Assembly: GCA_021772075.1 (NCBI GenBank)
Contig: JAETNQ010000008.1
Span: 1-64,000, forward strand
Direction of reading: 5' to 3'
DNA: 64,000 bases
Origin: Lachnospiraceae bacterium
GTDB lineage: Bacteria > Bacillota > Clostridia > Lachnospirales > Lachnospiraceae
Shown here: positions 1 to 64,000 of the stretch, in pieces
Layout: every line of letters starts with the position of its first letter
Numbering within the stretch: the stretch's first letter is position 1
Program-made: the position numbers and the translations under genes
Notes under the pieces: generated by a model
The model's database searches: none
What the model saw: the letters and a program-made list of their open reading frames with translations, nothing else
Told to the model about the DNA's origin: nothing

Positions 1-43
1 AGCGAACTGCCGCAAGCCTGATAAAAGTGAAGTGAAATAAAGA

Positions 44-86
44 CTGGAGCAAATCTGTTTCTATCATACAGGTTTGCTCCAGTTTT
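44..86 (+). terminator. Intrinsic terminator of a gene upstream of the window
   Basis: A perfect 14-bp stem (CTGGAGCAAATCTG, 44-57, with 69-82) has an 11-nt loop and is followed by TTTTGT. It lies just after possible stop codons of a reading frame entering from the left edge (TGA at 19-21 or TAA at 38-40), so it probably ends that gene, whose identity cannot be read here. Confidence 0.8.
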
Positions 87-347
87 GTATAGGTACGGAC
101 TATCTACCGTTTACGATTCACGGGGGAAAGGAAGACAGAAAAATCGAATAAAGATACAATGCCAAAGGTTTTGTTTAACAGAGCTGTTTGCGGTTTTGTT
201 TGAGAGGAAGGTCCCGAACTCATGTTGTTATTTTGGGAAAGCCTTGATTTTACGGGCTTTCCCGAAGATTTATTATAGCGGGAAATAGGGAAAAGTCAAG
301 TCCCTTCCAGCTATATCAACAGACAGGATTCCCATCTTACATTAATG
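87..347. other. Gene-free spacer left of the recombinase
   Basis: No convincing gene is visible; ORF 85..288 has no family resemblance and no good ribosome binding site. The one structured feature is a 9-bp inverted repeat GGGAAAGCC (235-243 with 255-263) without a T tract on either side. The stretch is AT-rich like the rest of the first 9.6 kb. Confidence 0.5.
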
Positions 348-496
348 TTATAAAAAATTACGTGTATTATATTTTAAAAGAACTTCTTTCTTTCGGGAAA
401 ATGATACATGGACATATTTTCGGGTAATCGAAATATCAGAATGGCCCAAAAGATCTTGAACACTGCATAAATCAGCCCCATTATTCAGCAATTCAG
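348..496 (-). CDS. Tyrosine recombinase, 3' exon (catalytic tail)
   Basis: This is the C-terminal part of the site-specific tyrosine recombinase whose 5' part lies at 1165-1948. It encodes the end of the catalytic domain: the helix ELLNNGADL, then LLGHSDISITRKYVHVS, which holds the box II histidine and the nucleophilic tyrosine, then a short tail ending in a stop at 348. It has no start of its own. The preceding 668 nt on this strand are a group II intron. Joining 1948-1165 to 496-348 gives 933 nt (311 codons including stop), the normal size for this family, and the junction reads HTFATELLNNGAD as expected. Without splicing or trans-provided function, this exon is not translated in frame with the rest. 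Confidence 0.85.
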
Positions 497-1164
497 ATAG
501 CGATAGGTAAGGTTTTGCGTTTCCGCGCCGCCTTTTCCCCCGCTCCACACCGTACATGATACTTTCGCATCATACGGCGTTCCATCAATAATATATTGAC
601 TAGTGGCCGTCCCTCCGCTGCTTATTATCACAGGTTCATTGGTACCATGCCACCGCTTTCACTGATATAAAAACGGCTTATGAATTATTCCGTTACCGCG
701 TTATAGATGGCAATATCTCTGCGTTATCAGCTTACCACGTTCCGGCATTCCTATCTTTGCATATATTTTTAGGTATCACCTCTGGATTTGGACAACATTT
801 AATACCTGTAATATTAAAAGGCTGTTCATATCGCCCATATTACTTAGCCCTGTACCATTATTCTGCTGCATTTCTGCAGAGAAGCCACCCGTTATCAGTG
901 ATTTGTCCGTGCAAGCACATACTTACCATGAATATTTTATAGACCACCAGCTTATTAGCAACAGAGATTTCGTGGCAATTTGCCTTACGGTTGCTGTCAG
1001 CCGACTTTACCGAGCTTAAAACATATGGGAAATTGCCTTCTTGATGCTTTTCGGAGATTATGGATGAACCTTTCGGGCGTTACTCCTTCATTTGTTCATT
1101 CGGAATGTCAGTTCTACTATGTAAAAATAGTGTGCTGCCTTTTAAGCAGCAAACGTGTCGACAC
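497..1164 (-). mobile_element. ORF-less group II intron (668 nt)
   Basis: A ribozyme-type retroelement without an encoded maturase interrupts the recombinase gene. On the minus strand it begins GTGTCGACAC (consensus GUGYG) and ends CTTACCTATCGCTAT. Near the 3' end is a domain V hairpin, GCCGTATGATGCGAAAGTAT and its pairing arm, with a GAAA tetraloop, followed by a domain VI-like stem. Domain I motifs such as CGCCCGAAAGG and GTCGGCTGACAGC are visible. Intron-exon pairings support the boundaries: IBS2 CATAC in the 5' exon pairs with GTATG (complement of 918-922), and IBS1 TCGCC pairs with GGCGA (complement of 831-835). No reverse-transcriptase ORF fits in 668 nt, so mobility and probably efficient splicing need an intron-encoded protein supplied from elsewhere. 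Confidence 0.88.
545..592 (-). ncRNA. Group II intron domain V
   Basis: The catalytic core hairpin of the intron reads GGAACGCCGTATGATGCGAA and pairs with the following GTATCATGTACGGTG across a GAAA tetraloop, with the usual asymmetric bulge. A CGC triad sits at the 5' base. It is followed by GTGGAGCGGGGGAAAA and then the domain VI region. This arrangement is the most diagnostic single feature of the ribozyme. Confidence 0.85.
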
Positions 1165-1948
1165 TGGCGAATGTATGGCGCAAATAATGGGGAGTAGCTT
1201 CAGGGGTGATATTGGAAAGCTTTCTATATTTGTAGAAAATATTTTCGATACCATATATGGAAATAGCGTACCCATATTTATTAATAAATAATAAATTACA
1301 ATGAGGGTTCAGCAAAGGCCGAAGCCTTATCCAATTGGACAGTTCCTGGACTACTTCAGAAGAAGATATAAATAAAATTCGCTCTTTTTGTCCTTTTCCC
1401 CGAATTAACAGAGTGTTTGTTGACGCTTGGTAATCCTGCAGGCGAAGAAGGGAAATCTCGCCAATTCGCATTCCGGTGCAGATCAGCAGATCAATAATGG
1501 CCAAGTTGCGTGCAGCTATCAGAGCATGATAACCATTTTGATTAGCAAGGTCTTTCTTGACGGCGGAAATTAAAGAAATAAGTTCTTGCTTTTGCAAAAC
1601 TTTAGGAAGTGTGTATTCTCTGTTGGTTTTGCATGTGAAAGAACGGAATGGATTGTCTGAAATGGAGCAGGATGCTTCCAGACTGTTAAAGAACTTATGC
1701 AGGGTAATAAATCTTCTTTTGATCGTGGAAGACTTCAGGCGTTCTGCATGCATGAGTCTTTGAAGATAAGAATTAAGTAATTGGGGAAAACTGTCAATTT
1801 CGATATTAGGGGGGAATGAAGAAAGGAATTTTTGAAATTGACGTAAATCACAAGTATAAGACTTCCTGCTATAGGAAGAAAGATCAGCTGCATTTGTGAT
1901 TTGAATTTGATAATGTCCTAAATGAAATAAAAGTTTTTGATAAGTCAA
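1165..1948 (-). CDS. Tyrosine recombinase, 5' exon (split by group II intron)
   Basis: Site-specific recombinase of the XerC/D-invertase type; it would cut and rejoin DNA at paired sites and is the obvious candidate to flip the adjacent 37-bp inverted repeats. This exon carries the N-terminal SAM-like core-binding domain and most of the catalytic domain: box I arginine in CTGMRIGEISLLRLQD, the beta-hairpin lysine in GKGQKERI, and the HxxR of box II (HYLRHTF). The nucleophilic tyrosine lies in the 3' exon beyond the intron; unspliced message would end after six intron-encoded residues and be inactive. The ORF-track start at 1963 is a TTG overlapping the ribosome binding site; GGAGGTG followed by TTATAT favours the TTG at 1948. 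A perfect TATAAT lies upstream at 1990-1995. Confidence 0.85.
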
Positions 1949-1989
1949 ATATAACACCTCCAATTTTGAAATATGATTATTTGCATTGT

Positions 1990-2018
1990 ATTATAACAGA
2001 AAAAAGGATTGCAAATAA
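1990..2018 (-). promoter_or_regulatory. Putative promoter of the recombinase gene
   Basis: On the minus strand TTATTT is followed after 17 nt by TATAAT (complement of 1990-1995), about 40 nt upstream of the recombinase start. The -10 is perfect and the -35 weak. It faces away from the promoter that reads into the invertible segment, so the two units are divergent. Confidence 0.55.
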
Positions 2019-2037
2019 ACGGGAAATATATCATAAT
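2009..2037 (+). promoter_or_regulatory. Putative outward promoter reading into the invertible segment
   Basis: TTGCAA (2009-2014), a 17-nt spacer and CATAAT (2032-2037) place a transcription start near 2044, only a few bases before the left inverted repeat, which supplies a ribosome binding site and ATG. Whichever reading frame lies inside the left repeat would therefore be expressed from this promoter. It lies outside the segment, so it would not move on inversion. Confidence 0.6.
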
Positions 2038-2048
2038 AAAGGATGTAA

Positions 2049-2085
2049 AAATAATAATTTGTTATTTGGAGGTTGTATGAATAGC
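2049..2085 (+). repeat. Left 37-bp inverted repeat of the invertible segment
   Basis: This 37-bp sequence is an exact reverse complement of 3709-3745. It contains the ribosome binding site TTTGGAGGTTGT and the codons ATG AAT AGC, so each copy is a ready-made translation start facing into the segment. Perfect conservation over 37 bp, including AT-rich non-coding bases upstream of the ribosome binding site, argues for a recombination site and not for chance or coding constraint. Confidence 0.92.
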
Positions 2086-2163
2086 AAATTACAGATTTGT
2101 TGCAAAAAAATACAGCCCATAAGTGAGCTGCATTCATTAAAGTTATTTAATATGATGCAATAA
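2077..2163 (+). CDS. 28-residue frame opened by the left inverted repeat
   Basis: The ATG and ribosome binding site of the left repeat open MNSKLQICCKK..., which stops at 2163 inside the segment. Its first three codons are identical to those of the pentapeptide-repeat protein because they belong to the repeat. It is most likely the non-productive product of this orientation and not a functional peptide, though the strong GGAGG site and the promoter just upstream mean that it could well be translated. Confidence 0.4.
   Translation: MNSKLQICCKKIQPISELHSLKLFNMMQ
2104..2131 (-). terminator. Intrinsic terminator of the pentapeptide-repeat gene
   Basis: On the minus strand CAGCTCA, loop CTTA, TGGGCTG forms a 7-bp stem (one U-G pair) followed by TATTTTTTT. 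It lies just after the gene's stop at 2143 and inside the left inverted repeat, so it travels with the gene on inversion. The plus-strand side lacks a T tract, so it should act in one direction only. Confidence 0.75.
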
Positions 2164-3717
2164 TGTGGCTTCAATCCCATATTTTGATAATAACTGGTTT
2201 TTAATTTCAAGCTGTGCTTGTAAATCTTCTATAATATAACGAGATACTTCGTTCAGCTGTTTTTGCTGTTCATTTAATAGCTTTTGTTGTTCATTAATTT
2301 GATCCTGCTGTGTTCGAATCAACGATAATGAGGTGTTTTCAAACCCCTCTATAATATTGGAGTCAGGAGATGGATTCCGTTTCTCTTTTTGCTTTGAAGA
2401 AAACTGTCCGAATAGGCTGATACAATTATTTACAAATGATGTTACCGCATCTAACGGGGAAAATACCGCATTTATACTGTTTAAAACAGCCATCACTATG
2501 GGCCATTCCCCAATCATGGTATAAATAATTTCCCATGGACACTGGTGCTTCATTTCAATATTATATGTAATATTCCCTGCGCCAATAGCATCAAATAACT
2601 GTTCAATTTCACCAATAAGCAAGCCCAGCTTCTGGGAATCGGTATTTTCAATATTTGTTTGCAGGCGAAGTTCCAAAGTTGTTTTTTGCGAATCATTAAA
2701 TAGCAATAAATTCCGTATTGTACCAAGATGGATAAAATAGCTTTTCTTTTCAAACTCTGTCATAGGGCCAAAAGCAGTTGCGTCATAAATTCGATCATAA
2801 ATCGCCTGTAACTGTTCATTGGTAAAAATATGTCCATCCGCAGCGAGCTTGCATAAAAATTTCAACATGCGGAAATCTTTCTTCCGGGCAGCATTTTCAA
2901 TGCCCCTCCTGATAGTTTCATAAGCATGAAGCAAGTCGCCGCATGCCAGATAAATATTTGCAATAGGAAAATATTCTTCATAATGCTTAAAATAACTGAT
3001 TATATCCGGCAATAGCTGCTTATATTGGTCTGGATATAAAACAGGTCCGTTTTTCGTATCCGGCCCAATGTATACATCCTCATTTGTATGAAGGAAATAA
3101 TCTATTCCTCCAAAGACATAAGGAAGCTGGTAAAAAGGAAGAGAAACATGTTCCATATGAACTTGGGCAAATTCGGAGAAACATAAATTCAAATCACATA
3201 ATTCTACATTTTTAAAAGTGCAGTTACTAAATTTACTATTTTCTACCGTGGACATAGAGATAGTTACATCCTCAAATTTGGAATGATCAAAGGAAACGCT
3301 ATCCAATGTAGAATTTGAAATTTGAATTCCTCTGAATTCACAGTTTGAGAAATTTGAAAAACTAAAGTTAGTACCGATAAACGGCCTATATATATTATTA
3401 ACAAAATGACAGGAATCAAAATTACAATATTCTACATTTGTATGCTTATATTTGATATTTATAAAATCAGTCCGAACACATCGGGAATCGGCAAAAATAG
3501 CATTCGTAAAATCAGAATCGTTTACAGTACAGCCAACCAGACGAGAGCGGCGCAAATCTTCTGCAATATAATTGCCGGGAGGTATCGTAATATTTTCCGC
3601 ATTTTTAAAAACAGAAGAAAATATTGGCATGCTATATCCGCAATCTTTAATATGCTTTAAACTATTTTCAAAGTCTAGACTATCGCTTGGCAGAAATGGG
3701 TTTTGATAGCTATTCAT
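2143..3717 (-). CDS. Pentapeptide-repeat protein with C-terminal coiled coil
   Basis: A protein of 524 residues with unknown function. Residues about 40-200 are pentapeptide-like repeats (for example SDFTNAIFADSRCVRTDF and later NSKFSNCTFKNVELCDL), which build a right-handed quadrilateral beta-helix in this family. The middle is helical, with a hydrophobic stretch around MVAVLNSINAVFSPLDAV-like residues that may touch a membrane. The C-terminus is a Gln/Glu-rich coiled coil (DQINEQQKLLNEQQKQLNE). I start it at the ATG inside the right inverted repeat (3715-3717), preceded by GGAGG, not at the ORF-track start upstream. It carries its own terminator and fills the invertible segment. Pentapeptide proteins include topoisomerase-binding DNA mimics and scaffold proteins; nothing here decides between them. 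Confidence 0.8.
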   Translation of the reverse strand: MNSYQNPFLPSDSLDFENSLKHIKDCGYSMPIFSSVFKNAENITIPPGNYIAEDLRRSRLVGCTVNDSDFTNAIFADSRCVRTDFINIKYKHTNVEYCNFDSCHFVNNIYRPFIGTNFSFSNFSNCEFRGIQISNSTLDSVSFDHSKFEDVTISMSTVENSKFSNCTFKNVELCDLNLCFSEFAQVHMEHVSLPFYQLPYVFGGIDYFLHTNEDVYIGPDTKNGPVLYPDQYKQLLPDIISYFKHYEEYFPIANIYLACGDLLHAYETIRRGIENAARKKDFRMLKFLCKLAADGHIFTNEQLQAIYDRIYDATAFGPMTEFEKKSYFIHLGTIRNLLLFNDSQKTTLELRLQTNIENTDSQKLGLLIGEIEQLFDAIGAGNITYNIEMKHQCPWEIIYTMIGEWPIVMAVLNSINAVFSPLDAVTSFVNNCISLFGQFSSKQKEKRNPSPDSNIIEGFENTSLSLIRTQQDQINEQQKLLNEQQKQLNEVSRYIIEDLQAQLEIKNQLLSKYGIEATLLHHIK

Positions 3718-3745
3718 ACAACCTCCAAATAACAAATTATTATTT
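3709..3745 (-). repeat. Right 37-bp inverted repeat of the invertible segment
   Basis: Exact reverse complement of 2049-2085. In this orientation it provides the ribosome binding site and ATG AAT AGC start of the pentapeptide-repeat gene. Sequence diverges immediately on both sides of the 37 bp. Confidence 0.92.
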
Positions 3746-3763
3746 GGCTGTGAGAAAGGGGCA

Positions 3764-3769
3764 GATTAT
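3764..3769 (-). promoter_or_regulatory. Possible minus-strand -10 element
   Basis: The minus strand reads TATAAT close to the radical SAM start codon, about 50 nt upstream of the pentapeptide gene's ATG in this orientation. The -35 is poor (TTTTAC at 15-nt spacing). If real, it lets the gene be expressed in this orientation too, and from outside the segment. Confidence 0.3.
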
Positions 3770-4888
3770 ATGGATGAAATATTAAGTAAAATTAATATAA
3801 GGTTGAGAAGGTTTAAACCGATTATGCGGAAAGGAGCCAACTATACAACCTGGATGGAAAATAAAGTATTGCAAGTGACGTATAAAAGCAGGGGATGCCG
3901 CAATTCGGCGTTAGGAAGCTGCCTGATGTGCGATTATGGAGCAGGAAGAAATTTGAATCTGGAAGAATGCACGCAAATCCTTCCGGAGGTTCTTTTGAGA
4001 GAAACAGGACATATTGAGGAACTGATATTGAATACATATGGAAGTTTCCTGGACGAATATGAAATTCCGAAAGAAAACCGGCATGCGGTTTTAATGCAGG
4101 TTGCAGAAACAAAGATCCCATATATTACTTTTGAAACACACTATAAAACAGTAACAAAAGAGTGTATTGAAGAAATTCAAAGAGTGATTGGGGATAGGGA
4201 TATTGCATATGAAATGGGATTGGAATCGGTAAATCCTTATGTGCTGCATAATTGTTTGAATAAGGATATCAATCTGGAAGAGTTGAAAGAATGTATCCGG
4301 TTAATTCACAATTACCATCATGCCGTAATTTTTAATATCTTATACGGAAGTCCATTTTTAAGTGAAAGGCATCAAATGGAAGATGTGCTGCAGTCAATTC
4401 AATGGGCATATGAACAGGATGTGGAGGTAATCGTGCTTTTTCCTGTAAACATAAAGCCGTTTACAGCATTGGAGCATTTATACCGGGGCGGGTTTTACCA
4501 GCCGGTTTCCCATTGGGGGTTTATAAAATTATTGGATGCTGTTCCAGAGAACATTTTAAACAGAATTAGTATTGCATGGTATGGAAATCGTGAGATTAAA
4601 TACGATAGTTATGATTTTGCCCCCGTTCTGCCAATCTCATGCAAAGTGTGCCATGAGGCCATTATGGAATTTTATAAAAATTTTATTAAAAACAGGGATA
4701 TGCAGCATAGAAAAGAGTTGTTGGGAAAAATGATGTCCCAACCTTTTGAGTGCGGATGCAGAAACCATGCATTGGATGCGTTAACCCACCCGGCAGTATC
4801 CGAAGACTTTCGTTCGGAGGCATTGGAATATTTAAAGAAAACGGTATTAAAGGATGGAAAGTATGCGATACCATGGAAAGAATATTGA
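3770..4888 (+). CDS. Radical SAM enzyme, wide-spaced CX7CX2C type
   Basis: First gene of the six-gene biosynthetic operon, 372 residues. The cluster-binding cysteines are C43, C51 and C54 in GCRNSALGSCLMCDYG, a spacing like that of the TIGR01210/RaSEA-Elp3-related group and unlike the common CX3CX2C. Further barrel motifs are YEMGLES and the C-terminal cysteine pairs ISCKVC and FECGC, which may bind a second cluster or zinc. It should cleave S-adenosylmethionine to start a radical reaction on an unknown substrate. The ribosome binding site GAAAGGGG precedes ATG 3770, which follows the right inverted repeat by 24 nt. The next gene overlaps its end. RNA-modifying relatives exist, but the ACP, ligase and decarboxylase neighbours favour small-molecule chemistry. 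Confidence 0.8.
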   Translation: MDEILSKINIRLRRFKPIMRKGANYTTWMENKVLQVTYKSRGCRNSALGSCLMCDYGAGRNLNLEECTQILPEVLLRETGHIEELILNTYGSFLDEYEIPKENRHAVLMQVAETKIPYITFETHYKTVTKECIEEIQRVIGDRDIAYEMGLESVNPYVLHNCLNKDINLEELKECIRLIHNYHHAVIFNILYGSPFLSERHQMEDVLQSIQWAYEQDVEVIVLFPVNIKPFTALEHLYRGGFYQPVSHWGFIKLLDAVPENILNRISIAWYGNREIKYDSYDFAPVLPISCKVCHEAIMEFYKNFIKNRDMQHRKELLGKMMSQPFECGCRNHALDALTHPAVSEDFRSEALEYLKKTVLKDGKYAIPWKEY

Positions 4889-5750
4889 TACTTTTGAGAA
4901 TGCGCTATCTATGCTTTATAGAAACAGCGGTTATATACCGGAAAAGCATGCGGACTGCATTTCAGGGAGGGCGTTTGTCTTTAAAGCAGAGCAGAATGAC
5001 TTGAAAAATTGGTTGTCATCGGGAGTGGCTGTGGATGATGCAGTACGGAAGGTTGCCGCATATAATAATCTTTTACAAGAAACGGATATTTTTTATAGTA
5101 TAGAGGACTGCTGCCGGGCAATGGAATGGGGATGCTTCCTTGGGCCGGTAGATATTCTGGCGCAGGATGATATACAATCATTTTATTATAACGGGAAAAG
5201 AAGATATTTATATGTTTGCGGACAAAAGGACGGGATATATGCTGTTCATGATCCTGAAGGATTTCCGCTAAGATTATATAGAAAGGAAGAATTGCTGCAA
5301 GAATATGATCTGAGCCAAAGCATAGCGGTAAGGATGCGTTCTGGCGGCTGCCAGAAAAAGAAGGCGCTTATAGCCGATGTCATCAGATATCAGCTGATTC
5401 ATAGAAGGTCTAAAGAGAATTGGGATCTTGAAGGCGACATGGGAAGCTGGCTGTATTCCGGGGGAGGAAGAAAAAAGGATCTGGCATTGCAATTTGGATG
5501 GAACTTATATCTGCACCAGATATGGAAAATTGTACAGATCCTTGAGACGGAGGGGCTGGGCGCAGAAGTATTTTGTGAGAAGCTGGAATATATGCTGGAA
5601 AAACTATATGGTTATGTATGGAAAGGAAACATGCTGGAGATTTTATTGTGGAGGAATAATTTTTGGAAATGCATGGAAGAGGCTGTGGGGATGGATGATA
5701 AATGGGGAGCAAGGGGCGAGGGGCATGATGCTGGAAGTAATGGACAGTGA
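4863..5750 (+). CDS. BtrH-like protein lacking the catalytic Cys/His (likely pseudoenzyme)
   Basis: A protein of 295 residues that shares its layout with the second BtrH-like protein at 8632: compare GCFLGPVDI...YVCGQKDGIYAVHDPEGF...RKEEL here with GCNIVLGPLNM...YIQLRKTRNDIFVIRDSEGY...RKELY there. BtrH-type proteins have a papain/C39-like fold, and butirosin BtrH moves an acyl group from a carrier protein to an amine. In this copy the N-terminal Cys position reads TFENALSML and the His position reads RRYLYV, so neither catalytic residue is evident. It may be a structural partner of the active paralogue. I choose ATG 4863, 8 nt after AAAGGA and overlapping the previous gene by 26 nt, over the track start 4854. 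Confidence 0.6.
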   Translation: MRYHGKNIDTFENALSMLYRNSGYIPEKHADCISGRAFVFKAEQNDLKNWLSSGVAVDDAVRKVAAYNNLLQETDIFYSIEDCCRAMEWGCFLGPVDILAQDDIQSFYYNGKRRYLYVCGQKDGIYAVHDPEGFPLRLYRKEELLQEYDLSQSIAVRMRSGGCQKKKALIADVIRYQLIHRRSKENWDLEGDMGSWLYSGGGRKKDLALQFGWNLYLHQIWKIVQILETEGLGAEVFCEKLEYMLEKLYGYVWKGNMLEILLWRNNFWKCMEEAVGMDDKWGARGEGHDAGSNGQ

Positions 5751-6891
5751 ACAACAGGAGAAAATAAAAAGCAATACGCCGTGTTATGTATTTGATGAGC
5801 GGCATTTTTATGAAACTATTCGCCAACTGCGGGATGAATGCGGACAGGGAGTAAATATCTGCTTTTCTATAAAAAGCAATCCATGGCTGGCACCGTATAT
5901 AGAACATTATGTTGATCAGGTGGAGGTTTGTTCGGAGGGAGAATTGGAATTGTGTGAAAGAGCCGGCATCAATATGGGATGTATTTTGGCAGGAGGTGTC
6001 AGCAAAAGTCTCAGAGAACTTGTACATATGATTAGGGCAGGGGTTGGAATGATTTCCATTGAATCCAGGCTTCAGTTGGAGTTGCTGGAACAGGCTTGCA
6101 GACAAGAGGAGAGTAGCTGCCGCTGTCTCCTGCGGGTTTCCAGCGGCAATCAATTTGGGATGCCGATAAAAGAAATTAAAAAAATTTTATCAGAAAGAAA
6201 AGAAACTTCTTTGGTACGCTTCGCAGGTCTGCATTACTATAGCGGAACCCAGAAAAGGTCGGCGAATGAGATTTTGAAAGAAATGGATGCCTTGGAAACG
6301 TTTGCAGATGAAATAGGAAGCTGTTTTGACAAGCAACCATTCATTATGGAATATGGGCCGGGGATAGGATATCCTTATTTTATAACAGATAAAAAGGAAT
6401 ATCATCGGGAAATAATCCGGACGATTTCCAAGCGCTGCTCCCGATGGGCGGAAAAATACCATTTTGTGTTTGAAGCAGGACGGATCTGCGCTTCGGAGGC
6501 AGGGGATTATATTACAAAGGTCGTGGATATAAAAAGAAATGAAGGAAAACTTTTTTATATAGTGGATGGGGGATGCCACCAATTAAAATATTATAATCAG
6601 TCGAATGGCTACAGAATACCGTATTTTGATGTGATCCATATAGAAAAAAGAACGAGGGGAAAGGCGGCTGCGACGGTAAATGGTTCTTTGTGTACAGCGG
6701 GAGATGTTTTGATGCGGGATGCAGAACTTGAAGAATGCGATATTGGAGACTTATTTGTATTCCATAATGTCGGCGCATATTCTTCAACAGAAGCAATGGC
6801 GCTTTTTTTAAGCAGAAAATATCCAGGCATTTTTGTTTGGGAGCAGAACCGGGAATTAAAGCAGATATTTCAGGGCAGGGTACTGCTTTGA
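5725..6891 (+). CDS. LysA/BtrK-like PLP-dependent decarboxylase
   Basis: A fold-type III PLP decarboxylase of 388 residues. The N-terminal TIM barrel has the PLP lysine K50 in CFSIKSNPW, the phosphate-binding MEYGPGIGYP and FEAGR. The C-terminal beta domain has NGSLCTAGDVL, the active-site cysteine region of the family, and VGAYS. Diaminopimelate decarboxylase is the best-known relative, but here an acyl carrier protein and ligase follow directly. In butirosin synthesis the relative BtrK decarboxylates glutamyl bound to a carrier protein, which is the role I infer. The ORF-track start 5428 lies deep inside the upstream gene; ATG 5725 after AAGGGGCGAG is preferred, with ATG 5740 as an alternative. 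It overlaps the previous gene by 26 nt. Confidence 0.8.
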   Translation: MMLEVMDSEQQEKIKSNTPCYVFDERHFYETIRQLRDECGQGVNICFSIKSNPWLAPYIEHYVDQVEVCSEGELELCERAGINMGCILAGGVSKSLRELVHMIRAGVGMISIESRLQLELLEQACRQEESSCRCLLRVSSGNQFGMPIKEIKKILSERKETSLVRFAGLHYYSGTQKRSANEILKEMDALETFADEIGSCFDKQPFIMEYGPGIGYPYFITDKKEYHREIIRTISKRCSRWAEKYHFVFEAGRICASEAGDYITKVVDIKRNEGKLFYIVDGGCHQLKYYNQSNGYRIPYFDVIHIEKRTRGKAAATVNGSLCTAGDVLMRDAELEECDIGDLFVFHNVGAYSSTEAMALFLSRKYPGIFVWEQNRELKQIFQGRVLL

Positions 6892-6924
6892 GAAATGCAC
6901 CAGAAAGATAAGAGGAGGATAGAA

Positions 6925-7212
6925 ATGAGAAAACGAATAGAGAAAAAGGTATTGGAGTTAGTGTATGAAACGATTGATAAAGGCGAAGATGTGCCTGGAG
7001 ATGTATTGGCGGATAGAGAGTCCATGTTAATGGATCTGGGATATGATTCTATTTCTATGATTCATCTTCAAGTGGAAATAGAAGATGAGTTCCGCTTCAT
7101 GTTTGATCCGGTAGAAGATGATTTTGAAGAAATTTTTTCTACGGTGGGCAAGTTGTGCGATTATGTGGTTCAGCGTGTAAAATCAGAAAAAAGCTGGCCG
7201 GGAATGGGGTGA
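6925..7212 (+). CDS. Acyl carrier protein
   Basis: A stand-alone carrier protein of 95 residues. The phosphopantetheine attachment serine is S42 in LGYDSISMIHL, within the usual four-helix acidic fold. It presumably carries an aminoacyl or other acyl group activated by the ligase at 7220 and acted on by the decarboxylase just upstream, as BtrI does in butirosin synthesis. The start at ATG 6925 follows a very strong GAGGAGG at 7-nt spacing; the track start 6895 has none. It sits 33 nt after the decarboxylase and 7 nt before the ligase. It is not the fatty-acid AcpP context, since no fab genes are nearby. Confidence 0.85.
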   Translation: MRKRIEKKVLELVYETIDKGEDVPGDVLADRESMLMDLGYDSISMIHLQVEIEDEFRFMFDPVEDDFEEIFSTVGKLCDYVVQRVKSEKSWPGMG

Positions 7213-7219
7213 TGGCTGA

Positions 7220-8647
7220 ATGCTTTATCATCTGCTGATGGGAGGGAAGGAGGATTCAGAAAGGACGGCTCTCCATATTAAACGGGAAAAATATACTTTC
7301 TGTGAACTGCATAGATGGGCAAAAGCCTTTTCTGTATTTTTGCAAAATAAAGGGATTAGACAGGGAGACAGGGTTGCGATTATTGCTAATGTAAATATTG
7401 ATACAGTTATTGCAATTCTAGGCTGCATCTTTTACGGTGCAGTCTTTGTTCCGATAGATGCAAGATTTTATAAAGAAAACGATTGCCGGATTGCGAAGGA
7501 AATTGAAGCAAAGCTTATAATAAATGGTCTTCCGCAAGAACTAATGAAAAGCAGCATGTCGTATGAAAATAGAATCAGGGAAAGGATGAATGAGAAAGCA
7601 CAGGTTTACATTTTATATACATCTGGTTCAACAAGCAGGCCTAAAGGTATAATAGCATGTGTGCGGCAGGTGGTGTTCTGTATAGAGAAGATTAATTTAA
7701 GGCTGCAAAATGGTACGGAGGATAAGATTTTGTGTGCGATTCCACTTTCCTTTGATTATGGATTATATCAAATATTTCTATCTTTGGCTTCCGGATCAGA
7801 GTTATACTTGGAGGATGGCAGGGTTTTACAACATCTTCCGGGAATTTTGCAAAAGGAGGGTATCACTGCGTTTCCAGCCGTTCCGTCTATGCTCGCCTTG
7901 CTATGCCGTGCAAAGCTTTTGCAAAGAGTAAAGCTGCCTTGTCTGCGCTATATTTGTTGGACAGGGGATCGGTTAAGCCTGCGGATCGTTGAAGAACTCC
8001 ATAGCGTTTTTCCAGATGTGGAACTTTTGCCGATGTATGGCTTGACAGAATGCAAACGAGTATCCATCATGCCGTTGAATTGTTATGAAAAAACAAAAAG
8101 GGGTTCCTGTGGATTGCCGTTGGATGACGTTCAAGTATGTTTGCAGAATGTGGACAGTAATAGGGTGGGAGAACTCATTGTAATTGGTGAAAATGTAATG
8201 GAAGCTATTGGAAAAGATGAAACATTTTCTATAGATCCAATGACAGGACAAAGAATGTTGAAAACAGGCGATCTGTTTTTTATAGATGAGGATGGTTTTT
8301 TATATTTTTACGGCCGTAAAAAAAGAATGATTAAATCTAATGGTTTTCGAATAGGAAATGCACAGATTGAAGGAATACTGGAAGTATTAGAAAGCGTATC
8401 GGAAGTCCGTATCGAAGGAATACCTGACGATGTATCAGGGGAGAGGATCGGCGCTGCTATTTTTGGCAACGAAGAAGCATTTCAGCAGGAATATGAGGGA
8501 ATAAAAGATAGCATATCCACTTTGTTGAGACCCCAGGTTTTTTACTTCAGCAGGAAGCCGTTGCCTAAAAATAAAAATGGAAAGTTTGACGATAAAAAGA
8601 TCAGCAGGATTCTTGCTGAAAGAGGGAGCAAATGGAACGGGAAATAA
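7220..8647 (+). CDS. Adenylate-forming ligase (AMP-binding, ACP-loading)
   Basis: Acyl- or aminoacyl-adenylating enzyme of the ANL superfamily, 475 residues, expected to activate a carboxylic acid with ATP and load it onto the ACP encoded just upstream. The nucleotide-binding loop YTSGSTSRPKG is at about 133-143. YGLTECK (A5), TGD (A7), GRKKRMIKSNGFRI (A8) and the C-terminal catalytic lysine in PKNKNGKFD (A10) are all present, so it looks active. It is stand-alone, like NRPS initiation or D-alanine ligases such as DltA, but no dlt genes are nearby. The substrate cannot be read reliably. The start at 7220 is 7 nt after the ACP stop, and the last 16 nt overlap the next gene. Confidence 0.85.
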   Translation: MLYHLLMGGKEDSERTALHIKREKYTFCELHRWAKAFSVFLQNKGIRQGDRVAIIANVNIDTVIAILGCIFYGAVFVPIDARFYKENDCRIAKEIEAKLIINGLPQELMKSSMSYENRIRERMNEKAQVYILYTSGSTSRPKGIIACVRQVVFCIEKINLRLQNGTEDKILCAIPLSFDYGLYQIFLSLASGSELYLEDGRVLQHLPGILQKEGITAFPAVPSMLALLCRAKLLQRVKLPCLRYICWTGDRLSLRIVEELHSVFPDVELLPMYGLTECKRVSIMPLNCYEKTKRGSCGLPLDDVQVCLQNVDSNRVGELIVIGENVMEAIGKDETFSIDPMTGQRMLKTGDLFFIDEDGFLYFYGRKKRMIKSNGFRIGNAQIEGILEVLESVSEVRIEGIPDDVSGERIGAAIFGNEEAFQQEYEGIKDSISTLLRPQVFYFSRKPLPKNKNGKFDDKKISRILAERGSKWNGK

Positions 8648-9552
8648 AATATTATATTGGCAAAAATACATTTTGTGCTTCCTATGCGGTTTTGAATGCA
8701 GCTGGATGCGAGGGAGATGCGGAATTATTTGAATTGTCAATGGGAATACCCTTCGGAATCAAATGCGTGGATATGAAAAGCGAGAGGTTTTTAACCCCTT
8801 ACCGCAATCCGAATGATGGAATTGACATAGCGGCGGCTATGTGGGGAATTCCAGTCCATAAGTTTATATTTGATCAAAAAGATCTGGCATTTGCCCAGCT
8901 GTGCAGGGAATTAGAGAGGGGATGCAATATCGTTCTTGGACCGCTGAATATGGGAAAATTATTTTATATTCCGTTATGCAGCTTGTATGAAGGAGTTGAT
9001 CATTATATACAACTGCGGAAGACAAGAAATGATATTTTTGTGATAAGGGATTCAGAGGGCTATGTTTTAGTCCCGGTAACACGTAAAGAATTATACAAAA
9101 TGTGGAATGTGGACGGGGTATATGAGGCAGAGGGAAAGTATACATTCCGTAGCATAGGGACGCAAAATAAGATGCCGGGGAGGTACTTTACCCGTGTGGG
9201 GCAGCTGCTGGAAATTATATATAAACAGATGAAGCAGAATTTAAAACAGGCTGAGCAGTCTGGGCAGGGGTCCCGGGCGTTTTCAAATGTTTTTGAAATT
9301 TTGAAAATGTATAATGTGAATAAATGGAAACTGAGTTTTTTATATGAACTGGAGCATTTGATTCAAAGAAAAATGCTGGCGCTTTATTTTTTTGAAGAGA
9401 TAAAGAATATGAAATGCGAGGAAAACAAAATTGTGAAAGAACAAATTTATTTAATAGCTTGTCTGTATCGTGAGATAAAGAGGAAAAATATAATTGAGGA
9501 AGAACGGCTTTTGCAGCTTGGGGAACTGGAGCGGCAGTTAGGCGAAGTTTAA
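8632..9552 (+). CDS. BtrH-like acyltransferase/peptidase-fold protein
   Basis: A protein of 306 residues with a BtrH N-terminal-like papain fold. The candidate nucleophile is the cysteine in KNTFCASYAVLNAAG. The matching histidine is in GVDHYIQLRKT, followed by the family's IRDSEGY strand. By analogy with butirosin BtrH, it would transfer the finished acyl group from the ACP to an acceptor or release it. The C-terminal ~110 residues are helical and less conserved. The start at 8632 follows GAGGGAG and overlaps the ligase gene by 16 nt. It ends the operon; the Cys/His-less paralogue sits at 4863. Function is inferred from the fold and neighbours only. Confidence 0.65.
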   Translation: MEREIKYYIGKNTFCASYAVLNAAGCEGDAELFELSMGIPFGIKCVDMKSERFLTPYRNPNDGIDIAAAMWGIPVHKFIFDQKDLAFAQLCRELERGCNIVLGPLNMGKLFYIPLCSLYEGVDHYIQLRKTRNDIFVIRDSEGYVLVPVTRKELYKMWNVDGVYEAEGKYTFRSIGTQNKMPGRYFTRVGQLLEIIYKQMKQNLKQAEQSGQGSRAFSNVFEILKMYNVNKWKLSFLYELEHLIQRKMLALYFFEEIKNMKCEENKIVKEQIYLIACLYREIKRKNIIEEERLLQLGELERQLGEV

Positions 9553-9827
9553 AAATAGAAAAATTGTAAATTGTCACCAATAAATGTAAAAAAGGAGTGG
9601 AAAAAAAGTAAAAACCAACAAAAAAATAGACGAAACAGGTTGACAGCATGGGGTGGAAAATATATTATTAATATGATACATTAGCGTGATAAAAGAAATA
9701 TGACTATGCAGTAAATGACTTGATATAATCTGAGGGCCGAATCTAACAGTTCGGCTTTTGCCAGTGGAGAAAACGGGATATGATTCGGCAGAAATGAGGG
9801 ATTCTTTTGATTATAGAGGAAAGAAGC
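9553..9827 (+). promoter_or_regulatory. Intergenic region with two promoters and a leader hairpin
   Basis: This gap separates the AT-rich biosynthetic operon from the surface operon. It holds a consensus promoter TTGACA (9640-9645), 17 nt, TATTAT (9663-9668), and a second -10 TATAAT (9723-9728) with ATGACT 18 nt before it. A 6-bp hairpin GCCGAA/TTCGGC (9736-9741 with 9750-9755) followed by TTTT lies in the leader of the first promoter. It could be a weak terminator or attenuator. No known riboswitch was recognised. Confidence 0.65.
9736..9759 (+). terminator. Short hairpin with T4 tail
   Basis: GCCGAA, 8-nt loop, TTCGGC and TTTT. It is weak for an intrinsic terminator, but placed after the biosynthetic operon and between the promoter at 9640 and the HD-GYP gene. 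It could end the former or attenuate the latter. Confidence 0.45.
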
Positions 9828-10448
9828 ATGGTGAAGAGTTCGGAGGTCGGATGCTTTCCTACGGTGGAGGCGCTGCAAAGCACTTTGCCGAGGAATGTCC
9901 GGATACATATGAAACGTGTGGGAAAATACGCGGACATACTTTACCAGTATATGCTGAAAAGGAATATAGAAAATGTGCAGGAGGATCTTGGAGGGGATTT
10001 TACCCGGCATAGCGAAGAGATCTTTGCATTACACGATATTGGGAGGCATTTTATTCCTTTTGCCCTTTGGAATAAAGTAGGAGGATTGAGCGAAGAAGAA
10101 ATACAGACCATTAAGAACCATACGGTAAATGCGCGTAAAGCGATTAAGAGCATTTATATACAGCCTTTTTCCGATGGAATGATGGAGCAATGGGAAAAAA
10201 TTGCGGTATACCATCATGAAAGGTTTGACGGAGGGGGATATCCGGAAGGGAAGAAAGGAAAAGAAATCCCGATAGGGGCAAGAATATGCGCGATTGCGGA
10301 TACTTATGACGGAATCGTGAGCTGGAAGCCGTATAAGAAAAAACAGACGACAAAAGAAGAAGCGGTCCAAATCATCGAAGGAGAGGCAGGAGGACAGTTT
10401 CAGCCTGAATTAGTGGGGATTTTTAAAGAATGTGTCGACAGATTTTAA
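9828..10448 (+). CDS. HD-GYP domain protein (putative cyclic-di-GMP phosphodiesterase)
   Basis: A cytoplasmic HD-GYP domain of 206 residues without a visible sensor domain. It has the HD motif ALHDIGRHFIP (usually HDIGK), HHERFDGGGYPEG, which contains the GYP motif, and the metal-ligand ARICAIADTYDGI. These enzymes hydrolyse cyclic-di-GMP. Residues are largely intact, with the K-to-R change the main departure. ATG 9828 is chosen because AGAGGA precedes it by 7 nt; the track start 9807 is an ATT. It lies 58 nt before the first surface-protein gene and is probably co-transcribed, which suggests a link between cyclic-di-GMP level and the surface system. This link is inference. Confidence 0.75.
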   Translation: MVKSSEVGCFPTVEALQSTLPRNVRIHMKRVGKYADILYQYMLKRNIENVQEDLGGDFTRHSEEIFALHDIGRHFIPFALWNKVGGLSEEEIQTIKNHTVNARKAIKSIYIQPFSDGMMEQWEKIAVYHHERFDGGGYPEGKKGKEIPIGARICAIADTYDGIVSWKPYKKKQTTKEEAVQIIEGEAGGQFQPELVGIFKECVDRF

Positions 10449-10506
10449 GTACTTGGTTCCAAACAAAAAAAGTAGTCTGCCATGAAGAAAAAGCGGGAGG
10501 AGTTTT

Positions 10507-11418
10507 ATGAAAAAGGGAAAACGTTTTCTTAACAAGGGGCAGAAGGGAAATAAAATAAAGCGCACACTGGTCAGCAGGGTGGATCCGATTAACAAGTTCA
10601 GGCATTGGTATATGGGAGGCATCAGTCTTTTCCGCAGCTTTTTCCGTGTCCATGCGGCGAAGCAGACGATTGCCATTATCCTTTTTATTCTGTCGGCGGC
10701 ATTTATTATGGCGGCGTTTTATACAAACGCCGGGGAATTTGTAGTGAAGGTGGACAGGGAAATGGCCAGGGACGGGTTTTACCTTTCGGAGATTCCTAAT
10801 TTTGATGAAAGGCTGATTACGCTTCATGCGGACGCGTTGGTGGACGCTACGAATGTGAGCATATACAATATTGACGAGGATGTGATGGATATTGACGGGG
10901 AGCATCACAGCGATGATGTGTTTGCCTATACATTTTATGTGAAAAACCTGACAGGGGAAACTAAAGATTACAGATATACGCTGTTTATGAGAAATAAAAC
11001 GCAGGGGATCGAAGAGGCGGCCTGGATCATGTTATTTCATAATGGAAAACAGGAGATTTTTGCAAAGGCCAACCAAGAAGGGCATCCCGAATGCCAGTAT
11101 TCGGAATTCGAGTTTCCGTTTCAGGAATATGCGCTGCATCCGGAAAAGCAGCAGACAATGATCTCCAACAGAAATCCGGGATATATTACACAGGAGGTTA
11201 TCGATTATCATGATTTTGACAGCCTGGACGGCATCTATCAGCTGCAGACAGTTCCTTTTGCCTCCGAAAAAACGATTTGCACCGGGTTAAGGCCGGATTT
11301 TGAACATGATGGGATGGATAAATTTACAGTGGTCATCTGGCTGGAGGGAGAAGACCCGGAATGCGTGGATGCTATTATCGGAGGAGAAATAGAATTGGCG
11401 ATGAGTTTTACTTATTAA
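10507..11418 (+). CDS. Membrane-anchored extracellular subunit 1
   Basis: Unrecognised protein of 303 residues. A basic N-terminal tail of about 55 residues is followed by one hydrophobic segment (IAIILFILSAAFIMAAFYTNAGEF), then an extracytoplasmic domain rich in beta-strand pattern (YTFYVKNLTGETKDYRYTLFM). The layout, and its position in an operon with SipW, resemble SipW-processed TasA/CalY-type subunits, although the tail is unusually long and basic and the classic TYAWFT-like motif is missing. The ribosome binding site GGGAGGAG precedes ATG 10507. It may be the membrane-proximal base of the structure; this is inference. Confidence 0.5.
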   Translation: MKKGKRFLNKGQKGNKIKRTLVSRVDPINKFRHWYMGGISLFRSFFRVHAAKQTIAIILFILSAAFIMAAFYTNAGEFVVKVDREMARDGFYLSEIPNFDERLITLHADALVDATNVSIYNIDEDVMDIDGEHHSDDVFAYTFYVKNLTGETKDYRYTLFMRNKTQGIEEAAWIMLFHNGKQEIFAKANQEGHPECQYSEFEFPFQEYALHPEKQQTMISNRNPGYITQEVIDYHDFDSLDGIYQLQTVPFASEKTICTGLRPDFEHDGMDKFTVVIWLEGEDPECVDAIIGGEIELAMSFTY

Positions 11419-11469
11419 AGGAAACAGGGAAATAGGATAGAGAAGTGAAGAAGAGGGACGGAGGAGGCA

Positions 11470-12447
11470 ATGGGAAAGCGGATGACGGGGAAAGAAGAGA
11501 AGACAAAAAAGAAAAAAACAGAAGAGACCAGAGGGGAAGGCGCGGAAACGGAAGAAAGTAAGGAAAAACAGGGACTGAAGGCCAGACTGCTGATGTGTCT
11601 GCTATATCTTGCAGTATTGTCCACCGCGACTTATGCATGGTTTACGATGAATAACAAACCAAAAGTGCTGAATCTGGCGCTTTCGGCCGCAGCGGCAGGG
11701 GATCTGATGATCGCCGATGATCTGGGCGGAGGGCCGGGAGAGTACGATGAAGAGCTGGATCTGAAAGCGGCTACGCAAAAGTTTCCCATGGAAGAGGTAT
11801 TGCTGAACCCGGTGACGACTACGGACGGGCAGATGTTCTACGCGCCGGTATATACGGGAAAGGCAGTAAGCGATGTCAAAGAGATCACAGACCTGGATGA
11901 ACTGAACCAGCAATACGTATATGAGAAGACTTTTTATCTGAAAGCCGGGAGCTTGAAAAACAGCAAGGGAAAAAGGGTTTCCCAAGGAGCAATGAAGACT
12001 TATGAGATTATGTTGTTAGGACCTGAGCAGGCCGGGGAGGAAGTCAGCGGCTGCTGGGTGCGCCAGGCAGACGGGGCGGAGAGTACGGTGCCCGGAGATA
12101 CGGCGGCGAATTCTATCCGCATTTCTTTTGAAGTAGAGGGGCAGGAAATCGCCATATGGGAGCCGAACAGCGATAAGCACAACAGCGATACGGAGAAAGC
12201 CATCGATAACGTGAAAGATTCTTATGGGACATATAAAACGCTGCAGCAGACAAGCGGCGGGGATTTTGTAGGCGGCGAGGGCGGCAATTCGGAAAAGCTG
12301 TTTGAAATTGAGGAAGAGCAGGACGTGAAAGTGACGATGCGCGTCTGGATGGAAGGCACGGATGAAGATTGCACCAATTCCAATGAACTGGATGAAATCA
12401 TCGGAAACATACAATTTATTTCTTCGGAGGTAAAAAGCGGAAGATAG
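11470..12447 (+). CDS. SipW-type exported subunit 2
   Basis: A protein of 325 residues. A highly charged 35-residue N-terminus (Lys/Glu) precedes a hydrophobic signal segment ending STATYAWFTMNNKP. The AT-AWFT signature is typical of SipW-dependent TasA/camelysin-family signals, with cleavage expected just before or within it. The rest is an acidic, mostly beta extracellular domain that includes a Gly/Glu stretch and ends in VTMRVWMEGTDEDC. The closing motif resembles that of the subunit at 10507 (VVIWLEGEDPEC), so the two are probably related. GGAGG precedes the start. The gene is 51 nt after its neighbour and 44 nt before the AAA+ gene, consistent with one operon. Confidence 0.6.
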   Translation: MGKRMTGKEEKTKKKKTEETRGEGAETEESKEKQGLKARLLMCLLYLAVLSTATYAWFTMNNKPKVLNLALSAAAAGDLMIADDLGGGPGEYDEELDLKAATQKFPMEEVLLNPVTTTDGQMFYAPVYTGKAVSDVKEITDLDELNQQYVYEKTFYLKAGSLKNSKGKRVSQGAMKTYEIMLLGPEQAGEEVSGCWVRQADGAESTVPGDTAANSIRISFEVEGQEIAIWEPNSDKHNSDTEKAIDNVKDSYGTYKTLQQTSGGDFVGGEGGNSEKLFEIEEEQDVKVTMRVWMEGTDEDCTNSNELDEIIGNIQFISSEVKSGR

Positions 12448-12491
12448 GGCAGCGCTTGGGCAAAAGGGTATAGCGGGAATGGGAGAGAAGG

Positions 12492-14099
12492 ATGAACGCA
12501 TTTTTTTATTACTTTTATAATTTTATGAGGAGTATCTTCGGGCATATCTGGAACGTACTGGTTGCGATCAAGGATGCCATTTTTGGAATTTTTGATATTC
12601 GTTATTATATAGAGCTGTTCAATACCTACCGTGATGATTTGTCCCCCTTGGGATGGATAGCGGCGATCATTGTACATATTCTGCTGCTTATGCTGCTCGC
12701 CTTGTTTGTATTTCTGGTATATAAAGGGTTGAAAGTAGTTTTCCGCTTTAAGGTTCCTGTGGTGGAATATGAAAAAATGAAAGATGAAGTAGTGACGTTG
12801 AAACGGGAGATTATGAAAGCGAATTATGAAAAGGATAAGATCCTTGCGATGAAAATATCGGAGCTGGGCATGGAGGTGAATGCGGATCTTCTGGAGACCC
12901 CGAATGAGCTTCTGGAAAAGGGGATGGCTGAGGAAAATACGGATACTGCTGCGGAGAAGGAAGAAATAACGGCGGAAGAGGAAGAGGCGGAGGTCATCGA
13001 AACGAAGGAAAGGCGTTTTCCAAGGCTTTCCGCAGTGGATCTGTATTATGCGGATCCCGAATATACGCCGCCGGTCTATAATAATACGATCAGTTTGGAG
13101 GAGATATGCATTAATTTCCGTAATTATGCGGCAAGCAAGCTTGGGCTGTATTATGAACTGGAAGTGATGAAACAGGCGTTTGCCTCTTTTGGAGCGGCCA
13201 AAATGCTAATTCTGCAGGGAATATCAGGAACGGGCAAGACTTCCCTTCCTTATGCTTTCGGGCAGTATATCCAGAATCCGAGCGTGATCTGTTCGGTGCA
13301 GCCTTCCTGGAGGGACAGGACGGAGCTGTTTGGCTATTACAATGATTTTACGAAAAAATATACGGAAACGGATTTCCTGAAAACCTTATACGAGGCGCAT
13401 TATTATGAAGATCCAAGAATCGTGATTCTGGACGAGATGAATATCGCAAGGGTGGAATATTACTTTGCGGAAATGCTTTCCATCCTGGAACTGCCAAGGG
13501 AGGAAGAGCGGTTTGTCACGGTGGTATCCAATACGGCGGCAAACGATCCGGCTCTGATGAAAGAAGGGAAGATATGGATCCCGAATAATGTGTGGTATGT
13601 GGGAACGATCAATAACGATGATTCCACCTTTGCGGTGGCGGATAAGGTGTATGACCGTGCGATCCCGATCGACCTGGACGACCGTGCCGAATTCTTTGAA
13701 GCGCCGGATACGGAACCGTTGCGCTTAAGTTATAAACATCTGGAAGAGTTATATGAGGAGGCAAAGAAAAAATATCCGATATCGGAAGAAAGCCTGATCC
13801 TCCTTGATAAATTGGATAAGTACCTGATCGAGCATTTCCGCCTTACATTTGGTAACAGGATTATGCGCCAGCTAAAGGAATTTGTTCCCTGCTATGTGGC
13901 CTGCGGCGGCACGGAGATTGACGGGATTGACTTTATGTTTTCCAAGAAAATCCTGCGCAAGTTTGAATCCCTGGGCTTAGGATTTATCAGGGATGAGCTG
14001 GACGGCCTGATTGTATATCTGAATCGCCAGTTCGGCGGGGAGAATATGAAAATCAGCAAGGCATATCTGGCAAGGCTGAAGAGGATGAGCGCGGGATAA
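12492..14099 (+). CDS. Membrane-anchored McrB-like AAA+ ATPase
   Basis: A protein of 535 residues. The N-terminus has a hydrophobic segment at about 55-78 (preceded by a weaker one), then a coiled coil and a Glu-rich linker to about residue 175. The C-terminal half is an AAA+ module of the McrB/MoxR-like group: Walker A GISGTGKTS (243-251), Walker B with the McrB-style LDEMNIARVEYYF, and sensor 1 YVGTINNDDSTFAVADKVYDRA. McrB itself is a GTPase of restriction complexes; here no DNA-recognition domain or nuclease is visible, and the neighbours are secreted proteins. An energy-using assembly or secretion role at the membrane is therefore inferred. The next gene starts directly after its stop, suggesting that the two proteins form a complex. 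Confidence 0.75.
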   Translation: MNAFFYYFYNFMRSIFGHIWNVLVAIKDAIFGIFDIRYYIELFNTYRDDLSPLGWIAAIIVHILLLMLLALFVFLVYKGLKVVFRFKVPVVEYEKMKDEVVTLKREIMKANYEKDKILAMKISELGMEVNADLLETPNELLEKGMAEENTDTAAEKEEITAEEEEAEVIETKERRFPRLSAVDLYYADPEYTPPVYNNTISLEEICINFRNYAASKLGLYYELEVMKQAFASFGAAKMLILQGISGTGKTSLPYAFGQYIQNPSVICSVQPSWRDRTELFGYYNDFTKKYTETDFLKTLYEAHYYEDPRIVILDEMNIARVEYYFAEMLSILELPREEERFVTVVSNTAANDPALMKEGKIWIPNNVWYVGTINNDDSTFAVADKVYDRAIPIDLDDRAEFFEAPDTEPLRLSYKHLEELYEEAKKKYPISEESLILLDKLDKYLIEHFRLTFGNRIMRQLKEFVPCYVACGGTEIDGIDFMFSKKILRKFESLGLGFIRDELDGLIVYLNRQFGGENMKISKAYLARLKRMSAG

Positions 14100-15431
14100 A
14101 TGGAGAAGATTATGGAGAACACGGAAGGCATCGGCTATGTGCATGAGACATACCGGAACATGAACCGGGAGGATGTGCAGGAACAGCTGAAAGACGACAA
14201 ATTTTATAATTACTTTTATAATCTGCTGGAAAATGCGAGCAACTATTGCAAGTTTTCCAATGCGAAACTTGTGAAGAGCATCGACGAGGAATGGGTCAGA
14301 GAGATTGAAGAGGCGATGCCGTCCCTGCATTATGTCATTGTCCATCCGAGGAAATTTATTGAAGAGGAGAGGGAAGTCGTGAATGTGGCTATGGCGCGGA
14401 ACATTACGACGGAATCGATCCGGCATTTGCTGCAGCACAGCAATCTGATTGACGAATACAAGGAAGATGGGACGGTAATTCCCAGCAGGATCCTCAATGT
14501 ATATAAAGAAGAGAGTATTAATATTTATGAGAACCGTTTTATCTGTACGTTGATGGCAGAGCTTCAATATTTTGTGAATAAGCGTTTTAATGTGATTTTT
14601 GAAGCCAGCAAGGATGAGATCGGAACTTTTTTCGAGATGGAATCCCGTGTGGACAATTATACGGAGGTCATAGAGTATAATCTGTCTGTAAAAATACAGG
14701 AGAAGCAGACGGATGTGAACAACGAGGAAGAAAACAACAATATTTTTGCCCGTATTATAAAAATACACCAGCAGGTGAACATGCTGGCGGCGACCGAGTT
14801 TATCGCCATGATGAAACGGTATCCGGCGGTCGTCCATCCAATCGTAAAGACGAATGTGATCGGAAAAAACAAGGACTATAAGGCATGCCATAAACTGTGG
14901 AATTTTATCCATTCTTATAACAGGGTCGGATATAAAGTAAATATCGTAAAGCAGGAGCCGACGATATCAAGGGAGTTTGAACGGGATATTTATAATACGG
15001 TGATCAGGGACTATGCCATGCTCCATCATAATATGAAGTTTGCGAATAATATTGATATTGACCGGCCGAAGAAGGAACGGGAGATGGAAGCAAAGCAGAT
15101 CCGGCAGATGCTGGAGGAAATGGTGCTGAAAACCAATCTGAGCGATGCAGCCCTGAAAAAGCTGGTAGTGAAAGAACTGGCCGATCTGCAGATGAAACGG
15201 AAAGCGGAGCTGGCGGAACTGGAACGCATCCAGAGGCAGAAGCGGAAGGAAATCCGCAAGAACCGGATGCAGCAGGAGGCGGGAGAACTGACGCTGGAAG
15301 ATGTGGACAACGAAAAAAATATTGTATTGCCCGGGGAAGAAGATAAAAAGAGCAAGACAAAGGCAAAGAAGCAGTCGTTGCGGCAAAGGAGACAGGAGAG
15401 GGCCGCAAAACGTAAAGCGGGCGGCAAATGA
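14100..15431 (+). CDS. DUF2357-like partner of the AAA+ ATPase
   Basis: A protein of 443 residues that resembles DUF2357 proteins, which accompany McrB-like ATPases in the way McrC does. The section VYKEESINIYENRFICTLM matches the conserved core of that family as I know it. No PD-(D/E)XK nuclease motif is apparent. The C-terminal ~130 residues form a long coiled coil that becomes very Lys/Arg-rich (RQRRQERAAKRKAGGK), unusual for McrC. No signal or membrane segment is seen, so it is cytoplasmic and probably bound to the anchored ATPase. Its ATG abuts the previous stop; ATG 14112, behind GGAGA, is an alternative start. It overlaps the SipW gene by 4 nt. Confidence 0.55.
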   Translation: MEKIMENTEGIGYVHETYRNMNREDVQEQLKDDKFYNYFYNLLENASNYCKFSNAKLVKSIDEEWVREIEEAMPSLHYVIVHPRKFIEEEREVVNVAMARNITTESIRHLLQHSNLIDEYKEDGTVIPSRILNVYKEESINIYENRFICTLMAELQYFVNKRFNVIFEASKDEIGTFFEMESRVDNYTEVIEYNLSVKIQEKQTDVNNEEENNNIFARIIKIHQQVNMLAATEFIAMMKRYPAVVHPIVKTNVIGKNKDYKACHKLWNFIHSYNRVGYKVNIVKQEPTISREFERDIYNTVIRDYAMLHHNMKFANNIDIDRPKKEREMEAKQIRQMLEEMVLKTNLSDAALKKLVVKELADLQMKRKAELAELERIQRQKRKEIRKNRMQQEAGELTLEDVDNEKNIVLPGEEDKKSKTKAKKQSLRQRRQERAAKRKAGGK

Positions 15432-16000
15432 TGAAGAAATTATTGGCAGGAACAGGAAATCTCATATTTATAGCGGTGACATTGTACCTTTGCTATTTTA
15501 TCGTATCGGCTGCATATAACAGGACGCCGGCATTTTTCGGATACCGCATGCTGCGCGTGGTCACAGACAGTATGGAGCCTGTATTTGCGGGCGGAGATTG
15601 CATCATTATTAAAGAGGCAGGGGAAGAAGAATTGGCGATAGGGGATATTGTGACTTTTGTCTCAGGGGATCCTTCCCTGGAAGGGGCATATAATACCCAT
15701 CGCATTTATGATATTGCCAGGGATTATACGACGGGGGAGGCCGTTTATTATACGAAAGGGGACGGCAATACATGGACGGATGAATATACCGTTTCGAGAG
15801 AGGATATTGTCGGGAAATATGTCGGCAAGATTCCTTATGGGGAGGCATTGACCCTTTTTTTGGATAAGCTGGCGGAAAAGAATTTTTATTTTGCTGCAAT
15901 TATTTTACCGATCGTTTTATGCCTGACCTCCTGCGTAGTGCAGCTGGTAAAGGAAATCAGGCGGGCGGCGCGGAAAAGAGGAGAAGATGAAGAGGTTTAA
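15428..16000 (+). CDS. sipW: Signal peptidase I, SipW type
   Basis: Membrane-bound signal peptidase of 190 residues. An N-terminal transmembrane segment (LIFIAVTLYLCYFIVSAAY) is followed by the nucleophile S48 in TDSMEPVF and H91 in NTHRIYD. A Ser-His arrangement in place of Ser-Lys marks the SipW/ER-type group. A second membrane segment (FAAIILPIVLCLTSCVV) is near the C-terminus. SipW enzymes process TasA/camelysin-type matrix subunits, and several genes here encode candidate substrates. The ATGA overlap with the DUF2357-like gene and the 14-nt overlap with the next subunit gene indicate translational coupling. Confidence 0.9.
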   Translation: MMKKLLAGTGNLIFIAVTLYLCYFIVSAAYNRTPAFFGYRMLRVVTDSMEPVFAGGDCIIIKEAGEEELAIGDIVTFVSGDPSLEGAYNTHRIYDIARDYTTGEAVYYTKGDGNTWTDEYTVSREDIVGKYVGKIPYGEALTLFLDKLAEKNFYFAAIILPIVLCLTSCVVQLVKEIRRAARKRGEDEEV

Positions 16001-16781
16001 GAGGTTATTAACTTTACTTCAGGAAAAGATTATACTTTCTTTTGTGATGTGCCTGTTGCTCTGCGCGGTGCTTTTTTCGGCGACGACGGCATGGTATGCG
16101 GCCAATAATACGGCGGTGATGCATGGCATGGAGATGGGGACAGGAGGGATCGGAGGGCTGAAGGTAGCGATAGAACCGGGAGGGCCGGATATTATGATGC
16201 TGCCGGAAGTGAACCGGGAAGGGATTCCGGTGATTCCGGTTAAGCTGACAGAGCTGAACAATGTAAAAGAGCAAATGATCGCGCCGGGATCATATGGCCC
16301 GATGACTTTCTATATTACTTCGCTGGGAGAGACGGTGACAGGATATTCGATAAAAGTCAAGCTTTCTTACCGGGAAGAAGATGGGGCCGGCGACAAATTG
16401 CCGCCGGAGCAGAGAGAAAGAATACGGGACTTGATGGAAAAGCATATCAGCGTGTATACGAAAATGGAGACGGTTTCTTCCGAAAGCGGGCAAGGAAGAT
16501 GGGGAAGATTTTCGGATCCGCTGGAGTATTACACGGATGCGGAGGCAGGGGACGGTACTGCGGCTACCGGTGAATTGGTTTTTAATACGGAAGTAAAAGC
16601 GGAGATCTATTGGGTTTGGAATTATGAATATACCGATATACCGGGCAACGGGAATCTGCCTGAGGAGGAGCTGCAGGAGAAGATCCGGGAATATGATGAA
16701 GAGGATACAATGCTTGGGAACTACATAGACCATATCTGGTTTGACGTATATATCACAGGGCAGACGGAAGAGGAGAGATAA
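15987..16781 (+). CDS. SipW-type exported subunit 3
   Basis: A protein of 264 residues with a short basic N-terminus, a hydrophobic segment (FVMCLLLCAVLFSA) and the SipW-substrate-like signature TTAWYAANNTAVMHGMEMG. The mature part is beta-rich and acidic, with the pattern APGSYGPMTFYITSLGETVTGYSIKVK that is typical of TasA/camelysin-like domains (an N-terminal strand followed by a statement of polymer-type repeats). The start codon lies inside the end of sipW behind GAGGAG. Its stop overlaps the start of a 17-codon mini-ORF (TAATG). A filament or matrix subunit role is inferred. Confidence 0.6.
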   Translation: MKRFKRLLTLLQEKIILSFVMCLLLCAVLFSATTAWYAANNTAVMHGMEMGTGGIGGLKVAIEPGGPDIMMLPEVNREGIPVIPVKLTELNNVKEQMIAPGSYGPMTFYITSLGETVTGYSIKVKLSYREEDGAGDKLPPEQRERIRDLMEKHISVYTKMETVSSESGQGRWGRFSDPLEYYTDAEAGDGTAATGELVFNTEVKAEIYWVWNYEYTDIPGNGNLPEEELQEKIREYDEEDTMLGNYIDHIWFDVYITGQTEEER

Positions 16782-16834
16782 TGCAGCATTGGAAAAGCCA
16801 TGGAAAGATGGCAGGAAAGCGGGGAGCGGGATGA
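16781..16834 (+). CDS. 17-codon mini-ORF bridging two subunit genes
   Basis: MQHWKSHGKMAGKRGAG is opened by an ATG that overlaps the previous stop (TAATG) and has AGGAG 5 nt before it. Its TGA overlaps the next gene's ATG (ATGA, 16831-16834). The double overlap makes it a good translational bridge between subunit 3 and subunit 4. The peptide is basic and has no recognisable function. Confidence 0.35.
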   Translation: MQHWKSHGKMAGKRGAG

Positions 16835-17571
16835 AAATGAAAAAGAAAATAATGATAATCATAATCCTGACAGTGCTTTGCCTGGCGGCAGGGGGCGGAA
16901 CCCTTGCATGGTACCTCAGGGAAGATGTAAAACAGGCGCAGACTACAGGAGCGGAAATCATGGCTCCTTATAATTTATACCTGATGAATCCGAATGCCAT
17001 AGATTCCCTGAAGTTTGCAGTAGGAAACCTGCATCCGGGGGAAGTGAAGCATACGGTCATCTGCGTATCCAACCGGGTGCCGGAAAATTATGACGGGGAA
17101 GACAATATGTCGGAGCTGGTAAAGGATTCAGAGTTTAACTATGATCTGCAGCTCGTGCATACGGAAAACCTGGCGGTGGACTATGCGGTATATCCGTTGG
17201 AGAGGAAGCAGATACCGGCAGACGGGCGGCTTCCTGCCGGAGCGATCTGCATGGAGGGGGATGACCCGGCTTATAAAACTTATTATTGGATGAAAACGGC
17301 ATCTCCCATTACAGGAAGCGATAATACGGAAAAGATGCGGAAGGAAGTATTCGGACAGGCGGATATGGCAGATGTCGTAAATGCGGGACAGTATCTTTTT
17401 TTTGATGACAGCAGCATGAAGCTGGCTTACAACAACGGAACTTATGAATACGATTATTATCTGATCGAAGTAACATGGCAGGATATCAGTGACTTTGACG
17501 CATATAAGAAAGAAACGGATCTGGTTTATGTAGTGGTAAATGCAAAACAGCCAAGGCCGACAGAGAGCTAG
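16831..17571 (+). CDS. SipW-type exported subunit 4
   Basis: A protein of 246 residues. The signal MKMKKKIMIIIILTVLCLAAGGGTLAWYL ends in a LAWYL motif similar to SipW-substrate signals. The mature domain includes LHPGEVKHTVICVSNRV, resembling the DLKPGD-type strand common in camelysin-like proteins, and an acidic C-terminus (DYYLIEVTWQDISDF). The track start 16741 lies in the preceding gene; ATG 16831 with GGGGAGCGGG is preferred. It is followed 18 nt later by subunit 5. Confidence 0.55.
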   Translation: MKMKKKIMIIIILTVLCLAAGGGTLAWYLREDVKQAQTTGAEIMAPYNLYLMNPNAIDSLKFAVGNLHPGEVKHTVICVSNRVPENYDGEDNMSELVKDSEFNYDLQLVHTENLAVDYAVYPLERKQIPADGRLPAGAICMEGDDPAYKTYYWMKTASPITGSDNTEKMRKEVFGQADMADVVNAGQYLFFDDSSMKLAYNNGTYEYDYYLIEVTWQDISDFDAYKKETDLVYVVVNAKQPRPTES

Positions 17572-17589
17572 TGAGTATGGGGGCAGGCA

Positions 17590-18732
17590 ATGGAGTGGAA
17601 TGATCGGAAAAAGACAGGAAAGATAATGATGCTTGTAGAAAGATGGAAGCAGCGGGGAGCGGGAAGCAGGAAAAAGGCAGTGCTGATACTGGCGGGCTGC
17701 CTGATACTGGCCGGCGCTTCCCTTACCGTGTATTCCAAATATTATAAAACACGATATGAAAAAGGAATGGCGATTGCTTCCGGATTTTATTTCTGCAGTA
17801 ATTATATGTATGAGGAAGAGGGACTTAATGATATTGAAGATATTGAGGAACTGACGAGGAGAAGCGGAGGAAAGCTGGTGCATGAGGATCTGGTGAACCG
17901 GCTGATGGTGGCGGTCAGCAATAAGCCATGGGCTGCCGGAAACAGCTATACTTTTGATGTGGAAGTACGCAATCATATAAATCAGCTTTTATATAACGAT
18001 AAAGATTTGAATGTTGCTTATATGGTAGAGTTTACTTTGCTGGATGGGCCGGACGGGGCGGATTACAGCGTAGGAAAAACAGTAAATGGGGCGGATGTCG
18101 GGAATGATATTCCTCTGAACAACGGCAATACAATAAAAAAGGCTAGTTTTCAGGGGACGCTGGAGGGCGGCAGACTTACATGGGAAAATTATGTGCTGCG
18201 GGTAAAGCTTGGCAGCGGACAAACGGCGGATTCCTATAAACCTGCCCGCGTATTGATGATGGCATATCCTGTGGAACCGGCTTTTCTGGAGGATACAAAG
18301 AAAATAGCCGGAATTATCAAGGCAGAATACAATATAACGGAAATGGAGATTACCGACCAGAAGTTTACAATAGAGGATGAATTAAAAGAAGACAGCTGGC
18401 AGGAGCGGGTGAAAAAAGAATCGGCTTTGGTTTACCAGCTGAAAACGACGGGAAATTATTTTGTGCAGGAAACGGATAACATGATGCAAAAGATACGGAT
18501 CAAATGGAATCCGAATATATTCTCCCTGAATAAGAATGACAGATATCTGAATCATGCGGAGGGTACGCGGCTTGTGGAATACGACGGGGATGCAGGCGTT
18601 ATGGTAATTGAAACCGCGCCGTATTCTTCTATCAAATTTGTTTTTTTTAAAAAGGAAGATTTTGATGCGGAGATACAGAATATGACGTTGGATGAATTTA
18701 AAAATACGATTCAGGCAGAAAAGGTAGAATAA
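17590..18732 (+). CDS. Exported surface subunit 5
   Basis: A protein of 380 residues with a basic N-terminus (about 25 residues) and a hydrophobic signal AVLILAGCLILAGASLTVYSKYYKT. The following YEKGMAIASGFYFCSNYM resembles the segment seen after SipW-type signals in Lachnospiraceae surface proteins that I know (ASxFYFxSD). The middle carries a beta domain with LDGPDGADYSVG, and the end DEFKNTIQAEKVE is acidic. It ends 29 nt before the giant protein gene and may connect that protein to the fibre; this is inference. Confidence 0.5.
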   Translation: MEWNDRKKTGKIMMLVERWKQRGAGSRKKAVLILAGCLILAGASLTVYSKYYKTRYEKGMAIASGFYFCSNYMYEEEGLNDIEDIEELTRRSGGKLVHEDLVNRLMVAVSNKPWAAGNSYTFDVEVRNHINQLLYNDKDLNVAYMVEFTLLDGPDGADYSVGKTVNGADVGNDIPLNNGNTIKKASFQGTLEGGRLTWENYVLRVKLGSGQTADSYKPARVLMMAYPVEPAFLEDTKKIAGIIKAEYNITEMEITDQKFTIEDELKEDSWQERVKKESALVYQLKTTGNYFVQETDNMMQKIRIKWNPNIFSLNKNDRYLNHAEGTRLVEYDGDAGVMVIETAPYSSIKFVFFKKEDFDAEIQNMTLDEFKNTIQAEKVE

Positions 18733-18761
18733 GACGGAATTTCATAGGGCAGGTGAAGGAA

Positions 18762-21700
18762 ATGAAAAGGTATTTTGGAAAAAAGTCTTATAAGAAAATA
18801 GGCAGTATGATAGCAGTATTTCTGGTATTAGCAATATTTTTAAATAATGAAAGCATATATTCTGTGCTGGCGGCAGAAAGTGCGCCAAAAGCAGCAGCGG
18901 ATAATAGCGGGAGCCAGGGGACGGAGGGTGAAACTGCGCCGCCGGAAGGAGGAAGCGGAAGCGAAAGCCAGCCGCCGGAGGGAGGAAGCGGAAGCGAAAG
19001 CCAGCCGCCGGAGGGAGGAAACGGAAGCGAAAGCCAGCCGCCGGAGGGAGGAAACGGAAGCGAAAGCCAGCCGCCGGAGGGAGGGAACGGAAATGAGAAC
19101 CAGCCGCCGGAAGGGGGGGACGGAAATGAGAGCCAGCCGCCGGAAGGAGGGAATGGAAGCGAAAGCCAGCCGCCGGAGGGAGGAAACGGAAATGAGAACC
19201 AGCCGCCGGAAGGGGGGGACGGAAATGAGAGCCAGCCGCCGGAAGGAGGGAATGGAAGCGAAAGCCAGCCGCCGGAAGGGGGAGGCGGAAATGAGAACCA
19301 GCCGCCGGAAGGGGGGAACGGAAATGAGAACCAGCCGCCGGAAGAAGGAGATGGAACGGGGGATAAACTGCCGGAGGACGAAGTTATACCGGAAAAGCCT
19401 TTGCCGGAGGAATTGCCTGCAGACGGCAGTTTGGACGGGGAAATTATAGATGATGCGGACGGGGAAGAGGGAATTCCTTCCTGTGCGGAAGAAAGGGAGC
19501 ATGAATACGAAGTAATATTGGGAGAAGATGGCTCGGTAACAGGTTATCGGTGCGTATTCTGCCTGAGGGAGATCAGCGAGGAGACACTGGAGGCAGAAGG
19601 CGCTTCCCTTCATGCCCATATTTGGAACAGGGCAGAAGGGGAGATTATCCCTGTCTGCGAGGATTGCGGATTGGCGCGTCTGGATTGTGACGGGGAAGAC
19701 GGTTATGGGATACATATCTTTGAGCTGATCCAGGAAGAAGGGAAACCTGATAAATACCGCTGTGCGATTTGCGGGGAAGAAAAGGAATTCCTGGATGAAT
19801 GGGATATGACGGCGGAGTTGTTTGCCGAGCTTATGGGTGTTTCCTTGTATGCCTTTGAGTATAATGGGGAGCCATCGGATCTTCCGACCACTGCGGACGA
19901 ACTTAAGGCTTATTCAGGTAAGACTCTTATGGTAGAAAAGCTGGCGGATCTGATGGCTTTGCAGAAACTGAGCAGTGAGTCTGATTTTGACGGCTATACG
20001 GTACAGCTGGTATTTCAACGAGGCGATTCGGGAACAACAAATACGTGGGATTTAAGGAGTCTGAAAGGGGATTTTAACGGGTTGGGAAGTGAAGAATATC
20101 CGTTTAAAGGAGTTCTGACCTCGTACTATGATGCGAAGTCTTTTAACTTCCAAACGGCTACGCCGATGCTTAATTATGTTGCCGCAGGAGCGGAAATATC
20201 CAATCTGCAGATCAATGCGGATATTACAGGGGACGGCAGCAGTCCGATCGGGGCGATTGCTTCCCATGTGGTATCGGACCAGGGCGGGACTGTAACTATT
20301 TCCGATATATTTTTATCGGGAACCATATCCAATCCAGGCGGTGCGGCCGGAGGCTTCTTCGGGGAAGTGGTGAATGCTTCCGCGAAAGAGCCGATAAAGA
20401 TTGATTATAAAAAAGGGGATGGAAGCGAACTTGGGATATCCGTGGGAGCAGACGTGAGCGGCGGCTCTGCCGGCGGCCTGGTTGGCAGGACGGAAGGGAA
20501 GGTAGAAGTTTATAAAACGAATGCATTCCCGACAGGAGCCGTCAGCGGAACCCAATATGCGGGCATGCTCGTAGGAAGTATGGAAGCAGGGGGAACTCTG
20601 TTTGCGGACGGTTCGGACGAGGAATGGAATGTTAATGTAATGGGAACCGGAACCAGCGGAGGTTTGGTTGGAAGGATAGGGAAAGGGACGCTTTGCCGTA
20701 CGCAAGGGAATGAGAAGGAACTTATTTTGGCAGGCAAGGTGGAAGGGGGCCATGCCGGCGGCCTGGTCGGAGAGTGCGCGGATACGGAAGTAAGGATGGA
20801 CCATGTCGCTGTGAAAGCAGATGTAACGGCTCTGACAGGAAATGCCGGAGGGGTGATCGGGCTTTTTACAGAATCCGCATCAGGCACAGGTAATGCGAAT
20901 GCGCCGGATGAGGACTGGCATCTTCTGCACCATATCGATATCATTGGAAATATCAGAGGCGTTACAAATATCGGGGGGATCGTCGGCGATCTAAAAGGAT
21001 CGAATGTCCGCATCGGCCTGCCGGGGGAGGCGGATAATTTTGAGTGCATGGAAGTGAGCGGGAATATTTCTGCGGACAGCCAGGGCGCGGCTGCCGGAGG
21101 CATGATAGGAACTGCGGAAGGGGAATTCATCGAAGTTTACCATGCAACAGTGACAGGGGGGATCGATACGGCTGGCACGATCGGAGGAGTGGTCGGAAAG
21201 GTCGGGAACGCTGTCGTGAAAGTAAGAAATGCAAAGGTGGGCGCTGCGCTGGATCCGCAAGCGGACGGCCAGATACAAGGGGGGATCTTTGGAGATATCC
21301 TGCCCGGCAGCATGGCCGCGCTGGATGGAGAAATTGATGTGGAAGGGCTGAAAATGAATCATGCTTCGCTGTTAAGGGGGCATATTGCGGGAAAACAGGA
21401 AGAAGCCCTTGTTTATTTTGAAGAAAACTGCAGCTACGGGAAACCGGAGGGGAAAGACTGGGTAGACAATATCGGCAGTTACGGCGGAGTCTATCGAAAC
21501 GGAATATGGGGAGAAGGCGGCAATACTCCTCTGATTTCCTATGCAGGAAAAAATGTGACAGGCGCGGTCTACAATAGCGGAAGCGGATGGCTATTGGATT
21601 CGGAAGCGGATATCATGCGCCTGGCGATTATGCTGAATACGGAAGGAAGATTCGCAGGAAATTGTTTTGGAGGCACGGCCAAGGCGGAGCTTCTTACGGC

Positions 21701-24700
21701 GGATTATTTATTGAATAAGCCTTCCTATGCGCTGGGCGAATCCGGTATTTATGCCCTGAACCGCAATGACAAGGGAAATGAAGACGGAGAGCGGTTTACC
21801 GGCAAGCTGGCCGGCGAAGGGAATCCGGTTATCGATTTGGGGGACTGCATTACTTATCAATCCTATCTTTCTTTATTTCCCTGTGCGGGAGAGGGAGTGG
21901 AATTCCGGAATCTGACGGTGAAAAGGAATATCCGGTACGCGAGAGATGCGGCTGCAGGGCTGGCGGCATATACTTCCGGCAACGTTACGGCAGATGGGGT
22001 GGATATGCAGGTTTCATTGACTGGCAGCACTGTTGACTCCCCTTACTTGTATGGAGGCATGTTTGCCGATTACCAGGCAAAAGGAGCCGTAACGCTGAGC
22101 GTAACCGGAAGCCGGATTGGAGGAAGCTTCGAAATCAACCAGAATACAGGCGATGACAGCAAAAAACAGTATCTGGGAGGATTGCTTGCAAAATATACGG
22201 CTGATACAACGGAGACTCCGATAATCCAGATAAACGGGCTGGAGATCGCAGCGCCGATTACATCTTCCAGCGGTTCGGTCAGCGGGATGATTACGCAGAT
22301 CAATACGGAGGATGCCAACCAAGATAAAACCAGGGACAGGGTAATGCTGGATATGCAGAAGATCACAGTAACAGGAGGCACCAAAATCAGCATAAGCCAT
22401 AGAGGGGAATCGGGAGGATTCCTCGGATGGAAATGGTTTGGAATAGGCCCCTGTGCCGGAAATTATTCCATCAATGAACTGACAGTAGGAGACGGCGGTA
22501 CGGCAGCAAGCGGTCCCTCCTATTATACGGATGGCGGATACGGAGGGTTGGTGCATACGGTGACGGGCAGAATCCAGTTAAAGGATGTCCATATTCGGAA
22601 TGCTTCTTTCCGTGCAAGACCCGAAATCAGCAACCATAATGGTCTGCTGTTCCATAACGGCCATAATGCCTTGATAGAGCTGGAGGAATATGAGATTGCC
22701 GACCAGGGAGTAGGTGTGAAACCGGCTGACATAAATTATGCCGCGAATAGGGGGAAAGTCAGCGTAACAGGACAAACGGCTTATTTCGGCGAGGTTGTGG
22801 GCAGTAATATGGGGGACAGCAAAGACAGGAGAAGCTACACGAACGGGGGGATTGTCAATATTATCAGCCCGGCTTTTCAGAATGATTTTACTGCCTTTAG
22901 CGGTCATCTGTTTTCATTAAATGATGGGGCGGGTTCCAATTCCAATCAGACACGGTATTATTATAACTTGTTTGGAACTTCATTGTCAGGAGAAGGTACT
23001 TTTTTGCCTGAAAATAGAAAGCTGGATAAAAACAGCCTGGTGATTACGGATGCGGATCAGATGATGATCTGGCATCTGTCCCAGTATATGAATGATTCGA
23101 TCCGAAGATATTTAAAGCCTTATTTCCGGGGAGAAGCGGTGCCAGATAAAAATACGGATGTGACGATAAAAGGAACGATTGATTTAAACAGAAAGGGTTA
23201 TTATCCGACGCCGGTGCAGGATTGCACGGTAAAAGGGGAAGATTCCGCAACCGTTGTTTTTTACGCCGATGAACTGGCGGAGGTAAACGGAACGATAGCA
23301 GAACAAGGCGGGAAGGGAGAGGGAAGAAAAGAAAATTACATGCTTCACAGCGGCCTGCTGATCAGCCCGAAGGGAGGAATGACGGTTCAGGGGGATAAGA
23401 ATTATCTCACTCTGAAAGGAAAAGTTACCCGTCTTTTTGAGGATTCGGGTGCACTATTTGTGATGTCGATCTGTGGAACGAATACGATATGCAAAATCCG
23501 CCTGGAGGATCTGTATCTGAATAATTTTGGAGGAGCGGCGCACGGATACGGCCTTCTGATAGGGACAATCGGGGACGGATCCGATATAAATATCAGCTGG
23601 CTGGAAACGAAGGGATACCGTGATGCCCCCGGTAAGGCGCGGCAGACATATGCGGCTTCGGCTCTGATCGGAAGGGTTGGCAACGGATCTGCCAAGGATT
23701 TGAAGCTGGATTTTACGAATATTAAGATGGGGGGAAAGAACCCGGAGCGGCAGCTTGCCGATAAGAGCGAAGGAATTTTCAGGTGGGCGATTTTTATCGA
23801 TTTCCACGAGTATACGGATAATACTCAGGAGAACAAGGGACGCGTCAGGTATTTGTTTACGGAAGAGGCTTATAAAGGGCTGGATATGGCGGATACCAGA
23901 AACAGTACGCGCGATCCTTTCGGCCAAGGTATTTTTGGAGATAATAATTATAAATCAATAGGGGAATATGTCACGATAGGCAAGGAGCTGAAGAATGGAT
24001 TTGAGTATTGGAATAAAGATGGGGAAGTAAAGCAGGAAGATATAGGGACGATTAACTGGGATGAATATCTGCCATATGTGTGTACGGCTACCCATGCATC
24101 GAATAAGGCCATCCAGGTCAACCCGAAAAACGTTTCGATTGACAAAGGCTGCGGAACTTATGAGGATCCTTATCAAATCACAAGTGCGAAACAGCTTTTG
24201 GCGCTGTCTTATTACCTCATGAACGGGGAGGGCCAGCAGTATTTGGAAAACTGGCAGATCAGAAAATCGGGAGACAAAGAAAATCCAACTGCAGACGGAA
24301 TCTGCACGAAAAGCCATACGGCTGATACTTTGAAAACCTATGGACAGGACGATTTCCCTACCCGGGAAGAACTTCGGAAAGCTTACTATATGATTACGGA
24401 TGATATTGACTTCTCCGCGCTGAAGGCTTCCGGCGACGCGCCCGTGGCACAGAGCTTTGTCGGCCTTGGAACAACACAATATCCGTTTTCGGGAGTGATT
24501 GTGGGTCAAAAGAGCGATGGAAGCATCCCTAAGGTTATCCTGCCTTATAAAAGAAAGGGAACTACCAGCAATTATTTCGGACTGGTACAGTATGCAAAAG
24601 GGGCGGTAATAAAAAATCTCGAGATTGTCAGCCCGGAAGTGCCGACGGACGATAATGACCTGCTGACAAATGTAGTGCGCGTAAGCAATAGCGGCAGTGC

Positions 24701-27700
24701 GGTGATGGGCTGTATTCTGGGCGGCGATAATATAATTGATAATGTAAAGGTGAGAACCCAGATAGCGGTGAATCCCGACACAGGCGGGATGAATGCCGCG
24801 GTAGGAGGATATGCCGGAACGGTGCAGCAAGGCTCGCTTATACTCCGCAATGTAAAGGCGGATTGTTTAAGCGGGTTCCGGTGGGGGCTGTTAAGCGGAA
24901 ACAATGAAAACATGGATGGGGTTCCATGGTCGGACAATTATCCGTTTGTGTCAGGTGCAGTAGGGAAGGTGGAAAATGGCTTTGTCCTTTACGAAGGAAG
25001 TGGTGTTTCTGCCAATGAAAAAATACTTTCCCATGATGCCAAAGCGATTCCGGGTATTTACAGCCATGGCGTCCTGCCCTTTTCTTATACTTATGATGTG
25101 ATTACCGCATCGGGAATGGAGGGGGAGAAAAATAGCATATCTGTGAAATCCGACGGAGGAAATTTCACCTGTGATATTGCCGATGGGGCGCAGCTCCAGC
25201 TTGTGTCCATGGCGATTAATTCGGATTCTTTTTCCGTGTATTACGGCGGAGGAGGGTATGATAAGCAGGCGGCATGCCGGAAGGCGAAATACGATGAAGT
25301 CGGGAATGTAACGGTTCCTACGGCCGAGTATGTAAATGCGACGGAAAAGGACGATGACGTTTATTGGTATCCATATATTTACCAGTATTTTATTTTTGAC
25401 GGATTCAGTGCGGAAAGCAGCGATGCCAGTGGTACGGGCTTCTATAAAACATTGGAGAGTTATGGAACCGGCGGCAAAAGAAGCAAGCTGAACGCGGTGA
25501 CAGGCGACGTAAGCGCATCGATGACTTATCGATTGAGGGATGATGTTTCAAAAGAAATTGATTATGATCTGTCTGTCTATCAAAGAGGATTCCGCGGCTT
25601 GGGGGCGACATACAGAGTGTTCGACACAGATGACGTTACGGTAAACGTAACTCCAAACAAGACTGGTGTATACTCTGATTTTAGAGCAAATTTTGACGGC
25701 GGCGGCGCAACCATCAAGGCGGAAATGATCAATGATTATGCGAAAGGGATCCATACGGCGGCTTTGTTTAATGACCTAGTGGATACGAGTGCGCGAAATA
25801 GCTATTTTATCAGGAATTTTACAGTGACAGGCACCTTTCAAAGCAGTAATTCCACGGAGGGAAATAATGCGTCAAACTATGCAGCGGATCGTGCGGCGGC
25901 CGTCGTAGGGATGATGCGCCGGCCATGGGAAATTAGCGGTATAACCGCCAAAAATGTGAATGTATGGAGCAAAGGGCGGGCTGCCGGTATCGTGGCGTGG
26001 ATCAATCTTCCTGCGGATACGAGGAGTAATCCAAGTGCAAAAAACTATGCCTTTACGAACTGTAAGGTGTTATCGGTAAAAGAAGGCAGTGCGGAGAAGG
26101 GAACGGTTATTCATACGCTGGGAGGAAGCAGCGGCGGTATCGTGGGAACTATGGCTACCTGGCATAATAATGATCTGGACGGATATAGTCTTACTTTGGA
26201 AAACTGCAAGGTTTTAGGGGAGCAGAAGAGTGGAAGCCCGGCATATTATGTATACATTGAAAATGAGGGTATGCAGGATGGATTGGGCGGTGGCGACCAA
26301 GAAAGAAATGGAAGAGGAAGAAGCGGCGGCATGGTCGGTCATGTGGGAAAGAACCATGAGAAAGATATTAATATCAGAACGAGAATTGCTTGCCGGGTAA
26401 TAGACAGCATAAGTACGGATGAGGATGTACAATATGTATTTATAAATGGAAGCGACAGCACAGGAGGAGTCATCGGGGAATATTACGGATGGCGCAGGGA
26501 CGAAAGCGATCTGTGCATGGAAGTGGCCAATATTGCGGTATCGGACAGCGTAATAGAGAGCAAAAACAGGAACGAGACAGACCAGGGCTCCTTTGGCGTG
26601 GGCGGTATTATCGGCAAACTACAAAGGGAAGCAACCTGTGAGATCAAGTATACCAATGTAGTAAATACAGATGTACGCTCCGTATATGGAGGCATAGAAA
26701 ATAACGTAAGTATTACGAATATTGCTCCCAAAGGAGACCTGAACGCCGGAGGCGTTATCGGGTATTGCTACTATAAGAGCAGGGTTACGCTCGATCATGT
26801 ACAAGTAAGAGGCGCAATGAAAGACGGGAAACCGCAATATGAGATTTCTTCCCGTTTGTCCAATGCGGGAGGAATGATAGGCGCATGCTGGGACGGGCAG
26901 GAGGATGCGGAAGCCAGCAAATATGTGACGATAAAAGACAGCGCAGTATCGGGCATGAATATATCGTCGGACAGCCGCAGCCTGGCAGACAGGGAAGGGG
27001 ATAAAGCATCCGGTATTTCTGCCGGCGCGGCCGGCGGAGTCATCGGGCGGGCCTCGGCGATAGAAGCGCTTACAGTCCGGGATGTCTCGGTGGAAAATTG
27101 TGTCCTGAGAAGCGGGCGGGGCGCGGCGGGAGGCATGATAGGAAACGCGGTTTCCCGTCTGGGTTCGCTGCTGCAGAATATAAGCGTGGAATCCTGTAAG
27201 ATTGGGAGCAACGGCGGTTTATCGACCGTGGATGCGGGCGGTGTGTTTGGACGGCTGGGTGTTCTTGACAATAAAGGAAGCCAAGGGCTGAAAGGGAACC
27301 TTAAGATAGAACAATGCGATATCTATGGGAATAATGCCGGTGGCCTTGCCGGAAGCGCAGACGAAAAACAGCAGATTGGAAATGTATGGTCCGATGGGAC
27401 TACCGGACACAAAATAACAGTAAATGGAAACTCGGTGCTGGGATATTATGCCGGAGGCGTTTTTGGATCCGACAGAAGCGAGGAGACCTGCTTTGCTGAT
27501 GTTGAAATCAGCGGCAATACTATCGCTGGGGCGGGGAATGGTGCTAACAGCAGTGCGGCGGGAGGCTTTTGCGGCAGAAAAGAAAGCCTGGCGGGTGAGA
27601 ACAGCAGTCATAATCTGAATGATGTTACGGTGGAGAATAATCGTATTTTCAGTACGCATATGACAGACAGCAAAAAGCAGAGCGCGGGAGGAATGTTCGG

Positions 27701-30700
27701 CAATCTGGTTTTGGAAGAGGATGTTTATTCCTATCAGGCGGCGGTAAGAGACAATGCGATTGGTTTTTGCGATGTGGCAAATAACCGGGCTGTGCAGCAG
27801 ATTTTTGATGCAGGGCTGACGGGACAGATGAATGCTATGGAAGCCGCCATGGGAGCGATGAAAGGGCAGACAGTCAAATTGTGGGATGGAAGCGCTTTTG
27901 TTTCCCTTCCTTCCAGCCTTAAGGAGGAGGAGATCGGCAAATATGCAGCTTATTACGGAAATCTGGCAGGAACTTATAGCGGAAGCGGCCATGCGTATTT
28001 CCTGAAGCCGACAGTGGCTTATGCGGATAAAAATGCAACACGGCCTGTTGTGGACGTGGGGAATACGGAGTCCGGGGCTGCATCCGGTAATACGATGCTT
28101 TCTTCTCCTTATGCTTATAGAAGGAACATACATGTTATTTATTTTGAACCGGATGTGAGCGGAAATAATACAGCAGCCAGGTTATGGGCAAGTACGCCGA
28201 TGGGGGAGGAGGGATTGTTCTCTAAAGTAAATGCGGATGCCAAGCTGGAAGAATATGCGAAAGTGATGAACCCTGCAACGGCAAAAGCATCGGAACTGCT
28301 GGATGCTTACCGTTTGAATATTGTGAACGACTCAGGAAGCAGCGTATCCGACATTTACAAAAATATATATAAAGATGAAAACGGATATCTGCCCAAAATA
28401 TCCATAGAGGAAAATGGAGCGGAAGTAGAGCTTCCTATGATTATTCTGGATACCCAGTATGGAACAGTAGACCAGTTGATGGGCGGTGTGCTGGCGGCCC
28501 TGACAGGGGCAGGCGGCATCCATAACAGCGGGACTGTCCATAAAGACAGCATCTACGACCAGGGCATGAATGAGATCATAGGCATATCGGTGGAACCGAT
28601 GAAAGTAGAAAATGGTACGATTCAGAACGGGGATGCCGGCAGAACGGGAAGCATTAAATACTATAATAGGGAAAACGGGCATGACAGGGTGGAAATCTTC
28701 GATAACACCAAGGAACCTGACGAGGAGGATGCGGATGGAAAAGGCACTACTTTTTCCATGCTTACGATTACTTACCGGCAGAAAGATTACGCGGCAATTG
28801 ACGGAGGCAGCGCAGTAGGAGGGGAAATAAAATTGCAAATCCCTGTTTTTGTGGTGGAGAGATTGACGATCGATACCTATCTGAAGATGGCCGAAGGCGA
28901 AGTGTATAATGCGGATAAGGCAAAAGCAGAAGGGGCGGCGAGAAATCCCCTATTGGCGAATGACAGTACCTATACTTTATATATGGAATATATATACGGC
29001 AGCGCCAGGGATAAGTACAGTACGGATGATAAACCGATCTGTATCGATAAAGCATTGGGGATCACTTATACGGATGAAAAGGGAAATATAGTTCCGACAA
29101 AGCTGTGGCCGGGTACGAGACTGACAATGATCGATGTATGCGATTCCAACAAGGTATATTATTATACGGTCCGGGAGGAGGATACGGTCATTAAATTTGA
29201 GCAGTTCAAAACCGACCCCAATGACCCTGCTTCTGAGACATACAAAAATAAGCCGATCCATGGTGAGAACGGCCTGGATGTATATAAGGACGGAAACGGT
29301 TTCCCCGCGGAGGACAGGGATGAGCCGTATATGGATGTCGGCGTAGAGCGGTTCCTTATTATTGTGGATACGGCTTTGGTGGATGAGGAATTGAAACTGA
29401 CAACGCGGAATGTCCGTGATTACCATGTAACACCGGAGCTGAGCGATGATATTGCAAAGAGAACCACATTAACGGAACATAACAAGCTGCAGGTAACTAT
29501 GCAGCCGGGCCTTACAATTGATTTTGTTTCAAAGGGAACGGAGGATATCACGGATATTGCAGGTATTATACAGGATGGCGCGGAGGTAGAGATAGATGCA
29601 ACCTTCCAGATTGCCGGAGAAAAAGCGTATTGGCTGAGAGCCTTAAATAACCAGACGACTACGATAGACAGCGCGAACCATAATAAATATCTGGAAGTGG
29701 GAATTTATTTTACGGATACCAATGGCAATCGGGTAAGGCTTCCGGATAATACGAATGTAACGGTGAATGGAAAACGCGTACAGCCATGGGAGGAGGAAAT
29801 CAAGGAAGAAGAGAATCTGGGCGCATACGTGAACCGGACGGAGGTATATTTTTATAAGGATGGAAGGATTATGTTCCCGCTGGATAAGTTGAAAGAGATT
29901 GTTCAGAAGGATATGGATATGCATGGAACAAACAATTTTAGCGGCATAACCAGCGAAAAACTGAACATCTTACTTAATTTTGCGAATGCAGACCTTTCTG
30001 CTTATACAGATAACAGATATATAGTGAATCTGGAGCTGCTGAGGATTGAAGACGCAAATTATCCTGCAGGCGGAGAAATCATAGATATTTATGAAAAATC
30101 GCTGATCGCAAGAAGGCGGACGGATCTGGCCTGCGCGTTGGAAACCAGGGATTTGATGGAGCTTGGCATTAATACATACCATAACCAGACGCCTATGCCC
30201 CATAACATTAACTTTGATTTTAAGCTGGATTTTAACGGGATATTGAGCGATACCAGCCATAGCATGAACCAGCAGATAGCGGATAAATATTATACGGTGA
30301 CCTACCATATCATGGAAAAGACAAACAAGAACGGGACACCGGAATATAAACCGTACACCGGAAGCCAGCTTTCCTTGGCGCTGGCGGCTCCTCCTTCTTC
30401 CGATATGCAGAAAGGGCTTCAGAAAGGAAGTTCGTCGACCGGTGAATTTGCAAATTCCGTTTACATCACTTATAAGTATAATCTGCGGGAAATTGAAAAA
30501 GGAACGGGGGATGCCGGAAGAGGGGTAATTACGAGGGATTTGGTGCTGACAGTAAAGGATGCGGCAAAGATGGATTTGTCAAATTATAAGATTATGGCAT
30601 CCGTCTTGGTATCCGACAATCCGCCGGGAGATATTGAAATGGATGTGAATCCGACGCTCAGCGATTTCTTCGTATTTACGATAGCAAAGCTGAAGACGGA

Positions 30701-30713
30701 TCTGGATTATTAA
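18762..30713 (+). CDS. Giant secreted GLUG-repeat surface protein (~3,980 aa)
   Basis: Signal peptide with probable cleavage after SIYSVLAA, then a Pro/Gly/Glu repeat stalk of twelve 11-residue units (GGNGSESQPPE type, residues ~63-194). A segment with four CxxC/CxxxC-like ribbons follows (YRCVFCLR, PVCEDCGLA, YRCAICGEE). From about residue 350 to 3,100 there are dozens of GLUG-like units (SAGGLVGRTEG, AGGVIGLF, GGIVGDLKGS), the pattern of right-handed beta-helix adhesins. The last ~900 residues are mixed beta domains without repeats. No LPXTG motif, S-layer-homology domain or C-terminal membrane anchor is seen, so attachment must be by another route. I start it at ATG 18762 behind AGGTGA; the track start is a GTG. 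It ends the surface operon, and a terminator follows. Confidence 0.8.
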   Translation: MKRYFGKKSYKKIGSMIAVFLVLAIFLNNESIYSVLAAESAPKAAADNSGSQGTEGETAPPEGGSGSESQPPEGGSGSESQPPEGGNGSESQPPEGGNGSESQPPEGGNGNENQPPEGGDGNESQPPEGGNGSESQPPEGGNGNENQPPEGGDGNESQPPEGGNGSESQPPEGGGGNENQPPEGGNGNENQPPEEGDGTGDKLPEDEVIPEKPLPEELPADGSLDGEIIDDADGEEGIPSCAEEREHEYEVILGEDGSVTGYRCVFCLREISEETLEAEGASLHAHIWNRAEGEIIPVCEDCGLARLDCDGEDGYGIHIFELIQEEGKPDKYRCAICGEEKEFLDEWDMTAELFAELMGVSLYAFEYNGEPSDLPTTADELKAYSGKTLMVEKLADLMALQKLSSESDFDGYTVQLVFQRGDSGTTNTWDLRSLKGDFNGLGSEEYPFKGVLTSYYDAKSFNFQTATPMLNYVAAGAEISNLQINADITGDGSSPIGAIASHVVSDQGGTVTISDIFLSGTISNPGGAAGGFFGEVVNASAKEPIKIDYKKGDGSELGISVGADVSGGSAGGLVGRTEGKVEVYKTNAFPTGAVSGTQYAGMLVGSMEAGGTLFADGSDEEWNVNVMGTGTSGGLVGRIGKGTLCRTQGNEKELILAGKVEGGHAGGLVGECADTEVRMDHVAVKADVTALTGNAGGVIGLFTESASGTGNANAPDEDWHLLHHIDIIGNIRGVTNIGGIVGDLKGSNVRIGLPGEADNFECMEVSGNISADSQGAAAGGMIGTAEGEFIEVYHATVTGGIDTAGTIGGVVGKVGNAVVKVRNAKVGAALDPQADGQIQGGIFGDILPGSMAALDGEIDVEGLKMNHASLLRGHIAGKQEEALVYFEENCSYGKPEGKDWVDNIGSYGGVYRNGIWGEGGNTPLISYAGKNVTGAVYNSGSGWLLDSEADIMRLAIMLNTEGRFAGNCFGGTAKAELLTADYLLNKPSYALGESGIYALNRNDKGNEDGERFTGKLAGEGNPVIDLGDCITYQSYLSLFPCAGEGVEFRNLTVKRNIRYARDAAAGLAAYTSGNVTADGVDMQVSLTGSTVDSPYLYGGMFADYQAKGAVTLSVTGSRIGGSFEINQNTGDDSKKQYLGGLLAKYTADTTETPIIQINGLEIAAPITSSSGSVSGMITQINTEDANQDKTRDRVMLDMQKITVTGGTKISISHRGESGGFLGWKWFGIGPCAGNYSINELTVGDGGTAASGPSYYTDGGYGGLVHTVTGRIQLKDVHIRNASFRARPEISNHNGLLFHNGHNALIELEEYEIADQGVGVKPADINYAANRGKVSVTGQTAYFGEVVGSNMGDSKDRRSYTNGGIVNIISPAFQNDFTAFSGHLFSLNDGAGSNSNQTRYYYNLFGTSLSGEGTFLPENRKLDKNSLVITDADQMMIWHLSQYMNDSIRRYLKPYFRGEAVPDKNTDVTIKGTIDLNRKGYYPTPVQDCTVKGEDSATVVFYADELAEVNGTIAEQGGKGEGRKENYMLHSGLLISPKGGMTVQGDKNYLTLKGKVTRLFEDSGALFVMSICGTNTICKIRLEDLYLNNFGGAAHGYGLLIGTIGDGSDINISWLETKGYRDAPGKARQTYAASALIGRVGNGSAKDLKLDFTNIKMGGKNPERQLADKSEGIFRWAIFIDFHEYTDNTQENKGRVRYLFTEEAYKGLDMADTRNSTRDPFGQGIFGDNNYKSIGEYVTIGKELKNGFEYWNKDGEVKQEDIGTINWDEYLPYVCTATHASNKAIQVNPKNVSIDKGCGTYEDPYQITSAKQLLALSYYLMNGEGQQYLENWQIRKSGDKENPTADGICTKSHTADTLKTYGQDDFPTREELRKAYYMITDDIDFSALKASGDAPVAQSFVGLGTTQYPFSGVIVGQKSDGSIPKVILPYKRKGTTSNYFGLVQYAKGAVIKNLEIVSPEVPTDDNDLLTNVVRVSNSGSAVMGCILGGDNIIDNVKVRTQIAVNPDTGGMNAAVGGYAGTVQQGSLILRNVKADCLSGFRWGLLSGNNENMDGVPWSDNYPFVSGAVGKVENGFVLYEGSGVSANEKILSHDAKAIPGIYSHGVLPFSYTYDVITASGMEGEKNSISVKSDGGNFTCDIADGAQLQLVSMAINSDSFSVYYGGGGYDKQAACRKAKYDEVGNVTVPTAEYVNATEKDDDVYWYPYIYQYFIFDGFSAESSDASGTGFYKTLESYGTGGKRSKLNAVTGDVSASMTYRLRDDVSKEIDYDLSVYQRGFRGLGATYRVFDTDDVTVNVTPNKTGVYSDFRANFDGGGATIKAEMINDYAKGIHTAALFNDLVDTSARNSYFIRNFTVTGTFQSSNSTEGNNASNYAADRAAAVVGMMRRPWEISGITAKNVNVWSKGRAAGIVAWINLPADTRSNPSAKNYAFTNCKVLSVKEGSAEKGTVIHTLGGSSGGIVGTMATWHNNDLDGYSLTLENCKVLGEQKSGSPAYYVYIENEGMQDGLGGGDQERNGRGRSGGMVGHVGKNHEKDINIRTRIACRVIDSISTDEDVQYVFINGSDSTGGVIGEYYGWRRDESDLCMEVANIAVSDSVIESKNRNETDQGSFGVGGIIGKLQREATCEIKYTNVVNTDVRSVYGGIENNVSITNIAPKGDLNAGGVIGYCYYKSRVTLDHVQVRGAMKDGKPQYEISSRLSNAGGMIGACWDGQEDAEASKYVTIKDSAVSGMNISSDSRSLADREGDKASGISAGAAGGVIGRASAIEALTVRDVSVENCVLRSGRGAAGGMIGNAVSRLGSLLQNISVESCKIGSNGGLSTVDAGGVFGRLGVLDNKGSQGLKGNLKIEQCDIYGNNAGGLAGSADEKQQIGNVWSDGTTGHKITVNGNSVLGYYAGGVFGSDRSEETCFADVEISGNTIAGAGNGANSSAAGGFCGRKESLAGENSSHNLNDVTVENNRIFSTHMTDSKKQSAGGMFGNLVLEEDVYSYQAAVRDNAIGFCDVANNRAVQQIFDAGLTGQMNAMEAAMGAMKGQTVKLWDGSAFVSLPSSLKEEEIGKYAAYYGNLAGTYSGSGHAYFLKPTVAYADKNATRPVVDVGNTESGAASGNTMLSSPYAYRRNIHVIYFEPDVSGNNTAARLWASTPMGEEGLFSKVNADAKLEEYAKVMNPATAKASELLDAYRLNIVNDSGSSVSDIYKNIYKDENGYLPKISIEENGAEVELPMIILDTQYGTVDQLMGGVLAALTGAGGIHNSGTVHKDSIYDQGMNEIIGISVEPMKVENGTIQNGDAGRTGSIKYYNRENGHDRVEIFDNTKEPDEEDADGKGTTFSMLTITYRQKDYAAIDGGSAVGGEIKLQIPVFVVERLTIDTYLKMAEGEVYNADKAKAEGAARNPLLANDSTYTLYMEYIYGSARDKYSTDDKPICIDKALGITYTDEKGNIVPTKLWPGTRLTMIDVCDSNKVYYYTVREEDTVIKFEQFKTDPNDPASETYKNKPIHGENGLDVYKDGNGFPAEDRDEPYMDVGVERFLIIVDTALVDEELKLTTRNVRDYHVTPELSDDIAKRTTLTEHNKLQVTMQPGLTIDFVSKGTEDITDIAGIIQDGAEVEIDATFQIAGEKAYWLRALNNQTTTIDSANHNKYLEVGIYFTDTNGNRVRLPDNTNVTVNGKRVQPWEEEIKEEENLGAYVNRTEVYFYKDGRIMFPLDKLKEIVQKDMDMHGTNNFSGITSEKLNILLNFANADLSAYTDNRYIVNLELLRIEDANYPAGGEIIDIYEKSLIARRRTDLACALETRDLMELGINTYHNQTPMPHNINFDFKLDFNGILSDTSHSMNQQIADKYYTVTYHIMEKTNKNGTPEYKPYTGSQLSLALAAPPSSDMQKGLQKGSSSTGEFANSVYITYKYNLREIEKGTGDAGRGVITRDLVLTVKDAAKMDLSNYKIMASVLVSDNPPGDIEMDVNPTLSDFFVFTIAKLKTDLDY
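18948..19343 (+). repeat. Twelve tandem 33-bp repeats (VNTR) in the giant gene
   Basis: Twelve in-frame 33-bp units encode GG(S/N/D/G)G(S/N)E(S/N)QPPE. Units 5-7 and 8-10 repeat the same order of variants (NGNEN, DGNES, NGSES), showing a higher-order duplication of a 99-bp block. Copy number is likely to vary between strains. The long alternative-frame ORFs here on both strands are by-products of the repeat. Confidence 0.9.
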
Positions 30714-30748
30714 ACCTGAAGATCAGGGGAAGCGCAAAATGACAAAAA

Positions 30749-30795
30749 AGAAGGCAGGATGGCTGATATTTTTCCATTCTGCCTTCTCTTTTTCT
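30749..30795. terminator. Bidirectional terminator between the giant gene and the EAL gene
   Basis: AGAAGGCAG...ATGG pairs with CCAT...CTGCCTTCT (30749-30762 with 30774-30787). T-rich sequence follows on the plus strand (CTTTTTCTG) and on the minus strand (CTTTTTTGTC). The two genes converge here and share it. Confidence 0.85.
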
Positions 30796-30805
30796 GTTTT
30801 ATTTT

Positions 30806-32350
30806 TTATCCGACCCTTTGCATCATCTGCGTCAATATATCCACATCTTTCTCGAAGTCCTCAAAAGTCGGGTAATATTCCGAAGGCCGGTAGAGATTGC
30901 GGAGCATGGACTTATTCAACTGGTCAAAATGTCTTACGTCCAGAGGTTTCGCGAAAAAATACCCTTGGGCAATATCGCAGCCGATATCGGAAAGGAAATT
31001 GGCTTGCTGCAGCGACTCCACGCCCTCGGTAATAACGGTAAGGTTCAATTCCTTGGCCATAGCGATCAGATAACGGAGGATGGTAAGTCCTTCGTTGGAA
31101 GAAGAGTTCCTCATAAGGAAGCTCCGGTCCAGCTTGATCCTCTCTATGGGGTAATCCTTCAGCAGATTCAAAGGAGAGTGGACGCTTCCGAAGTTGTCGA
31201 TACAAAGGGAAAAGCCCCTTTCTTTTAACTTCATAATGATTTCGGATACTTCCTTGCGGGCATTGGCAACGCCCCGCTCAGGGAGCTCCAGTACAAGTAA
31301 GTCTTTGGAGATCAGATAGGAATGCATCAACTGTTCCAGTTTGTCGATAAACGCCGTGCTTTGCAGATGGAGCGGCGAAATATTCATGGAGATAGGGAGA
31401 GGGGTCATTTTATTGTCAATCCAGCGGCGGATCACCTTACAACACTCTTCCCACATATAATAATCCAGTTTTTGGATTAATGAAGTATTTTCGAAAAGGG
31501 GAAGAAAGGCATAAGGGGAGAGGATCCCTTTCCCGGGATAATCCCAGCGGACCAACGCTTCCGCAGATACGATATGATAGGAATGAAGATCAACCATAGG
31601 CTGTAGATAAACAATAAATTTGTGGCTATCCAGCGCCTCCTCCATTTCGGTACTCATTTTTTTATTTTCGTTATAGGTACGGATCAGATCTTCTGTAAAA
31701 TAGGCATAATTGGCTGTTTTCGGATCTTTGACCGCTTTTTGCGCCAGCAGGGTATAGTTCATAATGTCCATCAGGCTGTCCCCGACATGGTCGCGGTTAA
31801 TGCAATAAATGCCGAATACGGCGGTAACTGCAAAGGTAGGCGAGTAGTCTTTTAGTTTTGCGGTAATTGTCTCCACGATTTCCATAATCTCTTCTTCTGT
31901 AGTATCCCTCAAGAGTATGCCAAAGAGGTTGGAATTGACATGGGCATAGGCAACGCTGCCTCGAATGCTGTTCCGCAGAGTGTCAGCGGTATAAATCATC
32001 ACTTTGTCTCCCTCGGAAGGGCCAAAAAACTGGTTGATCTTCCCGAGATTAGAAATGCTGAAGCCGATCATAGTAAAAACGGAATCGGGAAAGCGCTCAA
32101 AATACGAAGAACAGCGGTTGATAAAATAATCGATATTGCCGATCTTTGTCACGGTATGGGTATATGCCGTTTTATTCAGCGAACTGATGGTGCTTTCCAG
32201 ATTTTGTATCTTATTCTCATAGTTTTGTTCCAGGTCATCCATTTTATCCGCTTTGTACTTATAGTGGATATTTCTGATATATAGCTGATAGCCCATATAA
32301 GCAATAATAACTAATAAAGTAATTATAATGAATGACGTAATATAAGACAT
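30806..32350 (-). CDS. Membrane GGDEF/EAL protein with degenerate motifs
   Basis: A protein of 514 residues. An N-terminal transmembrane segment (FIIITLLVIIAYMGYQLYI) and a coiled coil precede a GGDEF-like domain that has no GGDEF signature (the position reads NSNLFGILL), then an EAL domain. EAL residues seen include AEALVRW, the Asn in MNISPLHLQ, ELPERG, IKLDRSF, ITEGVES and QGYFFAKPL. The metal-binding DDFG loop reads IDNFGS, replacing the second aspartate. It may thus bind cyclic-di-GMP without hydrolysing it, or hydrolyse it slowly. It lies at the downstream end of the leftward dnaD-dnaI-prs gene run and converges with the surface operon, at whose other end an HD-GYP gene sits. The start at 32350 follows AAAGGAG. 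Confidence 0.8.
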   Translation of the reverse strand: MSYITSFIIITLLVIIAYMGYQLYIRNIHYKYKADKMDDLEQNYENKIQNLESTISSLNKTAYTHTVTKIGNIDYFINRCSSYFERFPDSVFTMIGFSISNLGKINQFFGPSEGDKVMIYTADTLRNSIRGSVAYAHVNSNLFGILLRDTTEEEIMEIVETITAKLKDYSPTFAVTAVFGIYCINRDHVGDSLMDIMNYTLLAQKAVKDPKTANYAYFTEDLIRTYNENKKMSTEMEEALDSHKFIVYLQPMVDLHSYHIVSAEALVRWDYPGKGILSPYAFLPLFENTSLIQKLDYYMWEECCKVIRRWIDNKMTPLPISMNISPLHLQSTAFIDKLEQLMHSYLISKDLLVLELPERGVANARKEVSEIIMKLKERGFSLCIDNFGSVHSPLNLLKDYPIERIKLDRSFLMRNSSSNEGLTILRYLIAMAKELNLTVITEGVESLQQANFLSDIGCDIAQGYFFAKPLDVRHFDQLNKSMLRNLYRPSEYYPTFEDFEKDVDILTQMMQRVG

Positions 32351-32424
32351 AAGAAGACTCCTTTCCGCTCATTTCCCCGAAGCGCGTACCCATTATCCTT
32401 TTATCTGAAAAACCATCCAAGGGA

Positions 32425-33615
32425 TCAGTCCTCTAAGTTTCCGTTCTTATATCTTGCCACAATGTTTTGGATGCGTTCGTTGGGATTCAGCAGATCGCTG
32501 ATGGAAGCATCATGGTTCAGGGTATCGATAATATATGCGATGTACTTGCTCATATCGCAATCGATGTACCATTCCCGGGAAAGAAGATCCGGGGTCTGGT
32601 AAATCAGGTTCGTTGTCAGGACTCTGTCAATAATGCCATTGGCGTATGCCTGGTCAAAACGTTCCAAGCCGTTCGTGAAAAGGCCGAAGGTAGCGCAGAT
32701 GAATACCCGGCGGGCTTTCCTTTCTTTTAATTCCGCAGCGACTTCCAGCGCGCTTTCGCCGGAAGAAATCATATCATCGATGATGACCACATCTTTGTCC
32801 TCCACGCTGGTTCCAAGAAATTCGTGGGCGACGATGGGGTTGCGGCCATGCACGATTTTGGTATAGTCGCGTCTCTTATAGAACATGCCCATATCAAGAC
32901 CCATGACGTTGGCCATATAAATAGCGCGGCTCATTCCGCCTTCATCGGGGCTGATAACCATCATATGATCCGAATCCAGTTCCAGTCCTTCTACATGCTG
33001 CAGCAACCCTTTGATAAACTGATAGGTGGGCTGTACCGTTTCAAAACCGTGAAGAGGAATCGCATTCTGGACTCTTGGGTCGTGGGCATCAAAAGTAATG
33101 ATATTATCGACCCCCATGGAAACCATTTCCTGAAGAGCCAGGGCGCAGTCCAAAGATTCCCGGGATGTACGCTTATGCTGCCGGCTTTCATATAAATAAG
33201 GCATAATAACCGTGATACGCCTGGCCTTTCCGCCTACAGCCGCTATAATACGTTTCAGGTTCTGATAATGGTCGTCGGGAGACATGTGGTTTTCGTGGCC
33301 GCATAAAGAGTAGGTCAGGCTATAGTTAGCCACATCGACGAGAAGGTAGAGATCGGTGCCGCGGACGGACTCCAGAATAATGCCCTTTGCTTCACCGGAA
33401 CCGAATCGCGGAACTTTTGCTCCAAGAATATAGGAATCCCGCTGATAACCTGCAAAGGCAAGGCTGTCTTTGTGTTCGCTTTCGCGTTCCGTCCGCCATT
33501 TTACAAGGTAGTAATCCACCTTTTCACATAAGGGTTTGCATCCGTCCAAAGGAATGATGCCTAAAGAACCGACAGGAATAGTTTCCAGGTTCCTTTTTTC
33601 TTCACGCTTTGCCAT
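32425..33615 (-). CDS. prs: Ribose-phosphate pyrophosphokinase (PRPP synthetase)
   Basis: A protein of 396 residues that makes phosphoribosyl pyrophosphate from ribose-5-phosphate and ATP for nucleotide, NAD, histidine and tryptophan synthesis. The PRPP-binding loop DVVIIDDMISSGES and the catalytic-loop region PYLYESRQHKRTSRE are clear. It is longer than the usual ~315-residue enzyme, with an N-terminal extension and insertions, as in a variant common in Lachnospiraceae; the allosteric site may differ. It lies downstream of the helicase-loader gene on the same strand (76-nt gap) and upstream of the EAL gene. Confidence 0.9.
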   Translation of the reverse strand: MAKREEKRNLETIPVGSLGIIPLDGCKPLCEKVDYYLVKWRTERESEHKDSLAFAGYQRDSYILGAKVPRFGSGEAKGIILESVRGTDLYLLVDVANYSLTYSLCGHENHMSPDDHYQNLKRIIAAVGGKARRITVIMPYLYESRQHKRTSRESLDCALALQEMVSMGVDNIITFDAHDPRVQNAIPLHGFETVQPTYQFIKGLLQHVEGLELDSDHMMVISPDEGGMSRAIYMANVMGLDMGMFYKRRDYTKIVHGRNPIVAHEFLGTSVEDKDVVIIDDMISSGESALEVAAELKERKARRVFICATFGLFTNGLERFDQAYANGIIDRVLTTNLIYQTPDLLSREWYIDCDMSKYIAYIIDTLNHDASISDLLNPNERIQNIVARYKNGNLED

Positions 33616-33691
33616 GAAAGATCCTCGCTTTCCATAATGAAATAATAAATCCCCGCAGGGGTGTTGCTGCTGAAAGCCTGTGCGGCTTAGC

Positions 33692-34660
33692 CTATTCGGC
33701 TTTATGCAATTTTTTATATATCCGGATGTCCGGCCCGGTAAGCTTGCATATCATATAATTGCTTGTAATCCGGGAAAATATCCTGTCAGAATAGCGGTTG
33801 CGCAGTTCTTCGAGAGATAAATTCGTAGAGATAATCGTTGATTTTTTCCGCATATGTCTTTCGGTCAGGCAAGAAAAGAGCTGGGATGTCACAAAATTAT
33901 TCGTCAGCTCCGTTCCAAGGTCGTCGATGATCAACAGGTCGCATCGATAGAGATCCTCATAAGTTCCATGAAGGTCTTCTTTATTTTTATAATCGAAAGA
34001 AAGATGGGATAATGCCTCAAAGAGTCCGACAGCACTGAAATATATAACGGAATTCCCTGCTTCTAGCAATTCCTTTGCAATGCATCCGGAAAGAAACGAT
34101 TTACCTGTTCCCACTGTACCATAAAAAAAGAGATTGCGATAGTCAAAACTAAAATTTTGCGTAAATTTTTTACATGTTTCGACGGCATTCTGAAAATGGA
34201 TCAAATCGTCTCCCTGATAATATTCATAAGAAAGGGTGGAAAAATTTTCCGTTTCCAAAGTACGGCTGATGTTGGATTGTTCATAAAGCAGGGAAATTTC
34301 TGCCTGGCGGAAACAATGGCATTTCCTGCCGTTAATATATCCGGTATCCAGACAGTCCGGGCAGTCGTAGACAGGCTCAAGATAGTCTGCGGGAAGGCCG
34401 GAAGCCGTAAGAAGGCTGGTTTTGCTTTCGGACAGATTTCTGAGAAGAAGCCTGAGTTCATGAAGCGCTGATTCGTCCCCTTCCAAAAGTTTCCTTCCCT
34501 GTGCCACAGAAATAGAGGCAATGGAATCCTCTAATTCCCGGAAACCGTCCACATGGGAATAAACATAAGCGCGCCGTTCTTCCAGCGCATGACGGTTTTT
34601 ATTTTGCTTTTCTTCATAGGTACGAATAATGGCATCGTATTGGCTGTTCGTTAATGGCAC
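33692..34660 (-). CDS. DnaI/DnaC-like helicase loader ATPase
   Basis: AAA+ protein of 322 residues that loads the replicative helicase. The N-terminal half has a four-cysteine zinc site (CPDCLDTGYINGRKCHC), as in DnaI. Walker A is GTVGTGKS and Walker B LLIIDDLGTE, followed by sensor STNLSLEELRNRYSDRI. The start is GTG 34660 (MPLTNSQYDAI), with a G-rich segment upstream. It follows the DnaD-like gene by 58 nt, giving the usual Firmicutes pairing of primosome DnaD/DnaB and DnaI functions. Confidence 0.85.
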   Translation of the reverse strand: MPLTNSQYDAIIRTYEEKQNKNRHALEERRAYVYSHVDGFRELEDSIASISVAQGRKLLEGDESALHELRLLLRNLSESKTSLLTASGLPADYLEPVYDCPDCLDTGYINGRKCHCFRQAEISLLYEQSNISRTLETENFSTLSYEYYQGDDLIHFQNAVETCKKFTQNFSFDYRNLFFYGTVGTGKSFLSGCIAKELLEAGNSVIYFSAVGLFEALSHLSFDYKNKEDLHGTYEDLYRCDLLIIDDLGTELTNNFVTSQLFSCLTERHMRKKSTIISTNLSLEELRNRYSDRIFSRITSNYMICKLTGPDIRIYKKLHKAE

Positions 34661-34718
34661 GCCTTGGTTCCCCCCTGGTTACGAATGTAATTACAAGCAA
34701 TATCAGCTGCAAGTAATG

Positions 34719-35783
34719 TTAGTTGCGAAGAAGCTCTTGTTCAAGAGCATCAAAATCATATTGGTTTTGTTTAAACTGATTAAACTTATTAGAAGCGGCT
34801 GGTTTTGGAGCCGTCGTTTTGTTCCGGCGGAAAAGCTCGTCAGCCTTGGCGATGTCCGATTTATGATGGACATTGGCCTGGTGCCAGCTGGTTAAAATGC
34901 GGTCGGCATATTCGAAACGGTGCTTGTCGGTACAAAGAACCGTGCGTTCGCAAGCCGCGTCGATGACATCCATTTCATAACCGAAATCCTTGGTCCAGCG
35001 ATGGATGTATTCCACTTCCTTTTTTGTAGGCGCGCTTGTCTTGCCAAGCGCATGCATAATGCTATAAACGATTTTATCATATTTGTAAGCATATTTTTCC
35101 GCATCCTTTGGAGTGGAGACGCCGGCCTGCGCCCAGCTTATGGCAACTTTCTCTATGTAACGGAAATCCTTTTTTCCGCGTTCCACGCAGTATTGCACCA
35201 AATAATCGATCAAATCCATGGAAAATGCGAGCTTGTCCTGGAGAAAAAAAATGGTTTTGATCTCGGAGGGCGAAAGGGTTCTGCCAATATACTGCTCCAC
35301 AATAAAAAGAAGCTGGGAGGTTTCCTCGCTGGATTTAAAATTCCTGATCTGGTCTAAAGTATAGGCCGGTTTGGCATAAGGGTTGTCCGTTTCCGCGGTA
35401 TGCCGCGCTGTTTCTTCGGGCGCGGCGTGGGCGGCCATAAGAGTGACGACCGGCTTAAAAGGCTTGTCGCCCGCAAGGTTTTCCGGTTTGTTCAGGTCGA
35501 GGAGGTGGATGCCGATCAGGTTTTTGGAATCGTCGAATTCCAAAGTAAGAAGACGCTGCTTCTCCCAATACTTTAATGCCCGCAGAACATCTTTTTCCGT
35601 ATGGTTAAACTTGTCGGCAATGTCCGATATGCTTGTCGGCAGATTGGCATTCATCATACGGATCAGATATAAATATATTTTAAGCTGCGCGTCATTGGCA
35701 TCCTTCATATATTCGTCAATAAATATATTGGATACTGCTGTCGCTTCTGTATAATTGTCTTTGTAAATTTTTAAACGGCCCAT
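34719..35783 (-). CDS. DnaD/DnaB-type primosome protein
   Basis: A protein of 354 residues. An N-terminal winged helix (SISDIADKFNHTEKDVLRALKYWEKQRLL) is followed by two DnaD-like helical modules, each ending in a YIEKVAISWAQAGV- or YADRILTSWHQANV-type motif, the family's YxxxIxxxW signature. It remodels DNA with the helicase loader during initiation and restart. The track start 35831 gives an implausible N-terminus; ATG 35783 follows AGGATGGGTGA and gives MGRLKIYKDNY. A promoter (TTTTCA-17-TATAAT) and a group of DnaA-box-like sites lie upstream, so DnaA may control it. Confidence 0.85.
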   Translation of the reverse strand: MGRLKIYKDNYTEATAVSNIFIDEYMKDANDAQLKIYLYLIRMMNANLPTSISDIADKFNHTEKDVLRALKYWEKQRLLTLEFDDSKNLIGIHLLDLNKPENLAGDKPFKPVVTLMAAHAAPEETARHTAETDNPYAKPAYTLDQIRNFKSSEETSQLLFIVEQYIGRTLSPSEIKTIFFLQDKLAFSMDLIDYLVQYCVERGKKDFRYIEKVAISWAQAGVSTPKDAEKYAYKYDKIVYSIMHALGKTSAPTKKEVEYIHRWTKDFGYEMDVIDAACERTVLCTDKHRFEYADRILTSWHQANVHHKSDIAKADELFRRNKTTAPKPAASNKFNQFKQNQYDFDALEQELLRN

Positions 35784-35851
35784 AGTGTTCACCCATCCTG
35801 AATCTATCGATATCTGCGTTGGCAGACGCATCCATTCTTAAAGCATGATGC

Positions 35852-35880
35852 ATTATATCATAACAAATATAAAATGAAAA
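35852..35880 (-). promoter_or_regulatory. Promoter of the dnaD-dnaI-prs unit
   Basis: On the minus strand TTTTCA (complement of 35875-35880) is 17 nt from a perfect TATAAT (complement of 35852-35857), about 70 nt upstream of the dnaD-like start. Confidence 0.6.
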
Positions 35881-35936
35881 TAGTCATTTTCCCGAAAAAG
35901 GACGAGGCTCTTTCAGGACGTGCAAATAGTGGAAAA

Positions 35937-36074
35937 TGTGGACAATGTGGATAATTTTGAAGGAGAAGGGGCAAAGGTCGGAAAAACAGTTTTTTGGTTC
36001 ATGGAGTTGGATAAAAAAATATCCACAAATTTTAAAAATAATATTTTTAAAAAATTTGTGGATATTGTGGATAG
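35937..36074. promoter_or_regulatory. Cluster of five DnaA-box-like sites
   Basis: TGTGGATAA (35946-35954) is the exact reverse complement of the consensus box TTATCCACA. One- or two-mismatch sites are TGTGGACAA (35937-35945), ATATCCACA (36019-36027), TGTGGATAT (36057-36065) and TGTGGATAG (36066-36074). They lie between murC and the dnaD promoter, in very AT-rich DNA. Two are parts of the murC terminator palindrome. Confidence 0.6.
36018..36066 (-). terminator. murC: AT-rich terminator hairpin after murC
   Basis: Perfect 16-bp arms (AATATCCACAAATTTT, 36018-36033 and 36051-36066) separated by 17 nt are followed on the minus strand by TTTTTTTATCC. It starts 9 nt after the murC stop. The only GC pairs are those of the embedded DnaA-box-like TATCCACA, so a second role as a binding site is possible. 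Confidence 0.6.
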
Positions 36075-37454
36075 TTATTTTTGAAGAAGATTTTCGCCGA
36101 TTTTTACCACATCCCCGGCTCCCATAGTTATCAACAAATCCCCGTTTATGCAATTTTTTAATAAAAATTTTTCAATTTCTTCAAAAGTAGGCAGATAGGT
36201 GCAATCCGTTCCCAGCCGGAGAATTTCTTCCTGGAGGTTTTTGGAACTGATGCCCAAGTCATCCGTTTCCCGGGCCGGATAAATATCGGCGAGAACCACG
36301 TGGTCGGCCAAAGACAGCGCTTTGGCAAATGCGGGAAGAAAGGCTTTTGTCCGCGAATAGGTATGGGGCTGGAATATGCACCAAAGGGACCGGTGGGGGT
36401 AATGGGAAGCCGCTTTTAAAGTCGCTGTAATTTCCGTGGGATGATGCGCATAATCATCTATAATAGAGATGCCGTCCTTTTCCCCTTTTAGTTCATAGCG
36501 CCTGTCTGTGCCGGAAAATTCCAGAAAAGCTTTTTGGATGGTTCCGCTTTCTATGCCGAGAAGATCCGCAAGAATAATGGAAGCCATGGCGTTATGGACG
36601 TTATGTTCCCCGGGAACCATAAGGGAAAAGGTTTCGCTTTTGCCATTTTTGCGGTTCAGGCGGAACGTAGGGCGTGCCAGCCTGTCATAACGGATATCGG
36701 TATAATAATAATCATTATCAGGAGATGAGCCGTAAGTGATGACCGTACACGGGAGTCCGTCGGTGATCTCGCGGTAGTTTTCAATATCGCCGCTGATAAT
36801 CAATGTTCCGTCTTCAGGGAGAAGTGCGGCGAATCGATGGAATGAATTGCGGATATCCTGAATATCTTTAAAAAAGTCGAGATGGTCTTCTTCTATATTT
36901 AATATGATTCCTATTTTAGGAAAAAAACTCAGGAAGCTGTTGGTATATTCACAGGCTTCCGTTACAAAATATTCGGACTTGCCTATCCGGATATTCCCCC
37001 CTATTTCTTTCAGGATGCCGCCTATGGATAAAGTAGGATCCAATTCGGCTTCCAGAAGGATTTCGGAAATCATGGAAGTGGTCGTTGTTTTGCCATGGGT
37101 GCCGCTGACGGCGACGGGTACTTTATAGTTCTGCATCATCTGCCCCAATAGTTCCGCCCTGGTAAGGCTTGGGATTTTCCGTTCTTTCATGGCGGTAAAT
37201 TCCGGGTTATCTTCATGGATGGCGCTGGTATAGACGACGACATCGATATCTCCGGAAAGGTTGGAGGCTTTCTGACCGTAAAATATGCTGGCATTATTTT
37301 TCTCCAGGGATTCGGTAAGCGGCGAGGGCTTGATGTCGGAACCGGATATACGGAAGCCTTCCTCAAGCAGGATCTCGGCCAGCCCGCTCATGCTGATGCC
37401 GCCGATGCCGATGAAATATACGTGGCAGGGTTGATTGAAATCTATTTTGTACAT
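36075..37454 (-). CDS. murC: UDP-N-acetylmuramate--L-alanine ligase
   Basis: A protein of 459 residues that adds the first amino acid (L-Ala) of the peptidoglycan stem peptide in the cytoplasm. It shows the N-terminal Rossmann signature YFIGIGGISMSGLAEIL, the ATP loop SGTHGKTTTTSMI, NIEEDHLDFF, and DDYAHHPTEI with the following QPHTYSRT, all typical of MurC. Full length, with ATG 37454 after AGGAAGTG. A promoter-like TATAAT lies 38-43 nt upstream. It stands alone, away from the mur/dcw cluster. Confidence 0.95.
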   Translation of the reverse strand: MYKIDFNQPCHVYFIGIGGISMSGLAEILLEEGFRISGSDIKPSPLTESLEKNNASIFYGQKASNLSGDIDVVVYTSAIHEDNPEFTAMKERKIPSLTRAELLGQMMQNYKVPVAVSGTHGKTTTTSMISEILLEAELDPTLSIGGILKEIGGNIRIGKSEYFVTEACEYTNSFLSFFPKIGIILNIEEDHLDFFKDIQDIRNSFHRFAALLPEDGTLIISGDIENYREITDGLPCTVITYGSSPDNDYYYTDIRYDRLARPTFRLNRKNGKSETFSLMVPGEHNVHNAMASIILADLLGIESGTIQKAFLEFSGTDRRYELKGEKDGISIIDDYAHHPTEITATLKAASHYPHRSLWCIFQPHTYSRTKAFLPAFAKALSLADHVVLADIYPARETDDLGISSKNLQEEILRLGTDCTYLPTFEEIEKFLLKNCINGDLLITMGAGDVVKIGENLLQK

Positions 37455-37602
37455 ATGCGCACTTCCTATTCTTTTTATTTTTGCTTAAATTATTATATGC
37501 ATATTCCGGATATGTAAACGTTTGGAAAAGGCAAAATTGCTTAGAACCAATAAACATTATACAAGCATACGGTAGAAAATGTAATAACATAGGAGGAAAA
37601 TC

Positions 37603-37632
37603 ATGAAAATATACAAATTCCAAAATGAATAA
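37603..37632 (+). CDS. Nine-codon frame with strong ribosome binding site
   Basis: ATG AAA ATA TAC AAA TTC CAA AAT GAA TAA follows AGGAGG (37591-37596) at 6-nt spacing. No terminator-antiterminator structure typical of a leader peptide was found after it. It may be a gene remnant or a chance start. Confidence 0.25.
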   Translation: MKIYKFQNE

Positions 37633-37697
37633 AAAAGAAAATTGTAAAAAATCTACATAAAAATATGAGAAAAGGAAAAAGTATTTTGTAAAAAATA

Positions 37698-37747
37698 TTC
37701 ACTTTCATATCAGAATATGGTATAATTAGACAACACTATATAGTGTT
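37698..37747 (+). promoter_or_regulatory. glgC: glgC promoter with perfect 16-bp palindromic operator
   Basis: TTCACT (37698-37703), 17 nt, TATAAT (37721-37726). The perfect palindrome AACACTATATAGTGTT (37732-37747) covers the expected transcription start, a position from which a bound repressor would block initiation. The binding protein is unknown. Confidence 0.65.
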
Positions 37748-37780
37748 TTATCCTACTCAAAGAAATTAAGAGGTGATGAC

Positions 37781-39055
37781 ATGATTAAAAAAGAGATGAT
37801 TGCCATGCTTTTAGCCGGTGGGCAGGGCAGCCGATTGGGTGTTCTTACATCAAAAGTAGCAAAGCCGGCAGTAGCCTTTGGCGGGAAGTACAGAATTATT
37901 GATTTCCCTTTGAGTAATTGTATTAATTCCGGTGTGGATACGGTGGGCGTGCTGACGCAGTATCAGCCGCTCCGGTTAAATACACATATCGGTATAGGTA
38001 TTCCGTGGGATTTGGACAGGAATATCGGCGGAGTAACTGTGCTGCCGCCTTATGAAAAGAGTGCGAACAGCGAATGGTACACGGGGACAGCGAATGCAAT
38101 TTACCAAAATATTGATTATATCGAAAGCTTTAACCCGGAATATGTGCTGATCCTGTCGGGCGACCATATTTATAAGATGGATTATGAAGCGATGCTGGAT
38201 TTCCATAAGGAAAATAATGCGGAAGTGACGATTGCGGTTATGCCGGTGCCGATGGAAGAAGCGAAGAGGTTCGGCATCATGATCACGGATGAGAATAAGA
38301 AGATCACGGACTTTGAAGAAAAACCGGAGCATCCGAGAAGCAATCTGGCATCTATGGGTATCTATATCTTTAACTGGAAGACGCTGAAGGAGGCGTTGGT
38401 GACCAATGCAGAGCAGCCGGCTTTGGACTTCGGTAAACATGTCATCCCGTATTGCCATAAGAAAGAAGCACCTTTGTTTGCCTATGAATTTAACGGCTAT
38501 TGGAAGGATGTCGGGACATTGAGTTCTTATTGGGAAGCGAATATGGAATTGATCGATATTGTTCCGGAGTTTAATCTGTATGAAGAATATTGGAAAATAT
38601 ATACCAGCAGTACGATACTTCCTCCGCAGTACATATCGGAGAACAGCGTAATCGAGAGAAGCATTATCGGGGAAGGCTCGAATATTTATGGGAAAGTATA
38701 TAATTCCGTAATCGGCTGCGGCGTAACGATAGGGGAAGGAACGGTAGTCAAGGATTCCATTATTATGAATGAGACCTGCATCGGGAAGGGGTGCGAGCTG
38801 TATAAAGCGATCGTTGCCGAGAATGTGGCGATTAACGATAATGTAAAATTAGGAATGGGTAACGAAGCGCCTAACGAAACGGATCCGCATATTTATAACA
38901 GCGGCATGGTGACGATAGGAGAAAAGAGTGTAATTCCGAAAGGAATACAGGTGGGCAAGAATTCGGTGATCTTCGGCGTTACAACGCCCGACGACTATGA
39001 TAACGGCTATCTTGCAAGCGGAAAAACATTGATTAAGGCAGGTGATGAAAAGTGA
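37781..39055 (+). CDS. glgC: Glucose-1-phosphate adenylyltransferase, catalytic subunit
   Basis: A protein of 424 residues that makes ADP-glucose from glucose-1-phosphate and ATP, the committed step of glycogen synthesis. The nucleotide loop [32 protein letters not shown], and [12 protein letters not shown] are intact, followed by a left-handed beta-helix C-terminal domain with hexapeptide repeats. GAGGTGATG-type ribosome binding site. The stop overlaps the glgD GTG start, so the two subunits are co-translated. Confidence 0.93.
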
Positions 39056-40170
39056 GAGCAATAGGTATTATTTTAGCAGGCGGCAATAATCGTAGGATGA
39101 AGGAACTTTCACAGAAGCGTGCTGTATGCGCGATGCCCATCGCCGGAAGTTACCGGAGCATAGATTTTGCGTTGAGCAATATGTCCAATTCACGGATTCA
39201 GAAAGTGGCTGTGCTGACACAGTATAATGCCAGAAGCCTGAACGAGCATTTGAGTTCCTCTAAGTGGTGGGATTTCGGACGTAAACAGGGAGGGCTGTTT
39301 GTATGTACTCCTGAAACGACGGCAGAAAGCAATGCGTGGTACCGGGGAACGGCGGATGCCATAGCGCAGAACCTCCATTTTTTGAAAGACAGCCATGAAC
39401 CCTATGTGGTGATCGCGTCCGGTGACGGCGTATATAAAATGGACTTCAATAAACTGCTGGAATACCATATCGAAAAGAAAGCGGATATTACCGTGGTATG
39501 CAAGGACATGCCGGCAGAGATGATTTCCGAAAGATTCGGCGTCATCAAAATGAATGAAGAAAGCCGCATCGAGGAATTTGAAGAGAAACCCATTGTAGCG
39601 AAATCCAGCGTAGTTTCCTGCGGCATCTATGTAATCAGGAGGCGCCAGCTCATTGAAATGATCGAAAAAGGAATGGAAGAAGACCGTTTCGATTTTGTAA
39701 AGGATATACTGATTCGCTATAAAGATATGAAACGTATCTTTGGATACAAGATGAAGGAGTACTGGAGCAATATTTCGACAGTCCAGGATTATTTTAAAAC
39801 GAATATGGATTTTCTGAAACCGGAAATCCGGGATTATTTCTTCCATCAGTATCCGGATATTTATTCTAAAGTGGATGATCTGCCGCCGGCAAAATATAAT
39901 GTGGGGGCGAGCGTAAAGAACAGCTTGATTTCCAGCGGATGTATTGTAAACGGAACGGTGGAAGGATCGGTAATATTTAAGAAAACATATATTGGAAATA
40001 ACTGCTATATTAAGAATTCAATTATTTTGAATGATGTTTATATCGGAGACAATACACATATTGAAAACTGCATAGTGGAAAGCAGAGACACCATCAGGGC
40101 GAACTCCTATCATAAAGGAGATGACGGAATTAAGATTGTGATAGAGCATAATGACAGATATGTCATGTAA
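39052..40170 (+). CDS. glgD: Glucose-1-phosphate adenylyltransferase, GlgD subunit
   Basis: A protein of 372 residues, paralogue of GlgC. The nucleotide loop is altered ([21 protein letters not shown] in place of GQGSRLG), as is usual for GlgD, which raises GlgC activity in a heteromer and has little activity itself. The C-terminal half has hexapeptide-repeat strands ([19 protein letters not shown]). It starts with GTG in a 4-nt overlap with glgC and has AGGTGATG upstream. spoVG follows after 35 nt. Confidence 0.9.
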
Positions 40171-40205
40171 CTAAACTTTTTGATGTTCCAAGGAGGATGA
40201 ACGGC

Positions 40206-40484
40206 ATGGAGATTACGGATGTAAGAGTGCGGAAAATTGCGAAGGAAGGAAAGATGAAAGCGATTGTTTCTATTACGCTTGACGATGAATTCGTGGTTCA
40301 TGACATCAAGGTAATAGAAGGCGAGAAAGGACTTTTTATCGCAATGCCGAGCAAGAAAGCATCGGACGGCGAGTATAGGGATATCGCGCATCCCATTAAT
40401 TCAGATACTAGAGACCGGATACAGTCTACCATACTTACAAGCTACGAAAGAGCGTTGCTTGAACCGGAAATGGCTTTGCTATAA
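40206..40484 (+). CDS. spoVG: SpoVG, RNA-binding sporulation/cell-division regulator
   Basis: A protein of 92 residues with full SpoVG match: [10 protein letters not shown] at the start, then [29 protein letters not shown] and [11 protein letters not shown]. SpoVG proteins bind nucleic acid and influence asymmetric septation, virulence traits and metabolism in Firmicutes. The track start 40197 overlaps the AGGAGG site (40191-40196), so ATG 40206 at 9-nt spacing is used. A terminator follows 12 nt after the stop. Confidence 0.93.
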
Positions 40485-40496
40485 ACGGGGATACGG

Positions 40497-40531
40497 ACAG
40501 GCGCTGCAGAATATGCGGCGTCTGTTTTTTT
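40497..40531 (+). terminator. spoVG: Terminator after spoVG
   Basis: An 11-bp stem with two G-U pairs (ACAGGCGCTGC, 40497-40507, with 40515-40525) is followed by T7. It runs directly into structured element B1. Confidence 0.8.
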
Positions 40532-40590
40532 ATGCGCAGGGGCGCACAGATGAAATTGTTGCTTATGCAACGTGCGCCCCGCGCGGCGAG
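40532..40590 (+). repeat. Structured intergenic element B, copy 1
   Basis: ATGCGCAG then a long hairpin: GGGGCGCAC (40539-40547) with GTGCGCCCC (40572-40580), an internal single strand AGATGAAATT, and an inner stem GTTGC-TTAT-GCAAC (40558-40571). Copy 2 at 61716 has the same leader after a T tract and the same CAGATGAAAT, with different but equally well-paired stems. Confidence 0.75.
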
Positions 40591-40616
40591 TAGGGGAAGA
40601 TAAATCCCCCTACTCG
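40586..40616 (+). other. Perfect hairpin downstream of element B1
   Basis: CGAGTAGGGG pairs with CCCCTACTCG around a short AT-rich loop. No T tract follows, so it is not a clear terminator. The remaining sequence to pth (40617-40824) shows no gene and only a weak promoter-like TATGAT near 40745. Confidence 0.55.
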
Positions 40617-40824
40617 ATTAAGAAATTACGCATAGCGTTATAGAAAATCGAGGCATCAGAAATTTCGATGTACCGATTTTTGGTAAGGAAATAAATGAAT
40701 AATTGGTAACGTAAAAACTACGTGTATTTCACGGGAAAGTGTGGTATGATGGCAGATGTAGCATTGGAAAAGGAGCTGGAGCGTGGAGCAGAGGGTTGGG
40801 AAAAGCGGGAAATTGGAGGAGTAT

Positions 40825-41400
40825 ATGTTTGTAATTGTGGGACTGGGGAATCCTTCGAAGGAGTATGAGAATACAAGGCACAATGTGGGGTTCGATGCAA
40901 TAGATGCGATTGCGGATAAGTATGATATCCATGTAGCGGAATTAAAGCATAGGGCGAAGATCGGAAAGGGATATATCGGGGGGGATAAGGTGATATTGGC
41001 GAAGCCTTTGACCTTTATGAATTTGAGTGGTGAAAGCGTACGTGCTATCATAGATTATTATAAGATAGAGCCGGAAACGGAGCTGATCGTCATATCGGAT
41101 GATATCAGCCTGGCGCCGGGACAGCTGCGCATCAGGAAAAGGGGAAGCGCAGGGGGGCATAACGGGCTGAAAAATATTATCCAGCACCTGGGCGGGGAGA
41201 ATTTCCAGAGGGTGCGTATCGGCGTGGGAGAGAAACCGAAGGATTATGACTTGGTGGACTGGGTTCTGGGACATTTTGGGAAAGAGGACAGAAAAGCAGT
41301 GGACGAGGCGCTCCAGAAGGCGGTCCAGGCGGTGGAAGTGATGTTAAAGGACGGAGCGGACGCCGCGATGAACGAATTTAACCGTAAAGCGAAGGAATAG
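40825..41400 (+). CDS. pth: Peptidyl-tRNA hydrolase
   Basis: A protein of 191 residues that releases peptides from peptidyl-tRNA lost from ribosomes. Motifs are VGLGNPSKEYENTRHNVGFD with the catalytic His, KPLTFMNLSGESV, and SDDISLAPGQLRIRKRGSAGGHNGLKNI. ATG 40825 follows GGAGGA; the track start at 40783 adds 14 unrelated residues. It lies just before mfd, the usual Firmicutes order spoVG...pth-mfd. Confidence 0.95.
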   Translation: MFVIVGLGNPSKEYENTRHNVGFDAIDAIADKYDIHVAELKHRAKIGKGYIGGDKVILAKPLTFMNLSGESVRAIIDYYKIEPETELIVISDDISLAPGQLRIRKRGSAGGHNGLKNIIQHLGGENFQRVRIGVGEKPKDYDLVDWVLGHFGKEDRKAVDEALQKAVQAVEVMLKDGADAAMNEFNRKAKE

Positions 41401-41455
41401 AAAAAAGACGCGGCATTTTGGCGTCGGGGAAGTGATAGAGAAATGGAGATCAGGG

Positions 41456-44400
41456 ATGAGGACATTTACCGCACCTCTTTTTGAACTGGGGGAATTCGAA
41501 GAAATTACAAAACTTTTGAAGAAGCCGGGCGCGGCGGCGACGCTGACAGGCTGCGTGGATTCCCAGAAACTGCATATGATATATGGCTTGAGCGATGGTT
41601 TTAAATATAAGGTCATCGTTACTTTCAGCGACCTTCGGGCGAAGGAAATTTATGAAGATTATAAGCTTTACGATAAAAACATTATGTTTTATCCGGCGAA
41701 GGATCTCATCTTTTATCAGGCGGATATCCATGGGAATGAACTGGTAAAGGAGAGGATCAAGGTGTTGCGGAGGATCATGGAAGGGCGTCCCCTGACAGTG
41801 GTGACTACTTTTGGCGGTTTGATGGCTCCTCAGGTTCCTTTGGATATCCTGGAACAGTATGTGGTTTCCATCGGATACCAGTCCAGTATCAATGAGAGGG
41901 AACTGGCGAAGAAACTGGTAAGAATGGGGTATGAAAAAAATTATCAAGTGGAAGCTCCGGGACAATTCAGTATCCGGGGCGGGATTGTGGATGTTTTTGA
42001 CCTGACGGAAGAAAATCCTTACCGCATCGAATTGTGGGGGGAAGAGGTGGAATCGATCCGCAGTTTTGATATTTTGAGCCAGCGTTCGATCGAGAAGCTC
42101 CAGTCGGTCAGCATTTATCCGGCTACGGAGATGGCGCTTTCGGAAGAGGAACTGCATGAGGGGCTGGAACGGATCGAAAAAGAGGCAGGGAAATGCGGCG
42201 ATAGATTCAGGAAGGAATTCAAAACGGAGGAGGCCCACCGCCTGGCGGTCCAGGTGAAAGAATTGAAGGAACAGATGGTGGAATTCCAGACAGCGGCGAA
42301 TCTGGAAAGCTATATCCGTTATTTTTATGCGGAGACGGTTTCCTTTTTCCAGATGTTCGACAGGGAAAAAAGCTGTATTTTTGTAGATGAACCGGCCAGG
42401 GTGGAAGAACATGCGAAAGCGGTGGAACTGGAGTTTAGGGAAAGCATGATGCACCGGCTGGAAAAAGGGTATGCCTTGCCGGGGCAGACGGATGTTCTGT
42501 TTGGCGCGGAAGAAGTGGCGGCCAAAATGGGGAAGGGCAGGATCGTGACGCTGGCAGCCATGGACAGGCGGAATGCGTTGTTCAAGGCGGACAGGAAATT
42601 TGATATAGGCGCGAAAAGCATTACTTCCTATAATAATAGCTTTGAGGCGCTGGTAAAGGATCTGAAAAGATATAAAAAGGGCGGATACAGAGTGCTGCTT
42701 TTATCCGGTTCCAGAACGAGGGCGAAGCGGCTGGCCGAGGATCTGCGGGAAGAAGAACTGGCTGCTTTTTACAGCGAAGATCCTTTCCGGGAAATACAGC
42801 CGGGGGAAGTGATGGCTTTTTATGGCAGGGTGCTGAAGGGATTTGAGTATCCGCTGATCAAATTTGTCGTGATATCGGAAAGCGATATTTTCGGCGCGGA
42901 AAAGAAAAAGAAGAAGCGGAAGAAGTATGAAGGGCAGAAGATCCGGGATTTTGCAGAACTGAAAGTGGGGGATTATGTGGTTCATGAGAACCATGGGCTG
43001 GGAATCTATAAAGGGATCGAGAAGGTAGAAGTAGAAAAGGTCGTCAAGGACTATATCAAGATCGAATACCGGGACGGGGGAAATCTCTATATTCTCGCTA
43101 CCGGGCTGGATGTGATCCAGAAATACGCGTCGGCGGACGGGGGGAAGCCGAAGCTGAATAAGCTCGGAACGCAGGAATGGAGCAGGACGAAAAGCAAGGT
43201 GAAAGGAGCGGTGGCAGAAATCGCCAAGGATCTTGTAGAATTGTATGCCGTCCGCCAGCAGAAAGAAGGCTTCGTATATGGCAAGGATACCGTATGGCAG
43301 CAGGAGTTTGAGGAATTATTTCCTTATGAGGAAACGGAAGACCAGCTGCTGGCGATCGCCGATACAAAGGCGGATATGGAAAGCCCTAAGATTATGGACC
43401 GGCTGATTTGCGGGGACGTGGGGTACGGCAAGACGGAGATCGCCATACGGGCGGCCTTTAAGGCGGTGCAGGAAGGGAAGCAGGTAGTGTATCTAATACC
43501 CACCACGATTCTGGCACAGCAGCATTATAATACCTTTGTGCAGAGGATGAAAGATTTTCCGGTCCGGGTGGACTTGCTTTCCAGATTCCGCACGGGGGCG
43601 GAACAGAAAAAAACAGTGGAGGATCTGAAGAAAGGATTTGTGGATATCGTGATCGGCACGCACAGGGTGCTTTCCAAGGATGTGGCTTTCAAGGATCTGG
43701 GACTGTTGATTATTGACGAGGAGCAGCGTTTCGGGGTGGCACATAAGGAAAAAATTAAAAAAATGAAGGAAAATGTGGATGTGCTGACGCTGACGGCAAC
43801 GCCTATACCGAGGACGCTCCATATGAGCCTGATCGGCATACGGGATATGAGCGTATTGGAGGAAGCGCCGGAGGACCGGCTTCCGATCCAGACTTATGTG
43901 ATGGAATATAATGAAGAAATGGTGCGGGAAGCAGTGATGCGCGAGCTGTCCAGGAACGGACAGGTATATTATGTTTATAACAGAGTGAATAATATTGCCG
44001 ATGTGGCATCCCGCATAGAAGCCCTCGTACCCGAAGCAAATGTGGCTTACGCCCATGGGCAGATGAAGGAACATGAGCTGGAGCGGATCATGTATGATTT
44101 TATTGACGGAAGCATCGATGTACTGGTTTCCACCACAATCATAGAAACGGGCTTGGATATTTCCAACGTGAACACGATGATCATTCATGATGCGGATAAT
44201 ATGGGGCTGTCCCAGCTGTACCAGCTGCGCGGCAGGGTCGGGCGTTCCAACCGTACGGCATATGCTTTCCTGATGTACCGCAGGGATAAAATGCTGCGGG
44301 AGGTAGCGGAAAAACGGCTGGAGGCGATCCGGGAATTTACCGATCTTGGCAGCGGCTTTAAGATCGCCATGCGCGATCTGGAGATCCGGGGAGCCGGAAA

Positions 44401-44995
44401 CCTGCTCGGCGCGAAACAGCATGGGCATATGCAGGCCGTGGGGTACGACCTGTACTGCAAGATGCTGAATGAGGCGGTAAAAAACCTGAAAGGGATACAG
44501 ACGGAAGAGGACTTTAATACTTCCGTAGATCTGGATGTGGATGCATTTATACCGCCTTCCTATATTGTCAATGAGTTTCAAAAACTGGATATTTATAAAC
44601 GGATTGCCGGGATAGAGAATGGAAACGAAAGCGAGGACATGAAGGAAGAACTGCTGGACAGGTTTGGCGAGATACCGAAATCGGTGGACAATCTTCTGCG
44701 CATCGCCCTGATCCGCGTTAAGGCACACAAGCTGTATATGCCGGAAGTAAAGGGCAAAAACGAAGAAATACGTTTTCTTTTCAACCGGGATGCCGGAATA
44801 CGGGTAGAGAATATTCCGAAACTGCTGAAAAAATATCCGAAGCTTTCTTTTCAGGCAAAGGGGACTCCGTTTTTTACCTTTCGGTATAAAAAGTGCGGCA
44901 TGGTAGAGCGGGATGCGGAAATGCTGCTCGGTTTTACGGAAGAACTGCTGGAAGCGATGGAAGAGGAACTGCTGGAAAAGGAAGTGGTATCCTGA
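41456..44995 (+). CDS. mfd: Transcription-repair coupling factor
   Basis: A protein of 1,179 residues that removes stalled RNA polymerase and recruits UvrA. It has the UvrB-like N-terminal domains, the RNA-polymerase-interacting domain (VGDYVVHENHGLGIYKGIEKV), then RecG-like translocase motifs: Walker A GDVGYGKTEIA, DEEQRFGV, TATPIPRTLHMSL and QLRGRVGRS, and the C-terminal regulatory domain. Full length. ATG 41456 follows GGAGATCAGGG; the track's GTG at 41432 is less likely. A terminator follows. Confidence 0.95.
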   Translation: MRTFTAPLFELGEFEEITKLLKKPGAAATLTGCVDSQKLHMIYGLSDGFKYKVIVTFSDLRAKEIYEDYKLYDKNIMFYPAKDLIFYQADIHGNELVKERIKVLRRIMEGRPLTVVTTFGGLMAPQVPLDILEQYVVSIGYQSSINERELAKKLVRMGYEKNYQVEAPGQFSIRGGIVDVFDLTEENPYRIELWGEEVESIRSFDILSQRSIEKLQSVSIYPATEMALSEEELHEGLERIEKEAGKCGDRFRKEFKTEEAHRLAVQVKELKEQMVEFQTAANLESYIRYFYAETVSFFQMFDREKSCIFVDEPARVEEHAKAVELEFRESMMHRLEKGYALPGQTDVLFGAEEVAAKMGKGRIVTLAAMDRRNALFKADRKFDIGAKSITSYNNSFEALVKDLKRYKKGGYRVLLLSGSRTRAKRLAEDLREEELAAFYSEDPFREIQPGEVMAFYGRVLKGFEYPLIKFVVISESDIFGAEKKKKKRKKYEGQKIRDFAELKVGDYVVHENHGLGIYKGIEKVEVEKVVKDYIKIEYRDGGNLYILATGLDVIQKYASADGGKPKLNKLGTQEWSRTKSKVKGAVAEIAKDLVELYAVRQQKEGFVYGKDTVWQQEFEELFPYEETEDQLLAIADTKADMESPKIMDRLICGDVGYGKTEIAIRAAFKAVQEGKQVVYLIPTTILAQQHYNTFVQRMKDFPVRVDLLSRFRTGAEQKKTVEDLKKGFVDIVIGTHRVLSKDVAFKDLGLLIIDEEQRFGVAHKEKIKKMKENVDVLTLTATPIPRTLHMSLIGIRDMSVLEEAPEDRLPIQTYVMEYNEEMVREAVMRELSRNGQVYYVYNRVNNIADVASRIEALVPEANVAYAHGQMKEHELERIMYDFIDGSIDVLVSTTIIETGLDISNVNTMIIHDADNMGLSQLYQLRGRVGRSNRTAYAFLMYRRDKMLREVAEKRLEAIREFTDLGSGFKIAMRDLEIRGAGNLLGAKQHGHMQAVGYDLYCKMLNEAVKNLKGIQTEEDFNTSVDLDVDAFIPPSYIVNEFQKLDIYKRIAGIENGNESEDMKEELLDRFGEIPKSVDNLLRIALIRVKAHKLYMPEVKGKNEEIRFLFNRDAGIRVENIPKLLKKYPKLSFQAKGTPFFTFRYKKCGMVERDAEMLLGFTEELLEAMEEELLEKEVVS

Positions 44996-45018
44996 AGCAA
45001 TGAAAAAACGGTTTTGAA

Positions 45019-45062
45019 ACCGCCGGAGGGCAGCTGATCGGGCAGCCCCTGGCGGTATTTTT
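45019..45062 (+). terminator. mfd: Terminator after mfd
   Basis: ACCGCC (45019-45024) pairs with GGCGGT (45051-45056), and GGGC pairs with GCCC within. ATTTTT follows. It lies 24 nt after the mfd stop. Confidence 0.8.
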
Positions 45063-45084
45063 CATGAAGCGCTTTCTCATCCTA

Positions 45085-45114
45085 TTGTAATCCCTGCCAT
45101 GTATGTGCTATACT
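45085..45114 (+). promoter_or_regulatory. Promoter of the xpaC-telA pair
   Basis: TTGTAA (45085-45090), 18 nt, TATACT (45109-45114), right after the mfd terminator. The start would be near 45121, which excludes the ORF-track start at 45103. Confidence 0.6.
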
Positions 45115-45159
45115 ACAATCGTATGGATGCATAGTTTCAGGAAAGGCGCGGTTGGCATA

Positions 45160-46410
45160 ATGAACGATATGGATTTTACCGAATGGGGCCGGGAAATTGG
45201 CGATAAAATAGAAGAATTTATTAATTCCAAAGAGATGAAGGATCTGCAGGAGAATATCCGCCATACAGTAGAGGATAAAATGGCAGATGTACGCAGGTCG
45301 GCAAAAGAAGCGGCAGAATATGTGAATAAAAATGTGGAGCTGCAAAAAGAGGGGCTTGCCCAGAGGATGAATCGGGAAAAGTGGAAGGAATATGACGATC
45401 TGAAAGTTTATGAGATGCCGAAGAAGCAACAGCCTGTCCGCTATGAGAAGCGGCAGCTTCCTGTAGCGAAGCGGCCGAAAGGCAGGGTGGCCGGAGTGCT
45501 GCTTTCCGTGTTTGGAACCTGCGGGGCGATAGCGGGATGGACGGCGGCTCTTTTTGGCTATTCCCTGTTTATGCTGGGGGGCATCCTTCAGGCGGCGCTG
45601 CTTCCGTCCAGTCTGGCCGGCATTTTTGCAGGGATTTGTACGGTTGCCGCAGTAGCCGGAGGCGTGATCAGGCATAGGGTCAGACGCTTTAAACATTATA
45701 TCAAAACGATGGGGGAGAAAGATTTTTATTCGATCGAAGGGCTGGCGGATGCCGTTTCGAAAAAAGAAAAGTTTGTCATAAAAGATTTAAAGAAAATGAT
45801 CCGTAACGGATGGTTCAAAGAAGGGCATTTGGACGAGCAGGAGACTTGCTTTATGCTGACGGATGAATCATACCAGTTGTATTTGAATGCGCAAAGAGAG
45901 CTGGAACAAAGGAAAGAAGAGGCAGAGCGGCTTGCGAAAGAGCAGGAAATGCTGGAGAATGATCCGGTGAGGAAGCAGCTGAAGGTAACGATCGAGGAAG
46001 GAAACGAGTACATACGGCGGATACGGGAAATCAATGACGATATACCAGGGGAAGAAATTTCCAACAAACTTTATCGTCTGGAGCGGGTATGCACGAAGAT
46101 TTTTGAGCATGTGGAGGATAATCCCGAAAAATTGCCGGATATCAGGAAATTTATGAGTTATTATCTCCCCACTACGCTGAAGCTGGTACAGACTTACCAT
46201 GAGTTTATCGAACAGCCTGTGCAGGGAGAGAACATCACGACTGCGAAGAAAGAAATCGAAGGAATGCTGGACGACATTAACCAGGCATTTGAAAAGATGT
46301 TTGACAAGCTGTTTGAAGATGATGCCATGGATATTTCTACGGATATTTCCGTGCTGTCTATGATGCTGGCGCAGGAAGGGCTTTTGGAAGACGAATTTAA
46401 AATGAATTGA
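45160..46410 (+). CDS. XpaC-like (5-bromo-4-chloroindolyl phosphate hydrolysis) protein
   Basis: A protein of 416 residues. The N-terminus is helical and charged; two hydrophobic segments (VAGVLLSVFGTCGAIAGWTAALFGYSLFML and AGIFAGICTVAAVAGGVI) anchor it in the membrane. The rest is helical with a coiled coil (RELEQRKEEAERLAKEQEM) and the XpaC-family core KLYRLERVCTKIFEHVEDNPEKLPDIRKFMSYYLPTTLKL. The biochemical role of the family is uncertain; it is regularly paired with TelA. ATG 45160 is chosen because the promoter lies across the earlier track start. Confidence 0.8.
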   Translation: MNDMDFTEWGREIGDKIEEFINSKEMKDLQENIRHTVEDKMADVRRSAKEAAEYVNKNVELQKEGLAQRMNREKWKEYDDLKVYEMPKKQQPVRYEKRQLPVAKRPKGRVAGVLLSVFGTCGAIAGWTAALFGYSLFMLGGILQAALLPSSLAGIFAGICTVAAVAGGVIRHRVRRFKHYIKTMGEKDFYSIEGLADAVSKKEKFVIKDLKKMIRNGWFKEGHLDEQETCFMLTDESYQLYLNAQRELEQRKEEAERLAKEQEMLENDPVRKQLKVTIEEGNEYIRRIREINDDIPGEEISNKLYRLERVCTKIFEHVEDNPEKLPDIRKFMSYYLPTTLKLVQTYHEFIEQPVQGENITTAKKEIEGMLDDINQAFEKMFDKLFEDDAMDISTDISVLSMMLAQEGLLEDEFKMN

Positions 46411-46426
46411 GAGGGAGAAGAGACAG

Positions 46427-47596
46427 ATGATGGAAGAATTGAAAAATGCAGAACCGGTATTGACGCTGAATCCTTTTGAAGAAATAGGCAAAGAGCCGCA
46501 GGCTCCGGCTGTACCCGCATCCGTGCAGGAAGCGGAAGTAATTGCAGAGGAGAAAAAAGAGGCGGTCTTCGATGAAAGCACGCTTTCGCCGGAGGAACGT
46601 AAGATGGTGGATGATTTTGCCAATTCTATTGATTTGAAAAATTCTACCGTAGTACTCCAATACGGCGCGGGAGCACAGAAGAAAATAGCGGATTTTTCGG
46701 AGACGGCGCTGGCAAACGTGAAAAGCAAGGATCTGGGCGAGATCGGCGAACTTCTGTCAGGGGTGGTTTGTGAACTGAAAAAGTTTGATGAGGAAGAGGA
46801 AAAGGGATTTCTTGGTATTTTTAAGAAGGGCGGCAACAAGATCGCGGCCATGAAGAGCAAATACGATAAGGCAGAAGTGAATATCAATAAGATATGCGAT
46901 GTCCTGGAAGAACATCAGAGGCAGCTTTGGAAGGATAGCGCGATGTTGGACAAGATGTATGATTTAAACAAAAATTATTTTAAAGAGCTGTCCATGTATA
47001 TTCTGGCAGGAAAGAAAAAACTGGAGAAGGCAAGGGCAGAGGAACTGCCGGGATTGATGGAAAAGGCAAAGCAGAGCGGTCTGCCGGAGGATGCGCAGGA
47101 AGTGAATGATTTTGTCGCTATGTGCGACCGGTTTGAGAAGAAGATCCACGATTTGGAACTGACCAGAATGGTTTCTATCCAGATGGCTCCCCAGATCCGC
47201 CTGGTGCAGAGCAACGATACGCTGATGTCCGAGAAGATCCAGTCCACTCTTGTCAATACCATTCCTTTGTGGAAGAGCCAGATGGTACTCGCCCTCGGCA
47301 TCAACCATTCCACACAGGCGGCACAGGCGCAGCGGGAAGTGACGAATATGACGAACGAGCTGCTGAAGAAAAATGCGGCGGTGCTGAAAATGGCCACGGT
47401 GGAAACGGCAAAGGAAGCGGAACGCAGCATTGTGGATATCGATACCTTGAAACAGACGAATGAATCTTTGATTTCCACATTGGATGAAGTGCTGAAAATA
47501 CAGACGGAAGGAAGAGAGAAACGCAAAGAAGCGGAAATAGAACTCCGCCGTATCGAGGGGGATCTCAGGGACAGATTGCTCCAGGTACGCGCATAA
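46427..47596 (+). CDS. telA: TelA-like toxic anion resistance protein
   Basis: A cytoplasmic helical protein of 389 residues. It has the TelA features FANSIDLKNSTVVLQYGAGAQKKIADFSE, FKKGGNKIAAMKSKYDKAEVNINKI, LELTRMVSIQMAPQIRLVQSND and the long C-terminal helix. Family members are linked to tellurite and cell-wall-drug tolerance, but the molecular action is unclear. The start is ATG 46427 (or 46430) behind GAGGGAGAAGAG, 16 nt after the xpaC-like gene, forming a typical pair. Confidence 0.88.
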   Translation: MMEELKNAEPVLTLNPFEEIGKEPQAPAVPASVQEAEVIAEEKKEAVFDESTLSPEERKMVDDFANSIDLKNSTVVLQYGAGAQKKIADFSETALANVKSKDLGEIGELLSGVVCELKKFDEEEEKGFLGIFKKGGNKIAAMKSKYDKAEVNINKICDVLEEHQRQLWKDSAMLDKMYDLNKNYFKELSMYILAGKKKLEKARAEELPGLMEKAKQSGLPEDAQEVNDFVAMCDRFEKKIHDLELTRMVSIQMAPQIRLVQSNDTLMSEKIQSTLVNTIPLWKSQMVLALGINHSTQAAQAQREVTNMTNELLKKNAAVLKMATVETAKEAERSIVDIDTLKQTNESLISTLDEVLKIQTEGREKRKEAEIELRRIEGDLRDRLLQVRA

Positions 47597-47603
47597 GAGA
47601 ACA

Positions 47604-48503
47604 ATGATAGAATATATTCCGGCGAAAACAATTATCACTAAAACAAAATCCGCAGAGTGGTTCGGCGCGGATTATAATATGAACATTTATAAGGGATGCT
47701 GCCACGGATGCATTTATTGCGACAGCCGTTCGGAATGTTACCACATCGATCATTTTGAAAAAGTAAGGGCGAAAGAGGATTCGCTGAGAATCATCAGGGA
47801 TGATTTGCGCAGGAAGGTAAAAAAAGGGGTGATCCATACGGGCGCTATGAGCGATCCGTATAATCCTCTGGAAAAAGAATTATGTCTGACAAGGCATGCC
47901 CTGGAACTGATAGATGCTTATGAATTCGGCGTTTCCATAGCCACGAAAGGAACATTGGTTGCACGGGATACCGATATTTTATGCAGCATTCAGGAGCATT
48001 CCCCGGTGATCTGCAAGATAACGATAACAACGGCGGATGACGGCCTGTCCGCCAAAGTGGAGCCGGGGGCTGCAGTTTCATCCCAAAGGTTTCAGGCGCT
48101 TGCCGGACTTTCAGAGCGCGGAATATTTGCCGGCATATTGCTTATGCCGGTTTTGCCGTTTATAGAGGATAATGAAGAAAATATAAATGCGATCATAAAA
48201 AGAGCTTCGGAATGCGGCTGCCGCTTTATTTATCCGGCCTTTGGAATGACATTGCGGCAGAACCAGAGGGATTATTATTATGAAATGCTGAACCGTATTT
48301 TCCCCGGAGAAAACTTGGTCGGCAAATATAGGAAACGGTTCGGTGAATCTTATGAATGCCGTTCCCCTAAAGCTGCCAAGCTGTACCGGATGTTAGGGAA
48401 AGAGTGTGAAAAAAGGGGGATATTGTATAAGATGAAAGACATTATCCATGCTTACAAAAAGAATTATGGGGATAAGCAGTTGAATTTTTTGGATATGATA
48501 TAG
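47604..48503 (+). CDS. SPL-family radical SAM protein
   Basis: Radical SAM protein of 299 residues with the canonical CX3CX2C in KGCCHGCIYCDSR, followed by HTGAMSDPYNPLE and KGTLVARDTDIL, the pattern of COG1533/SplB-like proteins. Spore photoproduct lyase belongs to this group, but its extra conserved C-terminal cysteine region is not evident, so I do not call this SplB. It begins 7 nt after telA. Its stop codon TAG is the first base pair region of structured element A1. Confidence 0.8.
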   Translation: MIEYIPAKTIITKTKSAEWFGADYNMNIYKGCCHGCIYCDSRSECYHIDHFEKVRAKEDSLRIIRDDLRRKVKKGVIHTGAMSDPYNPLEKELCLTRHALELIDAYEFGVSIATKGTLVARDTDILCSIQEHSPVICKITITTADDGLSAKVEPGAAVSSQRFQALAGLSERGIFAGILLMPVLPFIEDNEENINAIIKRASECGCRFIYPAFGMTLRQNQRDYYYEMLNRIFPGENLVGKYRKRFGESYECRSPKAAKLYRMLGKECEKRGILYKMKDIIHAYKKNYGDKQLNFLDMI

Positions 48504-48597
48504 TGTGGAAAGAAGTTCTAAGGCTCACAGCAAAGGCTGTTTCGCCAAGAACTTCTAAATTCCACACCGAAGAATGCCTGAAAAGCGGCATTCTTCC
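48503..48597 (+). repeat. Structured intergenic element A, copy 1
   Basis: Two hairpins. The first has outer stem GTGTGGAA/TTCCACAC (48503-48510 with 48560-48567), an AAA bulge on the 3' side, and inner stem AGAAGTTCT/AGAACTTCT (48511-48519 with 48548-48556). Its apical region contains CAGCAAAGGCTGTTTCG with a small CAGC/GCTG helix. The second is GAAGAATGCC/GGCATTCTTC (48569-48578 with 48587-48596), loop TGAAAAGC. Copy 2 at 61188 has compensating changes in all three stems. Confidence 0.8.
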
Positions 48598-48665
48598 TGT
48601 TGATGGTTTGTGCCGTCCGGGAGCGGGCCGGGAAGCAGAAGAATACTGTTTACACAGGAAAAATG

Positions 48666-49793
48666 ATGGATTTACGAGAGCTGGAATTGGTCGATATCGA
48701 AGCGGACGAGCAGTTGGTGCGGAAGGCGAAAAAGCGGAAGACGCATCATTCGGAAAAAGAGCAGAAGCAGAGACGGGAAATTGAGGCGTGGCCTATGGGG
48801 GCATGGGTGTCGCAAGAGGCTTCTATACGAAAAAATGAGGGGAAAATAAGAGAACTGGAAGTATGGGGAACGGAAGAAGAATGGGAGGAGGACTGGGAAG
48901 AAGAGCAGGAAGCGGATGAGTGGGAGGAAGACTGGGAAGAAGAGCAGGAAGCAGAAGAATGGGAGGAAGACTGGGGAGAAGAACAGGAAGCGGATGAGGG
49001 AATAGAAGAGGAGCGGATAGAACGGAAACGGGCCGCGCAGAAGCTGACTGAGAAAAAGCGCAGGAAGAAACGAAAAAGGCGAGCCAGGATGATCCGCAGC
49101 ATGGCCATGGGATTTTCCGTTACGATCATGATCGGAACACTGCTGGGCGCGGGTTATCTGGCAGTTTACGTATACCGGGAACTGAAGGGAAAAGAGGATG
49201 TCCAGACCATGTCAGCGATAGATGTGGAGACAGAGACGAAACAGGACATCCGGGAATGGGCGGAATTTTATGCTGCGGAGTTGGAACGGCCTCCATTGGC
49301 TGTGGACTTGCTGACGGTGAACGAATATTCCAGGCCGGGGGAAGCGCTGCCGGAAGTGAAAAGCATTTTCGTGCACTATACGGCCAATGCAGGAACGACG
49401 GCGGAGCAGAACAGAAGCTATTTTGAATCCCTTGCCGAGAGTCATGAGCGTTCCGCCAGCGCGCATTTTTTGATAGGGTTTGACGGAACGATCGTTCAGT
49501 GCATACCGACTAAGGAGATTGCTTATGCGGTAAAAGGGCGCAATTATGATTCGATATCTATTGAATGCTGTTATTTGGATGAAAATGGAAGATTTGAGGA
49601 GGAAACTTATCAAAAGCTGATCGAACTTACGGCCTGGCTGCTGCATAAGTATGAGCTGAGGCCTGAAAATGTACTCAGGCATTACGATGAAGGCGGTAAG
49701 AATTGTCCGAAATATTATGTGGAGCATGAAGCGGCATGGCAGGATTTTTTGGATGATCTAAGAGCTTATATGACGAGCGTGACGGAAGGATAA
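48666..49793 (+). CDS. Membrane-anchored N-acetylmuramoyl-L-alanine amidase (Amidase_2)
   Basis: A protein of 375 residues. A charged cytoplasmic N-terminus contains three near-identical 13-residue acidic repeats (EEDWEEEQEADEW) and a basic block. One transmembrane helix (MAMGFSVTIMIGTLLGAGYLAVYVY) follows, then an extracellular amidase domain with zinc ligands in IFVHYTANAGTT and LRHYDEGGKNCPKYY and the strand SAHFLIGFDGTIVQCIP. It should cut the bond between MurNAc and the stem peptide in peptidoglycan. ATG 48666 is 5 nt after AGGAA (48663 is the alternative); the track start 48600 lies in element A1. Confidence 0.8.
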   Translation: MDLRELELVDIEADEQLVRKAKKRKTHHSEKEQKQRREIEAWPMGAWVSQEASIRKNEGKIRELEVWGTEEEWEEDWEEEQEADEWEEDWEEEQEAEEWEEDWGEEQEADEGIEEERIERKRAAQKLTEKKRRKKRKRRARMIRSMAMGFSVTIMIGTLLGAGYLAVYVYRELKGKEDVQTMSAIDVETETKQDIREWAEFYAAELERPPLAVDLLTVNEYSRPGEALPEVKSIFVHYTANAGTTAEQNRSYFESLAESHERSASAHFLIGFDGTIVQCIPTKEIAYAVKGRNYDSISIECCYLDENGRFEEETYQKLIELTAWLLHKYELRPENVLRHYDEGGKNCPKYYVEHEAAWQDFLDDLRAYMTSVTEG

Positions 49794-49881
49794 GATATAA
49801 AATAATGATTTCCAAGGTATAAAATGCCACCGTTTACAGATACTACTACCAAACTTAAGATTTGTAAATGGAGGAAATGGA

Positions 49882-50427
49882 ATGAAAGCGACAGGCATTG
49901 TTAGAAGAATCGACGATTTAGGCCGTATTGTCATACCAAAAGAAATCAGGAGGACGTTGCGGATCAGGGAAAGTGATCCGCTGGAAATATTTACTGACAG
50001 GGAAGGCGAAATTATTTTGAAAAAATATTCTCCGATTGGGGAGATGAGTACTTTTGCCAAACAATATGCGGAGAGCCTCGCCCAGGTATCGGGACATACG
50101 GCTTTGATCACGGACAGAGATCAGTTTATCGCGGTGTCGGGGGGCAGTAAAAACCTGACAGGAAAGGGATTGAGCAAAGAACTGGAAGAAAAGATAAATA
50201 ACAGGGAGACGCTGATTGCATCGAAGGGGGACAAAAGTTTTATCGCTGTTTCTTCGGAAGGGACAGAAGAATTTGTCCATGAGGCAATCAGCCCGATCAT
50301 TTGCGAAGGAGACGTAATCGGCGCGGTTATTTTGGCCCAAAGCGATGAAAAAGCAAAAATGGGGGAAGTGGAACAGAAATTGGTTTTGTCGGCGGCGGGA
50401 TTCCTGGGAAGGCAGATGGAACAGTAA
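49882..50427 (+). CDS. spoVT: Stage V sporulation regulator SpoVT
   Basis: Transcription factor of 181 residues acting in the forespore. The N-terminal AbrB-type swapped-hairpin DNA-binding domain (TGIVRRIDDLGRIVIPKEIRRTLRIRESDPLEIF) is nearly canonical, and the C-terminal GAF-like domain follows (HTALITDRDQFIAVSGGSK onward). GGAGG precedes the ATG. The preceding 88 nt have no clear vegetative promoter. Its presence supports a spore-forming host. Confidence 0.93.
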   Translation: MKATGIVRRIDDLGRIVIPKEIRRTLRIRESDPLEIFTDREGEIILKKYSPIGEMSTFAKQYAESLAQVSGHTALITDRDQFIAVSGGSKNLTGKGLSKELEEKINNRETLIASKGDKSFIAVSSEGTEEFVHEAISPIICEGDVIGAVILAQSDEKAKMGEVEQKLVLSAAGFLGRQMEQ

Positions 50428-50468
50428 AAAAGATATTGGCCGGTCAACGAAGGAAGCGGCCGGACAGA

Positions 50469-50508
50469 GAAAAAACGGGAAAGGAGCGATAGCTTTTTCC
50501 CGTTTTTT
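50469..50508. terminator. Bidirectional terminator between spoVT and degV
   Basis: AAAAAACGGGAAA pairs with TTTCCCGTTTTTT across about 12 nt, giving T tracts on both strands. The two genes converge on it. Confidence 0.88.
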
Positions 50509-50521
50509 CATGAAAATATAT

Positions 50522-51403
50522 TTAAAGAAATTCCCGGTATTTTTCTTCGGAAGCATCCAGGAAACAGACGCCGACAATTCCTCTTCCGGTATGCGCGCCG
50601 ATGGCGCAGCCTACGGTGGAGACCAGTTTATCTTTCGGCTTTAATTCTTCGTCGGCAAGAGCCAGCAGAAAATGAAGCGCTTCTTCATCTTCCCCATGGC
50701 AGAAAGCCAGCGTCTGGGAGGAAAGCTCGTAACCGTTGGTTTTTGCATAATCGATCAGAGCCTTTAAGGATTTCTTGCGCCCCCTGACGGTTTTCAGCAC
50801 TTGCAGGCTGCCGTTTTTGTCTACGATGAGGATCGGTTTCATATCTAAGGTTTCGGCAATCGTACCCTTGAATTTGGAAAGCCTTCCGCCTTTGATCAGA
50901 TAGGCGAGGGTATGCACCGTAAATACATGGTGTATATGGGAGATAAAATAATCCGCCGCTTCCACAATGGTTTCCTTAGGGGCTCCGTGTTCCAGCATTG
51001 CTACCAGTTTGGATACGAGAAGCCCGAAACCGATGGAAGCGGATTTGGAATCAATAATGGTCAGATCAAAATCAGGATATTGTTCCAATATATTTGCTTT
51101 GGCAATATGGGCCGCATTGAAAGTTCCGGCGATTCCGGTGGAAAAGCAGATATAGACTACGGAATCCCCGGCCTGCGCGTAAGGAAGAAAAGCTTCTTCA
51201 AACATAGCGGGATTGATATGGTAAGTACGGATATCCCGTTTGGTATCATCCAATATATTGTAAAATTCTTTTGTCTGGATTGTTTTGCCGTCAAAATAGT
51301 CCGTTTCATCGATGACCACCGGAGTAGGAATTACATGAAGATGATGGGCTTCAATATACTCCTTTGGTAAGTCGGAGGCGGAATCTGTAATGATTTTAAG
51401 CAT
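50522..51403 (-). CDS. DegV family fatty-acid-binding protein
   Basis: A protein of 293 residues. It starts MLKIITDSASDLPKEY, the DegV signature, and continues with VVYICFSTGIAGTFNAAHIA and the lipid-site loop region SASIGFGLLVSKLVAMLEHG. DegV/FakB-type proteins hold a fatty acid for phosphorylation by FakA. No fakA is nearby, so the specific role is open. ATG 51403 follows GAGGTG at 6 nt; the track start is a GTG three codons earlier that overlaps this site. Confidence 0.88.
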   Translation of the reverse strand: MLKIITDSASDLPKEYIEAHHLHVIPTPVVIDETDYFDGKTIQTKEFYNILDDTKRDIRTYHINPAMFEEAFLPYAQAGDSVVYICFSTGIAGTFNAAHIAKANILEQYPDFDLTIIDSKSASIGFGLLVSKLVAMLEHGAPKETIVEAADYFISHIHHVFTVHTLAYLIKGGRLSKFKGTIAETLDMKPILIVDKNGSLQVLKTVRGRKKSLKALIDYAKTNGYELSSQTLAFCHGEDEEALHFLLALADEELKPKDKLVSTVGCAIGAHTGRGIVGVCFLDASEEKYREFL

Positions 51404-51432
51404 AATAAACACCTCATTCCATAAAAGCTAAG

Positions 51433-52887
51433 TCAAACCTGTCCCATACGGTCCAGCAGTTCTATTTTAATATCATATAATTTCTTTGAAAGATCCACAT
51501 ATACTTTGTGGGGATTGACAAGGCGCCTTGTTTCATCCCAGAGGGTATCCAGTTCTTTCCGGCAATATTCACGGATATCCATGACTTTCGGCGATTCGTA
51601 GCAGCATTCGCCTTTTAAGAATACGGGAACCATAATTTCCCGCATCGTGTAAGTTCCGCCCTGGAGTTTTGTTTTTTTCCAAGGCTCCAAAGGATCGAAA
51701 AGGAGCAGAGGCTCGTTCTCGTCGAATACTTCGTCCACCAGGCAGATCAGGTCGGCTTTTACCTTGCCCGAAGCTTTCTCATAAATGCGGTAAATGGTTT
51801 TATTTCCGGGGTTGGTTACCTTTTCGCTGTTTTCGGATAGTTTGATTTTGGGAATAAACTTGCCGTTTTTATCCTGGATGGCCGCCAGTTTATATACGCC
51901 GCCGAAGGAAGGGCAGTCCTTGGAAGTGATCAGATTGGTTCCTACCCCCCAGGAAGTGATGGCAGCGCCCTGTACCTTCAGGCTGTCGATGAGGAACTCG
52001 TCCAAATCATTAGAAGCAGAGATAACGGCATCCGGAAAACCGGCCTCATCCAGCATCTTGCGGGCTTTTTTGGACAGATAAGCCAAGTCGCCGCTGTCCA
52101 GGCGGATGCCGTAGTAGGTAAGAGGCGTGCCTGCCTGGCGCATTTCCGTAAATACTTTTATGGCGTTGGGAACTCCTGACTTTAAGGTATCATAGGTATC
52201 CACCAACAGGATACAAGCCGAAGGGTACATGTCGGCATAGGTTTTAAAAGCGGTGTATTCATCGGGGAAACTCATGATCCAGCTGTGGGCATGGGTGCCT
52301 TTTACCGGAACGTCAAAAAGTCTGCCGCACAATACGTTGGAAGTGCCGATACAGCCGCCGATTACGGCCGCCCTCGCGCCATAAGTACCGGCATCCGGGC
52401 CCTGGGCGCGCCTTAAGCCGAATTCCATGATTCCGTCGCCTCTGGCCGCATAGCATACTCTGGCCGCTTTGGTCGCGATCAGGCTTTGATGGTTAATAAT
52501 ATTTAATATGGCTGTTTCGATCAGCTGGGCCTGCATAATAGGGGCGATTACCTTGATCAGAGGTTCCCTTGGGAAAATAACGCTTCCTTCGGGAATGGCA
52601 TAGATATCGCCGGTAAACTTAAAATCTTTCAGATAATCAAGGAAATCCTGCCCAAAGATACCGAGTCCCGCAAGATATTGGATATCTTCCTCGGAAAAAT
52701 GCAGTTCTTTAATATATTGAATGACCTGTTCCAGCCCGGCAGCTATGGCATAACCGCCCTCGCCAGGGTTCGAGCGGTAGAACGCGTCGAAAATAACAGT
52801 TTCATTCTGGTCTTTATGCTTAAAATAGCCCTGCATCATCGTCAGTTCATAAAGATCGGTCAATAAGGTCAAATTTTGTCTGTCCAT
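51433..52887 (-). CDS. pncB: Nicotinate phosphoribosyltransferase
   Basis: A protein of 484 residues that makes nicotinate mononucleotide from nicotinate and PRPP in NAD salvage. Motifs are LLTDLYELTMMQGYF at the N-terminus, EFGLRRAQGPDAG with the catalytic-His-like region, GTHAHSWIMSF and RLDSGDLAYLSKKARKMLDEAG. It is the longer Firmicutes/eukaryote-like form. ATG 52887 follows GGAGAGGCGGAC; the track start 52914 is upstream of the ribosome binding site. degV follows after 29 nt. Confidence 0.93.
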   Translation of the reverse strand: MDRQNLTLLTDLYELTMMQGYFKHKDQNETVIFDAFYRSNPGEGGYAIAAGLEQVIQYIKELHFSEEDIQYLAGLGIFGQDFLDYLKDFKFTGDIYAIPEGSVIFPREPLIKVIAPIMQAQLIETAILNIINHQSLIATKAARVCYAARGDGIMEFGLRRAQGPDAGTYGARAAVIGGCIGTSNVLCGRLFDVPVKGTHAHSWIMSFPDEYTAFKTYADMYPSACILLVDTYDTLKSGVPNAIKVFTEMRQAGTPLTYYGIRLDSGDLAYLSKKARKMLDEAGFPDAVISASNDLDEFLIDSLKVQGAAITSWGVGTNLITSKDCPSFGGVYKLAAIQDKNGKFIPKIKLSENSEKVTNPGNKTIYRIYEKASGKVKADLICLVDEVFDENEPLLLFDPLEPWKKTKLQGGTYTMREIMVPVFLKGECCYESPKVMDIREYCRKELDTLWDETRRLVNPHKVYVDLSKKLYDIKIELLDRMGQV

Positions 52888-53019
52888 GTCCGCCTCTCCT
52901 TTTATTGTGTTCATGCCTGTAATGATTATTTAATGATTATCATAAGGGAAAAACAGGAAGAAATCAATTCATTTTCTTAACAAAAATAGATAAAGAAAAG
53001 AAAAATATTAATTCATATA

Positions 53020-53079
53020 TTGACAGATCGTACAAAGTGCTATATAATTTTAATTAATTAATAAAGTTTATTAATTAAT
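53020..53079 (+). promoter_or_regulatory. Consensus promoter and palindromic operator of the ROK operon
   Basis: TTGACA (53020-53025), 17 nt, TATAAT (53043-53048). Directly after lies a perfect 13-bp inverted repeat ATTAATTAATAAA-g-TTTATTAATTAAT (53053-53065, 53067-53079), covering the transcription start. ROK repressors bind such AT-rich palindromes, so autoregulation by the next gene is likely. Confidence 0.82.
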
Positions 53080-53098
53080 GGTGAAAGAGGGATATCAG

Positions 53099-54205
53099 AT
53101 GTTAGTAGGACAGCCAAAATTATTGAAGGAAGTAAATCGGGACATTATAAAGGATATGATTTTTGAAGAAGGTCCCATAACAAAACCGGAATTGGCAAAA
53201 GTCTCCAATTTGAGTTTGCCGACGGTAAACAAAATTGTAGACGGGCTGGAAAGCGATGGGGTTATCAGGCAGGATGGAATTAGCGGAAGCAGTTCAGGAA
53301 AGAAAGCGAAGCGATATGTTGCGAATGAAAAAGCAGGGAATATTATTATTCTTTATTATCTGAACGGAGTCTTCCGTTCCTGCCTGGTCAATGCGGTCGG
53401 AAATAAAATCTATGAACGGCAGGCGGAGGTGAATTGTGAAACGGGAGAACTGGCATTGGAATCCGCGTACGGGGCGATCGACGAATTGATGCGGATATCG
53501 GAGGCGGAGATCAGGGCGGTCGGATTTGGCGTTCCCGGCGTTGTCAAAAGCGACAAGCGCATTACGAATATTTCGGCGATACCGGGCTGGACGAATTGGA
53601 AGCTGGAAGAGATTGTGTCTGAAAGGTATAAGATTCCTGTTTTTGTGGAAAATGATGTAAAGCTGACTACCGTAGGTTATTACCATACGTTCGGGCAAAA
53701 GGATGGTTATTTGAAAGAGCCGTGCCGCGATATGGTGTATATCTATATCGGGAAGGGGATCGGCTCGGGGATCATTATCAATGGAAGCCTTCATAAGGGG
53801 TTCAGCAGCTTTGCCGGTGAATTCGGATATCTTGCCCCTTTTGAGGAAATGGAAAAAAAGGATTATGCGCAGGGAGGAGGATGGCTGGAAGATAAAATAC
53901 AATATTTTCTTTCCCAAAATGAAAATGGGAGCCAGGCGGATGAAAAGTATATGCATTATATAGCCGCCAGCATAGTAGGGTATATCGTAACATTGAACCC
54001 GGAGGTTTTGGTCCTCCAGGGAAAAGGGCTGGACGAAGACAAAATATCCGTGTTAAAGGAGGAGATAAAAAGATATATACCGGAAGAAAGCCTTCCCGGT
54101 TTTTATATCAATGAAGATGAGGAATGCGGTATCAACGGATTGATCAATTTTTGCATGGCGAATTTGTCAACGACGAAACAATTTGTTCTGAAAAGCGGAG
54201 TATGA
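53099..54205 (+). CDS. ROK-family transcriptional repressor
   Basis: A protein of 368 residues. An N-terminal winged helix (ITKPELAKVSNLSLPTVNKIVDGLESDGVI) is followed by a ROK domain with GFGVPGVV, FVENDVKL, YIYIGKGIGSGIIINGSLHKG and FAGEFGYLAP. The usual zinc-binding cysteines of sugar-kinase ROKs (CxCGxxGC) are absent, as the region reads QGGGWLEDK. It probably senses the sugar or sugar phosphate handled by the operon. ATG 53099 follows AGAGGG; the track start 53078 lies in the operator. The kinase gene is 40 nt downstream. Confidence 0.85.
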   Translation: MLVGQPKLLKEVNRDIIKDMIFEEGPITKPELAKVSNLSLPTVNKIVDGLESDGVIRQDGISGSSSGKKAKRYVANEKAGNIIILYYLNGVFRSCLVNAVGNKIYERQAEVNCETGELALESAYGAIDELMRISEAEIRAVGFGVPGVVKSDKRITNISAIPGWTNWKLEEIVSERYKIPVFVENDVKLTTVGYYHTFGQKDGYLKEPCRDMVYIYIGKGIGSGIIINGSLHKGFSSFAGEFGYLAPFEEMEKKDYAQGGGWLEDKIQYFLSQNENGSQADEKYMHYIAASIVGYIVTLNPEVLVLQGKGLDEDKISVLKEEIKRYIPEESLPGFYINEDEECGINGLINFCMANLSTTKQFVLKSGV

Positions 54206-54245
54206 CAAAATTTCGGGAAATATTGTCAGGAAAGGAGGCAGAAAC

Positions 54246-55193
54246 ATGTCGGAGGGGAGATATCTGTTTTCCGTTGACGGAGGAGGCACCAAGACAGAAT
54301 ATTGTGTTTATGATGTGGATCTGCACAAAATGGAAAGTTTTCGTTTCGGAAGCACAAATTATAAGAACATAGGATTAAAGGAAGCGACTGCTAATTTAAA
54401 AAATTCTTTCCGCACTATTTGTGATTCCTTGAATATCGGGCCGCAGGAAATACGCGGAATGGTGGTGGGGGTTTCGGGATGCGATACAGAGAGCGATTAC
54501 GCAGTATACCAGTCCATTGTGAAGCATATGGGGCTGGATCTGAAAAAGGTGTATATTTGCAATGATTCCGAGCTGGTATTCCTGTCGGTGGCGGACAAGC
54601 CGGGCATATGCGTAGTATCCGGTACGGGTTCTATCGCTGTAGGCTTTGATAAAGAGGGGAAAACATATCGCTGCGGGGGATGGGGAAGGCCGTTGAGCGA
54701 TCTGGGATCGGGTTACTGGATCGGGGAACAGATGCTGAAAAAATGGATTAAATACTGTGACGGGCAAGAGCCTTATGACGAGATATTCCGAACGCTGGAG
54801 GGATTCTATCATTTTGAGGAAGCGGAGGAACTGCCATATTATATTGCAGCATTGAGCCAGAGGGATATTACTGCGGCCGCGCATTTGATCTGCGACGGGG
54901 CGGACAGGGGGAACAGCCTTTGCGGACAGGTGCTTTCCGAAGCGGCGGGGGAAGCGGCGGATATAGCGGCTGCGGTGTATAAAAAAATACATCTGGAAAA
55001 GCAGGAAAAAATCCATATAGTCTTATCGGGCAGTATTTTTAAAGGGGATTTTTACAGGCAGGAGTTCCAGGGGATATTCCAGGAGAGGACGGGGCATATG
55101 GATATCCAATATATTTTGCTGGATAAAAGCCCTGCCCAGGCGGGTATTCGGCTGGCAGACGATATATTTGGCACAAATTCATTCAATAAGTAA
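54246..55193 (+). CDS. BadF/BcrA/GlcNAc-type kinase
   Basis: ASKHA-fold kinase of 315 residues. Phosphate 1 loop FSVDGGGTKTEYCVYD, then VSGCDTESD, phosphate 2 VVSGTGSIAVGF with GGWGRPLSDLGSGYWIG, and the adenosine motif VLSGSIFKGDFY. Mammalian N-acetylglucosamine kinase and the 2-hydroxyacyl-CoA dehydratase activators share this fold. In a sugar-transport operon without dehydratase genes, a sugar or amino-sugar kinase is the better reading. AAAGGAGG-type ribosome binding site. It is followed 11 nt later by the binding-protein gene. Confidence 0.8.
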   Translation: MSEGRYLFSVDGGGTKTEYCVYDVDLHKMESFRFGSTNYKNIGLKEATANLKNSFRTICDSLNIGPQEIRGMVVGVSGCDTESDYAVYQSIVKHMGLDLKKVYICNDSELVFLSVADKPGICVVSGTGSIAVGFDKEGKTYRCGGWGRPLSDLGSGYWIGEQMLKKWIKYCDGQEPYDEIFRTLEGFYHFEEAEELPYYIAALSQRDITAAAHLICDGADRGNSLCGQVLSEAAGEAADIAAAVYKKIHLEKQEKIHIVLSGSIFKGDFYRQEFQGIFQERTGHMDIQYILLDKSPAQAGIRLADDIFGTNSFNK

Positions 55194-55204
55194 GGAGGGT
55201 TACT

Positions 55205-56404
55205 ATGAAAAGGTTTATGGGAGCGTTATTGGCAGTGTTATTAGGAATTGGCATGATCGGCTGCGGGGCAGAAGGACAGACGGCGGAAAATGCGGCAGGA
55301 ACGGAGGCGGTATCGGAAGAACCGGGCGTGAATGCGGAAACGGATGAGGCCGGAAATGCCGGAGGGCAGTGGCTGTCGGTAATACCAGGATATGGGAACG
55401 AAGCAGGGGAATATGCGAAGGGACCTAACGGAGAGGAGGCTGTGCCGACGACGGATATCAGCCTGACAGAAGAGCAGTATGCGCAGATCAGGGAGAAAGG
55501 GCTAAAGGCGGCGATGATCTGGGCAGGGGCGAGCGAATGGTATAATGCGATGACGGATGGCGCGAAAGCGGAATTTGAAAAAATGGGGATTGAAATAGTG
55601 GCTACGTCGGATGCGCAGTTTGATCCTTCGAAACAGGCGACGGATATCGAGACATCCATGGCATTAAAGCCGGATATTATACTGTCCCTGCCTGTCGATC
55701 CCGTTTCCGGCACGAGAGCGTTTTCTCCAGCCGTGGATGCAGGAGTCAAGATCGTATTCGCGGATAATGGCGTGGATGGGTATAAAGCGGGAGAGCAATA
55801 TGTAAGTATCGTAACCGGGGACCAGTATGGAATGGGCCGCGCGGCAGCTAAATTAATGGCAGAAGCTGTTGGAGGAAAAGGCAGGATCGGCATTATTTAT
55901 TATGATGTGGATTATCTTGTGACGAATAACCGGGATAATGAATTCGTCAGAACGATTGTCAATGATTATCCTGATATTGAAATCGTGGCAATGTCCGGTT
56001 TTTCAGCAGAAAATGCCACAGGGGAAGTCGCTTCAGCGATGATGACCCAGAACCCGGATTTAAACGGTATTTATGTATCTTGGGACGTGGCGGCGGAACC
56101 GGTGGTTTCCGAACTGAGAGCCGGCGGCTATAAAGACTGTAAAGTCGTTACGATGGATCTTGGAGGAAATAATGACCTGGACATGGCGCAGGGCGGCAAT
56201 GTATATGGAAAAGTAGCGGATATGCCTTTCCAGATCGGGGAGACTATGGCGAAATTGGCGGCGCTCAGCATACTGGGAGAGGATGCTCCGGCTTATGTGG
56301 TAAGCGAAACCGTATCCATGACGAGAGATAATATGGTGGAAGCGTGGAACCAATCGTTAAACAAAGATCCGGATTCCAGTGTATTAGAGATATTAGGAAA
56401 ATAA
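55205..56404 (+). CDS. Sugar ABC transporter substrate-binding lipoprotein
   Basis: A protein of 399 residues. Lipoprotein signal MKRFMGALLAVLLGIGMIGCG with the lipobox cysteine, a low-complexity acidic linker, then a type I periplasmic-binding fold (AMIWAGASEWYNAMTDGAKAEFEKMGIEIVATSDAQFD). It resembles the ribose/galactose group (Peripla_BP_4). The substrate is not deducible. It works with the permease at 56431 and the ATPase at 58607. Confidence 0.88.
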   Translation: MKRFMGALLAVLLGIGMIGCGAEGQTAENAAGTEAVSEEPGVNAETDEAGNAGGQWLSVIPGYGNEAGEYAKGPNGEEAVPTTDISLTEEQYAQIREKGLKAAMIWAGASEWYNAMTDGAKAEFEKMGIEIVATSDAQFDPSKQATDIETSMALKPDIILSLPVDPVSGTRAFSPAVDAGVKIVFADNGVDGYKAGEQYVSIVTGDQYGMGRAAAKLMAEAVGGKGRIGIIYYDVDYLVTNNRDNEFVRTIVNDYPDIEIVAMSGFSAENATGEVASAMMTQNPDLNGIYVSWDVAAEPVVSELRAGGYKDCKVVTMDLGGNNDLDMAQGGNVYGKVADMPFQIGETMAKLAALSILGEDAPAYVVSETVSMTRDNMVEAWNQSLNKDPDSSVLEILGK

Positions 56405-56430
56405 TCAGATGATGAAGGGCGGCATAGGAG

Positions 56431-57369
56431 ATGGCAAAGAAATTCGATTATAAAAAATATATTGTTTACATCAGCTTTGTAATTGTATTGGTGGTTTTTT
56501 CGATTCTTCTCAGGGATAAGGGATTTTTGTCCTATGGGAATATGATGAATATATTGAGGCAGACGGCAATGATATCGGTAGCTGCCGTGGGAATGACTTT
56601 TGCCATATCTGCCGGCCTGATCGATCTTTCAACGGGGGCGGTGGTTGCTATATCGGCGCTTGTTACTGCCCTGGCGCTCAGAGTGACAGGGTGGTTCCCG
56701 GCGGTGCTGGCCGGAATGCTGGCAGGGCTTGCCTGTGGTTTCTTTAACGGGCTGATTGTGGCGAAGGTAAGAATACCGGCATTTTTGGTTACGCTGGGAA
56801 CAAGCAGCGTCTATGCCGGCATAGCGAGGACGATAACGAACCTGGAGGCGGTTCCGATCACAAATGCAAGATTTAACTTTGTATTCGGCGCGGGGGATAT
56901 CGGTCCCATTTCCACACTGTTTTTATGGACGATCGTCATTATGATACTGGGGCATATCCTTTATAGGAAAACGCCTTTTGGCAGAGCGGTTCTTGCAGTA
57001 GGCGGAAATGAAGTGGCGGCCAGGTACTCCGGGATCAAAGTGGAGAAGATCAAGCTTTGGGCGATGACGATTTGCGGAATGACGGCCGCATTTGCAGGAA
57101 TTTTATATGCAGGAAGGCTCAATGGAGCAAGATATACGCTGGGAGAAAATGATAATATGTCGGTTATTGCCGCCGTAGTGATCGGGGGAACCAGTTTTTC
57201 GGGAGGAAAAGGGACGATTGTTGGAACGATCATCGGGTCTATTGTCATCGGCATGCTGAATAACGGGCTGCTTTTGATGGGGCTGTCCGTGTCGGAACAG
57301 ATGATGGCCAGAGGGCTGATTATTATTCTGGCGGTATCGTTAAGCTTGAGAGAAAAGATTGAAAATTAA
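56431..57369 (+). CDS. Ribose-type ABC transporter permease
   Basis: Integral membrane protein of 312 residues, RbsC family, with about eight or more hydrophobic segments. Family motifs are AISAGLIDLSTGAVVAISA, GLIVAKVRIPAFLVTLGT and VIGGTSFSGGKGTIVGTIIGSIVIGMLNNGL. It is the only permease gene of the operon, so it probably works as a homodimer. Confidence 0.92.
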   Translation: MAKKFDYKKYIVYISFVIVLVVFSILLRDKGFLSYGNMMNILRQTAMISVAAVGMTFAISAGLIDLSTGAVVAISALVTALALRVTGWFPAVLAGMLAGLACGFFNGLIVAKVRIPAFLVTLGTSSVYAGIARTITNLEAVPITNARFNFVFGAGDIGPISTLFLWTIVIMILGHILYRKTPFGRAVLAVGGNEVAARYSGIKVEKIKLWAMTICGMTAAFAGILYAGRLNGARYTLGENDNMSVIAAVVIGGTSFSGGKGTIVGTIIGSIVIGMLNNGLLLMGLSVSEQMMARGLIIILAVSLSLREKIEN

Positions 57370-57407
57370 AATTTCCGTCCAAAAGCGGGGAGCAGGAGGA
57401 AAGGCAT

Positions 57408-58613
57408 ATGTTTTTAAAACAGATAGCAAAAAGAAACCCGAAATTGATTCAAGCAGCGGTGGAACTGCATCAGAAAGGGCTGATTCCATCCAATAGTTAT
57501 CTTCTGGATCTCGATGTAATCTTCCATAATGCAAAGCTTATGGCGGAGGAAGGCAGGAAATATGGTTTGAAGGTATTCGCCATGACCAAACAGATCGGAA
57601 GAAATCCAGCCGCCATCAAGGTAATGATGGAAGCAGGGATAGACGCAGGGGTCTGCGTGGATATGAACGATGCCAGGCCGGTTTACCAGGCTGGTATGAA
57701 AATCGGCCATTTGGGCCATCTGGTACAGGTGCCTGTGAAGGAAACGGAAGCGGCGCTGAAGATGCGCCCGATGTATTGGACGGTATACAACTTGGAAAAA
57801 GCAGAGGCGGTATCGGAAGCAATGCAGCGTTCCGGAATACAGCATATACAGAATATGATGGCAAGGATATATGGGGAAGGAGATTCCTTTTACCACGGGC
57901 ATGAGGCCGGATTCAGCATTGGCAGCATCCTGGAAACGGCAAAGAGGATCGGGGAAATGAAAGGGCTTCGCTTTGCAGGGATTTCCACGTTTCCTGCGCA
58001 GCTTTATAATACCTTGGCAAAACGGGTGGAACCCACCCATAATTACGGCACATTGATAGAAACCGCCGACCGGCTCAGAAAAAGCGGATATCCCGATCTG
58101 GAAGTAAATGCGCCTGGGACGACCTCCAGCCATATTTTTCAAAGGCTTGCCGCTGACGGAGTGACGCAGGCGGAACCGGGGCATGGCCTGACCGGAACGA
58201 CTCCGATTCATGCGTATGAAGAGCTGCCGGAACTGCCGGGTTATGTTTATGTATCGGAAGTATCGCATTGCTATGGAGGAAAACCTTACTGTTATGGAGG
58301 AGGCATGTATATCGATCCGGTATTCGATCCATACGAGGTAAAGGCTTGTGTGGGACGGGAAGGGGATGCGGCTCTCCGTAACCGGATCATCTGCGAGATG
58401 CCTGATGCCAAGGCGATCGATTATTATGGCATTTTGCAGCCGGAAAAAGGGCAGAAAGCGGAAGTCGGGGACACGGTTGTGTTTGGCTTCCGGGCGCAAA
58501 TGTTTGTGACAAGAGCCTATGTGGCAGCGGTGAGCGGCATTTCGCAAGGCAGGCCGAAAGTAGAAGGAATCTTCTTTACGGACGGACGGAAGGTGGGGTG
58601 GCCGGAATGGTAG
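57408..58613 (+). CDS. YhfX-like PLP-dependent racemase-family enzyme
   Basis: A protein of 401 residues with an alanine-racemase-like fold-type III barrel. The likely PLP lysine is in VFAMTKQIGRNP, with later motifs GISTFPAQLY, EVNAPGTTSS and AEPGHGLTGTTPIHAYEELP, matching YhfX-type proteins. Its reaction is unknown. It lies between the permease and ATPase genes and overlaps the latter by 7 nt, so it belongs to the pathway for the imported compound. This suggests that the substrate contains, or is converted to, an amino acid or amino sugar. Confidence 0.75.
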   Translation: MFLKQIAKRNPKLIQAAVELHQKGLIPSNSYLLDLDVIFHNAKLMAEEGRKYGLKVFAMTKQIGRNPAAIKVMMEAGIDAGVCVDMNDARPVYQAGMKIGHLGHLVQVPVKETEAALKMRPMYWTVYNLEKAEAVSEAMQRSGIQHIQNMMARIYGEGDSFYHGHEAGFSIGSILETAKRIGEMKGLRFAGISTFPAQLYNTLAKRVEPTHNYGTLIETADRLRKSGYPDLEVNAPGTTSSHIFQRLAADGVTQAEPGHGLTGTTPIHAYEELPELPGYVYVSEVSHCYGGKPYCYGGGMYIDPVFDPYEVKACVGREGDAALRNRIICEMPDAKAIDYYGILQPEKGQKAEVGDTVVFGFRAQMFVTRAYVAAVSGISQGRPKVEGIFFTDGRKVGWPEW

Positions 58614-60115
58614 ACGAAAAAGGTTATGCGCTTTTGCTGAAAGATATACACAAATCTTTTTTTCAAAATGAAGTCTTGAAAGGGATTACCTTCGGGATCC
58701 GAAAAGGAGAGGTTCTTGGGCTTCTCGGCTCCAACGGCGCGGGAAAATCTACTTTGATGAAGATCGTTGCGGGCGTGTACCGGCTGGATCAGGGGCATAT
58801 TTATATGGACGGAAGGGAAGTATCCATAAAAAATGCTGCCGATGCCTCTGCTTGTGGAATTGCAATGGTTTACCAGGAGTTTTCCTTAATTCCCACCATG
58901 ACAGTGGGGGAAAATCTCTTTTTGAACAGGGAGAAAAAGAAAGCCGGCCTGATTGACGATAAAAAATGCCGGGCGATGGCAAAAAAAGCTTTTGAAGAAT
59001 TCGGGATTGATGTGGATCCCGATGAATATGTGGAAAATCTGTCCATTGGGAACCAGCAGCTGGTTGAAATCGTAAAAGCGTTGATGCACAAGCCTTCCGT
59101 CCTGGTATTGGATGAGCCGACGGCTTCCCTTACCCATAAAGAGATCCAGCTTTTGTTTGCTTTCGTGGAACGATTGAAAAAGCAAGGGATAGCGATTATT
59201 TTTATTTCTCACCATATGCAGGAAATTATTCAAATATGCGACAGGGCCGTAGTGCTGCGAAACGGCATGGTCGAGATGGATCAGTCCACTTCGGGCTTAA
59301 GCGTAGGGGCCATGGTGGAGGCGATGATCGGCAAAAAACTGAACCAGAAATATCTGCAGCCGGGCAGCCCCGTCAATTATGAAAAACCGGTTCTCCGGGT
59401 GGAACATGTGTCATGGTCGGATAAGGTAAAGGATATAAGTTTTGAAGTATATCCGGGGGAGATCGTAGGGATAGCCGGATTGCTTGGAAGCGGCAGGACA
59501 GAGCTGGCAAAATGCATTTATGGGTTGATCAAACCGGACGAAGGAAAGGTTTTCCTGGATTCCGGGGAAGTTCCGACGGGAAAGCCATGGATGTCCATTG
59601 CAAAAGGGATTTCTTTCGTGCCGGAAAACAGGCGAAAGAGCGGGATTGTAGGAATTCATTCGATTCAATACAATATGCTGATGCCTATATGGAAACGAAT
59701 GACAAAAAGGTTTTTGATCGATGAGAAAAAATGTGCGGAAGATGCCGAAGCCATGAGGGAGAAACTACAGCTGAAGTGTACGGGCATTGAACAGGAGGTG
59801 CAATATCTTTCAGGAGGCAACCAGCAAAAAGCGGTGTTCGCGAAAAGCCTTTTGATTCAACCGAAAATGCTGCTTCTTGACGATCCGACGGTGGGCATCG
59901 ATGTGGAAGCGAAAGCGGCGATCGCCCGCCTGATAAGGAGCATTGCCGACGAGAATAACGGAGTGCTGCTGATCTCTTCCGAGATGGAGGAATTGGAACG
60001 GCTCTGCGACCGCGTGCTGATTCTGTCAAAAGGAGAAATAAAAAAAGAACTGTGCAGGAATAAGGGAGATGAGATCACAGAAGCCGTGCTGGCGGAAGCG
60101 ATCCAGACGGCATAG
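58607..60115 (+). CDS. Ribose-type ABC transporter ATP-binding protein (two domains)
   Basis: A protein of 502 residues with two ABC cassettes, as in RbsA/MglA. First cassette: Walker A GSNGAGKST, signature LSIGNQQ, Walker B VLVLDEPTASLT. Second cassette: degenerate Walker A LLGSGRTE, signature LSGGNQQK, Walker B LLLDDPTVGID. ATG 58607 overlaps the YhfX-like gene; the track start 58598 is a GTG. No clear terminator follows; the gap to 60241 has a TATAAT (60194-60199) with a weak -35 that may start the next gene. Confidence 0.9.
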   Translation: MVDEKGYALLLKDIHKSFFQNEVLKGITFGIRKGEVLGLLGSNGAGKSTLMKIVAGVYRLDQGHIYMDGREVSIKNAADASACGIAMVYQEFSLIPTMTVGENLFLNREKKKAGLIDDKKCRAMAKKAFEEFGIDVDPDEYVENLSIGNQQLVEIVKALMHKPSVLVLDEPTASLTHKEIQLLFAFVERLKKQGIAIIFISHHMQEIIQICDRAVVLRNGMVEMDQSTSGLSVGAMVEAMIGKKLNQKYLQPGSPVNYEKPVLRVEHVSWSDKVKDISFEVYPGEIVGIAGLLGSGRTELAKCIYGLIKPDEGKVFLDSGEVPTGKPWMSIAKGISFVPENRRKSGIVGIHSIQYNMLMPIWKRMTKRFLIDEKKCAEDAEAMREKLQLKCTGIEQEVQYLSGGNQQKAVFAKSLLIQPKMLLLDDPTVGIDVEAKAAIARLIRSIADENNGVLLISSEMEELERLCDRVLILSKGEIKKELCRNKGDEITEAVLAEAIQTA

Positions 60116-60240
60116 AGGAATTCAGAAAAAGAAAAGAATCAAAAAAATAAAAAATATTTGGAAATAGCAGTGTTCAACTTGGCCGGAATGTTGTATAATT
60201 AATTATAATTATGGATTGTACAGAAAGCTGAGGTGATGGG

Positions 60241-61185
60241 ATGAAAATGCTGCGGAAATTAAAGGAAAAAGCCATGGCGGCAGGTGTATTGGTTCTGGTG
60301 GGCGCTATATGGGGAGGAATGCCGGTTTCGGCGGCAGAAGTGCCGGTGAAACCGGAACTAAAAGATCCAGTTCAGAATGAAGGCAATGCATTGGAAGATG
60401 AAGAAAAGGAAAACGAAGAAGCAGGAAGTGAAGAACCCGGAAATGAAGCCATCGAAAAAACAGAAGATGAAAACGATGAGGACATGAAAGAGCCGGAACA
60501 GAAAACGGAAGAGGAACCGGCGGCGGAAGCAGAAGCCGAAGAACCGGATGCGGATGCAGAAGCGGAAATGGAAGCGGAGGAAGAGGAACCTGTAACGGTG
60601 GATCCGGATCAGTTTCAGACCGTCAACTTTGCAGATGGAATATTGACCGATTGGCAGCAAGTGCTGGAAGCTTTGCGCGGACTGACGCCGGAAATGATCG
60701 CGGGGGCGGATGCCGGAGGCGGTGTCTTGATGTTGCAGCTGCAGAATGTGGAGAGCATTCCTGCGGAATTAAAGGACTGCGTGTCATCCAATGATTCCGG
60801 GTATGTGGAGATCGTGCATTGCGGCTTGGGGCCGGGCGTATCCCTCGTGCTGAACGGAGCGTCCGATATGAGCGGCTTTCAGGGAATCAGCAACACAAGG
60901 GTATCGATCAGCAGCGAAAGAAGAGGGAAGAAAAGCGTAGCAACTACGGTGCGGTTTGAATCCCATGAAGATATCGGAGCGGTAGCCAGCCTTCAGGTGA
61001 ATCTGCCGGAATGCAGCAAAGGAACGAAGGTATCCGTCTATGCGGAAACGGTGGCAATGGACGAAGAGGGAAACGTAACGGTCGGGGAGAACGTCTGCAT
61101 AGGGACGACAAAGGCAGGAGAGAACGGCAATGTAGAGATTCCTATCCAGGCTACGGCGAATTATATGTTTATATATAAGGAATAG
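60241..61185 (+). CDS. Secreted acidic-linker protein of unknown function
   Basis: A protein of 314 residues. Signal peptide with likely cleavage after GGMPVSAA, then a ~90-residue Glu-rich low-complexity linker (EEEPAAEAEAEEPDADAEAEM), then a ~190-residue beta-rich domain containing ADGILTDWQQVLEALRGLTPEMI and LVLNGASDMSGFQG. No anchor or catalytic motif is recognised. GAGGTGATGGG lies before the ATG. It is followed by structured element A2 and a terminator. Confidence 0.6.
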   Translation: MKMLRKLKEKAMAAGVLVLVGAIWGGMPVSAAEVPVKPELKDPVQNEGNALEDEEKENEEAGSEEPGNEAIEKTEDENDEDMKEPEQKTEEEPAAEAEAEEPDADAEAEMEAEEEEPVTVDPDQFQTVNFADGILTDWQQVLEALRGLTPEMIAGADAGGGVLMLQLQNVESIPAELKDCVSSNDSGYVEIVHCGLGPGVSLVLNGASDMSGFQGISNTRVSISSERRGKKSVATTVRFESHEDIGAVASLQVNLPECSKGTKVSVYAETVAMDEEGNVTVGENVCIGTTKAGENGNVEIPIQATANYMFIYKE

Positions 61186-61187
61186 TA

Positions 61188-61283
61188 GCGTGAGAAGAAC
61201 TTCTAATCACTCGCAGCAATGGCTGTTTCGTGAAGAAGTTCTAAATCTCGCGCCGGAGAACGCCTGAAATACGGCGTTCTTCC
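61188..61283 (+). repeat. Structured intergenic element A, copy 2
   Basis: Same architecture as 48503-48597. Outer stem GCGTGAGA/TCTCGCGC (61188-61195 with 61246-61253, one G-U), AAA bulge, inner stem AGAACTTCT/AGAAGTTCT (61196-61204 with 61234-61242), apical CAGCAATGGCTGTTTCG, second hairpin GGAGAACGCC/GGCGTTCTTC (61255-61264 with 61273-61282) with loop TGAAATAC. Stem bases differ from copy 1 in matched pairs. Confidence 0.8.
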
Positions 61284-61293
61284 AATTGCTGCT

Positions 61294-61332
61294 AAAAGCC
61301 GGGGATGGAAATGGTTTCTTCGGCTTTTTATT
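61294..61332 (+). terminator. Terminator after the acidic secreted protein
   Basis: AAAAGCCG (61294-61301) pairs with CGGCTTTT (61321-61328); TTTATTT continues. It lies between element A2 and the ileS promoter. Confidence 0.7.
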
Positions 61333-61388
61333 TGCAAACTTGCAGGACAGGACTGTTATTTTGTTTTTGCAAGCGGCAAGCAAATATC

Positions 61389-61417
61389 TTGACACCGGAT
61401 CGGAGAGGCATTATAAT
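61389..61417 (+). promoter_or_regulatory. ileS: Consensus promoter of the ileS leader
   Basis: TTGACA (61389-61394), 17 nt, TATAAT (61412-61417): both hexamers perfect. The start would be near 61424, giving a ~290-nt leader before the terminator. Confidence 0.85.
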
Positions 61418-61423
61418 ACGGCA

Positions 61424-61715
61424 TATATAACAAGGAGAAAGACTGTGACGGAGACAGTAAGCGCTTTTTGAAATCCAAAGCGAGCCGGAGATGGTGAAAG
61501 ACCGGCGAGAGTAGGGGGCGCTGAATATCACTCCCGAGTCGCGGACTGAACTTTTGTCATGGCTGAGGTGCAAATGTGGCAAAATAGTAAGCGCCGACGG
61601 CATTCCGCCGTTAAAGGAAACCATATAACCTATAGAAATCTATGTAGGCGTATGAATGTAAACGGTGGTAACGCGGATCGACACTCCGTCCTTTTACAGG
61701 GCAGAGTGTTTTTTT
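61424..61715 (+). promoter_or_regulatory. Isoleucine T-box riboswitch
   Basis: A leader that senses uncharged tRNA-Ile and prevents termination. The specifier-loop context GCTGAATATCACTCCC offers the codon ATC (61527-61529) for isoleucine. The T-box bulge sequence AACGGTGGTAACGCGG (61661-61676) would pair with the tRNA acceptor end. The terminator is ACACTC...GAGTGT (61681-61709) followed by T7. It matches the downstream ileS gene. Confidence 0.92.
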
Positions 61716-61776
61716 ATGCGCAGCCCCATGCAGATGAAATATGTCACTGACGTGACGTATGGGGCGCGCTGCGCAT
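61716..61776 (+). repeat. Structured intergenic element B, copy 2
   Basis: It begins directly at the end of the T-box terminator's T tract, as copy 1 does at the spoVG terminator. ATGCGCAG (61716-61723) pairs with CTGCGCAT (61769-61776), CCCCAT with ATGGGG (61724-61729, 61759-61764), then unpaired GCAGATGAAATAT, and inner stem GTCAC-TGAC-GTGAC (61743-61756). The stems differ from copy 1 but pair equally well. Confidence 0.75.
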
Positions 61777-61817
61777 GGGTACCCGGCGGGCAGGAAAAAA
61801 TAGAAAGGATGAAAAGC

Positions 61818-64000
61818 ATGTATCAAAAAGTATCGCCCGATCTCAATTTTGTGGAGAGGGAAAAACAGACGGAAAAGTTTTGGAAGGATGAGGATATTTT
61901 TGCAAAAAGTATGGAAAACCGCAAGGACGGGCCGACCTATACTTTTTATGACGGGCCTCCGACGGCGAACGGAAAGCCGCATATCGGGCATGTGCTGACC
62001 CGCGTGATCAAGGATATGATTCCGAGGTACCGCACGATGAAAGGCTATATGGTGCCGAGAAAAGCCGGTTGGGATACCCACGGGCTTCCGGTGGAACTGG
62101 AAGTGGAGCGGGAACTCGGGCTGGACGGAAAGGAGCAGATCGAAGAATACGGGCTGGATCCGTTTATTTCCAAATGCAAGGAAAGCGTATGGAAATATAA
62201 AGGCATGTGGGAAGATTTTTCCGGCACGGTAGGTTTTTGGGCGGATATGGATGATCCTTATGTAACTTATCATGACGATTATATCGAATCCGAATGGTGG
62301 GCTTTGAAACAGATCTGGGATAAGGGGCTGTTATATAAAGGGTTTAAGATCGTGCCCTATTGTCCTCGCTGCGGAACGCCGCTTTCCTCCCATGAAGTAG
62401 CACAGGGGTATAAGGATGTGAAGGAACGTTCGGCTATCGCCCGTTTTAAGGTGAAGGGGGAGGATGCTTATATCCTGGCATGGACGACTACGCCTTGGAC
62501 CCTGCCTTCCAACGTGGCGCTCTGCGTGAATCCCGACGAAACCTATGCGAAGGTAAAAGCAGGAGACGGACAGGTTTATTATATGGCGGAAGCTTTGCTG
62601 GATACAGTGCTCGGGAAGCTGGGGGATGAGGAAAAAGGCATCCCCGCTTATGAGGTATTGGAACGGTATACGGGCAAAGAACTGGAATATAAGGAATATG
62701 AACCGTTATTCGATTATGCGGTGGAATTATGCGAAAAGCAGCGCAAAAAGGCATATTATGTGACATGTGATACCTATGTCACACTGACTGACGGTACCGG
62801 CGTCGTTCACATTGCTCCTGCATTCGGTGAAGACGATGCCAACGTGGGAAGAAATTACAATCTGCCTTTTGTGCAGCTGGTGGATGCAAAAGGAGAAATG
62901 ACAAAAGAGACAGATTATGAGGGCGTATTCTGCAAAAAGGCAGATCCGATGATTCTGGCGGATCTGGAAAAGAAAGGGCTTTTGTTTGACGCGCCCAAAT
63001 TTGAACACAGTTATCCTCATTGCTGGCGCTGCGATACTCCTTTGATCTATTATGCCCGCGAATCGTGGTTCATTAAGATGACGGCGGTGAAAGAGGATTT
63101 GATCCGCAATAACAATACGATTCATTGGATTCCGGAATCGATTGGGAAGGGACGTTTTGGGGACTGGCTGGAGAATATCCAGGATTGGGGCATTTCGAGG
63201 AACCGTTATTGGGGAACGCCTCTGAATATATGGGAATGTCCGGCTTGTGGAAAGATGCATTCCATCGGCAGCAGGGAAGAATTGGAAAAGATGAGCGGCA
63301 ACGAGGCGGCGCGCACGGTAGAGCTGCACAGACCCTATATCGATGAGATTACGATCCGGTGTCCGGAGTGCGGCGGCACGATGAAACGTGTGCCGGAGGT
63401 GATCGACTGCTGGTTTGATTCGGGAGCGATGCCTTTCGCGCAGCACCATTATCCGTTTGAAAATAAGGAACTGTTCGATCAGCAGTATCCGGCTCAGTTT
63501 ATTTCCGAGGCGGTAGATCAGACAAGGGGATGGTTTTACTCGCTGCTGGCGGAGTCCACGCTGCTTTTCAATAATTCCTGCTTCGAGAATGTTATTGTGC
63601 TGGGGCATATCCAGGATGAGAAGGGGCAGAAGATGAGCAAGTCCAAGGGGAATGCGGTGGATCCTTTCGAAGCGCTGGCTACTTATGGCGCGGATGCGAT
63701 CCGTTGGTATTTCTATATCAATTCCGCGCCTTGGCTTCCGAACCGTTTCCACGGCAAGGCTGTCCAGGAAGGACAGCGGAAATTTATGGGAACCTTATGG
63801 AACACTTATGCGTTCTTTGTGCTTTATGCAAATATCGATGATTTTGATGCGACAAAGTATAAACTGGAATATGACAAGCTCCCCGTTATGGATAAATGGC
63901 TGCTTTCCAAGTTAAATACGCTGGTAAAGGAAGTGGACAGCGATCTGGAAAATTACCGGATTCCAGAGGCGGCAAGGGCTTTGGACGGCTTTGTGGATGA
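61818..64000 (+). CDS. ileS: Isoleucyl-tRNA synthetase (type 2), cut by window end
   Basis: Class I aminoacyl-tRNA synthetase; 727 codons are visible and the C-terminal tRNA-binding part is missing beyond the edge. The HIGH motif is in PPTANGKPHIGHVLTRV and the KMSKS motif in EKGQKMSKSKGNAVDP. The editing domain contains WTTTPWTLPSN. Details such as YKGFKIVPYCPRCGTPLSSHE place it in the eukaryote-like type 2 group, which is generally less sensitive to mupirocin than type 1. Zinc-type cysteine pairs CPACG and CPECG are present. ATG 61818 follows AAAGGATG. It is absent from the ORF track because it has no stop in the window. Confidence 0.93.
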   Translation, partial: MYQKVSPDLNFVEREKQTEKFWKDEDIFAKSMENRKDGPTYTFYDGPPTANGKPHIGHVLTRVIKDMIPRYRTMKGYMVPRKAGWDTHGLPVELEVERELGLDGKEQIEEYGLDPFISKCKESVWKYKGMWEDFSGTVGFWADMDDPYVTYHDDYIESEWWALKQIWDKGLLYKGFKIVPYCPRCGTPLSSHEVAQGYKDVKERSAIARFKVKGEDAYILAWTTTPWTLPSNVALCVNPDETYAKVKAGDGQVYYMAEALLDTVLGKLGDEEKGIPAYEVLERYTGKELEYKEYEPLFDYAVELCEKQRKKAYYVTCDTYVTLTDGTGVVHIAPAFGEDDANVGRNYNLPFVQLVDAKGEMTKETDYEGVFCKKADPMILADLEKKGLLFDAPKFEHSYPHCWRCDTPLIYYARESWFIKMTAVKEDLIRNNNTIHWIPESIGKGRFGDWLENIQDWGISRNRYWGTPLNIWECPACGKMHSIGSREELEKMSGNEAARTVELHRPYIDEITIRCPECGGTMKRVPEVIDCWFDSGAMPFAQHHYPFENKELFDQQYPAQFISEAVDQTRGWFYSLLAESTLLFNNSCFENVIVLGHIQDEKGQKMSKSKGNAVDPFEALATYGADAIRWYFYINSAPWLPNRFHGKAVQEGQRKFMGTLWNTYAFFVLYANIDDFDATKYKLEYDKLPVMDKWLLSKLNTLVKEVDSDLENYRIPEAARALDGFVD

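Follow-up and report, generated by a model that had tools for sequence, protein, structure and literature searches.

A conserved McrB-DUF2357-SipW gene unit of Lachnospiraceae, probably a regulated apparatus for surface-fibre assembly

Gene content and layout of the locus

The window, a 64,000-nt stretch of Lachnospiraceae DNA from whose first letter all positions are counted, carries genes for five exported subunits (A-E), an McrB-like ATPase, a DUF2357 protein, a SipW-type signal peptidase and a giant repeat protein (Table 1). All of the genes that an earlier note had named at 10507-30713 were found, in a single direction on the plus strand and with intergenic gaps of -14 to 58 bp. The two gene contacts it described are exact: the ATPase and DUF2357 genes meet stop to start at 14099/14100 (gap 0), and the DUF2357 and SipW genes share an ATGA overlap at 15428 (gap -4). 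Its central observation, that an anchored McrB-type ATPase and a DUF2357-like partner share an operon with SipW, the exported subunits and the giant gene, also held. The unit is larger than that note had it, since an HD-GYP gene 58 bp 5′ of A belongs to it and is probably its first gene. The resulting ten-gene order is HD-GYP, A, B, ATPase, DUF2357, SipW, C, D, E, giant; directly beyond the giant gene, on the opposite strand, lies a GGDEF-EAL gene. The start of the HD-GYP gene was set at the first ATG of its ORF (9807-10448), and that of D is most likely the ATG at 16831 rather than the TTG at 16741, where the ORF opens.

Table 1. Genes of the unit and its immediate neighbour in the window.
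Feature	Position	Strand	Basis
HD-GYP-type protein (c-di-GMP phosphodiesterase family)	9828..10448	+	Pfam HD_5, 3.5e-26
Subunit A, membrane-anchored exported beta-sandwich protein	10507..11418	+	AlphaFold pLDDT 84.3
Subunit B, exported, TYAWF junction	11470..12447	+	Junction motif, W-x-E-G
Membrane-anchored NxD-type McrB-like AAA+ NTPase	12492..14099	+	Walker A/B, NND-D, hydrophobic segment at about 54-78
DUF2357 (McrC N-domain-like) protein, charged C-terminal tail	14100..15431	+	Pfam DUF2357, 2e-10; stop-start contact with ATPase
SipW-type signal peptidase	15428..16000	+	NCBIfam matches; Ser and His signatures
Subunit C, exported, TTAWY junction	15987..16781	+	Junction motif
Subunit D, exported, LAWY junction, putative TasA-like fold	16831..17571	+	AlphaFold pLDDT 85.8
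Subunit E, exported, (A/S)KYY junction	17590..18732	+	Junction motif
Giant secreted repeat protein, 3,986 residues, ordinary Sec-type signal	18753..30713	+	Repeat motifs, conserved C-terminus
GGDEF-EAL protein, IDNFG replacing DDFG	30806..32350	-	Pfam EAL, 1.5e-64; GGDEF, 2.6e-12

Promoter and terminator scans gave matches near chance level, and a promoter-like 11/12 match lies at 9640-9668, 5′ of the HD gene. No c-di-GMP riboswitch was found near the unit at Rfam's cut-offs. Elsewhere, the window holds a group II intron RNA (497-1116, minus strand; two Rfam matches) and a small biosynthetic-type cluster (3770-9552, plus strand) comprising radical SAM, PLP decarboxylase, carrier protein and AMP ligase genes and genes for two proteins without a Pfam match.

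Each of the five subunits has one N-terminal hydrophobic helix, in line with the five exported subunits of the earlier note. An A-W-(F/Y) junction is present in B, C and D, a KYY junction in E and a less typical one in A; SipW may cleave the subunits whose junction resembles A-W-(F/Y). The junction motif of B recurs in 33 of 36 relatives, W-x-E-G is invariant in B and W-x-E-x-x-D-P-x-C is invariant in A. AlphaFold gave confident models of A and D. The model of A consists of a single N-terminal helix followed by strands, and its comparison with the PDB gave weak matches to various beta-sandwich proteins and none to TasA. For D, a structure search of 350,542 PDB chains returned the TasA fibre 8aur as the best match (probability 0.99, E 1.2e-3; the second-ranked match had 5.5e-2) with a low TM-score of 0.33, a modest match that supports a relationship of D to TasA. 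The expectation of TasA-type substrates thus found support in D and not in A. By sequence, none of the exported subunits matched TasA, and PDB profile searches with A, B, D and E gave no convincing match. A and B are homologous outside the signal region. Profile comparison at first linked all five subunits in a chain (A-B-C-D-E); with the signal/membrane region removed, only the A-B link persisted, so the claim of common homology was dropped.

The McrB-like nature of the ATPase was borne out by its Walker A (GISGTGKTS), Walker B (DEMN) and NND-D motifs; in Pfam, it matches AAA_5 weakly (1e-3). All three motifs are conserved in every SipW-associated ATPase that includes the region, and a hydrophobic segment near residues 50-78 is found in the window ATPase and its relatives. 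Charged, helical-looking regions occur in the McrB/McrC homologues, where a simple heptad test for coiled coils was not significant. The partner protein is recognized by Pfam's DUF2357 model, in line with the earlier note, and YENR is invariant in it and its relatives; a PDB profile search with it gave no convincing match. In a search for a PD-(D/E)xK nuclease, in which an inactivated fold could be missed, only DUF2357 was detected in P0004 and five homologues of up to 1,308 residues. The longest is encoded at L071:11532-15455 and has a long charged region and additional parts; the usual length is about 450 residues.

The SipW assignment agrees with matches to the NCBIfam models sigpep_I_arch (9.5e-25) and SipW (3e-23, below that model's curated cut-off) and with the S-M-E and H-R signatures. 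SM.P and H(R/K)(I/V) motifs are present in 30/30 SipW relatives. The gap between the DUF2357 and SipW genes is mostly -4 to +20, also in Bacilli.

Conservation of the unit and its giant protein

The trio of ATPase, DUF2357 and SipW occurs together in 49 stretches, across Lachnospiraceae and also in Erysipelotrichaceae/Bacilli assemblies. The earlier note had allowed that the association might be peculiar to this genome; its conservation in Lachnospiraceae and Bacilli assemblies rules this out. Apart from the window, 21 Lachnospiraceae loci have the same ten families on their gene maps, in the same order and on the same strand; identities between subunits fall to about 25%. The unit is present in dozens of species of gut bacteria. 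ATPase matches were obtained in 10 of 61 near relatives (the weak ones belonging to other proteins of McrB type), in 24 genomes of a 397-genome draw from the family (E 1e-40) and at 42 loci of the genome collection, Erysipelotrichaceae and other Bacilli included. A phylum-wide draw of 399 genomes at E 1e-60 matched only the window's own genome, indicating that the system is rare outside Lachnospiraceae and some Bacilli. More distant versions keep the ATPase, DUF2357 and SipW with changed subunit sets, and some have two SipW genes. At one locus, a prepilin-peptidase-like gene (L091:13255-13704; Peptidase_A24, 2.4e-16) lies directly 3′ of the second SipW.

Evolutionary distances correlate across seven gene families (Mantel r 0.67-0.93, p 0.001 each), and the gene trees are parallel, with 10-17 of 22 splits shared. 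This indicates that the unit was inherited together; by itself it does not prove interaction, and simple vertical inheritance would also give parallel trees.

The last gene of the unit encodes a protein of 2,846-4,135 residues in each of the ten extended loci, which come from ten genomes. The motif GG-hydrophobic-hydrophobic-G occurs 24 times in the window giant compared with 0.9 times in shuffled sequences, and 7-28 times in each of the ten giants, where about one or fewer would be expected. The earlier note had called this a giant GLUG protein. The size it gave stands. The Pfam GLUG model found no match at E 1 in the window giant, nor in two relatives, but a similar GG core is abundant. Eight of the ten giants share a near-identical C-terminus, D(F/Y)(F/Y)(V/I)FTxxxLKTD or one step off, and the position of this conserved stretch at the very end suggests that it may be a docking or strand-donating signal. 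A C-terminal LPxTG was not found in the ten giants. A pilin-like domain at the giant's C-terminus was considered and rejected, as no profile match to the subunits was obtained.

The constancy of the giant at the end of the unit, its conserved C-terminus and the lack of LPxTG would also fit an ATPase that mainly aids translocation or surface retention of the giant, with the TasA-like subunits serving as a short anchor or conduit and no long fibre being made. However, its ordinary Sec-type signal means that the giant should be exported by Sec/SecA, and the large proteins that accompany the trio differ in several distant variants. We consider this explanation rather doubtful.

Relationship to McrB systems and to c-di-GMP

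McrB proteins of one branch carry an NxD motif, after which D or E usually stands, and the main text of Bell et al. 2024 (PMC11090510) gives the name CoCoPALM to one NxD clade with a membrane/coiled-coil fusion and signal peptidase neighbours. The window ATPase has NxD rather than NxxD (NND-D), its hydrophobic segment would correspond to the N-terminal transmembrane fusion (FtsB-like) of that clade, and SipW accompanies the ATPase and DUF2357 genes in all 49 stretches. The unit is very probably a member of the CoCoPALM-type family. The earlier note did not recognise the system as described. Its kind is named rather than new, since the combination of NxD McrB, membrane/coiled-coil fusion and signal peptidase is what was called CoCoPALM in 2024; that name appears in one passage of the main text, which leaves the system uncharacterised, to be taken up in a later paper. 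No follow-up paper was found in the literature searched, which lay outside bioRxiv and most subscription journals. In L092 and L094, two McrB-like ATPases flank one DUF2357 gene, with no SipW within the stretch read.

Genes of c-di-GMP-type families flank the unit at almost all loci. The HD-GYP gene lies directly 5′ of A in relatives too, and the proteins encoded there carry HDxG (27/27) and HHExxDGxGYP (26/27). Downstream, 9 of 11 extended loci, among them the window, have a GGDEF-EAL gene 3′ of the giant gene; the two exceptions are L103, whose locus L051 has the GGDEF-EAL gene before the HD gene, and L107, where the contig ends. In the window and most relatives, IDNFG means that the complete EAL catalytic set, including DDFG, is absent. 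That this loss of the DDFG motif's second Asp is conserved speaks for a receptor more than for an enzyme, and the window protein is probably a c-di-GMP receptor or regulator of the unit.

Other lineages have different arrangements. A membrane EAL protein with complete motifs directly follows SipW in the Bacilli L070, L071 and L073, and a protein with a weaker EAL match does so in L075. In other Lachnospiraceae (L085, L086, L088 and L089), a degenerate EAL protein precedes A, and the HD protein of L084 matches EAL weakly. In two loci (L077:13970-16426 and L079:11112-13586), the gene after SipW, where other Bacilli have the EAL protein, encodes a membrane protein of about 820 residues that matches no Pfam family. 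Altogether, a c-di-GMP-type gene is present at 41 of 49 trio loci, a count that includes Pfam matches, HD genes that the gene caller had missed and genes in the extended flanks. By comparison, the window's own genome of 3.48 Mb has only 3 EAL and 13 HD_5 genes in all. That different families recur at the unit, in different positions, argues for a functional tie to c-di-GMP.

These neighbours bear on the proposal that the unit defends against phage. DUF2357 and McrB are restriction proteins, and the pair could still be an anti-phage module, with the exported subunits as an outer sensor or barrier that triggers it on phage attachment. The sporadic distribution in the family would suit this, as would a match of the ATPase core to the PADLOC candidate PDC-M26A (5e-38). 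However, PDC-M26A also matches NxD McrB cores without SipW, so the match is domain-level and was dropped as defence evidence. In addition, neither a nuclease nor another effector was found in any DUF2357 partner tested, the ten-gene order is conserved and the neighbours are c-di-GMP-type genes. A defence role of the unit is unlikely. In L076 (Paenibacillus), an NxD ATPase and a DUF2357 protein occur without SipW and without a membrane segment, and this pair looks like the other, defence-type branch.

A possible assembly platform compared with known systems

Taken together, these observations suggest that the unit probably encodes a regulated apparatus which builds a surface fibre. In the best reading, an NTP-driven, c-di-GMP-controlled membrane platform would assemble TasA-like fibres and display the giant. 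This reading draws on synteny in 21 loci, parallel trees, invariant catalytic motifs, the tight DUF2357-SipW gap, the TasA fibre as top match of D and the frequency of c-di-GMP-type genes at trio loci. It also draws on the assembly of TasA by donor-strand exchange (PMC9674648) and on BsaA, whose export and polymerisation depend on SipW, as a precedent for SipW-dependent polymers (PMC7395162). The energised assembly apparatus proposed in the earlier note is retained in so far as the trio is conserved and an assembly platform is the best reading; the energised role itself is something that we infer. More broadly, we give a probability of about 55% to an McrBC-derived machine that turned from nucleic-acid restriction to surface-protein assembly.

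We envisage that Sec would insert A-E as membrane-held precursors and that SipW would cleave those with an A-W-(F/Y)-like junction. The ATPase would form a ring on the inner face of the membrane, stimulated by DUF2357 as McrB is by McrC. Hydrolysis of NTP could then act across the membrane through the ATPase anchor, probably on membrane-held A, and drive or gate the release of TasA-like subunits and their polymerisation by strand exchange. The giant, which lacks a sortase signal, would be held by the fibre or form its tip through its conserved C-terminus, and the HD-GYP and EAL proteins would tie the process to c-di-GMP. As a whole, the sequence of events from hydrolysis onwards is evenly poised. 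Several findings weigh against it: the match of D to TasA is modest and A has none, homology outside the signal region could be demonstrated only between A and B, and no relationship of the giant's C-terminus to the subunits was detected.

The ATPase ring and DUF2357 might instead serve quality control, extracting misfolded or uncleaved subunits or spent signal peptides, with the fibre assembling passively like TasA. Extraction of proteins is common among AAA+ rings at membranes, and the coupling between the DUF2357 and SipW genes is tight. No energy input is needed for TasA and BsaA to polymerise (PMC9674648, PMC7395162), and no NTPase is known to take part, a point that also counts against the assembly platform. 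Yet the conserved unit has neither a protease domain nor a protease gene, and quality control by itself leaves the retention of the pair with the giant and the c-di-GMP genes unexplained. We regard it as a doubtful explanation. Returning to the assembly platform, its complete form, in which an McrB/DUF2357 motor acts on SipW-processed TasA-like subunits in an energised, sortase-independent and c-di-GMP-controlled fibre assembly that presents a giant adhesin, is offered tentatively. If true, this would be an energised sortase-independent route of Gram-positive assembly that has not been described before. It would also mean that gut bacteria had taken over a restriction motor to assemble surface fibres and that TasA-like fibres can be energised.

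Our working analogy is the platform of type IV pili and archaella, where a cytoplasmic NTPase powers assembly of membrane-held, peptidase-processed subunits. The NTPase and subunits are unrelated, however, and a leader-peptidase-like gene adjoins the unit in L091 only. With McrBC type IV restriction, the unit shares the McrB-type AAA+ core and the McrC N-domain (DUF2357). In contrast to McrBC, it has NxD for NxxD, a membrane anchor replacing the DNA-reading domain, no nuclease found in the window partner and an operon of surface proteins. As in B. subtilis tapA-sipW-tasA and C. perfringens sipW-bsaA, a SipW-type peptidase adjoins exported subunits, and D may have a TasA-like fold; an NTPase, DUF2357, a giant protein and c-di-GMP genes are not reported there. 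CoCoPALM and the unit have in common an NxD McrB-like NTPase whose N-terminus is of the membrane/helical kind, a signal peptidase gene and a DUF2357 partner in which no nuclease was detected. TasA-like subunits, a giant protein and c-di-GMP genes are absent from its account in the main text (PMC11090510). CoCoPALM was named on genome context, and the papers found report no substrate for it. The present locus supplies candidate substrates, namely five exported subunits, of which one may be TasA-like, and a giant surface protein. It also supplies a regulatory link through its c-di-GMP genes, whose families differ between lineages. A category that had a name but no content thereby becomes directly testable.
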